Assembly: GCA_030247885.1 (NCBI GenBank)
Contig: JAPDRO010000001.1
Coordinates: 558,001-622,000 of the forward strand
Length of the DNA: 64,000 bases
From: Taxawa tesnikishii (nom. ined.)
Taxonomy: Eukaryota; Ascomycota; Dothideomycetes; Dothideales
Reading direction: 5' to 3'
Shown here: piece after piece, positions 1-64,000 of the stretch
Layout: each line of letters begins with the position of its first letter
Position numbering within the stretch: position 1 is the first letter of the stretch
Position numbers and translations under genes: made by a program
The notes under the pieces: model-generated
Seen by the model: the letters and a program-made list of their open reading frames with translations, nothing else
What the model was told of the DNA's origin: nothing
Database searches by the model: none

Positions 1-1279
1 AACAGGTTGCTGACCTGCAACACCTTGTTGACAAGGGCTTCAGCTAGACCGGCGAACTGGTCGAATCGGTACTTGTCGCCACGTTCATGAGAAATCTTGA
101 CTAAATGATGCAAAGCATACTGTTCTTCTTCTGGAAGGCCTGACTGAAGAGCGAGCTGTGCACGAACGTAGATGTTGGGCCCAATGAACCCAGTTCCAGG
201 TAACATCAGCCCTCTTCCTTTCTTGGCGACTTGACTGATCCGGGCCTCCAGTAGCTGTTTCCTTTTCAATCGGTAGTGCTCTGGGTTATTGGCAGGCGTC
301 GTAACGGGTTTGAGCGACAGGGGATACTGCTGTCTTGGCTCATAGTTGGCCAAAGTTGTGTTCAGGGAGCCATTTGTAAAGTATGATCCGTTTACTGCGC
401 TGTTCATGCCCAAAGCACCGGGGCTGGGCGAAGTGACTTGGTTGTTGGCGTTTCGTGTTTGTCTCGTGGTGACCTCGGGTTGAAAGAGAACGCGCTGGGG
501 AGGTGCTTGACGAAGTCCTGTAACGAGAGAATGAGTCTTGTACCACATGTTTGTTGAATATGTTGTCACGGCTAGCTGCGGCCGGCAGCTTGTGTGGGGG
601 TCGAAGAACAGGTAGCAGCGCTTACCTCTGGTTGATCTTCCGTTTGCACTGTTCGGGTCGTCTACGTCCATTTTGTCTTGCTTTGGTGTCTGCTCCGGCT
701 CGGGACTCTCGGTAGACCGTCCGTTTGTAAGCCTCTTCGCTTCCCGACTCTCCGGCTTTTCGAAGTTTTCCAAGGTCCTGTTCATGACCCCACCGCCTTT
801 AGCTGTGATATCCTCCAGAATCTCTTTTGGCGGAGGGTCCTTCTTCCAGTGTGTTGAGATCTCATAAGCGCTGTCAATCATGAGCATGCGCGCTCGATAT
901 GACAGGGACCGGACCTACACAAGATTCTTGTAGTATGCGCTCTTGACCTGGAATGCTTGTGCTGCAAGCTGCGCACTCTTGCCCAAAAACTCTTCAGCGA
1001 ACTTCCTCCACATCAATGGCTTCTCTTTGGTGTCCGAACACAGGTCGTATCCACCTTCCTCGACAACGCGCTTGTACAGACGAAGGAGGTCCAGATGTCG
1101 CGGGCCAACCTTAGGCTGAGGGTCGAGCGTGGTACTATTCGCGCGGTGTCAGCATTCGCTCTGCATAGCGCTGCAAGGCACACTGACCCTCTCGTTTCGT
1201 GGTACTCGCTCAACTTGGCGATAAAGTCTTCATACTCAGAGGTCCGATCAATGGAGGGCTCTCGTCTTCCTGGAGCCAT
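1..1279 (-). CDS. rsc9: RSC complex subunit Rsc9, ARID domain (5' part, runs off left edge)
   Basis: Rsc9 is the DNA-binding ARID subunit of the RSC ATP-dependent nucleosome remodeller in the nucleus. Four exons are visible: 1188-1279, 919-1134, 626-870 and 1-517, with introns GTCAGT..TAG, GTAGGT..CAG and GTAAGC..CAG whose phases agree. The start is the Met of MAPGRREPSIDRTSEYEDF. The ARID core follows at about residues 15-110 (VVEEGGYDLCSDTKEKPLMW, then KSAYYKNLVAYE). Next comes a linker rich in Pro, Glu and Asn, then a segment that includes PLSLKPVTTPANNPEHYRLK and RGLMLPGTGFIGPNIYVRAQ, typical of fungal Rsc9. The C-terminal part lies outside the window. It is transcribed divergently from the Rec114-like gene. 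The family call is firm; the exon 2 donor could shift by two bases. Confidence 0.85.
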
Positions 1280-1814
1280 AGCTGCGGTCTTGCACCGCGT
1301 GTGCGCGCCAAGCCTGGGATTATCTCAAAGATTTCGGCGTGCTGTGCGGTATTCGGCGTGTTCGCATTAGTCGGTTTTGAGTGGAGAGGGTAAATGGGTT
1401 GCGACGCTGCAAGCTGGGTTGCGTTGCGCGTCAGTGTGTGGACGTGGACGTGGACGTGGACATGTGAAGATAGTCGTGTAGAACCGCGTTGGAACTTTAG
1501 GTCCTCCACGCTCGTCGCTCTCGTACGCCTATTCCCCTTTCGGATAGCCTCCGCACCGTCCCTGTCGCCTGTCACCGTCAGTCCAATTCGGCCATGTACT
1601 CGCTTTCGCTTGTCTTCGCATTGTCCGATGTTCGACTTTACTTCGCGTCGTCTGTCTGCCGCAAGGACAACAATAACTACAGCCAACCACTCTACTTCTA
1701 TGCTTCGCTCTCTTCAACAAGACGAAAGCACGCTTAGACGCCTTCAACGGACAAAGCGTTCATCGATGCAGTGACAAAGTCCTTATTGCATGTGGCGTTG
1801 TCGCAACCCGTCTT
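1280..1814. promoter_or_regulatory. divergent intergenic region, rsc9 / rec114-like
   Basis: This 535-base spacer must hold both promoters, because the two genes start on either side of it. A short hexamer run (GGACGT repeated about four times) lies at 1439-1461. I see no clear TATA box. Some reading frames stay open across it but show no recognisable protein. Confidence 0.4.
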
Positions 1815-3787
1815 ATGTCTCAACTCAGCGCTGAGGGCCCGCCTGCGGCCTTCGCCAATGTTCTGTTATGTGTGCCACTGCTGAAGTATTCTTCTGCCAC
1901 GGGAGTTCGGGAAAACGGGACCACTACTGCCATACCATGGACCCACATCACAGATCAAGATCTTTTCGTCTTACTCGAGCATGCGCAAACCCCCATGCTC
2001 AGTCAGCAGTCCCATACACGACTACGAATGAGAATTCTGCGAAGCGCTGTTGCCTTGGTTCGTACCGGTGCCGAAATGACTACTGGTCCTTGTTCCTTAT
2101 AAAGTGTTATACATTTCTTGCTTACTTTGCTTCAGGAGATCGTGGAGATTGAAGAGCTTCTTGAAGCGGCAGCAGCGTTGAAGCAGACAAACGAGAGGGC
2201 TGGCGTCGTGTTACAGATTGGTCAGCTTCCGATTTTCGCGCTCACCAAGGATACTGCTCTTGCGATTCGCTATCGGCTTCCGGACGCGCAGGTATGGCGG
2301 CGAATGTGCATCCAAAGAGTACAACTAATTCAAAGCTCTCACAGGACCGCCGGCTTCAGATTCGTTTCCAGAACGCACACGAATGCCACCGGGTGGTGCA
2401 GATTCTCGAGCATATGGGTATGACCTTCCAGGAAGTCGGCAAACCGCCACCGGTACATCAAGGACCATCATGCCCTCCCAGTGCGCTTGAGGCCTTACGA
2501 AGTCGGCCGCATACGGCTGTCCCGGCCAAACCGCATTCCCTTGTACCGTGCGCAGATGCACATATGAATCCTGCCTTGTCGCGAACAGCCGGCGGAACAA
2601 GTGAAGAAGTCAGCCCACATTTTCCGGCAAACCTAAGGTCGAACCACTTATACCGATGCAGCACGCTACCGCAGAGCCATCCGAATGTTACAGTTAATGT
2701 GTCCGAACCGCTACGGGATTCACGTATTCTGAGGCCTGCTACTGCAGTATCTATTCCCTCCCTCCATCTAGGGACTCAAATTGAGGGCGTCGGTGGCGCT
2801 CGTGGCGCCCCTATACCACTTCCGAGCTCTGACCCTTCGATGCCCCCTCCGCCTTCAAGATCCTCGGCGCTTGCGGAAGACAAACATCAGTCATCAGGCG
2901 GGCTAGCGACAGGCGATTCTTTCAGCGGATCCAGTAAGAACCGACCAGGGACAGCGCCGGTTCATACACTAGGGAGACTTGAAGATATTATGCCACCCAG
3001 GCGGGAGCTGCCCTTTGCCAGACCCTCAAGCATGCCTACGAGTACTGATAAAGGAACCTCGAGACCGTCTAGCTCAGCAAAGGACCTACCACCACTCAGG
3101 AAGCCAACGTTGGTCACAGATGTGATGTACCCAACGCCGCCTAGCCGCAACTCCGAGCGCCATGGAAGCGGTAGCAGCGGTCAACATGCACCGCAACTCC
3201 CTGCTGCTCCATCAGCAGGACCTCTAGTAACCCCAGCCGACTCCGGTACTGAAAGGAACAACAACAGATTTTACAACATACGCGTTACTTCTCCGTCTGG
3301 CCCTCTCCGATTGGAGCCACCATCTTCTAAACATTCACTCAGTGGTCTGTATCGCCCGTCCTCGTCTACTAGCCAAGAAAGTCGCAATGTCTCTGACGAA
3401 ATGCCGTATGTGGAAGAGGCTTTGCCAGTCGTCGCAGCGCCTGCACCCCAACCACCCCCGGTCGACAAGCGGCTTTCACGTGTCAGCAATCTCGCGAACC
3501 TAGAACGGGCGCACCATCCAGTCTCACCAAACCGAGCATTGCGTGTCAACAGTCTGATGGATGCGGATCATGAGGTTGTAGACGAAGAAGGTGCCTTTCT
3601 CTCGAAACCCGAATCGCAACATGAGATAAACGATACTGCCGCGCTTGCTCAATACGTCACACAGGCGCCCGAAGAGCGACAAGCTGCGTTGGACGACTTC
3701 ATCTGCGAAACCCTCGAAAGGGAAGATTTCATCACGTTATGCCGGGATATAGAAACCAACTGGCGTCGGATTGGGTTGGGGCTATGA
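1815..3787 (+). CDS. rec114: Rec114-like meiotic recombination protein
   Basis: Rec114 works with Mei4 and Mer2 to activate Spo11 for meiotic double-strand breaks. The model is join(1815-2057, 2136-2291, 2345-3787), giving 613 aa with consistent phases. The first about 150 residues fit the Rec114 PH-like fold: IPWTHITDQDLFVLLEHA, then ALAIRYRLPDAQ, which joins across the second intron to DRRLQIRFQNAHECHRVVQI. The middle is a long disordered region rich in Pro and Ser. The last about 50 residues form a predicted helix (ALDDFICETLEREDFITLCR) resembling the conserved C-terminal segment through which Rec114 binds Mei4. The first donor (GTTCGT) is weak but is the only one found that keeps phase 0. 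The call rests on this N-/C-terminal pattern and overall length; sequence conservation in this family is low. Confidence 0.6.
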
Positions 3788-4560
3788 TGGAATGGTTCTC
3801 TCGTCTGGATTTGCTCGCGATATACCCCTTGCTTGTCTTGCCATCCACTTGACTGTTGATGTTTGCTGGGTCACGGTCTTGTTGCTCGGGGGCCGATCAT
3901 GTAAAGCATACTGCTCAGGTCCTCCACAAAACATACGTTCACACGATACGAGTCTCAGCGTCCGCGTGCAATCGGTTGAGATCCTATAGCTGCTTGTGTT
4001 GGAAGAAAGGTGATAACTATATCGTTGTGTAGGGTCAGCCTCATACGTGAAAAGACGAAGGGATGAGGGATTTGTAGGGCTAAATTTAGGTGAAAGCTGA
4101 GGAGGCCAGTCCGCAAACGGGATTGCAGCAGCGCCAAGCACGAGCCGGTCCAGGAAGTCTCACTGTTTCACGAACGTGATCTTCTCACTGCCGTGCGCTT
4201 TCCTCCTGACACAGCTCGACACGTAGCAACACAAGCAACCCTTCCTCCTGATTTCTATCGTCGGACGCTGTTCTGGCGGTACTCGTCTGCTTCATACGAT
4301 ACCAAGCGCGTTCATCTATGGGCTACAACACCGTCACCGTCTCCACGCTTTCCGTTCGCTGCTTCAACAGCGAATTCGCTTTCTACCCAGCTGCTTCAGG
4401 CCTTTCTCGGACCGACTCAAGTTTCGCATCGTTGGTTTGGCCAGTCAGATCAGGTCCCCTCTGGCCAGTGCCAGTTGCGCGGGGTCCGTCTTGAAGGGCG
4501 GACGAAATTGAACCAGCCGGAACCATTGTGCCTTGAGAAACAACTGTTCTGATTTGACAA
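3788..4560. other. intergenic region before psk1
   Basis: This 773-base spacer contains no supported gene. It should hold the rec114-like 3' UTR and the psk1 promoter and leader. Short open frames here overlap each other on both strands and show no family features. Confidence 0.4.
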
Positions 4561-6255
4561 ATGGTCGCGAACATGCCTGCGGTGGATCTTGATCATGACG
4601 TTCCTGGCGAAACACAACGACCTTCAGGGCCTGCTCAGGCCATCGCTCTCTCAAACCCCACAAAGCAGGCGAGACTTGTTGACCAGCCGGTTGACCCGCT
4701 TCCTGTAAGACTCGACCATGATGCGATCAAGACCAAAGCCGCGAAGAGAAAGAAGAAGAAGCGAGGAATGGACCCAGGAGCACCGGCGACTCATATCATT
4801 AAGGGATTCCATACCCCAGTCACGTCAGGAGGAGAGGAGTCGGACGCTTCCGTAATTGGTACACCACTCATGACACCGCGCATGCGCAACCCCGCTTTGT
4901 GCAGCAACAGTCCTGGACTGAAGCCTTCTCCGTCCAGCAGCGGAATCAGCGCGCTGAAATTGCAATTGGACGCTCTTTCGCTGGATAACGTCGCTTTCCG
5001 GCCAAATCTTTCCCGTCAAACCACCAATGCCTCTGGATTTGAGAGCACAGCATCCATGTCGTCGGCTGCTAGCGACAGCGATAAGACTGAAATGGAGACC
5101 TACGAAGTGTCGCTCGAACACGACTTCGTCAGTCCGGATGCATGCGCTAAACAAACCCAGTACAGTGTCATTGAAGGAGGATTGCGCCTTGACTCAGTTG
5201 TGCGCAAGATGACGGCCTCCGATTTTGAACCACTAAGATGCCTTGGCAAGGGCTCTTTCGGAACGGTTCATCTCGTCAAGCAGTACGCGACGGGACGGCT
5301 CTTCGCCCAGAAGCAGTTTCGTAAGGCGTCTTTAACCGTGCACAAGCGGCTCATTGAGCAGACACGCACTGAACGCGCGATATTGGAAAGTGTGAACAGG
5401 CACCCGTTCGTGGTGAAGCTATACTATGCATTCCAAGACCACGAGAAGTTGTACCTCATCCTCGAGTACGCGCAGGGCGGCGAATTGTTCACTCACCTGG
5501 CCATGGAACGGATGTTCTCGGAAGAAGTCGCAGCATTCTACATGGCGGAGATGGTGCTCGCGCTTGAACATCTTCATCAAAACGTCCGTGTCATCTACCG
5601 CGACCTCAAGCCGGAGAATTGCCTGCTGGATAGTGAAGGACATCTTTTGCTCACTGACTTCGGTCTGTCCAAGGTAGCTCTGGAGGACGAGGACAAGTGC
5701 AACTCCTTCATGGGAACGATAGAGTATATGGCGCCTGAAGTCGTCCAGGGCATAGCATACGGCATGGCAGTTGACTGGTGGTCACTCGGTGCTATCGGCT
5801 TCGACCTCCTTACCGGTTCACCTCCGTTTCAAGGCAACAACAAGGCCAAGATTCAGCAAAACATTCTGAAGCAAAAGTTACAGCTGCCGTACTTCCTTGG
5901 ACCGGACGCCAAAGACTTTCTCACCCGTCTGCTGCGCAAGGAACCGAACAAACGTCTGGGAGCCAACATGCCGAAGGACATGCAGGCGATCAAGAAACAC
6001 AGGTTTTTCAGGAAGATTGACTGGAAGAAGTTGGAGAAGAGGGAGCTGGAACCACCGATCAAGCCGCTCATTACGGATCCGGAGCTGGCGGAGAACTTTG
6101 CCAAGGAGTTCACTGATCTGGCGCTTAGTCCGGTTGTAGAGAGGAAGATGGATTTCGACAAGATGAGTTTCCCAGGCGGAGAGGCGGATCCCTTTGGTGG
6201 GTTCAGTTTCGTGGCGAGCTCCAGCCTGTTGGGGCATGATAATTGGGTGCTGTAG
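4561..6255 (+). CDS. psk1: AGC-family protein kinase, S6-kinase-like Psk1
   Basis: A single exon codes for 564 aa. The N-terminal about 215 residues are disordered and contain a basic KRKKKKR stretch. The kinase domain starts near residue 222. Its glycine loop LGKGSFGTVHLV is at about 228, the catalytic loop YRDLKPEN at about 346, then DFGLSK and GTIEYMAPE with the activation-loop Thr. The AGC tail ends in a hydrophobic motif of the F-x-x-F-S-F type (FGGFSF), the site TORC1 phosphorylates in fission yeast Psk1. By family knowledge it phosphorylates ribosomal protein S6 in response to nutrients. The chosen start is the first in-frame Met of the open frame. No introns and no breaks are seen. 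Other AGC kinases such as Sck or Ypk are less likely because they carry C2 or different N-terminal regions. Confidence 0.88.
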   Translation: MVANMPAVDLDHDVPGETQRPSGPAQAIALSNPTKQARLVDQPVDPLPVRLDHDAIKTKAAKRKKKKRGMDPGAPATHIIKGFHTPVTSGGEESDASVIGTPLMTPRMRNPALCSNSPGLKPSPSSSGISALKLQLDALSLDNVAFRPNLSRQTTNASGFESTASMSSAASDSDKTEMETYEVSLEHDFVSPDACAKQTQYSVIEGGLRLDSVVRKMTASDFEPLRCLGKGSFGTVHLVKQYATGRLFAQKQFRKASLTVHKRLIEQTRTERAILESVNRHPFVVKLYYAFQDHEKLYLILEYAQGGELFTHLAMERMFSEEVAAFYMAEMVLALEHLHQNVRVIYRDLKPENCLLDSEGHLLLTDFGLSKVALEDEDKCNSFMGTIEYMAPEVVQGIAYGMAVDWWSLGAIGFDLLTGSPPFQGNNKAKIQQNILKQKLQLPYFLGPDAKDFLTRLLRKEPNKRLGANMPKDMQAIKKHRFFRKIDWKKLEKRELEPPIKPLITDPELAENFAKEFTDLALSPVVERKMDFDKMSFPGGEADPFGGFSFVASSSLLGHDNWVL

Positions 6256-7066
6256 AAGCGTTTCAACGAATGGCGAGCGGCGTTTGACATTGTATCGAGG
6301 GGCATATATATATATATATGGCGATGGCGGCGTTGCACACTGATCAGGGTTCTTCTTCGGAGTTACGTTGTTAGAAGCAGCATACTGCAAGACGATATAG
6401 CAATCTCGGTTGCATGTGCAGAGCCATACACGTACTACTATGCATCTCAGCAAAACAGATGCGTGAGCTGCAACCTCACCCGTAACTGTTCCTCTCATCC
6501 AACCAAGTGCACCCTGAACGCAGACGATGCTGCATAACCCCGCAAACACTGCTTGACGGCATGGCCTCCTGTCGCACATGCGGTCGGCGCTAAGCTTTCT
6601 CCTCCCTCTGATCTTCATTCCCCTTTCCGTCATCCGACCTCCTGTTCCTGGCTGCGTGATCCTTGAACCATGTCACACTTCCGCAAGTGTGGACGCCTGA
6701 CCTGGATTTCCCGTTGCTGATCGCGGTTGTGCAGCGTCGATCACTGTTTACTGGGAGCGAAAGTCAATAGTCCATGCATGGACGCATGCTTCCGAGGATG
6801 CGCTGCTGCGACGCTGCACTCCTCGAGTGGCAGGGTGGCATGCACCTCGAATCGTGCTAGCGGCTTCAGCGTCATGGGATGGGGAGGTGCTCATGGTACT
6901 GCTATGTAAGGTTGCTGTTTCCTCGTCTTCTTCGCTTTGCTGGGCTACTTTTTCTCTTGCTCCGTTCCTCCGATCTTTGTTGCGGTGCACGAGTTTGACC
7001 AGTACAGTACCTCTTTGCCATTCTGTGCGAGATATACACGAGCGTCCTGGTATCTCTTGTGCAGCC
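6256..7066. other. intergenic region with TA microsatellite
   Basis: The 811-base spacer holds a short alternating TA run at 6304-6319, just after the psk1 stop and probably in its 3' UTR. A long minus-strand open frame overlaps the psk1 end here but lacks any family signature, so I left it out. The rest should include the promoter of the mannosidase gene. Confidence 0.4.
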
Positions 7067-9009
7067 ATGCGGTCACATGTCTCAAGCACCCTGCTTCTGG
7101 CAGCTTCCGCCATTGCAGCACCCACCACGGATTGGAAGCCAAGCAAGGGTCACGGATATGGCAACAGTTCCTCTGGTGAGAGCTATGGAGAGGCTCAGTA
7201 TCGTGCCAATGCTGTCAAGGAAGCCTTTGAGTTTGCGTGGGATGGATACTATAAATATGCATTCCCCAATGATGAGCTCCTCCCTGTAAACAACTCCTTC
7301 AGCAACTCGAGGTACGTCACGAGCCCCCGACTCGGGCTGCAGCATGCTGACATCTTCATAGGAATGGTTGGGGTGCTAGCGCTGTTGATGCCTTTAGTAC
7401 GGCTCTGGTCATGGAGATCCCGAATATCGTTACTGAGATCCTGGATTAGTACGTTCCATCTAAATCTTACTATAATCATGTTCTACTGACACTATACTCC
7501 CAGCATCCCTACCATAGATTTTTCGGTCAGCTACGAGAACGAACAGGTCTCACTCTTCGAGACCACCATCCGTTATGTGGGAGGCATGTTGGCTGGATAT
7601 GATCTTCTGAAAGGGCCTCTGTCACACCTGGCATCAAACGTGGGTAATTGCGTTCCGTTGCCCAGTGTACCCGGTCAAAGAATGATCTTGTCGTGTACAG
7701 CAGGACGATAATTGTCGGTACTAGGCTAACGTACGCTGATGTGACGCAGTCCAGCAATGTCGATGCCCTCCTCCGCCAGGCCGAGACGCTGGCTAACCTG
7801 CTGAGCTTTGCCTTCGAAACACCTACGGGCATCCCACATAACAACCTCTACTTCAACAACCGTAGCAATGATGGAGCAACAGATAACGGGCTGGCCACTA
7901 TCGGCAGTCTTGTGCTGGAGTGGACCCGTCTCTCCGATTTGACGGGCAATCAGACCTATGCTGAACTGACACAAAAAGGCGAATCGTATCTCCTGAATCC
8001 CAAGCCTGCGTCCAGCGAGCCGTTTCCAGGTTTGGTTGGCACGAATGTCAACATCACCACCGGGCTGTTCGAAGATGCTCTAGGTGGATGGAGCGGTGGT
8101 GATGATTCCTTCTACGAGTACCTACTGAAGATGTACGTGTACGATTCATCCCGGTTCAGCGAATACAGAGACAGGTGAGTCGCACGTGTTGCTGTGAGCT
8201 GTGTGCTACGGAACACTGACACACAGCGGACAGATGGGTAGCAGCAGCCGACTCTTCGATGAAATATCTTGCCTCTCATCCCTCCTCACGACCAGATCTG
8301 ACCTTCCTGGCTGAATTTAACGGCACAAACCTGATCTTCGAGTCCGGCCATCTGACCTGCTTCGATGGCGGTAACTTTATTCTAGGTACTGAGCGGTTCC
8401 ACCACATATACGGTCTATCTGACTCTATTTCAGGTGGTTCTGTCCTGAATGAGCCCGCCTATACAAGTTTCGGTCTTGCTCTAGTCAATGGATGCCACGA
8501 CACATACGCCAGTACACTTACCGGCATAGGGCCCGAGTCGTTTTCCTGGAACACGACCAACTTGCCCGCCAACCAGTCGGACTTCTACGAGCGAGCCGGC
8601 TTCTTCATCACCAACAGCGGCTACCTCCTCCGGCCCGAAGTCATAGAGAGCTTCTACTACGCCTACCGCATCACGGGTAACAGGCAGTATCAGGACTGGG
8701 CATGGAATGCGTTTGTGGCCATCAACGCCACTACGAGGGTCGGAAGCGGTTTCAGCGAAATCAGCGACGTGAACGCTCCTGGTGGTGGGAACAAGACCAA
8801 CTTCCAGGACAGTTTCCTCTTCGCGGAGGTCATGAAGTATTCTTATCTTATTCATGCAGAGGTACGCAGAGTCTTCTTTGTTCTTCTTGCGTGCGAAGCG
8901 GGATCCTGACCGTGTTTAGGATGCGCCATGGCAGACAAGCAGGGATGGAAACAACACCTTCGTGTTCAACACAGAGGCACACCCGCTCAAGGTTGCTGGC
9001 CCATCGTAG
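7067..9009 (+). CDS. secreted GH47 alpha-1,2-mannosidase
   Basis: Class I mannosidases trim alpha-1,2-linked mannose from N-glycans of the Man9 type. The model has seven exons: 7067-7311, 7362-7448, 7504-7639, 7750-8174, 8234-8385, 8434-8861 and 8920-9009, giving 520 aa with all phases agreeing. It opens with a signal peptide ([17 protein letters not shown]). Family motifs follow: [20 protein letters not shown] near the start, [19 protein letters not shown] at about 325-343 and [16 protein letters not shown]. Near the C-terminus is TEAHPL, whose Thr binds the catalytic calcium. Several N-x-S/T sites fit secretion. The length matches fungal secreted enzymes such as MsdS/Mns1B. No membrane anchor is seen after the signal peptide, so an extracellular or Golgi-lumen enzyme is likely. 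Confidence 0.92.
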
Positions 9010-9924
9010 ACGGGGGCTCGGAGGCCATTCAGTTCTTGCGTGCGCATTTCTTGTATACGTAGAGGCCCTTGTTAACCGAGTCTTTCCTCGTGGCGTTTTT
9101 ACATCTTCACTTTGCTTCCCCTTGCTGTTCGAGTAATGAGACGGCGTATGAAGGTCAAACGTGTAATTGATGTCGTAGAAATGGACCACTGTGGCACAGA
9201 AGCCCGGCCAGGAAAGACGAAAAAGAAAGAAAGAAAAAAAGGGAAAAAAAGGGCAAACATGGTCCGGTCATGATCTTCAGGGAGATGCGGAGGCAAGCCT
9301 GCGGCGATCATGCGAGCTTATCAGGACGGGCACAATCTATTCCGTGTACCTGCAGACAAGCCAGTTGCTCTCCGTAGAAGAGATCCTCATCGTTGCTGAG
9401 CTGTTCTGATGCGCCTTCCTTGACCTTTTCCACGCCGATGCCCACACTCTGGTCTGCACCCTACTACTCTGCACGCTATTCTGCAGTATTACCTCCCATG
9501 GTGGACCCTGTCGCTTGCCGGCTCGGCGTAGGTCATCGTCACGCTGGTGAGCGCGGGAGAACCAATCCTAACGGCAAGCGGGACTTCTTGGGATCCATCA
9601 TCGTGAGCGCAAAAATGACCCAGAGGGGACGACTTTTCATGCTTAGCGAATTCTGATGACAGTTGCAATGCCTCCAACGCGAGCGGCGACCGTCGTGCCT
9701 TCGTTTCTTGGCTGTTCCTTCCTTCCTGCTGAATGATGCCGCCACCTCGTCCGCTCAACTCTGCCTGTCTCAAGCTCACTCGGCGACGACTATATAACTT
9801 TCATCCTCGTACTTGTGTGGCGCTCAATTGGCACACTATTCTCTCTTTTCAACCATCTCCTTCTGCACTGCACCGCTCGACACTTTCTCGCTCATACACC
9901 ACATTCAGACCAATAACTGACGAG
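9010..9924. other. intergenic region, purine tract
   Basis: The 915-base spacer holds a purine-rich tract of A and G runs at about 9215-9258 and otherwise no supported gene. It contains the mannosidase 3' UTR and the promoter of the amidotransferase gene. Confidence 0.4.
9791..9797 (+). promoter_or_regulatory. candidate TATA box
   Basis: TATATAA lies about 130 bases before the amidotransferase ATG and is followed by a C/T-rich stretch. This is a plausible distance for a fungal core promoter, but no transcript start can be read from sequence. Confidence 0.35.
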
Positions 9925-10828
9925 ATGCCACACAAGCTTTCCGGATCAGACCTGGGGAACAAGGTGCGGATGCTGGTCCTGGAAACCGATGAGAACCACC
10001 CAGACACGCAAGAGGAGCATGGCAGTTTTGGGGATGTTTTCGACAAACTCTTCAAGCAAGCTGGGGACAACCACGACCCGCCGCTCGGCATCGAGACAGC
10101 GATGCACTTTGTCGTTGAGCCGAAGGGCGGCTCTGTTCCCACCATGAAAGACCTCGAGGACGTGCACGCCATCCTGATCACGGGAAGCATGTTTGATGCG
10201 CACGGCAACGACGAGTGGATCCTCAAGCTGCTGGACCTGCTCAAAGGTAACTTTCTTCTGCATGCATTGGAAAACCCGATCGACCTAGTTGACAGGATCA
10301 TCAGACATCTGGAAGAACAGACCGGACGTCCGACTCAGCGGTGTGTGCTTTGGGCATCAAATCCTATGCCGTATGCTCGGCTCTCAGCTCGACTCCACGC
10401 CAGGCAAAGAATGGGAGCTCGCACACACGGAGATCAAACTCACACCTGTGGGCAAGAAGCTCTTCCGTTCCTCCAGCGACAAGCTTCACCTGCACCAGAT
10501 GCACCAGGATCACGTTGTTAATGCGCCAGCCCCAGGTTCCAACGATCTGCTACCGGAGGATGTCAAAGTCGAGGTCTGGGGAAGTTCGAAAACGACAGAG
10601 GTCCAGGGAATCTACATCAAGGATCGGCTCTTCACCACCCAAGGGCACCTGGGCTTTGACGAGAACATGGTGAAGCGTCAGATTGAGATGCGGCAGGAGA
10701 GCGGTAGCATTGAGACGGAGGAGACTGCGAATGCGGGCAAGGAGACGGCGCACATGGAGCATGATGGCGAGCTCGTCGCGAGGGCCATCTTGAGGTTGTT
10801 CCACGGTGAGGACAGGGATATCGAGTAG
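9925..10828 (+). CDS. class I glutamine amidotransferase-like protein
   Basis: Exons 9925-10246 and 10296-10828 (intron GTAACT..ACAG, 49 bases) give 284 aa. It belongs to the stand-alone GMP-synthase-like GATase1 group found in yeasts and moulds. The nucleophile elbow GVCFGHQILCRMLG (Cys at about 124) is intact, and the expected His lies in TTQGHLGF (about 224). In most class I enzymes this His is followed by Pro-Glu, where the Glu completes the triad; here the residues are Leu-Gly, and the nearest acids come two positions later (DE). It may therefore use another acid or have lost glutaminase activity. The substrate is unknown. An upstream in-frame Met is possible, but the one before PHKLSGSDLGNKVRML matches the usual family start. 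Confidence 0.8.
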
Positions 10829-11203
10829 AACTGTTAGATGTATGACGCCAGGGGAACGATAACGAATAATGTCTATACAGCCAACAAAGATGCTACTTGC
10901 AGCAACAGCGGGAAGGGGAGATCTGGACAGGACACTTGCCAGGCTTTCCAAATAGACAGAGACAACGAAACTCATGTCTACGACCGCTCATACAAAGTCA
11001 AAGGGAGGTAATTCAATGTACAACATCTCGTCTGTATGTGTGGCCTGGACAGAAAGAGAAAACATCGGTCGTAGCAGGAAAACGTTCATTTTCTCATCCG
11101 TTCATTGCGATCCTCGCATCATTATAAGCATCATCCCGTTTTCGGCCTTCGTCCCTCTTTCCATTGACTTTCTCGACCAAGAGTCACGGAATGCCAGGTC
11201 TCC
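10829..11203. other. convergent intergenic region
   Basis: This 375-base spacer separates the 3' ends of two convergent genes and should be mostly 3' UTR. I see no gene, repeat or clear terminator in it. Confidence 0.4.
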
Positions 11204-11937
11204 TTAGCCCGAAATTCCACCCTCGACATCAGGGTGCCCCTCCTGTGTCCCCTCCTGTGTCCCCTCCTTCCCTCCCGCGGCAGAAGACGAAGGTACGGCA
11301 CTCTGCGCCGTATCCTTCAGTCCCGTCGCCGCTCCGGTGACGGTGTTTCCCAGTCCGCCGACCAGCGCGTAGCCCTGCACCACGTTCCCAGTCAGCCATC
11401 GTGTCCACCGATATTCAGGGCCTCCAGCAACAACAACGAAAACTCCTCCCTTCGCAAAAAGGGGGGGGGGCCCGCAAGCCCTCAAGATCCCACAAACGGG
11501 GGATTCAATGGAAAACCCTCTACAAACCCAAACCGTAACGTAAGGCAAAGGAAACTCACAGTGTTGCCCAGTGTGTCACCCACGCCCTTCAACGCTCCGC
11601 CGACCGTACTCGCCGTGCCCATGGCGACGTTCTGTGCGCCCTCGGCGAATCCTCCTGCGCCCTGTGCGGCCTGGTTCTTGGCCGCCAACAGCGCGCTGTC
11701 GAACTGCTCCTTGTCGATGCCCGTCAGCTGCGCTAGCTCTTGCGCCTTGTCCGTCGCATTACGGATCTGCTCCTGGGCCTCGGGTGGCAGGTTGTTGATC
11801 TTCTCTTGAGCCTGTTCGGAGAGCTGGCCGGCGACCTGTTGGGCCTGTTGCGTGGCTTGCTGCTGCGCTTCCTCCTTGTTCTTGGCCCCGGGCATAACGT
11901 CCAGATCGACCAGCTTGTTCTCGAGAACTTTGACCAT
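11204..11937 (-). CDS. hydrophilic LEA-like Ala/Gln-rich protein
   Basis: Exons 11560-11937 and 11204-11374 (intron GTGAGT..GCAG, 184 bases) give 182 aa. After MVKVLENKLVDLDVMPG come about 75 residues rich in Gln, Ala and Glu (EEAQQQATQQAQQVAGQL and similar) that form amphipathic helix repeats, then a Gly/Ala-rich part with the echoing segments GGALKGVGDTLGNT and GGLGNTVTGAATGLKDT. The tail carries a small repeat, EGTQEGTQEG. Such sequence is typical of fungal LEA-like stress proteins that stay soluble and protect membranes or proteins during drying; that role is inference from composition. The intron is unusually long for this window and holds a ten-base G run (plus strand 11461-11470). No catalytic motif or membrane segment is visible. 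Confidence 0.6.
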
Positions 11938-12374
11938 TGTTGCTGATTAATATTCCTAATTCTTTCTTTAGGTGATTGAGACGAACGAAGAATAGATTGC
12001 TGCAGGTTGGAAGTGTGGTTGATTGCAGGGAAATCGGATGGGTTGGAGACGGGAAAATAAACTCGACCCGAAAAACAAGAGATACCGAGTACAAAGCGCT
12101 GTTTTATGACGAGTTGGCTCTCGTTCTGGAACCTTTGTGCCACACCAGCATTGCAGTGACAGCAGAGGTAGACGTCATTGTGGGGAGGCGGGATGTTGTT
12201 GCATGCGGAAGCGACGAGCTCAGGGTCTGGTATAACAGTACCGATCTACGTGATCCTCATTATCCTTGGGCAGTCCCTCAAGAGCTCTGGGCCTAACGGA
12301 TGAAGCAAGGGAGGAAAGCAAATCTAGCACAGATGCCGAACGGAAAGCGAGAAGGAAAAAAATATATGCTTAGA
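11938..12374. other. intergenic region upstream of the LEA-like gene
   Basis: The 437-base spacer should hold the promoter of the LEA-like gene. A run of seven A at about 12354-12361 reads as a T tract on the minus strand, just after the 3' end of the tRNA-like sequence, and may be its RNA polymerase III terminator. No other gene is seen. Confidence 0.4.
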
Positions 12375-12490
12375 TAGCTGAGAATGGTTTCGATCCATTG
12401 TCCTCCGGGTTATGAGCCCGGCGCCTAGGAATTGTTAACGCTACGATTGCAGGTGAGATCGCATGGGGTTCGGCTTACGCTTCCGCTGCC
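12375..12490 (-). pseudogene. disrupted initiator tRNA-Met (CAT anticodon)
   Basis: On the minus strand 12425 to 12375 reads as the 3' half of eukaryotic initiator tRNA-Met. It has anticodon stem CCGGG/CCCGG closing the loop CTCATAA, the T-arm loop ATCGAAA typical of initiators in place of TTC, and 3' acceptor strand CTCAGCT followed by A. A T tract about 14 bases further on could end transcription. The matching 5' acceptor strand (AGCTGAG) is absent. A D-arm-like piece GGCAGCGGAAGCG sits at 12478-12490 but is separated from the anticodon arm by about 52 unrelated bases. Fungal nuclear tRNA introns lie one base after the anticodon, so this gap is not a normal intron. It is best read as a tRNA gene broken by insertion or rearrangement. 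Confidence 0.5.
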
Positions 12491-12644
12491 TAATCGAACA
12501 GTCAGTGGATTGTTGGATCACTAGGTGATTGGTCTAACATACGCCACTCAGCTTCCACTCAAGTCACGTGGCTTAGCACGATAGTTAAAATTTATGTACA
12601 TATATCCTTAGCTACTGTTCATTACGAAGTCGCAAGAGATTCAG

Positions 12645-13323
12645 TCAACATCCGGCATCCATCTTCCTCTTCTTTCCAGGCTCCAGTTCGTTTTCCTCGT
12701 CCACGACCGGTTCGCCGTTCAGAAGACATACTGCAAAGAGGCTCAAGCTCAGACTATGATTCACATCCATTATCCAATTTTTCCCTTGAAAGAGCCTCAT
12801 GGGTGTCCGCTTGTACTGAGTTCGTGAGCATGTGAGATGACAAGACACATTCTAGTCGATGAACAATGTCCTTCTTGGGAGGTCCAGGCTCTTGTCCACT
12901 ATCGATCACTTACGATAGTGTAAAGAAGACGCAAGATCTTGTGTGTTTCATTTTGCTCAATGTCTTGTGCTGGCGCTGGAAACACATTCGTGTCGTGCTG
13001 TGTGAAAATACCCTGTAATAGTTTCATAAGGCGGTCGGCGTCGCCCTGCGTGACTGTTGGCGTAGCTAACAACCCAAGCGGAACCATGAATTGCATAGCG
13101 ACGCCTTTCTGGTCCCTTCCTCTTGGGTAATGTATTCACGGTTAATCCAGGAGAGGTGTTGTTTATGATGCCTCATGTACCCCATCACCCAATCAACAAC
13201 GATGTCCCTGGTGGCGTTCCTCTTGAAGCCCATTCTAATGTATATAAATACAGCAACAGAAAGCGAGGTGTTTCTAGTGTTACAAGTAGCCCCGGTGCCG
13301 ACACGAGGTATGCACATTCGCAT
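12645..13323 (-). CDS. possible small gene of unknown function
   Basis: Three minus-strand coding blocks may belong together. One, with MGFKRNATRDIVVDWVMGYM, lies at about 13125-13233. The second, including PLGLLATPTVTQGDADRLMK, covers 12899-13096. The third ends ELEPGKKRKMDAGC at 12645. Blocks one and two are in different frames, and joining them needs one extra base near 13130, the same kind of -1 gap seen elsewhere in the window. Blocks two and three would need an intron that I cannot place. The end is acidic and then basic (KKRK). I recognise no family. It lies tandem to the isoleucyl-tRNA synthetase, starting only about 20-110 bases after its stop. It could be a short real gene, a gene remnant or chance. 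Confidence 0.28.
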
Positions 13324-13343
13324 TGTTGCCTCTCGTCCACCCT

Positions 13344-16300
13344 CTATCTCCTCCTCCGTCTACCGGACCCCGGCATCTCATCAAGATCATCCGGTAACTC
13401 GCCACCCTGTTCTGTTCCCTCATCCTCCCCGTCTACTTCCTCGGGCTCCCCAACAACCTCTACACACCTTCCACACAAAGTTTCCGGCTCCTCAGCAATG
13501 TATTGCCAACACCGAACGCACTTCTCGCCAATCGGGGGCACCACGACCGCCTTACCCTTTACCGGTCTTCCCTCCTGATCCTCACCCGCGTCAAACTCGA
13601 CCTCGAATTTCCATTCGGGGTTCTCACGTAAGAGCCGGATCTCGCGCGTCTCCTCATCCTCTTCAGCTTCCATCTGCGCCCGCATCTCGGGGTCTGCTTC
13701 GACGATCTCGGCGTCGCTGACGACGAACAGTTCGCTCAGCTCGTCTTCGGCCTCGAGATCACGCAGCAATGGCCAGAAAGGCGTGCCGTGCGCGATGTGG
13801 ATCTGGACACCGCATGCGAGTCCTGAACCGATTCTGCCCGCCTGACGAGCCTGCTCCTGCGCGGCTTTGACGGCGGAGCTAACGCGCTGCAGCGCCGCCA
13901 TCTGCTTGTCCATCTCTTCAGGTTCGAGAGTATCGAAGTTGGCGGTGAACGGCGCGTCCCAAATCGTGCGCAACGGGTGCGGTTCATCACCTTTGAAGGT
14001 TTCGGGCATGTGTGCCCATACTTCCTCGACAAGCAGCGGAGTGATGGGGCTGAGCATGCGCAGTAGCTCGGTCATGATCAGGAAGCAGACTGTCTGCGTG
14101 TGCAGCCGAACCTCCGGCTCGTCGGCGTAAAGGCGGTCTTTGATGACTTCGAAATAGAAGGCTGAGAGATCCGCGTTGATGAAACGGTTGATGGCGTTCA
14201 CGCCTTTGAAAAATTCATAGTTGGCGTAGGATTCATGCACAGCTTTGGCGGTTTTGGCAAGCTGGTGCAGTGCAATTTGGTCTGCGAAGTACAGCTCGTT
14301 GAGCAAATCTTCGGCTGGGAAAGGCGCGGGGTAGTCATCTAGAACACCGAGCAGCCACTTAAAGGTGACACGGTACTTCTGGAGACTCTGGTGGACTGCG
14401 TGAAGGACAGGCTGACCAATCACCACGTCTTTAGTGTAGTCGCTGCTGGCGACCCAGAGTCGGAGGACGTCCGGTCCCATGACATCCTTTTGCGTTTGCG
14501 TCTGGCGCAAAGGATTACTCCGACCTTGTCCTTTCCCCTTTTTCGTCTTCAAGGCAGGGAGAAGCGAGCCGTTCAGGATTTCCTCGGGCGAGATGACGTT
14601 GCCGATGGACTTGCTCATCTTCCGGCCTTCTTGGTCGAGCGTGAAGCCATGGGTGATGAGCTTCTTGAAAGGCGCCACAGAGGTTCTTGCTGGATTTTGC
14701 CGGGCAACGTATGTGAGGAGCGAAGATTGAAACCATCCGCGATGCTGGTCGGTACCTTCAACGTAGACATCGGCGGCGGGCTCTCCTTCCCTGGGGCTAA
14801 GCGAAGTCCACGAAGTGCCGCTGTCAAACCATACGTCCATCGTGTCCTTTCCACGAACATACTCATCTGATTGCAGATTATCAGGGACCCATGCAGGTTC
14901 ATCTTCTGGATCGCTCCACCAAGCATCAATGCCACGTTCCTTGATGACTTCGATGATGTGATTGATGGATGCTTCTGTCATGACGGCCTCACCAGTGTCT
15001 TTGCGGAACAGCGCCGGAATCGGGACACCCCATGATCTTTGTCTTGAGATGCACCATTGACTCCGACCTTGAAGGAAGCTTTCCAATCGTGGTTTGCCAC
15101 TTTCAGGAATAAAGTCAACCGATTTCAGAGCACTCAAGGCGGGTTCCCTTATGCCTGCTGCATCTGCAAACCACTGCTCAGTGGCTCTAGTAATGACCGG
15201 CTGCTTCGTCCTCCAATCGATGGGGTTCTTGTGTCTGAAGTTGTGTGTGGCAAGAATAAGAGATGAACCGGGCTTGACTGAAGATGCAGAAAGCCTAGAT
15301 GCAGGATCTCTCAGGAGCTTCACGACGGCCTTGGCACCGGGATACTCTACTTCCAAGCCTTTCAGGTAATCGGGATCTGCTGGCAGTGCCTTGTCCGTGA
15401 ACTTCCCATGATCATCCACCGGGGCAAAAGCTGGCCCAATGTTAAGCTTCATGCACACATTGTAGTCGTCCATGCCGTGACCAGGTGCGAGATGAACAAG
15501 ACCAGTGCCCGAAGTGGAAGTGACAAACTCTGCGTGGATAATCTTCCCATCCTCGCCAGAAAGGATGTTGGTGTATTCGCAACCTTCCAGTGAAGATCCT
15601 GGAATCGACTCAACGATGACCTTGGCTGTGGTTCCTTCTGGGAGATGAGACAGTAAGTATTCTACCCTGTCTTTACCTAAGATTGTCTGGCCCTGAAGAT
15701 CGCTGTAAAGGCTTGTCAGCGTTTTGTCTTCTCGAAGAACGATCCTGCAAGTGAAGCTTATCTACGCTTGTCTACATACCTAGTGTTCGACTCGTTGTGA
15801 AATTCCACGACCGCATATTCCATGTCCGAGCGTACCGCAATCGCTTTGTTGGCAGGAAGCGTCCAGGGGTAGTGGTCCAGATGAGAGCGCTTACTTCGTC
15901 TGCGCGTACCGCTCCGTTTCCTGCGAGCGACTCTGGCAGGTGTGTGAGGGGAAATTTGACAAAAGCGGCGACTACCCTGTGGTTGTCGTCGTACTCTAGC
16001 TCTGCTTCCGCTAGAGCTGTTCCTGAAGATGGTGACCAATGTACTGGTTTGTTTTGCCGATAGATCAGACCTATGTTGCACAGTCAGAGTTTTTTCCGCA
16101 AAGCTCCCCAAACTGCACAGTCATGCTCGAGAGGGAAGCCATGAAATGGCTGGGACCGACCTCACCCTTGGCTACCATCTCCCTGAAGACATTCAGTTGG
16201 TTGATCTCGAACTCTGCGTTCATGGTCTTGTAGGGGTTCTCCCAGGCGCCCATAACTCCCCAGCCCCTGAAGCTTTCTTTCTGCTCCTCGATTGCCCTCG

Positions 16301-16814
16301 CAGCCAATTCTTTCGCAGCCTGCCGTATGCCGAGCGGGCTAAGTCCAGCATCGGATGCTGCAGATGCATCTCCTGCGACAGCCTGGGGCCCATTCTTCGC
16401 ATTCTTCTCCTTTCCCAATCCAAGCTCCCTGTGCGCCTGAAGCGCCTTCAACTCTATGGGCAAGCCATGACAATCCCAGCCCGGTGTATACTGCACTCTC
16501 TTTCCCCAGAGTAGCTCTTTGCGTACGATGAGATCTTTGAGAACCTTGTTCAGCGCATGACCAACGTGCACCGCGCCGTTTGCATAAGGTGGGCCATCAT
16601 GGAGTACGAAATTGTTGTCGCCGCCATCGTCGTTTTTCGTCGGACGGGTTTCCAGTTGCCAGGCATATAACTCATCCGCACATTGTTTCCGGTATTTGAG
16701 AAGATCAGTCGCAGTAGGACGCGCAGGAAATGTCGATTTGGGCAAGTTGAGGGTCTCCGACCATGAGGTCGGGTTCGTCGCGGCTGCGCGGAGGATACGC
16801 GACGGCTTCAGCAT
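13344..16814 (-). CDS. ism1: mitochondrial isoleucyl-tRNA synthetase
   Basis: This class I synthetase charges mitochondrial tRNA-Ile. Exons are 16166-16814, 15780-16070 and 13344-15744. The first intron is GTGAGG..ATAG; the second is only 35 bases (GTATGT..GCAG). The signature HVGH is at about residue 82 and KMSKS at about 689, with the editing-domain motif GTGLVHLAPGHGMDDY between them. The C-terminus carries the CVRCW and LCGRC zinc ligands seen in bacterial-type enzymes. The N-terminus looks like a mitochondrial presequence. In exon 2 the universal motif WTTTPWTLPAN is split between two frames at a run of four G on the plus strand (15866-15869). One more base restores it and makes the whole CDS 1114 codons. 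With an otherwise perfect gene this is probably a base-calling gap rather than loss. Confidence 0.9.
15745..15779 (-). other. 35-base intron in the IleRS gene
   Basis: The segment begins GTATGT and ends TTGCAG. Removing it joins EFHNESNT to RIVLREDKTL in frame. It contains in-frame stops, so it cannot be coding. Ascomycete introns are rarely this short; the count of 35 could rise by a base if a homopolymer inside was undercalled. Confidence 0.6.
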
Positions 16815-17173
16815 GCTGCGTTTTCTTCGGAGACAATTCTAGATAACGAGAGAAGCAAGCATCATCGATCAGAGGCAACTGGACAAGAACGGCCCAAGCT
16901 ACGGGACAATAGAAGCAAAGACGGGATCGAGGTGAGTGAGTGCTCTAAGAACGTCTCATAACTTTTTGGATGCCTCGTGATGGTCAAAGCTCACCTCCGA
17001 GTCGCCGCAGAGGAGTGTCTATGTCTACGACTCTACACGTACCGAGGCTAGGGGAACAACTGCAAGTATTTCAGATGGACAAAGTGATAGCATAACTATC
17101 TTGATTGATAGAGCCCATTCGGTATCTACTTTAGTCGCTCCCCACGATGATAGGATGGATTCCGGCGCAAGGC
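16815..17173. other. intergenic region upstream of ism1
   Basis: The 359-base spacer lies between the ism1 start and the 3' end of the PHAF1-like gene, both on the minus strand. It should hold the ism1 promoter and the upstream gene's 3' UTR. No repeats or further genes are visible. Confidence 0.4.
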
Positions 17174-18763
17174 TCAATACACCGTCAAGCTGCTTACAGC
17201 GCCATTATGCATGACCTCGAACATCAAGCCTGGCATCTTGTAAAGTCGGGTGTTACCAAGCCAGTGCTCTCCGTTCTTGTCCCAGCCTTCTTCCGTCTCC
17301 TCCATCTCTCCCGTAATTAAGATTGCTGAACCACTTGGGCTATCCTCACCCCACCTCCGTACGATGACCATGCCTTCCTCCATATCCTTCTCAGGCCAGA
17401 CACCTTTAAATGCTTGGAGCAAGCGCGAGTGGAACTGATCGAATTTAGATTCGGAGGTGATGAGCCCCTGGCCCGAGTCTGGTATATGCTCCAATGACCA
17501 GCGGCTTCTACGGTGACGATTGAAAGGGTACGATCCGGGTATATTTCCGTGGAAGATGACCCTCGTTGCGGTCAATCGAGAGTCTGCTGAAGATGCTGGC
17601 CTTGGGGTGTCCGCGTCGCAATCTGGTGTTGGAACACTTGCAGGGAGCGGCGAAATATCTGTAGGTGGGCCGACAAGAATGTCGAAACCATGGTCGAAAT
17701 AACAGTAGTACTGCTCCTCGATATGCGTGACATCATCCCCGTCGACATCGTCGTCATCGAAATCAGTCTCGAAGGTGTCCGTGTTGGTAGACGACATGCT
17801 GGAAGGTGTGGAGCCGTACGAACCGCGGGCTGCCAGATTAGAACCACGTCTTGCTCCGTTACGCACAGGCTTCTGCGGCTCGTCAAGATCCTGTTCTGAT
17901 CTTTTGTAAACCGAATTTGGAGGACCCAACTCTGTTATAAGATCTTGCGGTGTAGTCTCGCTGAGGATAATAAAGAACGGTGGGCTGCAACGGCGGACTA
18001 ACTCTACGCGGCCAGCACCATGAACCAAAGCATGCTCTATCTCGTCCGGGACAGCGTCCTTTGGGCGGGTGAGAAGCGCTATTGATCTCGGATGAGCTGG
18101 TTTTTAACAAATAGTTCCTTTCTCGCTTCTGGCCAGGAGTTGCCCTCGAATATGGATACTGCCGTTGCCGGGCTTGCGGAAGACGACAGCATAGTCGCAT
18201 GATCAACTTTGGGAGACCAGGCGGAGACCTGCAACGGAAACGATAGTGCAATCCCTGGAAATGATAGGATATAGGTTCCAGTACCGGAGCCATCCTGCGG
18301 CGGTACAAATTCTCCAGGATATGAAGGACCGAACAGCTGATACACTCTACGATACAGCAAGGGACTGGCCTCTCTTGTGACTGTTTGGATGTCTTGAGAT
18401 GGGACAATGTCTTCGTTTCTGTAAGTGAACCGCATTAAATGGAAGTCGACAATTTCGATGAGCCGGAGCCGTTGATCTGGTCCGTCAAACCGCAGCCTGA
18501 TTCCATTCTTGGGAAGGCTGATAACCACGGGGTTGTGACGGGGTTGGAAGCAGAGTAGGATATGTCCAGCTTCGTGAAAACCTTGCTGTCTTTTCTCAAA
18601 CTTGTCAACACCTCGTACAAAGAAGCCCCCAAAGCTGCGACTGGCGTTAGACGTGGCATACCCATGAGGAAGGAGTTGGAAGTCAGAATGCAGCTCCTGG
18701 GAACCACCAACCGATAGATCCGAGAGACTGTCCTGGACGGACAGATGAGACAGCAAGAGCCAT
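17174..18763 (-). CDS. PHAF1 / UPF0183 family protein
   Basis: Relatives of human PHAF1 (C16orf70) bind phosphoinositides at the phagophore during autophagy; the fungal role is inferred. Exon 1 (18712-18763) codes MALAVSSVRPGQSLGSI. After a 77-base intron exon 2 starts ALGASLYEVLTSL and runs to 17174. Family landmarks are GIRLRFDGPDQRLRLIEIVD, FPGIALSFPL, a central disordered acidic stretch, YYCYFDHGFDILV, FHGNIPGSYPFN and the end LMFEVMHNGAVSSLTVY, all in the order seen in the human protein. The frame slips twice: at a four-base run (plus-strand G, 18539-18542) between SASNPVTTP and VVISLPKNG, and at a five-base run (plus-strand T, 18101-18105) between RKELFVK and PAHPRSIALL. One base at each gives 504 aa with exact phases. 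Probable assembly gaps. Confidence 0.85.
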
Positions 18764-19374
18764 ATTAAGGCGCGGAGCAAGCGCTGTGGGATCGAAGGCC
18801 TCACGGCAAGATGGCTAGGACGCAGCGGCAGCAGAACGATCGCAGGTGCAACCAGGCGGTCGACAGAGACAGCAGCAGCAGCGGCAGCAGCAGCAGTTGG
18901 ATTCTGGTCGGTTGGTAGATGGCGGAAAGGACGGTGAAGTAATGATGGTCTATCTCATGTTCGCTTAGCCGTCATGTGCCTCTTTGTAGTCAGGCGCTGG
19001 CGTTTGGACGCAGCATGCTCGTGGTCAGTGGATGACCACCATCCTGCTTGATTGCACGATATGGGGTAGCACGGTTGTAGTCCCGGTTATAGATTCACGG
19101 AAGAGGTCAATATCAGGTTAATTGCGTAGATGGGCGCTTCTTGCAAGGGAATGAGCTGGTGAGGTCCAGCGATGCTATGAGATCAAGTTACATTCTAAGC
19201 CGAGGGACGGAGAAGCCGGTCCCTGCGGCGGGCGCTAACAATCGTCTGGCGTTGTTTACCTAGTAAACAGCGCTTGCTTGCAAGCGATGCGTGTACGCTG
19301 CTTGCTGCGTTCTGTATTGACGAACATTGCTACCAACCTTTTCAGGCATACATTGAGAAGGGTGAGTGCAAAGA
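18764..19374. promoter_or_regulatory. divergent intergenic region with CAG repeat
   Basis: This 611-base spacer lies between two divergent starts and must hold both promoters. A CAG/CGG triplet repeat sits at about 18867-18897, close to the PHAF1-like start and probably in its 5' leader (CTG on the sense strand). The other side has no clear core-promoter element. Confidence 0.4.
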
Positions 19375-22300
19375 ATGGCAGCTCCTCTGCGCCCTTTGCT
19401 GGCGACCAAGAAATCTTCGGCAATGCGTCCACCATCAATGCGCCCACCACCGTCACGATCGCAGACACCAGGACTGAACGGACGATTGTCACCTACAGGA
19501 TCTGTCGCCTCGAGTCACAGGTCGCCGCCCAAGCGCAAGGAACGGGATTTCGAGCAAGAGCCGGAACAGGAGACCAACATCAACGTTGTCGTGCGGTGTA
19601 GAGGTCGCAATGACCGCGAAGTCCGTGAAAACAGTGGTGTAGTAGTGTCAACAGATGGCGTTAAAGGAAAGAAAGTCGAGCTTTCCATGGGAGCAAGCGC
19701 TTTAAGCAATAAGACATACCATTTCGATAAGGTCTTTTCCGCTGCGGCTGATCAGGGCATCGTTTTCGACGAAGTAGTCGCGCCAATATTGGACGAGGTA
19801 TGCGAAAAAATTCCCTTCTGCAAAGCTCACTGACTCACACGTACAGGTTGTATCCGGTTTCAATTGTACCATCTTCGCATATGGCCAAACGGGCACAGGA
19901 AAGACTTACACCATGACTGGCGATATCACCGATGTGCTGCCTTTGCCTGATGCTGCCGGTATCATACCCCGCGTACTGTATTCTCTGTTCGACAAGTTAG
20001 GAGAAGGCGAGAGCGAAAACTCGGTCAAATGCTCCTTCATTGAGCTGTACAACGAAGAGTTGCGAGATCTGCTCTCAATGGATGATAGTGTCAAATTGAA
20101 GATCTACGATGACAACAGCAAGAAGGGTCAAACTACGACGCTTGTACAAGGGATGGAGGAAGCTTACATCAAGTCGGCCTCCAAAGGTCTGGAGCTCCTC
20201 AGGAACGGCAGCTTCAAGAGACAGGTGGCTGCGACCAAGTGCAATGACCTGAGCTCCAGAAGTCATACAGTTTTCACCATAACGGTAAACATGAAGAGGA
20301 CAACAGAAGCGGGCGAGGACTACATGTGCACTGGAAAACTCAACTTGGTCGACCTTGCTGGTAGCGAGAACATCCAGCGTAGTGGAGCGGAGAACAAGCG
20401 AGCAACAGAAGCCGGCCTCATCAACAAGAGTTTACTAACCCTGGGTCGTGTTATCAACGCGCTGGTTGATAGAAACTCTCATATTCCCTATAGGGAGTCC
20501 AAGTTGACCCGCCTGCTTCAGGACTCTCTCGGTGGAAGAACCAAAACGTGTATCATTGCTACACTATCCCCAGCGAAGTGCAACCTTGAAGAAACGATCT
20601 CCACTCTGGATTATGCCTTCAGGGCAAAGAATATCCGCAATAAGCCCCAGGTCAACCAATTGGTTTCCAAGACGACTCATGTCAAAGAACTCACCGCGGA
20701 GATCGAGAAGCTCAGGAGTGAACTGCTTGCGACCCGGCATCGAAACGGCGTCTATCTGACTCAAGAAAGCTACGAAGAGATGACAACGGAGAGCGAATCG
20801 CGCCGCATCTTGGCTGAGGAACAACGCGACAAGATCGAGACCATGGAGAACAACCTGCGCAACAAGGTCCAAGACCTTTTCACCCTGACGAGCACCTTCA
20901 ACATGCTGAAGAAAGACAACGAAGCCGTCAAAGTAATGCTCGATGAGAGCAAGACTCTGCTGGAGAAGACTGAGATTCTTTTGTCGAACACCAAGCGCAA
21001 TTTGGCGGAGGAGACGTATCTGCGGAAAGCACATCAAAAGGCCGAGGACCAGCTAGCCACCATGGGTAAAGGCTTGCTCTCCACATTGAAAACAACCACT
21101 GGAGACATTGATGGTCTGCATTTGAAGCTTCGTCGTAAATCTGATCTGCAATCCGTCAACCGCAGCCAATGGGCTTCTTCCCAGACGCGCGTAGTTGAGA
21201 CCACCAGAATTGTTGACCAACGTATCGAAGCGCTCAAGCAGCAACAAGAACAGCTGGTCTCCGTACTGTCTGAAAGAATGCAAGACTTTGTGCGAAACGA
21301 ACTTCAGGAGCTGCAGCGATCGCAGAAGTTTCTGCAGTCAAAGGCAGAGGCTTTCCAGGCTTCTGAGAAAGAAGTCAATACTCAAACGCTCCAAGCCCAT
21401 GACGAGATGAACGAAGTTTTGGAGGAAATCAGAACTCTAAGAGAAGATGTCAAGCAGAAAGTCGGCGCTGGACTCACGGACCTTTCGGCTGCGGCGCAGA
21501 GGATCTCTGCTGGTATCGCTTTGGAACTGGAGTCGTTCCATACTCAGGTATGCTTCTTGCTGTGAACATCAAGATGTTGTGGCTGACCGACACAGCTTCA
21601 TGCGTCTTATGCCTCACTGGGCCGCGAGTTCAAATCGGTTTTCGACGACGTCACAAGGCAATTAAACGAGCAGCAATCCGAGGCCGACAAACTCAGGCAG
21701 GAAATCTCCGGCGCCAACACGTCTTTCATCGAAGCAGGACAGGATTCGCGTCAGTTCCTCCAGCAAGCAATGGAGGAGGAACAGCGAAGAGCAGCTGCGG
21801 ACCGTGAAAAGCTATTGGCACAGATCAACTCGCTCATCACGTCTTCAGCCGAAGCTCAGGAGAGGAGAGTTACTGAGCACCTTGCTAATGCTACGAAGCG
21901 GATCAAGACCTCAGAGGACGAGTATATGGTGGCCCAGCAAGGCTATAACGATGGCATGGGCGCATGGTCGTCGAAGTCACAGGCTCTTATCGACTCCTGC
22001 GTCCGTTCTCGGGAGAATGTCAAGGCAAAGATAAAGGCGGATTTCGCTGCTGCCAACACCCAGACCGAGAACATCAAACGGACTACGGAGGCAGTTCACG
22101 CTGAGACTGTGCAAATAGTCAACGAGCAGATATCGCACATGGACGCTCAATTGGTGTCTTTGGATGAAATCGTAACCAGAGTCCGGACGCAGAACGATGA
22201 GCACCACAAGACGCATACCTCTTCGTTCGCGCAGCTTTCCGCGAATGTACAAGAGTCATACAACAGCGTCGGCGCGCACATGGATACCTCGTACAAACGT

Positions 22301-22978
22301 ACACAAGCCTTGGATGAGGACATGAGCCAGCGAACATCAGCATTTCTAGAGACCATGCCGAGCATAAGTGCGGATGGGGAGATCAGGCAGGATCTTGCCA
22401 CTCTTCGAGACACGGTTGCGGCGACAAACATTGCTGAATACGTCCCGACAGGTCAGACGCCCATGAAGACGCAGTACTCTTACCCTGACAAGCTCCCATG
22501 TACCGACAGCCATGAAGCTCTTCTCGAGCGAATGCGTTCAGGAGTTATTATGGAGGAGCGTCGCTCACCCAGTAGGCCTACCGTCTCACCCAGGAAGGCA
22601 CAGAGCAGTCCCAGCAAAGGTGTCGTTTACACCGATAGTCCTGCCCCTACTGGCGAGCCCATTCCCTTTGCTCTTCCACTTTCGGCGCCTGTATCTCGGC
22701 CTGGTTCGAAGTCGGGCCTTCCAACGCCGCCGCTTGGTCTTCGGGAGCTTGATGTTAATATCGCAGCGCCTGCCGCTGAGACGGCTGTTCAGGACAAGAG
22801 CCTTCCGGCACCAATGAAGAGACAAACTTCGCACCCCGAGAGCAAGCTGCCTACCAAGAGAGTCACGAGGAAGACGGTTGCCGGTGTCGCGGAAGGCAGG
22901 GAGAATCTTCTTTCTGCCGACCTCGCCGCCAGCATGGGACCAGGTACGAGAAGGCTGAGGAACAGAGGGAGTAATTGA
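19375..22978 (+). CDS. bimC: kinesin-5 motor, BimC/Cut7 type
   Basis: Kinesin-5 forms bipolar tetramers that slide antiparallel microtubules apart and separate spindle poles in mitosis. Exons 19375-19797, 19847-21547 and 21596-22978 give 1168 aa with all phases agreeing. A basic Pro/Ser-rich N-terminus precedes the motor (about 65-420), with P-loop FAYGQTGTGKT at about 151-161, switch I NDLSSRSH and switch II DLAGSE. A Gln/Glu/Arg-rich coiled-coil stalk follows. Near residue 989 lies the BimC box, EYVPTGQTPMKTQYSYP, with the Thr that Cdk1 phosphorylates to place the motor on the spindle. The tail is basic and Ser/Pro-rich. The length equals that of Aspergillus BimC. The ATG at 19375 is the first Met in the frame. 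Confidence 0.95.
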
Positions 22979-23501
22979 TGGAGCGTTGGTGAAGGAAGGG
23001 TTCTGCGTAACATTTCGTATTTCTTCATACCCCTTAGCGTGCCTCAGGAAGGATTGGTGTAAGGCGTAACTCTGGAGATTTTGGTATTCTGGTATGCCAA
23101 GGCCTGTGATGGTCCGCTCTATTGACCTCCTGCTGGTGTGGTGCGAATGCATACGTATCCGCATAGAGGTTTGGAAGACTTGTGTGTCGGCTAGGTAGAT
23201 TGGACCCCTAGAGCGGAGATGAAGTGAAAGTGGCGCTTTCGCACAGGCCATCCCCGTCTGCAAGACCCTACTCGATCGTACGTTATTGTTACAGTATTCT
23301 CTTGTCAGCAACTTGTGTGCATGTACGCTATTCCAGTCGCCTTTGGGTTCAATTGCTCCTGTTGGCGAAACGACCGTCAATCACCCCAACGCACTGTACA
23401 GTTGAAATTTCGAGTGTGAAGCGCGAACGTACGCTCCGCTGTTCTTGACCGCAACCCACCACCAGCCCCTCACCACCCCCAGGGTATCTGCAGCGCCCGC
23501 C
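22979..23501. other. intergenic region between bimC and erg9
   Basis: The 523-base spacer contains the bimC 3' UTR and the erg9 promoter. Just before the erg9 start lies a stretch rich in C and A. A long minus-strand open frame here overlaps the bimC end and has no family features. No other gene is supported. Confidence 0.4.
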
Positions 23502-25090
23502 ATGCCTAGCCTGTCGACCATCGCGTACTACACCTTTCACCTCGGAGAGTTGCGCTCAATCGTACAATGGGGTCTCTGGCACGAGCCTGTACACCAGCGC
23601 GACGAAACAAAGGAATCAGCAACACTCAAGGAATGCTATCGCTTTCTCAAATTGACCAGCCGCAGCTTCGCAGGCGTTATCCAGGAGCTTCACGAAGAGC
23701 TGCTCGTCCCAGTATGTCTTTTCTACCTCGTCCTGCGCGGTCTGGACACGATCGAAGACGACATGACGATATCCATCGAAGAGAAGGAGCCGTTGCTGCG
23801 GGATTTCCAGAACATCCTCGAGCAAGATGGCTGGACATACGATGGCAACGGACCGAACGAAAAGGATCGGGAGCTGCTTGTCAAGTTCAATGTCGTAATC
23901 ACCGAGTTTAAGAAAATCAAGCCTGCGTATAGGACAATCATCAAGGACATCACAGACAAGATGGGCAACGGCATGGCGGATTACGCAAAGAACGCCGATC
24001 ACCAGAAATTCGGTGTGAGCACGGTCAAGGACTATGAGCTGTACTGCCATTATGTTGCAGGACTTGTTGGAGAGGGCTTGACAAGACTGTTTGTTGAGGC
24101 CAAGCTCGCGAATCCTGCCTTGCTCCAGAGACCAGAACTCATGGAATCCATGGGCCAGTTCCTGCAGCAAACGAACATCATCCGTGACATTCGCGAGGAC
24201 CACGACGACAAGCGCTACTTCTGGCCACGTGAGGTGTGGTCCAAGCACGTCGACAAGTTTGAGGATCTCTTTGACCCCGCTAACAAGGAAAAGGCGCTGG
24301 CGTGCAGTTCCGAAATGGTGATGCTCGCCATTCAGCGCGCAGATGATTGCTTGTTCTATCTCGCCGGCATCAAAGACCAGAGTGTGTTTAACTTCTGTGC
24401 GATTCCTCAAAGTATGGCTATTGCGACTCTCGAGCTGTGCTTCCAGAACCCGGCGATATTCCAGCGTAACGTCAAGATCACCAAGGGCAATGCTTGCCAA
24501 CTGATGCTGGAGAGCACGCAGAACCTACAGCTGGTGTGTGACGTCTTCAGACGGTATGCCAGGCGGATACATAAGAAGAACAACCCTCGGGATCCGAACT
24601 TCCTGAACATCAGTATTGCTTGCGGAAAGGTAAGGCTGCACTATTCCCTGCTTACTGTCGCAGGACAAGAACTGACGCTCCGTAGGTTGAGAGGTTCATT
24701 GAGAGCATCTACCCATCGCAAACGGCAAGGACGCTCCAGACCGGCGCCGCTGGTACGGTTGCTCCAGGTTCTGGCCAGAAGCCAATGACTCCAGAGGAGA
24801 TGGAGAAGAAGAAGAAGGAGGAAGCAGAGTCACGGCAAGATATCATGTACATTGGTATTGCCGTGTTCCTGACGCTCGCCTTGATCACGTCCATCATGGT
24901 AAGACTGTGTTTGCTATGTGAGAGGACGGATGTTCGCTGATGTGTCCTGTAGATTGGCTTGGCTTGGTACTTCGGCGCCCGCTTCGACATTGCTTTCGAC
25001 CAGATTAGACAGGGCAACATCATGCGCCCCAAGGACCAAGATGCAGGCGAGGTATTAAGGCAATATGACGCCAAGCACGACGAGCTTTGA
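23502..25090 (+). CDS. erg9: squalene synthase
   Basis: It joins two farnesyl diphosphates into squalene, the first committed step of ergosterol synthesis, at the ER membrane. Exons 23502-24629, 24686-24898 and 24953-25090 give 492 aa, all in phase. The substrate-binding aspartate motifs are [10 protein letters not shown] (about residues 80-89) and DIREDHDD (about 228-235). Between them lies [17 protein letters not shown]. The [13 protein letters not shown] segment is also typical. After a Lys/Glu-rich linker a single membrane segment ([17 protein letters not shown], about residues 430-450, crossing the second intron) anchors the enzyme, leaving a short cytosolic tail. Length and intron positions near the C-terminus fit filamentous fungi. 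No irregularities. Confidence 0.96.
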
Positions 25091-25771
25091 AGAGTTCTTT
25101 TCATATATTCGCTGCACAAAGTCTACATCATACCCGGTACTTGTTGATCTGATATGCTAATCTACAACACACTCTCGGCTTCGATACAACTGTATGGTGG
25201 TTTTCTATGGGGATTGTGCTGGCTGTCCCCTTCCTTCCTTCCTTCCTCCCTCTTTTAGCACGGATGTCAGATGCCAACTGGAGCCCCTTCTGCAGCTGTG
25301 ACCAGGTCAAGAGGCGAACACATCGAGGTTGCATCCACTCGCAGGCAGAACTGCGCGCAGAGAGATCGTATCATCGAACGGATTCGTTTTGGGTAGGAAG
25401 GCGGACATGCTAGACCGGGAGGTCACCCGCTGTTAGCAATAGCTCGGCAGCATTCTTGTTGTACTCGTAGTGTAGTAGTTCGTATCCGTGGCCTCCAAAA
25501 ATGTGCATCTTCTCCATGTCAGGTATGTAATTGGGCCCCATTGCACAAAGGGACGAGAATGCGGCAAGCTCGGCAACGCCTGTAAAGGCAGTGACGACCA
25601 AAACGCGAAGCCGTAACAAATTCCATCTCGGACCACACCCTTCTTCCCTTCCTCACTTCCACAACACCACCCCGAATCACACTACCGCCCCAACCTTGCG
25701 CTCGTTTCTTTGCCCGGTGCAGAGAATATTCGGATAAATTGTTCGACCACTCAACACTCCTACTTCCCATC
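25091..25771. other. intergenic region between erg9 and eIF4E
   Basis: The 681-base spacer holds a CTTC-rich repeat at about 25228-25253 and, before the eIF4E start, a C/T-rich stretch at about 25620-25700, as is common in promoters of strongly expressed fungal genes. No gene is supported here. Confidence 0.4.
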
Positions 25772-26603
25772 ATGGCCGAAGTCGCAAACTCTCCAGTTCC
25801 ACTCGACAGCATCCCCATCTCTCCAAACGGTGGTGACGCTGCCACTGATGGTGCTGCTGCTGCCAACGGAGACGTCGTGACCGTCTTCCACGATCCAAAC
25901 AACTTCAATGTCAAGCACCCTCTCGCACACCAGTGGACTCTCTGGTTCACCAAGCCTCCAAGCGGCAAGGTACGTTCTCGCGCATGATCGTGGCAGTGGC
26001 GATCACTAACCGTTTTTCAGCAAGACTGGAACGAGCTGCTGAAGGAGGTCATCACGTTTGACTCAGTTGAGGAGTTCTGGGGTATCTACGTTCGTCTCTC
26101 CTTACGGCTCCGCATGTTTTCTGACAGACTGACCGTCTCCCCAGAACAACATCACTCCTGCCTCCGAACTCGCCCAGAAGTCCGACTATCACCTTTTCAA
26201 GCGCGGCGTACGTCCAGAATGGGAGGACCCACAAAATAAGCACGGCGGTCGCTGGGCCTACACTTTTAAGGAGCGTAAGGCCAACGACGATGTGTGGTTG
26301 GCTGTCCTCCTCGCAGCCATTGGCGAGCAGCTCGAGGACGAGAACGACAACGAGGTCATGGGTGTCGTAGTCAACATCCGCAAAGCCTTTTACCGTATTG
26401 GGTTGTGGACGCGTACGAGCGGCAAGAGCATTCCGGGCCAGAAGGGCCGCACGGCTGAGGAAAACAAGCAAGTGCTCGAGAAGATTGGCAAGAGGTTCAA
26501 GGACTGCCTCAACCTGAAGGAGGGTGAGGTAGTCGAGTTCATGGGTCACGCTGACAGCGCGCACTCCGGCTCTTCCAGAGCGAAGGCCAAGTTTGCCGTC
26601 TAA
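25772..26603 (+). CDS. eif4e: translation initiation factor eIF4E, cap-binding
   Basis: eIF4E binds the mRNA 5' cap and, through eIF4G, starts translation. Exons 25772-25969, 26021-26089 and 26145-26603 give 241 aa with matching phases. An acidic, Ala-rich N-terminus leads into HPLAHQWTLWFTKPPSGKQDW. The cap-binding tryptophans are recognisable in that segment, in FWGIYNNITPASEL, in RPEWEDPQNKHGGRW and in DDVWLAVLLAAIGEQ. The end (NLKEGEVVEFMGHADSAHSG) contains the usual late GHADS signature. Start choice: the Met 11 codons upstream in the same frame is possible, but the one at 25772 has the better context (ATCATGG). Confidence 0.95.
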
Positions 26604-27291
26604 GCAGTCAGTGGCCTAGAAGACAGTTCAAAATAGGCTAGCCGCCCGCAGCAACCATCAGAAACAGCTCAGCAAGAGCAGTGACTACAGGGGAGGATTA
26701 GATACGACAGGCACAGCGGGCATTTTGCTAGGAGCATCGGCGTTACGATTGGGCATACCTGGAGGTTGAGCATGTGGCCCTCCACGGAAGGTATTGCCCC
26801 GGGTGGAGGGAGCGAATGAGATATGCATGGCTTTCGGTTTTCATCGGACAGGAAACTGCTGTTATACCCGGTATAGGTTGTATTTTCCCTTTCTTCTGTA
26901 GTATAGCAGCTTACATCTCCGAACTGAGATGAATGAAGAACAATCTTACCAACCCTTCGTCTTCACGGATCCAAAACTGCTCCACATCACCTTCACCGAA
27001 TAGTGCTGCTTTTTGGGATGTACATAGCTTTTCTCCCAACCCTCCTCACGTATCGGACCGGCCTCGTTTCCCCTCTCCAACACGGGCAACATAAGCCACA
27101 GTTCCTGATCGATCACGCATACTTAGATAGGAAGAAAAGAAGGGAAAGATAAAGCAATAGTTGTACTCTTCAGACAAGCTCGTATGGTGGGATGCGTTGT
27201 CGGGATTTCCCGTTTGGGCTGAGCCGGTTCGCATGTGACGGTCTTCCAAGGTTCCTACCACTACAGAAAGGAGCAGTCAACCCAGCGAAAC
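26604..27291. other. intergenic region between eIF4E and sam37
   Basis: The 688-base spacer should hold the eIF4E 3' UTR and the sam37 promoter. I see no gene, no tandem repeat and no tRNA in it. Confidence 0.4.
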
Positions 27292-28683
27292 ATGAAGTTG
27301 TACGTCCTCGGTCCAGCATTTGGACTGCCATCCATTGACGCGGAATGTACAGCGGCAGTCGCACTTCTCAAAGTATTCTGCCGCAAGCACCATCAGGCTT
27401 GGGAGCTTGTAGCGACTCACGAGCACGGAAGTACAACGTCTCTGCCTCTTCTCGTCGACGGAGGATGTACAACTAGGGGTTACAAAAGCATAGCCCGATA
27501 CCTAGCTAAGGCAAATGGAGACATTGATGGACTTCTCACCGGTTTGTCTCCTAAACAGAAGGCGGATCACGCAGCGTTAGTAGGCTTGAGAGGGCCATTC
27601 TATTTTTGGGTTGACATCCTCTAACAGGCTTTCCTCTTTCATCGAAGCAGACGGCCAACTGCTCCTCGACGTGTCCCTCTATGTATCCTTCGAGAACTAC
27701 CGTCTACGCACCCGCCCAGCTTTCACTCGCATCCTGCCATGGTGGGCCAACTACGTACTTCCTCCCCACAGGCGCGCAGCAGCAAAGGCGCGTACAGAAC
27801 ATCTGGGTGTCTCTACGATCGATATCGACACTGTCCACGATGATCTGATCGACAAGCCGAAGAACTTGAAAACGAGCCAAAAGGGGTTTGAACATGAAAC
27901 GGAGAAAAGGGCAAGACATCTACTTGGTCGGCAGAACACCGTGAGCAGCATGTTAGGGAAACCTGAACATGCAGCTGCATTTCGTTTGAAGGCACTGAGC
28001 GACGCATTCTTTGGGCCTCTGCGGGATTTCCTAGGCGACAATGAATATCTGCTGAGCACCGATGCGCCGTCGCTTTTGGACTGCCTGGCCTACGGCTACT
28101 TGAGCTTGATGCTATACCCACAGATGCCACAGGACTGGCTCGCCACTGCTATCCGCAAGCAGTATCCAAGTATCGCTGCCTATGTCGAGAGACTCAGGTG
28201 TGATCTTGACGTCGATGCCGAAGCAGAGAAGGTGATGGCCCTGCCCACCAACGGAGGCAAAGTCGAGGATGGTAGCAATCTTCCATGGGTCATCCCTGAG
28301 AAGACTGCCCCGGAGTGGTTATCTCTTTCATCGGGCAGGATCTCTTTCACCGGATCCCCCTTGTTGGTAGTCGGTCTCAAGTTAGTGGCGCCCAGTCAGA
28401 CGATCAGGAAACTAGTTTCTTGCGTGCTTACATGCCAGGACTGCTGGGCTTCGTTTCAACGTCACTCGCTCTGTTCGGATACTGGGTATTCCACAACACC
28501 GAGTGGCCCCACGGCGAGCGGGTGCAAGTCTTTGGCCGCAAGAGGCTCGTCGATTATGGAGAAGCTGGAGCTGCACTAGCTGCTCTCGGCAGTCAGTTGC
28601 AATACGAAACCGCCTATCAACAGCAGCAGCGGGACGGTCCTGTGCAGGTTGATGTGGTTCTGGATGAGCAAACCGCACCTTGA
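27292..28683 (+). CDS. sam37: Sam37/metaxin-like outer-membrane sorting subunit
   Basis: Sam37 (Tom37) is a subunit of the SAM complex that inserts beta-barrel proteins into the mitochondrial outer membrane. Exons 27292-27575 and 27628-28683 (intron GTTAGT..ACAG) open with MKLYVLGPAFGLPSIDAECT, the hallmark start of fungal Tom37-type proteins. A thioredoxin/GST-like fold continues through DVSLYVSFENYRLRTRPAF, RARTEHLGVSTIDIDTVH and the metaxin-like STDAPSLLDCLAYGYLSLML. A C-terminal membrane segment (GLLGFVSTSLALFGYWVF) is followed by a polar tail. The frame changes at four C (28308-28311): upstream PWVIPEKTAP, downstream GVVISFIGQDLFHRIPLVG. One extra base gives 446 aa in exact phase, so a base-calling gap is the likeliest cause. 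Confidence 0.85.
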
Positions 28684-30073
28684 ATGACAGCGTCACTGTG
28701 GGTAGCGAAGGCACATCGAGCGCGTGTACTCTGCCCTATTACGGTGAAAGATCGCATTCTGGCCATCTGACACGACGATGAGGCCTAGTTTATCGAATGT
28801 CTAGATCAAAGAGGATCTCTTCATTTTCTCCGCGGGCTCTTCCTCCAGAAGTCTTCAGAAGGAGGCGAGGAGGTGAGCACCCCATTCCTACGTAGCCTTG
28901 CCTGCGCATGGTCACGTCTCCATGAGGTTGCGGATACGGACTCCTGAACCGCCGCTATACCGCCGACACCTCGGAGCTTAGGTTCGATGTATAGTGGGTA
29001 CAACAGCTGTAACTATCTCTTCTTGGCAGGATCAGGAGTGTTTACATCAACACTCGAGTAGCGCGCTTCTTGTTTACCTACCACTATCATGACTATCGGC
29101 CGAACCGTGAGAAACATGCAAGAAGTCGAGCATGTTTTCGAATATACATACGAAGGTTGAGCTTCAGTTCGGTTGGCGGCGTTTGACGGTTGTTCAACTG
29201 TCAGCTTGTTGGAAGGGCAGATTACCAATGAGATCAGAGAACTCGGTAACAGTCGAAGGCCTGATTTTGGCTCCGTTTCGACCGAAATAACGCCCACGAT
29301 GCTCGATCTCGTTTCTGGCGATGTGGTGATGTGCGGTTGGTCGGTTGAGTTTGGCCGAAAAAGACCCTTAGGTTTGGCACGGGATCACACGAGCTCGAGC
29401 GTGGAGCTCAGGCAGGGCATGGGTGGCTGACGGCTAAGGCGGGGTAGCCGTCGAAACTTTAATGATACCTCTTTGCTTGCATGGTCGATCAAGCCCTCCC
29501 AATCCGAGCCTCGTGCTTGAATCGCGCTGGCAAGATGCCAAGGGCATTCAAGCACTTCGACCTCTCTCGATGCTTTCGACCGCTTCGTGTGCAAGACAGG
29601 AAACGCTTTCCAGATTCTGTGCCTTTACGGTTGATGACGGCCGTCTTTTGTGCAACCGGTTGCAGTAGGACCGATTACCGGCCGCGGGTCGTGAGATGTA
29701 CAGACGGTTCCGGATCAACAGCCAATCTGCCGGCTGACAGCTGGTTCCATGGCCTGTCCGTCGCATGTCCTTGCAAGCCTCCCCGGACGCCGCTTCGTCA
29801 TGCTGTGAGTTTCGGAGCGTTTTACGCCATCTCACCTGGATGGTCGCGCGACCCTGCACTGCGCGAATACCAGGCCATGACATCGATCTATGCATGTTTG
29901 CTCGACCAGCGCTTCCCCACTGTGTTTGCGGGGAAGCTAGGTAGGGGACTCGAGGATTATATGTTCATCTGGCTGTGCTTCTTTCTCTCAACCTCTTCTC
30001 TGTTCATTGCAAGTAACGCTTGAGCCGAATCTCCCCTCTCTGTTCGCTGGTTTGTTGCGAGGAAGTAGTCACC
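28684..30073. other. long intergenic region
   Basis: This 1390-base spacer lies between sam37 and the sugar transporter. A small minus-strand frame at 29013-29297 and overlapping plus-strand frames at 29462-30023 are open but show no family motif, codon regularity or credible splice pattern. It may hold a long regulated promoter for the transporter; no repeat or mobile-element ends are seen. Confidence 0.35.
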
Positions 30074-31927
30074 ATGCAGCCTTACTTTGGAATGACCGGA
30101 GCGAAGCTCACGTTCTGGGTCACTGTGAGTTCTTCTTCTTCTTCTTCTTCCTCCCCTTCATTTCACTCTAGACTCTAACAGAACATCAGGTCGCGTGTGC
30201 CACAGACATGGTATGACTCATCTCTGCTCGTCGCACTCTACAATCCCTAACTTCTATCCTAGACACTGTTCGGTTACGACCAGGGCGTGTTCGGCGGTGT
30301 TGTTGTGACGCAGGACTTTCTCGACACCCTCAAATTGGGCAACAACGCCAGTCTTCTCGGTACAGTCACGGCTATCTATGATATCGGATGTTTCTTCGGT
30401 GCCATTGGCGCCTTCGTCGTCGGCGAACCTCTTGGCAGGAAGAACACTATCCTTCTCGGCACTACTATCATGAGCGTTGGGGCCATTCTGCAGTGCACGG
30501 CATTTAGTGTCCCTCACATGATCGTCGGCCGGATTGTTGCAGGTATCGGAAACGGTCTGAACACGGCCACCGCGCCAGTCTGGCAGGGCGAAACTTCCAA
30601 GGCCTCCTGGCGAGGAAAGCTCATTGTCATCGAGATGATCATGGTAAGCCTCCCTCATCACCCGCTTTCGAGAGAGTGAGCTGACGACATCTCCAGAACA
30701 TTGCTGGGTTCAGTCTCTCGAACTGGGTCACCTACGGCTTCTCTTTCTTGGGTGGGGCTGTCTCGTGGCGTGTCCCACTTGCGCTTCAGTTTATCTTCAT
30801 CTTCATCCTCTACGGAACCGTTCCATGGCTCCCAGAATCACCAAGATGGCTCATGGCCAGGGGTCGTATCGAGGAAGCCGAGAAGATTCTTGCTGACCTC
30901 GAGCGGACCGATGTTATCGATCCTTACATTATAACACAGAGCAAGGAGATTCAGTACGCGGTCAACTACGAGCGCGAGAACGGTGTCAGATGGAGAGACC
31001 TCATGCGTGGCCGTACCGGTAACGCTGGCGGCACTGGAACCATCCGCCGCTTGATCCTTGGTATGGGTACACAAGCAATGCAACAACTTTCCGGAATCAA
31101 CGTCACTAGTTACTATCTCCCTACTGTCCTGATCTCCTCCGTTGGCCTCAGCAACGGGATGGCTCGTCTGCTGGCTGCTTGCAATTCAGTCAGCTACCTG
31201 CTTTTCAGTTTGATCGGCATCCCCAACGTCGAGCGCTGGGGTCGTCGCAAGATGATGATGTATGCCGCCGCCGGGCAGTGCTTCTGCTACCTGATCATCA
31301 CCGTCTGCATCTACTACACGGAAGCGCCAGGTTGGGTAGGCACAGAGAGAGGACAGAAGATTGCATCTGCGTCGATCGCGTTCTTCTTCCTGTACTACGT
31401 CTTCTTCGGTATTGGATGGCAGGGTGTTCCATGGGTAAGGCCATCATACAAACTCGGCCACCGCTTACTGATACCAACTTTAGCTCTACCCCACCGAGAT
31501 TAACTCGCTCTCCATGCGTACAAAGGGCGCCGCGCTCGGCACAGCCACTAACTGGATCTTTAATTTCATGGTGGTCGAGATCACACCACCAGGTATCGAA
31601 ACCCTGCAGTGGCGCTTCTATATCATTTGGACGATCTTCAACTTTGCATTTGTACCTACGGTCTACCTTTTCTACCCTGAAACCGCCGGGAGAAGCCTGG
31701 AGGATCTTGACCGCTACTTCCGCGAGAACCACAACGTCTTCGTCTTCACCGACAAGGACGCCATCAGCGAGAAGCGCCCCGAGGCTTACGTTGAGGCCGA
31801 GAAGGATGCCGTCAGACGCAACTCCAGTGTTGACGCGAGCGATGTCATGAAGTTCAGGCAGAACCCAAAGGCCACTGCCGGTGGTGCCGCGGAAGACGAG
31901 AAGGAGGAGTACAAGGAGGAGGCTTGA
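30074..31927 (+). CDS. MFS sugar transporter
   Basis: A sugar-porter family permease of the plasma membrane with 12 expected membrane helices. Exons 30074-30124, 30190-30210 (only 21 bases), 30263-30643, 30697-31434 and 31484-31927 give 544 aa, all phase 0. Sugar-transporter signatures are FGYDQGVFGGV after helix 1, EPLGRKNTILLGT in loop 2-3, GRIVAGIGNGLNTATAPVW, PESPRWLM after helix 6, QQLSGINVTSYYLP in helix 7, VERWGRRKMMM in loop 8-9 and PETAGRSLEDLDRYF after helix 12. The cytosolic tail is acidic and ends KEEYKEEA. The substrate cannot be named; QQLSGIN and the loops resemble hexose or quinate-type porters. The first intron carries a TTC run (30130-30150). Confidence 0.9.
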
Positions 31928-32336
31928 GTGTGAGGCGGCCGTACGCTTAATCGCCGGCATTGTCTCGTGTGTTTGAGCATGCAGAGAGGAAAAACGAAAG
32001 GTTGTGATGTAAGCCTTTTTCGACGTACCATGCTGGCCAGGCTGGATGAAAGATCCGTTTTCCCCTTCTTTTCTTTTTCATACACGCAAATGTCATGAAA
32101 GTTCCAACCCCAAGAACATCAAAATCTTCCACCATGGCTTTGACATCAACCTACCTTGCGTTCAAGTTCCTGATGCCGAATGCGACTCTCGATGGTTTGC
32201 GGATAGCTTGGTGTCCTGCCTGAGCCTAGGTCGTCTACTGTCATATACTCAAGTAAAAGAGAACAGCAATCGCGTAGGGGTATCTCTATCCTGACGCCTA
32301 ATACTTTCATCAATGATAGTAATGAAACTCCCTCCT
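31928..32336. other. convergent intergenic region
   Basis: This 409-base spacer between two convergent genes should be 3' UTR of both. I see no gene or repeat in it. Confidence 0.4.
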
Positions 32337-35231
32337 CTACCTCCCGGCTCTTCTCAACGCAGCCTTCATGGCCAACATCTCCGCCCTCATCTGCGCCATC
32401 TCTGACTTCAAACGCCGATTCTCTTCCCTGCACTCACGGATCTCATCCCTCAATCCGCTCACGACTCCCGCACCGGCCTCAGCCTTGCCAACGAACGCTT
32501 CGGGCCCATGCCCTGCCCTCGCCTCGCCATTGTTCTCCAACGTCTGCGGGTGCAGTTCTCCAGCATCTTCAACGACACGAACCGAGCCGTCTTTCCGCAC
32601 CCGCGTCCGTTTCCGAGGAAGCCGGAACGAGGGACGTCCTTGCACCGCGTTCAGCGCCAGCCCCGTCAACGCTGCTCGCTTCCCCCTCCATCGCGTTGCT
32701 TTGCGCCAACGACTTCCTCGTTCCTCTCGAGCAGCGGGGCGTGCGTCACGCGTGTCTCTCTCGTTGGCTCAAAGGACGATGAGCGCGGGAGCAGGGTCTG
32801 GATATCCTCGGGCTCGGGCGTGCAATCCACAGCTTCCTCCAAATGCGTGCGCGCTGTATCATACGCTCCCGTGTTAGCAGTGCTTTGCGCTGCTCCCGCG
32901 TCGGCGAATGTAGGGTGTCTGAAGCGGACGGGTTCGAAAACGTCAGTCGTAGTTACGTCCGGAGATGTCAGAGTGGGCGTATCGGAGGTTGCCGCGCTGA
33001 GTGAGGTCGAGGACTCCGGAAAGTCGCCGGTCAGATGCGCGGGCAGGCTCATTGTGGTCGAGGAGACGGCTGCGACGGGTCGAGGCAGCGGACGTTTCTT
33101 CAGGCGGCGTTTTTGCGTTCTCGATTCATGGTCGGAATCCGAAGTCACCCAGATATCGTCCCCCAAGCCGTTGGAGGAAGCAGACAAGGACTGCTCAGTC
33201 GTCGACTTTGACTCCTCTCTCGGCGTGAGGACGGCATGCGTCGCAGAGTTCGCCATACGGTCGTCGACGTCGTGCACGCTGACGGGGTACGAGACGTAAT
33301 TTGGGTCGTCGTTACCTTCAGCAGTCTTCGTGCTTTTCAGGTACGGCGCAAAGAATGCAAGCCCTGTACTCTTCCTTCTACCCCTAGGTTTCCCTCTTTC
33401 GCGCTCATCCTGCGTAAATCAGCCAGAATCTGGCCGTTCCTGACGACGTTCGGCGCTGAGCTACCATCGAAACCGGCATTGGTTTCGACCAATGGCGGTG
33501 GCGTTTTTCGGGGTGATGTTCGAACTTTACGTCTCCTCATCGCGGATGTGGCGGATCCAGTTGCCGATGGGCGACGTGGTGACCTAGCCGGTAGCTGAGG
33601 TGTAGGTCTTGGAGTCGGGCTAGACGAGGCGGTGCCATGCTCGGCAGGAAAGACTGGTGGATTGGTTGGAGAGATGGGTGGTCGGACTGTTGGACTTTGC
33701 TCCCCGGCTGTTTGAAACCCGGTGAATGTCTTGCTGGACAGGCGTGGGCGAGAGGGAGCGCGCTTTGCGGTGTTACCCCTGTGACGTGCACTCCGTGGAG
33801 GAGGACTGATAGGCGGTTCTACCTGTTTGACCGGCGAAAAGAGATCCAAATAATTTGCTGAGGGTGGCGGGAAAGCGCCCTCTGGTGGGAACGATAGCTT
33901 CTTAGCAGGGGACTGCTGGACCGTGCCGTAGTCCACAACTGGAAGAGCGTTTGTCATGGAAGGTACTTCTTCCCGTCCTGCGTCCTTTGCAACAAACCGC
34001 TTCCTGCGTTGCCTTGGCTGCGTCTCCTCTTCTTGGACGACTGACAGTACTGGTTCGCTGGACAATGGCTTTGGGCTGGCGCCATGAGCCCAATCCAGGC
34101 TTATAACTCTCCCTCCGTCTGGGTCTACAACAATCTCGTCCAACTTTAGGCCAACAGAATCGAACAGCACGACCCTTCCATCTGCCCTTCCTACCGCTAT
34201 CACTTCTCGAGGCCGTTTGTAATGGTTGTTGATGCTCCCCGGTTCCGCTTGTGATCGTTGACCGTCCGATCTGGAATGGAAGAGTTGAAGTCGTGCTCCT
34301 GAACACGTAAAACAGATAGCGCAGTAACCGGAGCCTGAGCGTGCCAAGTGCGTAAAATCGCCCCCGCCCCCGAAGTCGACGAGCCTGCATCTCCCGTCCC
34401 CACCCACACTGATCGCGCGTGTGTGGTAACCCGGTAAAAACGCCGCCGATGTAATGCCCACGCTCCTTGCGCCCACGGCGACAGTTCTCGATTCCCTGTC
34501 GTATCCTCCTGGCGCCGCAGCAAGCAAGACACCTCCCCGATCCGTGGTACCGACGTTCGTGACCCTGTGCAGGTTCCTGAAACGCGCTATCTCCCTCCCT
34601 CTTGTGTCCGTGTCGCCGACCTGGCGCTCCCGTCCATGTCCGGTTCTGACGGGCGTCTTTGTCGCATCGTACGCCGCCAATGTGCCGTCCTTGAAGGCCA
34701 GAAGGAAGACGTCGTGCCTATCCGGATGGAAGGCGGCTGCGACAACGGGTGCATCGCTCGCAGCGGGGTGGAGTTGATGCGCGCGCGTGTTCAGGCTTAG
34801 GTTCTGCAGATACACAACGGTCGGGTTCTCGCTGGCGCTCAGCAGCAGATGCGTGGATGGCGATACAGCGAAGACAGTTGGAGGGCTGGGATGCGGATGT
34901 GCTGGTCTAAGCAGCTTTTCTTCGTGAATGGAGTAGCACTGCACGGATCCGGAGATGCTGGTGCCGAGAAAGAGGCTCTTTGCGTTCGGCGCGTACTCCA
35001 GCAGACGGACTTGACCCTCATCGGCACCCAAGCCCCAACTCTTTTCTCGCCCCTCCGACAGTCGTGTAATACTACAACGTGTTTGTCTGCGACGGCGAGG
35101 ATGCCGTTACCGGACTCTTTGGCTGCGCAGATACCTCCGCGGCTGCTGGCGAAGATGGTGTGAAGGCCTTGGAGATCCCATGTATGTACTTTGTGAGGGG
35201 TGGTGATTGTCAAATGATGCGATGAGAACAT
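32337..35231 (-). CDS. WD40 propeller protein with C-terminal coiled coil
   Basis: The start MFSSHHLTITTPHKVHTWDL opens a WD40-like propeller covering about residues 1-340 (blades seen at GNGILAVADKHVVVLHD, HLLLSASENPTVVYLQ, AISVGGDGRCRLVDF and EVIAVGRADGRVVLFDSVG). A disordered part rich in Ser and Pro (about 340-850) and a C-terminal coiled coil (GLRDEIRECREENRRLKSEM) follow. This layout (propeller, linker, helix) resembles NEDD1-type gamma-tubulin recruiters, but sequence alone does not prove that. Three one-base gaps break the frame: within 35033-35045 (four-base C and T runs on the plus strand), at 33381-33384 (C4) and at 32682-32686 (C5). Restoring one base at each yields 965 aa with no intron. 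All are of the same type as in neighbouring genes. Confidence 0.7.
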
Positions 35232-35998
35232 TGTAAATGCTGCTGGTGTAACGCTGCATTCTATCCAGTGCTATCGTGTTGTTCTGTCGCGAGTTGCATG
35301 TGAAGATGCGAGGGACCAGCGTCAACAGAAAAACAGTGACGTCGCCTACAATTGGCTGGGGAACTGGAGCACGAGTCATGAATCCTGTCTACTGTCCACA
35401 CCTACACCTACACCTACACCTACACCTACACCTACGCCCATGTTCAGCCTGTCCGTGGCAGGATAAAGCATACACGATACACACACAATCCAGGCAAAGG
35501 ATGAGTAGACCGAGAATACTAACAGATCGATTCGAGTTTCAAGCGCTATCAATATGAGAAAGGAAACAGCGCATCGCAGAAGCATAACAATGCGTCAATT
35601 TAGCCCTCCGGTGCATGTCAATCTGTGCCCCCTCCTTTCCCCATCATCCAGTTTACTCAACTCTCGTCTCGTCGTCCTCACCTCTCCTTCGTCGTCACCA
35701 CCCTCTTCACCATATCCGGCTCGCGCCACGTCGCGTTACGGAAAGAGTTCGCCTCCAGGCACCCGGTAAGTTCCATGAAGGAATGTCGACACCCTTGCTC
35801 TTCCGCGGTGTGCACCCAAAGAAGTCCGAAACGGCTGCGAAGAGGTGTAGTTCAGGATTGATCCTTGTGAAGGATAGTCATCGGATTCTCGAAATGTGGT
35901 CCATCATCCTCAAGAAACCATTCGGTTGTGGTAAGATTTTTTAGGTCCAGGATTAGCCGCTTCAGTAATGGAAGTCTCGGCCACGCATCATCGCCCTG
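35232..35998. other. intergenic region with hexamer repeat
   Basis: The 767-base spacer holds a CACCTA repeat of about six copies at 35395-35434. It sits about 165 bases upstream of the WD40 gene start, so it may lie in that gene's promoter or leader. The repeat is not the TTAGGG telomere unit. The remainder should be 3' UTR of the PIN-domain gene; no other gene is supported. Confidence 0.4.
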
Positions 35999-37433
35999 CT
36001 AAGTTGGTATCCATAGTCGCCTACCGCCTCTCATCCTGTTATTCGGGGCCGGGCGAGAGAATGAATCGGGATCGATAGGTCCGCTGCCGTTATCGCGAGC
36101 ACTACCTCTATCAGAGAAGCCACCGCGACTTCGAACAGATCCTCTGAAATTTCCACGAGGGCTACCACGGGCTGGAGCCGTTTGCGGAGAACGGGAGAAT
36201 TGGTTTGGATCCACGACCTTCTTGTTGCTGCTGGGTGTCTGTGGAGTCATCATGGCAGCGGGGGCGCGAGGAGTACGTCTAAACAGGACCTCATCCTCGT
36301 CATTGTCGCTGACGCTGCCTTTCAGGTCGTCGACATTTTCGTGGGCTGCAGCATTCTTGTCAATGGCTGGTAATGCGGGAGTCTGGGTTCCATTCTGTTC
36401 GTTTTCCTTCTTCTGCACAAGCTGTCTGTTTCGTAGTTCTCTTCCCTCCCTAGCTACGACATAGCGAATATCGCTCAGTGTCTTGGAGCGAATCCCAAAA
36501 CCTTGAGCGATCTTGTTTTTGAATGGGTCGTCTGATAGAAAAATAAAATTCTCCAAGGCAGCCTCTGGGTCTTGTTCTTGGTGGATGCGCCAAAGGATGT
36601 AGTTGAACAAAGGTCGCAGTTGTTGCGGGACGCCTGACTTCGCGACTCCGTCTTCTGCGCTCTCTCCGCTAAGGGCGGGTGCGTTCGACCCGATTGCAAG
36701 TGGATCCGGGGAACGGACAGACCTGGTGGTCTTTGCCGGACTGGACGGCAGTGACAAAGGACTAACAGAATGAGCGGCCTTTGAGGAAGGAGCCGCAGAG
36801 CCAGAAATTTGAGATTCCACGGAACTGATCGAGCCGCGACTCCCCTGCTGCTAATGTGAAGCTGGTCCAACGAGTTCTGTGAAGATCAGTGACTGGGAGT
36901 TTACCCGAGCACGTCTTGCAGCAAGCATAACACATTCCCGATGTTTTGGAGGGCAAGGACGGAAAGAAGCGCATACCTCTTGCTCTGCAATCGCGTCTGC
37001 AGCATCTCCCTCCTCCAGGTCGTTTTCTGAAAACAATGTCTTTGGGAGGGCGAACTTCTCTACCTGTGCCCAAGTGTCGAATTTCTCGTAACCGCCCTGA
37101 AGAGTGACGCGATCGGGATGATCGGTAGTGGCGGTGTCGAGCCACAGTAAAGCCTCCTCTGCCTCGCTGGCGATACGGCCGGTTCCTTCCTTGAGACGGC
37201 TCGTCTGCTCGAGCGCTATACAGTCTTAGCCTCCCTACAAATCTGTGCGTGTCCGAAAACATACTGTAGAGTGGTACGAAAAGACGTATCTGACCGCCCA
37301 CGACCCACTTCCTTATGCCATCTCTTGTGCTCTTTTTCGCGCCGGCGACGAGCGCTCTGTCATCGACAATACAGTTGAAGATCTTTCGGGTGGGAAGGGT
37401 GCCCCACGACGGCGGGCGTTGTGTCCGGCGCAT
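35999..37433 (-). CDS. PIN-domain-like protein with Arg/Gly-rich tail
   Basis: Exons 37265-37433, 36977-37215 and 35999-36850 give 419 aa in phase. The start MRRTQRPPSWGTLPTRKIF leads into a PIN-like nuclease fold: NCIVDDRALVAGAKKSTRDG (with the first Asp pair), RKWVVGGQIRLFVPLYTLEQ, then EALLWLDTATTDHPDRV and EKFDTWAQVEKFALPKTLFS. A conserved helical stretch LRPLFNYILWRIHQEQDPEA lies in exon 3, and the end is disordered with RG repeats (RGSPRGNFRGSVRSRGG), usual in RNA-binding proteins. Fungal relatives carry the same core and are described only as PIN-domain proteins. A role in RNA turnover is inferred from domain and tail. No breaks are seen. Confidence 0.65.
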
Positions 37434-38217
37434 GGCGGCAGGAGCGCGTCTACGTTCGGAGCGAGTGTTCTGCTGTAGTGACCGAAGTGAGTTTCTGGAT
37501 ACTGAAATAAACATGGGTATCGAGGCAGAAGCCGGGCGGTTTCAAGCATGCGAAAGCGAACTACGCGCAAAGGCAATAGAGCGTGGTTGTTGAAGCGCGC
37601 TCGCCAACTGAACGTTATGCGCAAGCGCGGCGTGCAATCATAGCGAGAGATGCGGTGCGCTTACCGGAGTCGCAGATGTAGCGAGTGGTGGTTGTTGCCG
37701 CGTCGAATCCATTCAGGTTGATTTCAGCACGGTAAGAATAGATGGAGCATTCTTCAGCCGGCGGCTCATGGCGCGGTACCAGCAGGAGCGACCGCGATGG
37801 AAGGACCTTGCATGTTCCTGGAGCGTGTTTTGCAGAGTGTGTTCTGATTGCCGATGCGGTGGAAGAAGTCTGTGGTGGTGGTGGTGGTGGCGACGAAGCT
37901 GGTCAGGCTCATGGTTCGCTGTGAGCGTCTGTCATGGGGAGGTGGATAGCACGTCTGACCCAGGGTGAGGCAGAGGCATGCGAATTGCGAATTGCGAAGG
38001 CCGGTCGGCTGGCTGGCTGGCCGGCTGTGCTGGTTGGCCGGCTGTGCTGGTTGGCCGGCTGTGCTGGCTGTGTGAAACTAGTGGGGTTTAAGCGTACGCC
38101 ATTGTGCGCCGGGAAGAGAAGGCGGGCTTGGACATCATCGCTCGAGGTTACTTGAACAGGCAATATTTTCAGCCACTTTTCTTGGTACACGTTGATTATC
38201 ATAGTACCCCATCTATC
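37434..38217. other. intergenic region left of the transposon
   Basis: The 784-base spacer contains the PIN-gene promoter, a GGT triplet run at about 37873-37890 and a 17-base tandem repeat near 38020. Before the transposon inserted, its right part would have been next to the dehydrogenase gene and may include that gene's original promoter. Open frames here are repeat-driven and not credible genes. Confidence 0.4.
38020..38070. repeat. tandem repeat, three copies of a 17-base unit
   Basis: The unit CCGGCTGTGCTGGTTGG is repeated three times with a change in the last copy, following a short GGCT run. It is GC-rich, non-coding and has no spacers of the CRISPR kind. Confidence 0.75.
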
Positions 38218-38219
38218 TA

Positions 38220-38244
38220 TGATACCTCGGCAAAAGTCTGCGTA
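38220..38244 (+). repeat. left terminal inverted repeat of the Tc1/mariner element
   Basis: These 25 bases match the reverse complement of 39543-39567 without mismatch. TA immediately precedes them. Confidence 0.95.
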
Positions 38245-38409
38245 ATTCCCCGAATCCTCCGAATCCAGAAGCCTACCCTCTGATGCACCACCCTATGCCC
38301 TGTACCTATAACACTAGCAATTAACTAGCAAACTGAGTATGGAATAGTTCAGATCTTGGAGGTTTGCATGGCAACTCAGGAATAGTGATTTTCTTCAGTA
38401 TCTAGTGTA

Positions 38410-39488
38410 CTAGCCATCATTCTGAAGGCAAGCCTGGATCCTATCCACCATACTCACAACACAGTTATACACTGCATTACTACTGATATGATCCCAAGCA
38501 TGTACAAGGGCATCTTCCATCCTTTCATGTACAAAGTCATTACCACCACTCCATAGATCCATGCCAGGATATAGCTGAAAGAGCTGCTTTTTGAGCATAG
38601 CCCATACATGCTCAATGGGGTTCAGATCTGGTGAGTATGCAGGCCAGTCTTCCACCAGTTTGATGCCTTCCTTTCTGAAAAAGCTGCTGTCTTTCTGGCT
38701 GTGTGTATACCAGCGTTATCTTGCTGGAATAGCAGGTCCTTATGGTACATAGGAAGTAGGCCCATAGTAAGAGCATCAATGTATGAGTTTGCTGAGTACC
38801 CTTGCCTCTTTGACTCCATATCCCTACGCATAACAATCAATTCAGTCTTGTAGTTGCTATATATGCTAGCCCATACCATCACACGTATGTCCTTGCTCTT
38901 GTTGAATGGTTGAACCTTGTCTTTCTGGTATGCTTGGCCAGTAGCACGCCATACATAGGCAGCTGGTTTACCAGATCCACGCTCTACAGAGCACTCATCT
39001 GAAAAGATGACTTTTAGCCAGTCTTCAACACTCCAGTCTTTGTGTAATTCACACCATTCTCTTCTCCTTTCAGCTGAGGCTTCTGACAACAAAGGTCTCT
39101 TCTTGGCAATCCAATCCTTGATGCCTTGGTCCTTCAGAACTCGGTAGACTGTAGCATGGCTGCAATCCAGCTGGAGATCCTTCAAAAGCTGGCCATAGTT
39201 GTGAAATGGATATTTACGCGCATAACGCACAATTGTACGCTTTGTGCGCTCTGTACAAGCTTGTGGACGGCCCATGCGAGGTTTGGAGACACCGTGTAGT
39301 CGCTGAGAGGACCTTTTGATAGTAGTACTAATGGTACTGGCTGTAAGGTTGAAGATCTCGCGTATTTGACGCTGTGGTACACCAGCAATAGCCATTCCAA
39401 CGATCTGATTTCTTGTAGCTGGTGAGATCTCAGTATTGCGACGTCTATTACGCGGTATCACAGCAAGAGCACGAGTTTGTGGCGCCAT
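38410..39488 (-). CDS. Tc1-like DDE transposase
   Basis: The start is MAPQTRALAVIPRNRR. Two helix-turn-helix regions follow (ATRNQIVGMAIAGVPQRQIR and YGQLLKDLQLDCSHATVYRV) for binding the inverted repeats. The catalytic core has IFSDECSVERG (first Asp), LLFQQDNAGIHTARKTAAF (second Asp) and PAYSPDLNPIEHVW (third acid, Glu), with about 35 residues between the second Asp and the Glu. The frame changes between KTAAF and RKEGIKLVEDW at a five-base run (plus-strand A, 38678-38682); one more base would give 359 aa. Because the same -1 pattern appears in host genes, the transposase may in reality be whole. Confidence 0.9.
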
Positions 39489-39542
39489 AGTGGTGGTTGA
39501 ATTGATAGAGTGTTATTCTAGCTGACGCGTCGCGCGAATCTG

Positions 39543-39567
39543 TACGCAGACTTTTGCCGAGGTATCA
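39543..39567 (-). repeat. right terminal inverted repeat of the Tc1/mariner element
   Basis: Exact inverted copy of the left repeat, followed by the TA target duplication at 39568-39569. Confidence 0.95.
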
Positions 39568-39598
39568 TATGTGATACTGGGTACCTGTAATCCACAAC

Positions 39599-40342
39599 AT
39601 GAGGATTCTCATCACCGGCGCCGCATCTGGACTGGGCAAAGCGTTCGTCGAGGCTTTTGGACGTGACAACAACAACAACCACATCATAGCCATCGACAAG
39701 AGCCGTGACTTCAGCACCAATTCGCAATGCCCGGCAGTGGTCGAATGTCTTGCGGGCACCGATGTCACCGACGATCGGTCCATGAGAGCGCTCGCCGGCT
39801 CCAAGTCAGTCATAGACCAGCCGATCGACCTCGTCATCCACAGCGCAGGCATTCGTGGCCTCGTTCCCGCCGCTGAGGATGCGCAGCCGGACAGTGTTGC
39901 AGCTGCCGAGACAATGCATGTCATGGACATGGATACATTGATGCGGACCTTTCAAGTCAACGCCGCGGGGACATTTCTATTGCTCCGGACCGTCTTGCCC
40001 AACCTCAAACTTTCGAGACACGAGGGCAGGCAACCGAAAGTCATCATCATGTCTTCGCGCATGGGCAGCGTAGGGGCGAACACAGGCGGGAGCGCATATG
40101 CCTATCGAGCGAGCAAGGCGGCATTGAATGCGATCGTCAAGAGTTTTAGTATCGACGTGCCGGAGGTGACATTCATACTTTGCCACCCGGGGCGCGTGGA
40201 GACGAAGTTGGTGAGGTACAAGGAAGAGGGTGCCATCAGTGCTGAAGAGAGCGTGAGAGGCCTACTAACACTGATTGAGAAATGGGGAGAGCGGGACAGT
40301 GGCAAGTTTTTCGATCGGTTCGGGGAACCGATACAATGGTGA
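39599..40342 (+). CDS. short-chain dehydrogenase/reductase
   Basis: A classical SDR of 247 aa in one exon. The cofactor loop TGAASGLG (residues 6-13) starts right after the first beta strand, so the N-terminus is complete. HSAG, the equivalent of the NNAG motif, is at about 81-84, the catalytic Ser in IIMSSRMGSVG and the Tyr/Lys pair in YAYRASKAA at about 165-173. LCHPGRVETKL matches the usual loop after the active site. Substrate and cofactor preference cannot be told; an acidic residue after the second strand (AIDKSRD) slightly favours NAD. The Tc1/mariner element sits just upstream, so the present promoter is new or displaced. Confidence 0.85.
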   Translation: MRILITGAASGLGKAFVEAFGRDNNNNHIIAIDKSRDFSTNSQCPAVVECLAGTDVTDDRSMRALAGSKSVIDQPIDLVIHSAGIRGLVPAAEDAQPDSVAAAETMHVMDMDTLMRTFQVNAAGTFLLLRTVLPNLKLSRHEGRQPKVIIMSSRMGSVGANTGGSAYAYRASKAALNAIVKSFSIDVPEVTFILCHPGRVETKLVRYKEEGAISAEESVRGLLTLIEKWGERDSGKFFDRFGEPIQW

Positions 40343-40436
40343 TGATGTGAAGCATGCGAGATCATCCCGAACGTAACACACCAACTCAACGAATAGAAGG
40401 ATGGAATGCACAAGGCATTCAATTGTGAACAAATGC

Positions 40437-41223
40437 TCACGCTGTCTCTTGGTCTTTTGTTTCCCCTCCCTGGTTTCCCTCCTCCTCCTCCGGTAGGTCC
40501 CTCTTGACAAACTTCTCGAGCTGGGCCAGCCGATCTTCATACACTCCGATAACAGCTTCCATGCCTGCGACCACATCCTGCTGGCTTTTCTTTTCGTCTT
40601 GGTCCTTGCTCTTCCTGTAGCCTTCCGTTCCCTTCACACGCAACATCAGTCCCCCAAGGGCCTGATCAGGACCCGCATCGGTCCACGAAGGCGCTTGACT
40701 AACAACGGTGTTGGATATCTGCCAGCTCGAACCGAGCGATTGCGCCGAAGCTATTGTTCTGCCGTCCGAAGCCACATCCAACAATACAAAACGTTCCTGC
40801 ATTGGCACATCCCGCTTTTCGGTCCGTTGCTCGGCGTATAAGGATTCCACGACTGCCGACGTAATGATATCCGGGTCATCGTCAGAAAAGACGTAGTGTA
40901 CTGACGGATGATGATGTTCTCCGGTCTCTGCCTCCTCGATCAAGGTAAAGAAAGGGCGAAAGATTGCAGGCGGCAACAGCTGGCCATCGTGTGGTTCTAT
41001 GTAAGATTCATCCTCTCCTTCCTCTGCACCTGCGAAGTTAGCTCCACTGCCCAGACTGGTCAAGCTCTCGCGTTGGCATACCGGAGGATGACTCCGAGGC
41101 TGACTGGCTGCTAGCCCCGGGGCGCTCTTGCCGGGGCGGTAGCGATGACCGACCAGGAGCAGTTTTATCGCCTAAATGCTGCGTCTTGAAATGCGTCGAT
41201 AGTTCATGTTTAGGAAGCGACAT
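40437..41223 (-). CDS. conserved acidic fungal protein, unknown function
   Basis: Exons 41082-41223 and 40437-41029, split by a 52-base intron (GTATGC..GCTAAC..CGCAG), give 244 aa. The start MSLPKHELSTHFKTQHLGDK has His residues that could be the remains of a zinc-binding half. After a Ser-rich linker come an acidic part and the segment PHDGQLLPPAIFRPFFTLIE. Later HHHPSVHYVFSDDDPDIIT suggests a compact domain, and the end (VYEDRLAQLEKFVKRDLPEE) is a probable coiled coil with a Glu-rich tail. I know no function for it. It is transcribed towards the end of the dehydrogenase gene, with stops only 94 bases apart. The model has no breaks. Confidence 0.65.
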
Positions 41224-41636
41224 GACATGTTCGAGTCGTGAGCAACAATGGGAGAGTTGACAGGCCGCGAGGGGTTGGTGTTGATCTATCGATAGTGACT
41301 AAGCTGGGGAAGTCTTGGCACTTTCATGTGATTTGATGTGATGATCCTGATCTGGTCAGACAGATGGTACCAGACGGGTGAAGTAGGTGGAGTATCTGTC
41401 ATCGGACCCGCTGTAGTTGGAGAGTGTCAGAGTTGGAGAGTGTCAGAGTTGGAGAGTGTCAGAAATGGGGCGGGCTCAGCGGTGGGCATACGTACGAAGT
41501 AGAGGACAGAATTGGGCGTAGTGCGGAGTTCAAGGCGAGATGTGCAAGAAGAGTCAGGACGACACGGCTGACTGTCGGACCGTCTTGCTGTGAAGGGTAC
41601 ATAAGGGAGGACGTCGCAGTAGCCGGGGTTGTATTG
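41224..41636. other. intergenic region with tandem repeat
   Basis: The 413-base spacer lies upstream of the acidic-protein gene and beyond the end of apc11. A 16-base tandem repeat occupies 41415-41462. No gene is supported. Confidence 0.4.
41415..41462. repeat. tandem repeat, three copies of a 16-base unit
   Basis: The unit AGTTGGAGAGTGTCAG is repeated exactly three times head to tail. It lies about 190 bases upstream of the acidic-protein gene start, in its probable promoter. Confidence 0.9.
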
Positions 41637-42102
41637 CTACGCAGCGGTAGCAGTCTGCCTGCGGTCGTGGCTGGGGCTGCTGTCTGCGCCCCTGGGCTCG
41701 AATACTGAAGGAAAACGGTGAGCATGGATTTCTTGTCGACGCCTCGAAAGCAGCTTACCCTGACGGCACATGGGACATCTCTCTTGACTCGATTCCTGCT
41801 TGAGCCACGTTTCCAGACAGTGCTGTACACTGTCAACCCCACGGTCATGAGGGCGCTAGGCGAACATACGTACCATGTGGAAGGAATGCGCGCACTTGCC
41901 CATGACTAGCAGCAGTCAGCTTCCTTCGTTCCGTGTTGGGACCTGCTCGAGCCGACATACTGATGGGGCAATCGTCGCCGGGGAATTTGCACTTGGGGCA
42001 TGTGCCGTCGAACTGAACACGACAGATGCCGCACACATCGTCTTCGGGCATGTCCCACCGCCACGCGGCCACGGCGTGGTAAGAGACAATGTTGACCTTC
42101 AT
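41637..42102 (-). CDS. apc11: anaphase-promoting complex subunit 11, RING-H2
   Basis: APC11 is the catalytic RING subunit of the APC/C ubiquitin ligase that drives exit from mitosis. Four exons (41961-42102, 41874-41905 of only 32 bases, 41759-41822, 41637-41704) give 101 aa with correct phases. MKVNIVSYHAVAAWRWDMPE is the family start; zinc ligands follow in DDVCGICRVQFDGTCPKCK, GDDCPI, GKCAHSFHMHCLETW and RCPMCRQ. The usual end after the last RING Cys is a short aromatic stretch; here the fourth exon adds a polar tail, VFEPRGADSSPSHDRRQTA, so its C-terminus is longer than in yeast. If intron 3 is retained the protein would end soon after the RING. Confidence 0.93.
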
Positions 42103-42842
42103 CTGCTCGTCCGTTGCAGCTTGTTCTGTCGCAAACGTGTGTTAGGAGTCAGGTTTGAACAAGCACAAGTATACCACCGTACCTGTCGAAGTTGTGCTGC
42201 CGCTTCAAAAGACGATCTACACTGTCGGGCATCGGCAAAGAAGACCCTGACGGCGCGCGTCGCGCAGCAACGAACAATCCTACGAAGCTTATTAGCCTTT
42301 ATGCGCTATTATGAACGGAATGCATGGCGCGCCTTCCTTATAGTACAACTATATAACTATACAGCTGTGCGGTTATGTAGTTGTGTAGCTGTGTGTACGA
42401 TTGTGCAACTGTGTAGCTGTGTAACCATGTGACTATGTAACTGTGTATATATGCATAACTGACAGGTGACGCCATATCCCCTTCCGAATTCGTGAGCTCC
42501 CCGTTCCTTCCTTGCAGGGCAGGGGAGCTTCCCCACCTTCATGCATTCAGAGCAATGCGCTACGCTATAAGCAACGCTACGCTATAAGCAAGCACGCCGT
42601 CTCTCCAAATCGCGTCCTTGTGTGGACCGGCTCCTGTTAGCCAGGAACTTGGTCGATTGTAACGTCGAAACAGCAAGCAGAAGCGGAAACGGAAGCGGAA
42701 GCGGAAGCGGAAGCATAACCACCATGACTGCGGCTGCCACTGCCACTCTTCTTCTCTGCAACACCTCGCCGCCCTGGGCCCGCGCTCTCTCAAAAGACTC
42801 AGACTTCCGCCATCACCATCACCTTCACCTTCACCATCACCC
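42103..42842. promoter_or_regulatory. divergent intergenic region with simple repeats
   Basis: The 740-base spacer separates two divergent starts. It holds an imperfect repeat built on TGTAGCTGTG-like units at about 42350-42455, a GGAAGC hexamer run at about 42676-42716 and CAC/CAT triplets at about 42810-42843, just before the rhodanese start. A short upstream ORF is described separately. Confidence 0.4.
42350..42455. repeat. imperfect short tandem repeat
   Basis: About ten degenerate units of the type GTAGCTGTGT/GTAACTGTGT follow one another. They are non-coding and lie in a promoter region. Confidence 0.6.
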
Positions 42843-42846
42843 ATGA
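42724..42846 (+). promoter_or_regulatory. upstream ORF overlapping the sulfurtransferase start
   Basis: An ATG at 42724 opens a 40-codon frame (MTAAATATLLLCNTSPPWAR...) whose TGA stop shares bases with the ATG of the main gene (ATGA at 42843-42846). Such overlaps are known to couple termination and reinitiation and could hold down expression. Alternatively it may be an N-terminal extension broken by a missing base, as happens elsewhere in this window, because its composition would suit a mitochondrial presequence. Confidence 0.4.
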
Positions 42847-43857
42847 CCATGGCCTCGAAACGCACATTTACCGGCCTGACCTCCTTCCTCGTCAAGCCTT
42901 CCGATCTCAACGCAGCACTGAAGGAGAGCCCACCATCCAAACTCTCCACTTCACCGCGCGTCATCCCTCTCTGCGCGAGCTGGTTCCTGCCCAACGACCC
43001 GCAGAAGAGGTCCGGCTACCAGGTCTTCAAAGAGGGCCACATCCCCACAGCACGGTATCGCTCTTCACCAGCTCTAAGCTAGCTGTTTCGGTGCTGACGC
43101 CTCGCTCTCCAGCTTCTTCGATCTCGATGCCGTCTCCGATACTTCGTCTCCCTATCCGCACATGCTGCCCTCACCCCGCACTTTCACCACCGCTATGAGA
43201 GAACTCGGCATCCGCCGCGACGACAGCATTGTCGTCTACGACAGCGCCGAGCTCGGCATCTTCAGCGCTCCTCGCGTCGCCTGGACCCTCCGCGTCTTTG
43301 GTCACCCTGCCGTTCACGTCCTCAACAACTACAAGCTATGGCTCGCCGAGGGCTACCCGGTCGAGCGGGGCGAGCAGGCCTCCTTCGAGCCCACCCAATA
43401 TCCCGAACCACACCTGGATGCCAGCAGAGTCGTCGCGTTCGAAGAGGTGCGAGAAGTCGCAAAGGACCACAACAAGGAAGGCGCCGAGGGCGTGCAAATC
43501 CTCGACGCGCGCAGCTTAGGCCGGTGGAAGGGCACCGATCCCGAACCCAGGCCAGGATTGAGTTCGGGTCACATGCCCGGTAGCTTCAGCGTGCCCGTGC
43601 CCGAATTGCTGGATCCGGACACCAAGGCCTTTCTGCCCGCTGACAAGTTGAGGGAGGTCTTTCGGAGCAAAGGAATTGATCCGCAAAAGCCCATCGTCAC
43701 CTCGTGCGGCACGGGAGTCACTGCCACGGTCATCGATGCCGCGCTGCAGGAGGCCGGATTTGGCCATGAGAAGGCTAGAAGGGTGTACGATGGCAGCTGG
43801 ACCGAGTGGGCGCAAAGGGTCACGCCAAGCGACAACTTGATTCTCAAGAGCCAGTAA
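42843..43857 (+). CDS. thiosulfate/3-mercaptopyruvate sulfurtransferase (two rhodanese domains)
   Basis: Exons 42843-43054 and 43113-43857 give 318 aa. Two rhodanese domains follow each other: the first includes VIPLCASWFLPNDPQK, EGHIPTARFFDLDAVSD and HMLPSPRTFTTAMRELGI; the second includes VQILDARSLGRWKGTDPEPR and SGHMPGSFSVPVPEL. The catalytic loop of the second, VTSCGTGVTATV, has the active Cys in the form CGTGVTA, found in mercaptopyruvate-type and TUM1-like enzymes. They pass sulfur to cyanide or thiols and, in yeast TUM1, to tRNA thiolation. Which substrate is used here is not clear. The next Met two codons on (ATGGCC) has a better context and may be the real start. Confidence 0.88.
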
Positions 43858-44234
43858 ACACGTCTGGTGAGTCGGTTACCGAAGAAGCGATGCGCTTGGT
43901 AGCACGTGTTTGTTCGAATCGATGGTGGAGCGATGATACCCTTATGAGTTTGAACAAGGAACTAGCCGGATTTGGCTCTATTGAATGGCTGGTGTTTGTG
44001 CCATGCTTGCTCTAGCAATCTGTTCGTTGCATACAGCAAAGGTGACTGTGCTTCTAGCGATGACGGTCAGTTGGCGAGAGACCAACAACCAACATGAACA
44101 GCTACTTTCTTTCCACTCTACCGACAAGCTGCCCAACCATGATCCGTGCGCAGTGACCGACACGCACGCCTTCCCACTCACTCTACCTTACGCCAACCAA
44201 AGCCGTCCGTTCCCCTCGCCTGCCTCCGTCTCGT
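43858..44234. other. convergent intergenic region
   Basis: The 377-base spacer lies between two converging genes and should be 3' UTR. I see nothing else in it. Confidence 0.4.
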
Positions 44235-46425
44235 TCATTCCAGCCCGCTCTGCGTTGCCATACCTATACCCTGCCGCTGTTGCCACGACCATTCCTTCAA
44301 CGTATCCGCACCCACGCTCCGCTTGTTCATGAGCGCCTGCCTCCTCATCCCGGCCACGTTTTCGTCCGCAGCAGTGAGTCTCTCGATGCTCTCGGCACTG
44401 TTCCGGTGCTGTGTGCTGATGCTACGGCTGTGGTTGCGCATGTGTCTCCATATCTGTCGGGCTTCGTCGGGATCCGAAGGTGGCATGAGGATCGCCTGTG
44501 TTGTCGCTGCGTCTGAACGCGCCGTGTACGAGATCGGGGAAGGCGAGGACGGTAGCGGCTGAGCGGGCGGCCACACGGACGAGGGGCCGGTGTGCTGTGG
44601 TGATGCGCATGAAGACGTCGCTGAAAGGCAACGGAGATTGGAAGAAGGTACGAGAGGAGATGATGAGGGAAAGGATTGCGGTGTTGATAGACCGGTGGAG
44701 AACGTACTTGTGGAACTGGTTGCATGTATGGTAGTTGGACGAGAGATTGAACGCGAGTGGCGACGTGCAGAAGAACTGCAGTCCGCCCCGGATCTTTGCA
44801 GGTTCAGAACATGCTCGTGATCCAGGTCGGAGGGGTCGACGTACTCACGGATTGCCGACAGCGCCACGTCCGGGGGTTGTTGCGAATGAGGAAGTCGATC
44901 AGATGTTTCTGACCGTTGTAGGTAACACCGTCTGTTGGAGCTTCGTCACCTGGCAAACTCCACATCGAGTCACGGTTCGGCCGGCGTATTTTGCAGTGGT
45001 GCCGTACCATAAGAATGGTGTCTTCTGGCAACAGGCTATGGCGGTATCGAGCCGTGACGGTGAACAACGCCGTTGACCCGTAGCCGAGTTCGCGCTCCAG
45101 TTCAGCAGTCAAAGTATCCATCAGCTTGGTCGTGCTCTGCGAACACGAAAGGTTTTGCTTCCGCAGGATATTGACCTTTAGAAACATCTCCAACCGTTGT
45201 CCGGCCGAAAGGGAAGAGATGGTGCGTTGGCCGACCACGTCCAGAAGCACACCCGTTTCTGGCCGAACGCTGAGTTTGAGCTTTCGAATTTCACCAATCT
45301 GTCTGTCCGCAGTTGGTGAGGTTGTTGTTGCTTCTGCTTCAACGGCTACCCAGATGACGGACTCCTCATTCACGTCGAGCGACTGAATGTCCGGAAGCAG
45401 GCGCAGCCTGATATGCATCGGCGCCAGTGGTGGTTGAGGAATTGCGACATTCGACTTTTGGTTGACAGGTGACGGAGGTCGAGCATGTCGACGGGCTGGC
45501 CGCGGAGTGTTCTCAGGGGAAGGTGAGCCTGAAGCCTGGAGAGCCGGATTGACAGGCGCGGTTACTGTCACTACTAGGTTAGGACTGGGATCCGAAGCCG
45601 GATACCCTTCGAAGGAGACCCGTGGTTCCGCTGTGCTCTGAGTTGATGGCTGGCGCGATGCGGATGATTCCCTACCCGGAAACTTCAACGTGCTCCTGGA
45701 GCGAGTCAAGATGCCTTCTTTGACCTTGGATATAACACGTCTGTGAACAGACTTCTTTCGCTGCAATGAAGGAGCTGGGCGCGTCGTCTCAGCAGATGCT
45801 CGGGGCAGGGCGGCATCCTCAACAGCAAAGTCCGTCCGTGTCCGTCCAAGGTTGAGGCTTGGTCTTGCAGATGGCACAGACGGCATAACAACAATTTTAT
45901 CAACGGGGGACTTGGGATGTATCGTGACTGCCTGCTGGATCCTTTGATTTTCGTCGTTCGAAACTGATGGCACGTTCGTCACGAAGGGTGCAGTTGGCGA
46001 AGCGTCAATGGCGTTTGTCTGTTTCGTGCATTGTCGTAGATTTTCCCTCGTTTTTCGTACTTTCAGAGGAGACTCTTGCGGTCGCCGCACATGGCTGGAC
46101 GGAATGTCCGCAGGGGCAGTGGTTTGGCCAATGAATGTCCGAGGAAGGGGACGACAGGGATCGCCTTCCAAGGTATTTGCGGTCACTGAGCTGGAGGATC
46201 CGGCATTCGAGGGGAAGACGTGCGCTTGCGGTTGAAACCAGCTCTTGAGGCCAACATTTCCGGTGAGATAAGGAGGAATTGGGTTGATCAGCCGTTGAAC
46301 GATCTCGACGTGTAGCGGCGAGTATGCTTGGGATGGGACATTCTGCGATTGGGATCGTGTCAACAGTAATAGAACCAACTCAACAGTGAATTCATACGTA
46401 CCTCAGAAGCACGATTGGACGGCAT
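44235..46425 (-). CDS. fungal-specific protein of unknown function
   Basis: My model has five exons: 46402-46425, 44849-46342, 44708-44775, 44530-44620 and 44235-44495, giving 645 aa with all phases consistent. The start MPSNRASE is followed by NVPSQAYSPLHVEIVQRLIN and a long disordered, basic and Ser/Pro-rich part (about 60-300). An ordered region from about 310 onward includes APMHIRLRLLPDIQSLDVNE, a beta-rich stretch reminiscent of an adhesion or C2-like sandwich, and ELERELGYGSTALFTVTARY. The helical region VFMRITTAHRPLVRVAARSA comes after the third intron. The last intron is only 34 bases in this model and the C-terminal splicing is uncertain. I recognise no family. It is tandem with the FTS-like gene, 173 bases after its stop. 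Confidence 0.6.
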
Positions 46426-46597
46426 CGCAGAGGGTTTCGTCGCATAAGCTCGGTCGGCAAGAATGCAAAACGACAACCGGGGTTGAGAATGAGCAAGACG
46501 AACGAACGATGATACTGGCACGGACACCAATAGACAAACCAACCGTCGACAGCTTGTGTTGAGCAACGGCCTCTTGCGAGCGCTTTCCGCACCTGAT

Positions 46598-47707
46598 TCA
46601 TTGAGATGCGGCAACTTGCTCCAAGGGCGTGGCTGCCTGCTCCAGCACTTCCGGGGCCAAGTCTGTGAAGTTGATCTATGACAGATTCAGCGTCCCAGCA
46701 TCTTAACGATCAACCAAATGCACTCACGAGATCATCGCTGGGGCTCGTCCCGCCATACAGTACGTGCTCTGATACGCTCATCTGCATACCCTTGCGGACC
46801 CTTTCCTCCCACACGCCTTCCCAATTCCACTCGCCAGGTCGTCTAGCGCCTCGCGTTTGCTGACGCGAAGTAGGAGAAGCCAAGGTGGTGTCCGCACCTG
46901 GTTGCGGGACTGTCGAGGGCCGACCTATCATGCCCGCCCTGTGAGTCCGCCAAGCGTGCCACGCGCCAGGATTACCAGCTGCTTCGAGAGGTACGGAGTC
47001 AAGCACACTCTCGGATTCGAACGTGCTGCGCAAGTAGTACAAGACTTCTACAATATGCACCGCCCGAGGCTGAATGGTTGCCGGAGGCGAAGGTGCATCA
47101 CTCGCCACCTGAGGTACAGCGGCCGGACCGACTCCCACGGACCCTGGGCTCTCTGGTCTCTGTGTGCTTGTGACGGCATCACCCTTAATCCGACCGAGCC
47201 AGTGAGGAAAGCCGTGTTGCAGACTGAACCCTCCTGGTGGCAAACGCTCCTCATCAGTGGCGCTCACGGTGTCCGCACCCGTATCGTTAGTGGTGTATGT
47301 ATACGTAGTCAAAGGGGTAATCAATGGATGAAAGATGTCGGTGAAGAACTTGATAATAGGAGGTCTCTCCGGATAATCGGTTGGGAATGATAGCTGGAAT
47401 CTGAGGATGGTAGGGGCATATGGGCCTGTCGGTAAGACATTTGTTAGATACACCCGGGCGCACCAAGTCGTCCGTAGCTTCTCACCCCGGCGTACAAACA
47501 GCACTCCTGTCCATATGAAAGGATCACTCGGTTTCGGAGTTAGGTATATGCCTTTCGGAGTGGCATGCTTTGCTCCTAAGCTAGAGAAGGAAGCATTGTG
47601 AGCTTGCTGACATGGTTTCGAGCAAGCGGACGACGATACACGTACAATTCAAGCAGGAGATTCTGTCGCCGGAGAGCAGAGAGATTGTTGTTCGTGGTTG
47701 ACGGCAT
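46598..47707 (-). CDS. ftsA: FTS/AKTIP-like UEV protein (E2 fold without active Cys)
   Basis: Exons 47646-47707, 47486-47580, 46728-47425 and 46598-46675 give 310 aa. After MPSTTNNNLSALRRQNLLLE the ubiquitin-conjugating (UBC) fold begins: GIYLTPKPSDPFIWTGVLFV, GPYAPTILRFQLSFPTDYPE and RPPIIKFFTDIFHPLITPL. Where an active E2 would have its Cys soon after HPN, this protein has HPLITPLTTYTYT and no Cys, so it is an E2 variant. Length and an insertion before the late helices (VHIVEVLYYLRSTFES) match Aspergillus FtsA, which with Hook and FHIP links early endosomes to dynein. The last exon ends NFTDLAPEVLEQAATPLEQV. Assignment to FTS rather than another UEV rests on these features. Confidence 0.7.
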
Positions 47708-48618
47708 GGCTGGCGGTGCTGGTATGCGCTTGACGGTGAGACGTTTGGAAGGGTGTTCGCCTTGTTACCGGCTTGACTTCGGATGGCCCCTCGCTTTGAA
47801 GATTGTCGTGACCATTGCAACCTCCACGACTCGCATGCTTCATTCTGAATACCCTACGATCGGGACGAACCCGGTCCAGGTCGGCCAACCTTCATGCAGC
47901 CCATGTCAGCCACTTCGGATCATTGCTGATGCAATACCATACCAAAGACCTCGGTTTGCGTTTCTCCAGAGTTAGTTGGGAGAAACGAGCAACTAAGAAG
48001 CAGCTGCCGAAGGCACGCTTGCTGAATCGGAGCCGCCGCTCAGCTGGCAGATTGCCTGATACATGCGACTTTCGCGCCCGAGAGGGTTACATACGTCGTC
48101 CAGAGAAAGCACAGAGAAGCTCGCTGGCAGCCTCGCCCTCCTCCGCGACACGAACGAGAACGGAGCAATGTTTCATGCAGCCACCGACGAATGGTATCGG
48201 AGTGAGTTACGTGAAGGCTTGGAGGATTCCGCAATTCGAGTGGGGTGTTGCCGATCGACACGCGCTATTGATCCCCTTGAGTACCTGAAGCCAGTCAAAA
48301 GACGCCCTTCCAAGGTCACTCGTCCGGCACACGGCAGCGTCACGAAAGGTTCGCTCCTGCTCGCTGGGAGGAAAACATGCAATCCTGGCACATGCCTCTC
48401 ACGTTGCTGATGCGACGCTGGCAATCTCCGAAGGGACGGATGCACATCTTATTGGCCTCCACGGTCAGACCTGGGAAACCCTGGAGACCCCGCATAAGAG
48501 GTAGGGATTGTCGAGAGGTAGGATATAAACGAACCTTTCTTCCTCCTACCTATTATTCGCCATCTGCTCGTTCGCTCCCCTGTTGCTTCGAGTCGGATCA
48601 CTGCGACAAGCGTCCAGG
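47708..48618. promoter_or_regulatory. divergent intergenic region, ftsA-like / sugar transporter
   Basis: This 911-base spacer holds the promoters of the two divergent genes. The plus-strand side has a C/T-rich stretch shortly before the transporter start (about 48535-48600). Open frames here show no family features, and I see no repeats. Confidence 0.4.
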
Positions 48619-50483
48619 ATGGCGATTGGAAATCTCTATGTCATTGCGGCTATCGCCGTCGTTGGCGGTGGTCTTTTCGGTAACACAACAAGAATCCCAT
48701 CACCAGAATTGACACCACTGATATGGCAAAGGCTTCGACATTGCTTCTATGTCCGCCATTCTTGGCACAATGGCGTACAAATGTTACTTCAACCAAGGCC
48801 CGGATGGCCCACCGTTCAACCAGAATCCTTCGTGTTCTGGTCCGAGATCGAGTGTGCAAGGCGGTATCACCGCAGCGATGCCTGCCGGATCATGGCTGGG
48901 TGCTATCGTTTCAGGTTACGTTTCGGACATCCTCGGTCGCAAGAAAGCGATCATGGTCGGATGCGTCATCTGGTGAGCATTTTTCACCCACTTTCGACTG
49001 CAGACTGACGTCGTGTTCGCAGGTGTATCGGCTCCGTCATCTGCTGCGCTTCACAGAACGTCGGGATGCTGGTCGCTGGTCGAGTGATCAACGGCCTTTC
49101 CGTCGGAATCGAGTCTGCACAGGTCCCCGTTTACATCTCCGAGCTCGCCCCGCCCTCGAAGCGTGGTCGCCTCGTGGGAACTCAGCAATGGGCGATTACC
49201 TGGGGTATTTTGATCATGTACTAGTAGGTCACACTGCGAGCCTGCATCTGTTCGGCATTGACGTCGGCCAGTATCTCTTACGGAGCCTCCTTCGTCGGAG
49301 GAAATGACGCATTCACCTACAGCACGGCCGTGTTCCGTATCCCATGGGGCATTCAGATGGTTCCTGCTGTTCTCCTTTTCACGGCAATGCTGTTCCTTCC
49401 AGAATCTCCACGTTGGCTGGCACGCAAAGATCGCTGGGACGACTGCCATAAGGTTCTGACGCTGGTCCATGGAAAAGGAAACCCCGATAGCCCATTTGTC
49501 GTACACGAGCTCCATGACATTCGCGACATGGTAGAATTCGAGGCCAAAAATGCGGATGTCTCTTACCTCGAGCTTTTCAAGCCACGCATGCTGAACCGAA
49601 CCATTATCGGTGCTTTTACTCAGATCTGGGCCCAACTTACGGGAATGAATGTAATGAGTGAGTGACAACGGCTTCTACAATGCCTCTGGACCGTCATCTA
49701 ACCTCATCAAAGTGTACTACATTACCTACGTCTTTGGCATGGCTGGTTACAAAGGCAATGCAAATCTCCTCGCGTCTTCAATCCAGTATATCATCAACGT
49801 CTTCATGACAATCCCGGCTCTGGTTTTCATTGATCGTTGGGGCCGGCGCCCTACACTCCTGGCTGGAGCTCTGCTCATGGCGACTTTTATGTTTGCCAAT
49901 GCAGGCATCCTAGCCACTCACGGAACCGTTGTACCTGGTGGCGTCGGCGGCGTCCCCGAAGAATCCATGTCCCTACAAGGCTCTGCCGCCAAAGGTCTCA
50001 TCGCCTGCACCTATCTCTTCGTTGCATCTTATGCTCCCACCTGGGGACCGGTCTCTTGGATTTATGTGAGTTGTAGCCTTGCTCTGATCCGCTGCATTTC
50101 CACTAACGATTGTGTAGCCACCCGAATTGTACCCTCTTCGCGTTCGCGGTAAAGGTGTCGCCTTCTCCACCTCCGCCAACTGGGCGTTCAATACCGCTCT
50201 CGGCGCATTTGTTCCTCCTGCGTTCGAGAACATTAGATGGAAGGTCTATCTGATCTTCGGTATCTTCGACATTGCCATGTTCTTCCACGTCCTCCTCGGC
50301 TTCCCGGAAACTGCGGGCAAGACCTTGGAGGAGACCAAGGAAATGTTCGAGGACCCCAATGGCATTCCGTACATTGGCACTGCGCCCTGGAAGACCAGGG
50401 TCCAGACCAGCAGCGTGCGCCACCTCGAGGATGGCCAAGTGCCTGTGGAGAAGGTCGAGGCCTTCAAGAACGACGATGCTTAG
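48619..50483 (+). CDS. MFS sugar transporter, second copy of the family
   Basis: Six exons (48619-48679, 48732-48972, 49023-49223, 49272-49657, 49713-50065, 50118-50483) give 535 aa in phase. Sugar-porter motifs are GFDIASMSAILGT after helix 1, SDILGRKKAIMVG in loop 2-3, GRVINGLSVGIESAQVPVY, ELAPPSKRGRLVGTQQW, PESPRWLARK after helix 6, QIWAQLTGMNVMMYYITYVF in helix 7, DRWGRRPTLL, PPELYPLRVRGKG and PETAGKTLEETKEMFE at the end. The DI-S-MSAILG start resembles fungal pentose and hexose porters. It differs from the transporter at 30-32 kb in intron positions and sequence, so the two are not a recent duplication. The substrate is not predictable. Confidence 0.92.
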
Positions 50484-51133
50484 CATCGTGAAATGAACCA
50501 TTGTGGAGCTCTGAATGTCAAGAACTGTACTCCAATCGAAAGCTTCCATTCGGAGGACGTGGCTTAGTGAAGGACATGATTCACGTATACATCTTGTAAT
50601 CGTCTTGCAAATGATCGACAGGTCTGTCCTAGGGATCCTTGCCATAGGCGTGCTAATCCACATTGCATTTGCGCTCGTATCGGAAGGGGATCGTTGCGGT
50701 ACAAGCGATAGACATGACCGGAGAACGATTAGTCAAAGTCAAAAGGTACATCGTGTAAGAGACTCGGTAGCGCGAAAGCCTGGCGCGTACTGTTTCCCGC
50801 TCAACAGTCCGTCCGTTGTGCGCCAAAAGCGTCCTTCCGTCCTCTCTCTCAGAGGGCAATGGCGTGCGCTCTCCCGATCTCCATGAACGCCCTGGTTATC
50901 CCTAGCGGTGATTGCCTGAATTGAGACCCGTAACCCTTCCAACGCCTTCTGCGAGATTTCATGGTGACGGGAGTAATAGCGTCACGGTAGGAGCTCCGGA
51001 CGACTCCATCAAACGGTCGTGATACCAGGTGTGCCACGCTCCACCAACATCCTGCAATAGTTGGCTTTGTCGCCTGTAGTTGGGGAGTCAGATCAGCCGT
51101 GCGCGCATGCTGTCGGATGGGATGGGGAAATAC
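50484..51133. other. convergent intergenic region
   Basis: The 650-base spacer lies between two converging genes. I see no gene, repeat or mobile-element end in it. Confidence 0.4.
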
Positions 51134-52465
51134 TCACACCTTCCGAGGAGGTTTCGTTTGCGGTACTTCAAGACCAGGAGTCTGCGGGCTTTCGCCCTCC
51201 TCAGAGGCGCTCCATGCACTGTACAAGCTTGTAGTCTTGACCGTTGCCGGCTTTCGCTCGAAACTTGCCGTTCTGAATGGTAACGGTCTCAGTGAAGGGG
51301 AGGGACGGTGTGCGCGCAGCGAAGAAGAGGGGCTACTCGGACGTGGTGCAGGAGAGGACTGTAGAGGTCTTACAGCGGGATGTGGACCGCTTATGGGTAG
51401 TGAAGAAGGTGAAGGCACGGTTAGGAGCTCTGATTGAGGATTCAACGGCGAGCTCGAGTCAGCTCGCCTTAGCTGCGGCCGGCCAAGGTCCTTGAAAGGA
51501 CATCGATCCATGGTCGGAAAGAGTGTCTTCGTCCGCTCTGCTTCCTCGACCGAGCGACCCAAAGATGTTTTTCCGGATCCACGGCTACAGTTTGTTGACA
51601 CTGACGCATGACTGTCTTTCCGGTCTGGTATGGAATCAAGGTGCGGGGCAGGCTGTTCGTGAGGGGGACCGTACTCTTCACCGTCGGAACAGTGGTAGCG
51701 TGCAAGGAGATCGTTCTGTACCCATATAATTTTGCCAAGCGCTTTTGTGACGGCAACTTTCCGGGACATTTCAATGTCTGGGTGACCCAGGATGGCTTCG
51801 TAGATGGCGTTTTGAATGTAACCCAGACATGCTCCAAGGAAGATGTAGTCGATATGGAGAGGGTTTGTACGACCGCCGCCAAAGTGCATCAGACTGGTGG
51901 CACGATGAGTAAGACGTAATTTGTGGTGATGGCCCGAAGATAACGGCAGATGTCATGGCTTACCCAACTCTGTCTAGATACTCCCAGTACTCGGGAGTGG
52001 AAGGATCTGTGTTCAGTCTAGTAAGGTACCACCGCAAGATCTTCACGTCCCTTTTCGTCAGCAGTCTGGCAACAGAAGACTGTGAAGGCCTCACACACCA
52101 TTTCCCGATGTTTGACCTGTGTGCCCATTTCTGGAAGCCAGTAGTCTACCGGGTCTTCAATGCGGGTATCTCGTGTTGTGAAGGCCCGAGCAGTGACGTC
52201 GTAATGTAGTATTTTCTTGAAAACAGATTCCACGATGCTCGGAACTGCTTGTTTGATGTGCTTCTGATTCTCGCGTAGTGCAGCAATGTCCTCTAATCCG
52301 ACGGTCAGCAGTGCCCTAGAGCACCGGACGGATGTGGGAAGCACCATTGTTGAATTCAAGGAAGGATAGCAAGAACTCTATCCGTGCAGGTAACTTTGTA
52401 AAGAGCTCCTTCCGGTCGACGTGTTGCATCTCCTGGAGTATCTTGTCTTCCAGTATTCTTGGCAT
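51134..52465 (-). CDS. protoglobin-type globin-sensor domain protein
   Basis: Four exons (52345-52465, 52099-52292, 51964-52040, 51134-51893) give 383 aa in phase. The first about 230 residues match the fungal protoglobin family: MQHVDRKELFTKLPARIEFL, then EDIAALRENQKHIKQAVPSI, KKILHYDVTARAFTTRDT, HREMILRWYLTRLNTDPST, YWEYLDRVGLMHFGGG and PLHIDYIFLGACLGYIQNAI, ending with KALGKIIWVQNDLLARY. Members fold like globins and bind heme in the archaeal and bacterial prototypes; whether the fungal ones sense oxygen or another gas is not known. The His in the LMHFGGG segment is a candidate proximal ligand. The last about 140 residues are disordered and rich in Pro, Ser and Arg, without an output domain. 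The intron 1 donor (GTGCTT) is weak. Confidence 0.8.
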
Positions 52466-54179
52466 TGTGAGAGATGTGGATGATACGTGACCGGGACTCA
52501 CGTGGGGTAGGCAGGAAACAAGAGATATAAGCACGAAGATACGGGTACATGAATACTTCTCGACCGGCGGTTCTAGCTTGCCGTTGGGTAATCAGAGACA
52601 TTGAAGCAGATGGAACGACGCTCGTCGCAACGGTAAAAGCCACGAAAAGCCACGGCAAGTCCGAAAGACGTAAGAATTTGTTGGAAAGCCGAGACGGGAC
52701 CAATTGAGCGTGAACGTGTTCCGGGGACCTAATTGTTCTCTAGATGCCATTGGCAGCCCACTCGTTGGTTGGTGCTTTCTATCGACAGTTGCAATCCGGG
52801 TTGTTCAACTGTCATCAGCCGTTGTAGGCTATCGATGGCTTGCCATAGTTCACACGCTTCTAGCCTGTGTCTCTTCCTACGTGCAATGCTGATCGTATTT
52901 CTCTCTGAACGGCCTCTGTTTGAGTCGTGAGAACATGTGTAGACCGAGGAGGAGATGCGATACGTATGTGTAAGAGAGAGCAATGGTTAGCAGCGGACGG
53001 GACGGGCCGTCTTGCCGCGGTACAGCAGAAGGCCGCTTTATCGAAACCAACCCCAATCAAGCGGTCCGATAGTTGAACGAGATTTGTATTGTGCGCAAAG
53101 CAGGCGGCTATTGCATACCCATTGCGCCGTTTTCCCTGCAGTATCCGAACTGCTTCGGCCACTGGGTCTGCCACACCTCAACGCGACACGTCCCCTACTG
53201 CTATCGGAAATTCCATAGCTCAGTCTACCGCTCCATACTTGCCTCACCTCTCTATCAGTGCTGTGAATTTCGAGACGTCCCCGAATATGGCCGTTCACTC
53301 TAGCAGACCCGACTCTCGATGTCGGGCACACGGACACCTACGGTGCAATACCGCCGTATGGCGGACATATCCAGACAATGAGAACCGGTAGCAAGCATTG
53401 CGCGCAGTAGCGCCTTGTTCCTGCTAAATTTCTGATGCTTTGGCCTATGTACCCACTTGCGAAGCAAACATAGTGTTACATTCTTACTTTCGTCTGTTAA
53501 TCTGCAGCTACCCTCAAGCTGTCCTAACCTTCATATCATCGATAGAGAAAACCAGTACAGCCGGCGCATCCCTTCAGCCACACGGTTGTCTCCTTGTTCC
53601 CTGGCATGACCGCAGCACCCGTGCCAGGCCGAACCCAATCTTCCACCTCAGCGGGGCCCAGTCTAGACACCGATCAACAAGATAAACTTTCTCGCAAGGT
53701 AAAAATCTTCTCGCCTACGGAAATACAAGTACCGCATCCCCTTGCAGTTCCGCCTCTGTCTTCTCTTCGTTTTCGCCGAATGTAGCATGCTGTGGTTAAA
53801 GAGAGGCTCGTGAGCACATAACATCATGCCCCCTTTGCTCGCGAACATCAAATGCAACGCTCGCCTGCCGAGGCAAAAAATAGCAAGTAAGGCAACACAA
53901 AGGCAACAGGCCCACAATAACACCGAAAACGATGCAGATGCAAGTGTTTCAAAAAAGCAAAAGGTATAGTGCGATGCCCGCGAATGCCGTACACCATGCA
54001 GAGAGTGCGAGAAAGCAAAACAGGAGAAGCCATACAGTCTAAACGCCAAGGGCGGGGGAATGAAGACAATGTAGAATTCATGTGGACAGCCATGCCCTGT
54101 GGCTGTTGACATGCCTTTTTTCTTCTTCTTCTCTGTTTCCTGCTGTTGTTTGTGGATGTTTCGGATGAAGTGCAAGGCC
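52466..54179. other. long intergenic region
   Basis: This 1714-base stretch is the longest without a gene in the window. It should hold the promoter of the globin-like gene and the dbf4 3' UTR. A/T-rich runs and a CTTCTT stretch at about 54118-54132 are seen near dbf4. Small frames on both strands lack any family signature. I find no inverted repeats, tRNA or transposase remains. Confidence 0.4.
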
Positions 54180-56456
54180 TCAATTCAGGGTAGGGCAGGT
54201 TCTGGGAGGACGTTCGAGCTTGCTGAGAAGACGGTCGAGATCGGCCCAGTTCTCTGCTGCGAGGGCGAATTTGCGGTGCTTGCGTGATAGAATATGCTTT
54301 TGATGCGGTCAGTGACGCCTGCTGGTGGAGACGTGAACCCGTCACTCACCTGATCAAAATCGTCGAACTTGTCCCTACAATTCTCGCAGTAGCCTGGCTT
54401 AAGTTCCTTTTCCACCGCAGTCTTCTTCCGTGGGGTTGAACCCGTCGACCGCGCGCTGCTGTCCCCTCGCCTTCCGGTTCCTCGTTGATATATCCCAAGG
54501 TTTCTTGTGCCTTGCGTTTGGCAGCCCTTGTGGCTGGAGGGCCATCGCCATTAAGTGCGGCACGCATATCGTTCAGGTAAGAAGAGTTGATTGTGTTGTT
54601 GGATGGGATACTGTTCCCCCTTTCGAGTACCTTTCTCTTCAATGCGGTGATCTCCTTGCTCGTGCTCAAGCGAGCTCCAGGTGCAGTGGAGGAAATGGCG
54701 TTGGAGGACACGATCTGAGAGCGTATGGCAGATGTGATGTTTGAAGGCTGTACGCCGGAAGCCACGGGTTCGCCGCCAACGTATCGAGCGTGGCCTCGGA
54801 TGTTTGCCTGAGCGCTGCCAAACATTGGAGGCATGCTATCGACCGAGTTGATAGAGTTCTGCCTCTTGCCTGGTATAAGCTTGGGTGGGTCCAATGGCTT
54901 TGAATCAAGCCCTTCTAGGAAGGCCTTGCGTGGTGACCGCCCGACATTCGGTTGTCTCTCTGCCAGGGCTTGTTGCGGCGGTCCCTCCAATCCAGCGGCA
55001 GCACGACTGCGGGTACAAGGTGCTGCGTTGACGTTTTCCCGCTGTTTCTCCTCGGCTACCGCTCGTTCCTCTTCCTGCATCCGGAGCTTCCTGGTGTGAA
55101 TGGGATCTTCGACAAATGGACAGCGACCAGCGGCACTGAGGCGAAATTGGGGCCACTTGCCTTCCTCTTTTGGGCTACCTTGGCGTAGTCTCTAATCATC
55201 ACCGGACGGGTCTTCTCGTCCATGTCATGCACGTAGATGAAATAGCCCCGGAAATTGCACATATCCTGCGGGGCAACACTCATGTCACCAGTACCGACCA
55301 GCTTTTCGTGGCGCAGAAGCTGTTGTAGGTCTGTCTCTTTGCCCTGTTTTGCGGAAGCCAGGGAGGCTGTGGCGTGGCTTCTCGTGAGAGGTCCGTTGCC
55401 GGGCTGTTCCCCGGTGTGTGCATTGAACATGGTAGACATCATCCTCTGCAGCTTCTCAAGGGCCCAAATCTTGATGCCAAGCTCCCTCGCTTTAGTCAGT
55501 ATGTCTGCATTTGCAGCGACGTGTCTGTGAGCTTCGGCATCTTGAAGACTACAAAACGAGTTAGCCTGCCGTTGTCCCACGTCAGTAGGTCAGCGATGAC
55601 CGACCTTGAAACAGCGCCGTTACGGGCCCTCTTCTGCAAAGTTGCGTCAAGGAGGTCAGTGGTCCTACGTTGTGCATCTTGCACTCTTGCATCGCCAATA
55701 CGGTCGAGCAAAGAAGGGTCGATGGTCTTCGTTGCCGTGGCTCCGTGCGCAGCGTGGTCCTGCTTTGACGCGGAGGAAAGCTCCTCTTCAGGGCTGGCAG
55801 TGTGTACTTCAGGCGGTATCGTGCGAGTAGTAACAACATGAGTGACCGACTTCGAGAAAAACTTTTCCTCTTTCTGGCGAAATGTCAGTGAGAAGAACGG
55901 GTATTCAGTGCTAGTGAGTGCTCACTGCTCCGAGATAGTGGATCTGCCGCGATATCCGGGTACGTATGTCATCCGGTACGCTCTCAAAGTAAAACGTGTA
56001 CCCGGGGAAGGCCTTGCGATAGTGCTTCTGCCACTGACGTATGTTCTCCAGGTTGTCCGCAGCTCTCACGGGTCTGTCCAGCGGCCTCGACTGGGGTATA
56101 GGCTTGCCTCTGGCAGCTGCGAGCTTTTTCTCAAATGCAGTAGGCGGTGCGTTGCTAGTCTTCCTCATGAATACCTTGGCCTCTTGGTCCTGCAACGCAG
56201 GGTTCTGACGCGTGAGTGTGCGTGGCGCCGTGTTTTCGTCGTTGTCCTTGATCTCTATTACCACCTTCTTCGACGGTGGTTGGCCATACACCAGCTCGCG
56301 TGCATCGGCAACCTGGGCTCGTGTGCGTTTACCGCCGACGGCAGCAACATTCCGAAAGGGCGAGTTGATTGCATTCGTGTTATTTGCAAGAGGCACTCTT
56401 CTCGTCGTCATCGTGGGAGTGGATCGGGGTTGTACACCGGGTGTAGGAATACTCAT
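54180..56456 (-). CDS. dbf4: DBF4, regulatory subunit of Cdc7 kinase (NimO type)
   Basis: Dbf4 activates Cdc7 to fire replication origins. Exons are 55926-56456, 55605-55873, 54350-55548 and 54180-54296. The start is MSIPTPGVQPRSTPTM. The N-motif/BRCT-like region includes WQKHYRKAFPGYTFYFESVP, FFSKSVTHVVTTRTIPPE and ILTKARELGIKIWALEKLQR. Motif M follows in DMCNFRGYFIYVHDMDEKTR and WPQFRLSAAGRCPFVEDP. The C-terminal DBF zinc finger has PGYCENC and HILSRKHRKFALAAENW, its Cys and His ligands split by the last intron. Exon 3 slips frame twice, at plus-strand T4 (55168-55171) and C4 (54463-54466). With one base at each the gene is 706 codons and all phases fit. As drawn, motif M and the zinc finger are out of frame, which conservation argues is an assembly effect. 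Confidence 0.9.
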
Positions 56457-57030
56457 ACGGACCGCTTCTGAGTTTGGAGGGGTTCCTGCAACGAAGCTCA
56501 AACGCGACTTCACGACGCGCTTACTGAGAGCCAGTTGCAGGCATTGCGGTGCAGTCGAGCGGGCAGCAAATGCGTGTTCGACGTGCAGAAGGGCCGAGAC
56601 AATGAGACGAGGGGAGCCGGGAATGTCGGTCGTGTGTTGTTTCGGTCCTGAGTGGTGCACGCAGTTAGAGGGAAGGGAGATGTTTGTGTATTGGACGACT
56701 AGGTACTGTATCTCTTGGCACGCCAGCCACAACATACACCGTTTCTACGACATCGTCCGGCACGTAACTGCACATTTTCACCTACGTACTTCTCCTATGC
56801 CAGAGCATTTAGCTCGCTTCACGCTTCGATCTGATTATTTTTTAAACAGCATTGCATAAAAAGGTTCGGTTGATGATGTGAGGCTTTTAAAAGCCTGATG
56901 TTGAGTGTACAAAAGCGTGACTCGCGTGCATATACCGCGCCAAACACTACACACTCTGCCAAACATTGCTGACCCACATGTCGAGGAGGTAGACTTTCAG
57001 GGTCATTCGCCCTATCAGAACGGCTGAGCC
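56457..57030. other. intergenic region between dbf4 and icp55
   Basis: The 574-base spacer contains the dbf4 promoter and the icp55 3' UTR, both on the minus strand. The dbf4 frame stays open upstream of the chosen Met to 56735, so an earlier start is possible though less likely. Nothing else is seen. Confidence 0.4.
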
Positions 57031-58712
57031 TCACGAGCGCAATGCTTCGATGTCTGCCACCTCCTTGACCGCTTCCGTGGTCAAAACGTATGGATGCTCC
57101 TCAGTTATGCAGACACTATCCTCGATGCGGATGGCAAGGCCTCTGAAATGCTTTGGGTACCGCTCTTCATCCGGCACGTAGATACCCGGCTCGATGGTGA
57201 TGCATTGGCCGGTTCGTAGGCGGTCTGTCCGTGGATATCCGGGCGCGTCATGAACGTCCAACCCGATGTAATGACCGACGTGGTGAGGGAACAGCTTGTC
57301 AACCGTATCACCTGACACGTCGAACCCCAGGTCCTTCAAGCCATCCCGCAGTCCGTTTTCAGCAATGCGGTGCAGCTTGTCGAGAGACACATCTGCATCT
57401 TCATGACAAAGGGAGACACAGCTTCTCTGTACTTTGAGAATCATCTCGTACAGTTCTCGCTGTGCATCCGTAAACTTGCCATTTATGGGCCATGTTCGAG
57501 TTATGTCTGTAATGTAGCCACCGTACTCTCCACCAGCATCAACCAGGGCGAGTTCGCCGTCTCTCAGAACGTTGTCGTTGCGGACGTAATGGATGCTCAG
57601 CCCGTTTTGGCCACCCGCGACGACTGGTATGTACGCGGAACCATCCAATCCCTGCATCTTGAACCCGTAGTCCAGCGAAGCCCACAGCTCCTTCTCGGTC
57701 GAAAATGGGTTGCGCATAGCTTCCGTGAAAACCCTTCCCGAGGCTTGGCCCGCTCGTCTCATGTTGAGGATTTCGGCTTCACTCTTGTTCAAGCGCAGAG
57801 AGTTCATAAGAGGCTTCAGCGACTTGACTTTGCTGGACTGCAACACCTTTTGAAAGCCTTCTGTCCTGGAAGGGACCAAGCCGCCAAAATACCTGCTGAA
57901 CCATGTCCTAGAATTTGCGTTGCTGAACAGATCGGTGTACACCTCGGCCGCGCCACCCACGATGCGCGGGAGCACGGATTGAATGCGGTTTATGTCGCCA
58001 GCCTGTGCCAGCCTCAGCAAACGCGGAACTGCGACGTCACGACATGGCCAGGCATACCTCGTCTGCGTTGAAGACGTCTTGGGCCGCCTGCACGCCGCTT
58101 CGTGCGCCATCCCAGAGCTCGGCTTTTGGGTCCTTTGGTCGTACAAAGAGATGGAAGGTGTATTCAACGTCCGAGTCACCTTTCTCTGCTTAAGTTTAGG
58201 ATGTCTTCTCTCAGGACGAGGGCGTTGCGCAACCTACCCACCGATTACTGCGAGCGCTTCCGGCTCATTGAATCCTGCGTTCCACCATGAGCGCCTGCGC
58301 GGTATGCCTCTGCTCTTACAATAGCGTACCGGTCAAGTAGTAGAAGTTTGGCTCCTGATGAAACTCGTAAAAGACGGCTCCGGATCGGTACTTGACGTCG
58401 GAAGCAGCAAGGACGGCGACACTGTTCGAGGGAAGGGCCTTGGCAAGATTGGCGCGGCGGTGGTGATATTCGAGGGCAGTAATGCCAGGCGTCACTTGAT
58501 CCGTCAGCTTCATTAGATGCAGACGGGCTGATTCTGTACCCACGTTCGCCGGGAGCGATGATGTGAGGATGTGTTTCATGCAGAGGCTGGCCGAACTGCA
58601 AGTCTGAAGCGGATACAAGGGTGCGAAAAGAGGGTGGTTGGATGAAGGGAGTCGTAGTGTGGCATAACTGTGGTCTTGGTGCGGAGCGCAGGAAGCGCAG
58701 ACTGCTCCTCAT
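57031..58712 (-). CDS. icp55: mitochondrial aminopeptidase Icp55 (peptidase M24)
   Basis: Icp55 trims one residue from mitochondrial proteins after the presequence is removed, stabilising them. Five exons (58544-58712, 58330-58494, 58242-58274 of only 33 bases, 58058-58179, 57031-58002) give 486 aa in phase. The N-terminus MRSSLRFLRSAPRPQL is a likely presequence. The aminopeptidase-P N-domain follows (FGQPLHETHPHIIAPGELTP, EFHQEPNFYYLTGFNEPEA). The pita-bread catalytic domain carries the metal ligands in LVDAGGEYGGYITDITRTW (two Asp), HHVGHYIGLDVHD (His), TIEPGIYVP and IRIEDSVCI (two Glu). An M24B enzyme of the cytosol is less likely because of the presequence. Confidence 0.92.
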
Positions 58713-58954
58713 TGCTACGTGGAGACGCAGAGACGCGGAGACGCAGAGACGGAGACGGAGGCAGCGACAGAGACGGAGCGTGTTTGATGCCGAGCTGACC
58801 ATCAAAAGCACATGCGAGGAAGGAAGGAAGCTGCTGCTGACCTGCCAAGACCATATGCCGCGCCCGCACCTTCCCCACGCGTTTTTTCCCGGAAAGGGAT
58901 AGGACGACTCGACAACTCGGGGAGGGAAAATACGTCATTGCGACTGCAGGAGAG

Positions 58955-59090
58955 TGAAGGGCGAGTAGTGAAGAGCCAATAGTGAAGAGCGAATAGTAAA
59001 GAGTAAATAACAAAGAGCAAATAGTGAATGAAGAGTAAACAACAAAGAGTGCATAGTGAAGAGCGAACAGTGAAGAGTAAAAGATCAAGA
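58955..59090. repeat. degenerate 14-15-base tandem repeat
   Basis: About nine imperfect units built on AGTGAAGAGCGAATA follow each other. The units vary by substitutions and length, unlike CRISPR repeats with unique spacers. Confidence 0.65.
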
Positions 59091-59161
59091 GTCATCGATC
59101 GTTCTTGCCTTCCATTCTCGAGTATATATACGAGACCCTGGCAGTGAGTGTACTGGAGTCG

Positions 59162-59190
59162 CACCCACACCCACACCCACACCCACACCC
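59162..59190. repeat. ACCCAC hexamer run
   Basis: About five copies of ACCCAC stand in a row, 200 bases upstream of the sirtuin start. They are not the TTAGGG/CCCTAA telomere unit. Confidence 0.7.
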
Positions 59191-59396
59191 TCGTTACCCT
59201 TTCAGGCCCGGTGTAGACAACCGTGTTGCAGGCCCGCTGTATACGACCGTGTTTCAGGCCCGCTGTAGACAAAACACGCGCAAACAATCCGACGTGTAAC
59301 GGACAGCAGGACGGCGAACAACTGCCTCGGAAGCTACACGCGACCTTGGAACAACCCAACGCCAAACTGCATCCAACACGCATTCGCATCCTCAGA

Positions 59397-60462
59397 ATGG
59401 CCTCGACGGCCAGACCAAAACCCAACCTCAACCCCAACCCAAACCCCATCGTGCCTCAGCCTGACCTCGACTCCTTCTCCACTCACCTCCGCTCCTCCAA
59501 GCGCGTCCTTGCTCTCCTGGGCGCTGGCCTGTCTGCCTCTTCGGGTCTCCCTACCTTCCGCGGTGCTGGCGGTCTATGGCGCACGCACGACGCCATGTCT
59601 CTCGCCACGCCCGAGGCCTTCAACGCCGACCCGGCACTCGTGTGGCAGTTCTACAGCTACAGGAGGCACATGGCGCTGAGCGTGCAGCCGAACCGGGCTC
59701 ATCTGGCCCTGGCAGAACTGGCTAGGAGCATGGACGGCTTCATGACACTGAGCCAGAACGTCGACGGTACAGTTCCCACTCGTCTCGACCAACAAGACCG
59801 CTGAGCAGTGCCGCTGATGCACCAAGGTAGGTCTGTCACAGCGCGCCGGGCACCCGCCCGAGAAGCTGCAATTGCTCCACGGAAGCCTTTTCGACGTCAA
59901 GTGCACCTCCTTCTACTGCAACTACCAGGCCCAAAACTTCGTAGACCCCATCGTACCAGCCCTCGAGCTGCCCGTCGACGAGTCGGATCCAACCAGCGAC
60001 GAGGCCCGACACGCCGTGTCGAACGCACTGAAAGCGAAGCAAAGAGGGAAAGAGCTTGACATATCCGACGCGAGCGTCCCACTCCCAGAGCTCGCCCTTC
60101 GAGACTTGCCCACCTGCCCTAAATGTCACAAAGGGCTGCTGCGCCCTGGAGTCGTCTGGTTCGGTGAGGCCCTACCGCGTCATGTGCTCGATACCGTAGA
60201 CGACTTCATCGACTCATCATCTAGCATCGACCTGATCTTGGTGATCGGGACGAGCTCCAAAGTATATCCCGCTGCGGGATACGTCGATCTAGCCCGAGAC
60301 AAGGGCGCACGGGTGGCGGTTGTGAACACGGATCCAAGCGATGCTCCTGGTAGTGGCCTCTCGAAAGGAGACTGGTTCTTCCAGGGAGACGCTGCCGAGA
60401 TTGTCCCCGAAATTCTCAAGAGCGTTATCGGGGAAACTCCACATCCCACTGAAAGGCTCTAA
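59397..60462 (+). CDS. SIRT5-like NAD-dependent lysine deacylase (sirtuin)
   Basis: Exons 59397-59766 and 59831-60462 give 333 aa. The NAD pocket is GAGLSASSGLPTFRG (about 41-55), followed by SQNVDG, the catalytic His in LLHGSLF, and zinc ligands CTSFYC and CPKCHKG. Class III features are clear: FYSYRRHMA carries the Tyr-x-x-Arg pair that in SIRT5 binds succinyl, malonyl or glutaryl groups. VWFGEALP and VIGTSSKVYPAAGY are also typical. By family knowledge it removes acidic acyl groups from lysines, in mitochondria or cytosol. No strong presequence is seen; the N-terminus is Pro/Asn-rich (PNLNPNPNPIV). The acceptor AAGGTAG leaves GLSQRAGHPPEKL in frame. Confidence 0.93.
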
Positions 60463-61553
60463 CGATGCGATTCATGACAGTAGTACCGGCCGAGAAAGGA
60501 AGAAGGAGAGAAGCCTGGGTAGAGGATTTTCTTGTCGGACCTGACGAGGATGAGGCGTGATGCGACAGCGGAGAAAAGTAGTGACGGAATACTACAACGA
60601 ATGGTTGGAACGACATTGTACCTTGGCAGACATGCTTATCTATTATACCTGAGTTGATGGGCTTTTGGGAAAGTCAAGAGGCTCAACAAAGCATGATTGA
60701 AGCCTTCCAACCAGACTTAGCTTGCACAGCCCCCCCCCCCCAGAAGCTATGCCACGCACGCTTCCGCCAAATGCAGCAGGCAGGTTGCGGCCACTCCGGC
60801 CAATGTTTTACTCGGGATTGGTGATAGCTTGGTAATCCGTTCGAACTACAGCGTCCCCCAATGCGACGGGTGCTCCGTTACCCTTCCTCTTTACCCAATC
60901 ATCCGTCCGTCCTTTTGTCTCTGCTCATGAGATTCACCTCCTGCACGCGATCCAATGTTTTGTGATTAGAGAGACTTGAGCCCGCAACAAGCCGAATTCG
61001 CGCTGTGAAGAACTCTTCCTGGGCCGGATACATCGATCTTGCGCGTTCGGATCCTATTGAATCGTAAAGGAACGTGCAGGTATGATTCAATTCACCCTGT
61101 GTATTTGTGGATGCTGCAAAGTTCGCCAGCGCAGCGTTGTCGACATTGAACGACAGAGTGGAGCAGACTAACGGGATCCAATAGGGTTCGAGAGCAGGAG
61201 TTCCAGCACGGTAGAAGTTACCCCCTTCCTCTCACGTCCGTCCTGAGAGTTCGCGTGGTTGTCCACTCTGCTTCTGAAGCTCTGTAACATGAGATTTTGA
61301 GCATTCATGACTGGACACAAGTGTGTAGAAGTTGAGGACGAAAGACTGTGTACTGATGACTATTCAACTCACTAGCGACCAGTTGTTGCCTCAACTACGC
61401 ATCGTCCCACAGCGCTGAGTGTTCCCCGTGCCGCTGCTGTCAGTACATTTTCAGCGAGCAAGGCCCGTGCTTGACTTCGGAGGTTGCATATCGAGAGACA
61501 CCACTTGGTGCGTGGTCGGAGGGGTATGCTCACTGCAACGATAGCTTCTTTGC
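60463..61553. other. convergent intergenic region
   Basis: The 1091-base spacer lies between the 3' ends of the sirtuin and CHY genes. It contains a run of 12 C at 60730-60741. No gene, tRNA or repeat family is supported; small frames show no family signature. Confidence 0.4.
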
Positions 61554-64000
61554 TCAGCTGCGTGGTTTAGTACCCGGTCTTCGCTTGTACTTTCTAGGAT
61601 CTGTACACAACAGAGTTAGCAATGCGTTTCTTGCAACCGTATGAACCGAGACCCTTAGGAGGAAGCGACTCCGGGCAGAGAACTCACCTTTTCGCGACAT
61701 GCGAGTCTTATCTCGCGTACCTAGTGTACGTCGTGTTAGCCTCGTGTCATGAGGGCGCGTAGTGCAACGAAATGAACACGGGGGCGACGCTGATCGTGCT
61801 GCTCCTGTAGCCTGATCCTCTAGGGCTTCAATATGGGCGAGCTCCGCAACCAGGGTCAACCAGGGCATCCCTATCGGAATGAGTCTCCGAAACAACGAAC
61901 CCGGCGCTGCAGATCTTTCAATTGCCGGCAGCAGGGCCACCCTGGCCGGCGGCGCTTGAAGCGCAAGCGCAGCCGGGCTCATGGGAGGAAAAAAGGGGAC
62001 GAGGAAAAGATCGACGGGCTCGTGACCGACAGGGCTAGGGACCGGGGCGCGGCCGTTGCAGATCTCCTCGCGATCATGCGGGTTAAAGCCGCATCTCACA
62101 TGTATCGATGTATCGGCAATGACGAAGGAGTGGGGAGGGAGATGGAAATTTTGTCTTTGCTTACCCTTTCCGCCCTCCCAGAAACCGTGACCACGCTTTC
62201 CGATGAGCATCGAGTGACAGATGCCACAGTCTTCAGGGCGATAGTTCTGCTCGCGCGAGCCTAGAGCAAGTCCAGGTCAGATGATGTTCCACAATGTAGC
62301 TCCAAGTCCAGGCCGTCTGTCTGGCCATGCGGAGGGCTGTGTTATACTTACAGCAACCACTACATGCCAACGTCAGCTGAGAGCATTCTTTTATGTCACG
62401 GTTGAGAGAAGTGAGATGAACACTGGAGGCGCTTGGTACAGCCTCGACAAGGAGCCACGACGGTTCATGCAGCCATGGCTAAGCGCTGTAGAACGGCCGA
62501 TGATAGACGCAGAAGGCGGGGAAGACGTGGACCGCGGGCCCGTGGGGAACCGGGGAAGCTTCCTTGGGATCAAGGGCTTTCGGGAAAGAATTTGACGCCA
62601 AGGACGCGGCGAAAGAGAAGAAGAGGTACGTACCAGATCATCCTATTCGCATGCTCGTTTGGGTGATCGCTTGCTTCATCGTGGCACCTCTATCAATTCG
62701 CCGTCAGTCTGCCGCCGATTGCCTGTCTGTGTCGAGGTGAAGTCGATGACTTACATCACATGCGAACACTTTACTGCAACAAGAAAACCTGATCACGAAC
62801 GCGTCAATTCAAGAAGAGCAAAAACCGGAAGTGGATGTGCCCCAACTCACCGGAACCAACGGTAACTCTTGCTGTAGTGTGAGCAGCGGCCTCGTCGAGG
62901 AAGTTCTTGCCCAGCGATGATCCCGAGCTTCTCTTTAATCTTCTTACGAGTAGGTCCACGACTGGCTCGGATAGCGGCAGCGCTGACCATGAGAAACTTG
63001 ATCTCTGGGATGCGAAAACTCATCCGACGATGGCACTCTCGACAGATGGCCATTGCCGACTCCCCACGTACAGAGACCACACCTGGTGCTGGATAAGGTG
63101 TCGAGCATTCCGAGCAAGTGGGAACAAAGTTGCTCGGCAGCATGTCAACCACTGTACAGCCATCAAGATCAAGGTATCCAGCTCTGGCAGAATTAGCGTG
63201 CATCATATCCATGCGGTAGCCGATGGCAAGATTGTTTGCGCATCTCTTGCAACTCTCGTCCCTCATGCCGGAATAATCGCCTCTAACGTTGTTGCGTATC
63301 CTTTCCACGTCCAGGAGGTCCTTGCAGCGCTCACACTTGACAGCAATGTTCAGGGAGACAAGTTCCAGCAGCTCAATACCGTGTAGCTCGAGGTGCGGGA
63401 AAGACAGAAGAACACCTCTTTCTGCCGGCGTAGATGTGGGTGCATGATCCGCACTCGCGTTCCCGGCTTGATCCTCGTCCTCTGTCTCGTCCCCGCTGTC
63501 ATAAGTGAACGAGTCATCATCGCTTGACACCTCGTCCTCCGCGTTCGGCAAAGCCCATTCAGGAGGCCGTGGTATGTGCTGCACATGTGCTTTCTCCTCT
63601 GGTAGGTTGCTCATGGACACTGCAGAAGTAGAACTTGTTTCCCTTGGCGAGTCAACGGTTGTCGTAACCTCCACGGACTGTGTGGGAAGCTGGGGTGTCG
63701 CTTCGGCCTGTGCTGTTGCCATTGCCTTCATGTGTTGAGACATGTGGTTGACATGCGTCAACAACGTTGCGTCCGGGTTCTGCTGTGCTCTTTGCTCAAA
63801 GGAACGTTCTATCTGTCTAGCAGAAGGATCCGAGATTCCTGGTAGCTCAATGCGACAGGGTTGTAGATTGTAAAGTTCAGGTACGATCAAGCGTAAGGTC
63901 CTCAACCCTCGAAGAGCTTCCGGCCAGTCATTCCTCCTTGGCGGCTCAAATGGAACGGTAAATGTCACACCATCACCCAATTGACTGAAGTTGGCCAGCT
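61554..64000 (-). CDS. CHY zinc-finger protein (3' part, runs off right edge)
   Basis: Eight exons are traced: 62850-64000 (open to the edge), 62755-62788, 62634-62689, 62352-62359 (8 bases), 62165-62260, 61688-61720 and 61554-61600 with consistent phases, and the first may have further exons outside. The large exon has disordered Ser/Asp/Glu-rich parts, then a Cys-rich zinc region (VKCERCKDLLDVERI, ESCKRCANNLAIGY, PTCSECSTPYPAPG, AICRECHRRMSF). The CHY finger follows: RCSHYSKSYRWFRFSCCSKV, RCHDEASDHPNEHANRMICG and CCSREQNYRPEDCGIC. The end GHGFWEGGKGTRDKTRMSRK and DPRKYKRRPGTKP matches fungal relatives exactly in order. CHY fingers bind several zinc ions; the yeast relative Hot13 aids zinc removal from small Tims, but the role of long fungal forms is unknown. 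Confidence 0.8.
61721..62164 (-). other. 444-base intron of the CHY gene
   Basis: It starts GTAAGC and ends CACTAG, and joins GGKG to TRDKTRM in frame. It is about eight times longer than the usual intron in this window, and its central part is rich in G and C. One frame is open through it by chance. Confidence 0.6.
62352..62359 (-). other. 8-base micro-exon of the CHY gene
   Basis: TGGTTGCT lies between an acceptor (GCTGAC branch-like site, then GTAG) and a consensus donor GTAAGT. It completes the conserved sequence RMICG-C-CSREQNY in frame; without it the exons on either side do not join in phase. Confidence 0.6.

Follow-up and report, generated by a model that had tools for sequence, protein, structure and literature searches.

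Frame breaks near short homopolymer runs in six genes of a 64-kb fungal window point to probable homopolymer undercalling

Six genes in the window, the whole 64,000-nt stretch of DNA that was analysed, carry reported frame breaks: those for isoleucyl-tRNA synthetase (IleRS), a PHAF1-family protein, Sam37/Tom37, a WD40 protein, a Tc1/mariner transposase and DBF4. Judging from the sequence, we consider it highly probable (about 90%) that a technical artefact, homopolymer undercalling, lies behind the supported breaks and probably behind the others. Single bases would have been lost from short homopolymer runs in the consensus during assembly, which may have been built from long reads with too little polishing, and the genes would then be intact in the living organism. 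The first-pass annotation had proposed the same cause, and it remains the best explanation, given the single sign of the breaks, the runs nearby, the conservation on both sides and a break within a transposon. We infer the presence of the missing bases in the real genome, the particular run affected within each interval and the type of sequencing behind the errors; the sequence does not reveal the platform, and more than one could have left such marks.

The window contains about 54% G+C, and a tRNA scan and an Rfam scan of its whole length gave zero matches. Genes for DBF4, Sam37/Tom37, PHAF1, squalene synthase, kinesin and eIF4E suggest a filamentous ascomycete as the source. The genes contain short GT..AG introns (48–95 nt across a trusted set of 24), and these 24 score 1.3–7.0 on the scale used for all candidate introns below.

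At all ten breaks the open frame steps with an identical sign, as had been claimed for lesions of the -1 kind, and this is the sign expected of single-base losses, although a gain of two bases would look identical to the loss of one. The sign test gives 0.002 for the ten breaks and about 0.03 for the best six (our own arithmetic). The further claim that exactly one base is missing at every place holds for the common sign and falls short at two places, which are without homology support. A uniform -1 sign also favours programmed -1 ribosomal frameshifting or transcriptional slippage, either of which would restore the frame in vivo, and one interval does contain an in-frame GGGAAAC heptamer. Such heptamers (X_XXY_YYZ, in frame) are nevertheless found in 1 of 10 intervals against about 0.9 by chance (our arithmetic), and we know of no programmed frameshifting in six unrelated genes within 64 kb, so that this explanation appears extremely unlikely.

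Family matches lie in both frames at six of the ten breaks (IleRS 15866, PHAF1 18539 and 18101, transposase 38678, DBF4 55168 and 54463), so that conservation is seen on both sides of these. At four of them (IleRS 15866, transposase 38678, DBF4 55168, PHAF1 18539) the residues matched on the two sides are adjacent or overlap, and an intron therefore has no room there. Matches are one-sided at two further places, downstream at WD40 35033 and upstream at Sam37 28308. For 33381 and 32682 in the WD40 gene the evidence is the open frames themselves, with a family match on neither side near the break. We regard the original observation as partly confirmed, because two of its places are without homology support and two are one-sided.

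The IleRS gene (13344..16814, minus strand) has one break, with tRNA-synt_1 and Anticodon_1 split over frames and alignments to solved IleRS chains; it appears to be of the bacterial/mitochondrial type. The break falls in 15864..15872 (minus), which has a 4-base run inside and where neighbouring IleRS-chain residues lie in two frames. The upstream frame aligns with solved IleRS chains as far as WTTTP (2.7e-9). In the downstream frame the alignment begins at PWTLPANKAIAV, where the best E is 0.052, yet all 10 of the 10 listed chains are IleRS. Conservation persists past the break (tRNA-synt_1, 4.2e-57). A candidate intron nearby scores up to 7.0; in our reading it is the gene's next intron, past the break.

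The PHAF1-family gene (17174..18764, minus; 5' end uncertain) has two breaks, with PF03676 matched in three frames. Around 18539 (18528..18546, minus; two 4-base runs inside) profile positions 6–41 are matched in one frame and 36–170 in the other, so that they overlap between frames; the upstream match, at 13.5 bits, is sub-threshold for the family cut-off. The profile continues past the break (8.7e-15), and a candidate intron scoring up to 4.0 was rejected, as it would throw away the matched upstream frame. At 18101 (18082..18103, minus) the two frames overlap by 22 bases, the interval overlaps a 5-base run, PHAF1 is matched in both frames and the best candidate intron scores -0.3. A PDB search with the 3' piece gave just one unrelated weak match.

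The Tc1/mariner element (38218..39569, minus) was recognised from its inverted repeats, HTH_Tnp_Tc3_2, DDE_3 and chain 5cr4_A, and its transposase has one break. Its terminal inverted repeats (38218–38244 and 39543–39569) are perfect over 27 nt, so the element looks young and recently inserted; this young-looking transposon carries a break of the same kind as the host genes. Residues 6–145 of 5cr4_A align in one frame and 146–179 in the other, which places residues 145 and 146 in different frames at 38678 (38665..38695, minus; 5-base run inside).

The DBF4 gene (54183..56735, minus) has two breaks and contains DBF4_BRCT, Dfp1_Him1_M and a zf-DBF in two exons. Across 55168 (55143..55173, minus; two 4-base runs inside) the frames overlap, and Dfp1_Him1_M positions 2–68 are followed by positions 59–80 in the other frame. 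The second break, 54463, lies in a linker (54400..54550, minus; three 4-base runs inside) between flanking domains in different frames, Dfp1_Him1_M upstream and zf-DBF downstream. Candidate introns scoring 4.9 were rejected here, as they come only after one half of the zinc finger, which already reads in the new frame; the remaining candidates score 1.6 or less. PDB searches with both DBF4 pieces found nothing.

The Sam37/Tom37 gene (27292..28683, plus) is matched by Tom37, GST_C_6 and Sam37 chains, and its 3' part is drawn from the open frame only. A possible break lies at 28308 (28300..28360, plus), where the match is upstream, the best candidate intron scores 0.7 and the downstream piece gave zero Pfam or PDB matches. 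The WD40-protein gene (32400..35270, minus), with three reported breaks, is delimited by its open pieces and is uncertain in extent; WD40 matches are confined to 33340–35106. A six-base tandem repeat of 6.3 perfect copies lies upstream of this gene (35398–35435). The break at 35033 (35030..35050, minus; two 4-base runs inside, one at the edge) is probable from the downstream match, and its best candidate intron, scoring 2.8, was rejected, as it would cut out matched WD40 sequence. Those at 33381 (33340..33418, minus) and 32682 (32669..32768, minus) are tentative: profile search found no family in the pieces downstream of them, and the gene might instead end near these places.

Unrecognised introns or gene ends are thus an alternative for the less supported places, in that the frame downstream of 33381, 32682 and Sam37 28308 matches no family and the 2.8 candidate at 35033 exceeds 4 of the 24 trusted introns. 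An equal-penalty gene-finder, which used codon usage and charged introns, -1 and +1 shifts and nonsense changes one cost, also chose introns at every break. Several of these introns are clearly false, and the listed models (score above 8) contained no lesion of any kind; with its all-intron output the program therefore has no power as a lesion census here. Against introns stand the matches that adjoin or overlap at four places and, elsewhere, the low scores of the workable candidates (-0.3 to 2.8, against 1.3–7.0 for trusted introns). A GT..AG intron that bridges the frames and leaves the domain whole has no room at those four places and only low-scoring candidates at the rest. Introns and gene ends as the full explanation of all ten breaks are extremely unlikely; that account is already excluded.

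Undercalling predicts runs at the lesions above chance, and a run of at least 4 is present in 10 of 10 intervals, the limits of which were partly hand-drawn. The earlier claim of runs of 4–5 at the breaks stands to this extent; it has little meaning in the wide linkers, where a run of at least 4 is expected by chance in 40–70% of cases. In random coding intervals of matched lengths the chance of such a run is 0.09 to 0.70 per interval. The product of these chances is 2.4e-5 for the six narrow intervals and 1.7e-6 for all ten, values that are optimistic because most interval limits were drawn by hand with the runs already seen. The runs are present at the ten places where they had been claimed, with two small coordinate slips: 18539–18542 reads CGGG, the GGGG being at 18540–18543 with a second 4-base run at 18529–18532, and 35033–35045 covers two runs, C4 and T4. 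CDS lengths that become whole numbers of codons after repair had also been offered as evidence. That argument is circular, because every start-to-stop frame has an integer number of codons.

Run lengths in the window as a whole were compared with expectation. G10 at 11461 and C12 at 60730, whose survival had been noted in the first-pass annotation, both exist and lie outside the coding mask; they are the only runs of at least 8 in the 64 kb, and there are no G/C runs of 6–9. The surviving long runs are evidence neither way. Over the whole window, G/C runs of 6–9 number 0 against about 19 (order-1 chain) and about 11 (order-2 chain) expected. Outside the coding mask, which is imperfect and was used without a fungal control, they number 0 against 5.4–6.7 expected; A/T runs of 6–9 outside the same imperfect mask number 12 against 6.8–8.9 and are not depleted. 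This outside class is not purely non-coding, because the mask missed exons (e.g. in the protoglobin and APC11-like genes).

Coding runs were counted in 14 CDS pieces (13 genes without a reported break and the last IleRS exon; 20,319 bases) against synonymous shuffling. G/C runs of at least 6 number 0 against 4.9 shuffled, and those of length 5 number 3 against 18.4. The corresponding E. coli MG1655 values are 2 against 6.7 and 9 against 27.3, and a coding scarcity of long G/C runs is likewise described for E. coli, yeast and worm in an excerpt of PMC1378130. The coding G/C depletion therefore gives no support for undercalling, because E. coli and the published account show the same. Coding A/T runs are also scarce in the window (length 5, 7 against 17.1; at least 6, 0 against 3.5), unlike those of E. 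coli MG1655 (length 5, 89 against 75.6; at least 6, 25 against 32.3), a contrast resting on a single bacterial control and too little to build on.

To assess other types of lesion, 16 other genes of the window were inspected, and no insertion-type or nonsense lesions were seen in them. Fourteen have Pfam-matched exons (kinase, kinesin, squalene synthase, two sugar transporters, dehydrogenase, GH47, amidotransferase-like, eIF4E, rhodanese, Sir2, M24, UBC-like and protoglobin); the other two we take, by eye, to be APC11-like and ARID-like. Regions outside the matched domains were judged by open frames only, and six further gene models stand outside the 16. An apparent break in the amidotransferase-like gene proved by eye to be a 49-nt intron at 10247–10295, and the reading of the APC11-like, protoglobin and second sugar-transporter genes likewise, by eye, continues across ordinary introns. 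The protoglobin-domain gene (51137–52498, minus) has several ordinary introns and reads through. Imperfect tandem repeats are clustered at 58953–59272, directly upstream of a Sir2-family gene.

Nine of the ten lesions lie in minus-strand genes, and minus CDS makes up 53% of the CDS table. The number of genes hit is 6 against 8.2 expected for ten random lesions, a mild clustering (P 0.052, to be read with the caveat that lesions sharing a gene do not count as independent events). Both points weigh against undercalling. On the assumption that every one of the ten is an error, the rate is 10 per about 39.4 kb of CDS, near Q36 (our arithmetic).

Real mutations, either in a mismatch-repair-defective (mutator) isolate or in genes decaying to pseudogenes, would accord with this mild clustering in 6 genes, and a mutator would be expected to leave one-base losses at runs. 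On the other hand, mutator slippage should prefer runs longer than 5–6, DBF4 and mitochondrial IleRS are required for growth in the fungi where this is known, conserved sequence persists on both sides of the breaks, and other lesion types were not seen in the 16 other genes. The varied lesions that had been named as the mark of true pseudogenes were not found; there is one lesion sign, and matches persist past the breaks. We consider real mutation of this kind very unlikely. It is also very unlikely that the short runs are real and that the fungus belongs to a lineage in which homopolymers lose single bases at a raised rate, and in which several frameshifted core genes are rescued through slippage in transcription, through ribosomal frameshifting or by intact copies carried in other nuclei.

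Homopolymer undercalling, the preferred reading, has practical consequences for users of the assembly. Automatic pipelines may split genes such as DBF4, IleRS and PHAF1 or leave them out, and gene-loss claims made from the assembly would be unsafe. The breaks are most likely a matter of data quality, without biological meaning unless the short run lengths hold up in accurate reads.

Fungal mismatch-repair hypermutators reportedly accumulate one-base shifts at homopolymers. Such shifts are mutations carried by isolates; in the present case several core genes are affected at once and are known from the assembly alone. Long-read consensus errors are the other known system for comparison. In nanopore reads long runs are shortened, with C and G worst, and run lengths are mostly correct up to about 5, according to an excerpt of PMC8486125. 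The affected runs would be 5–6 long, which counts against nanopore undercalling. Consensus quality for S. cerevisiae was about Q20 to Q32 in one comparison excerpted from PMC8011154. The present case differs from such consensus errors in that its runs are short and known from assembly sequence. It resembles them in that single bases missing from runs interrupt conserved genes, as in the homopolymer indels within genes of low-coverage ONT assemblies of filamentous ascomycetes (excerpt of PMC9453082), and in the systematic residue that is left after polishers (excerpt of PMC8011154).
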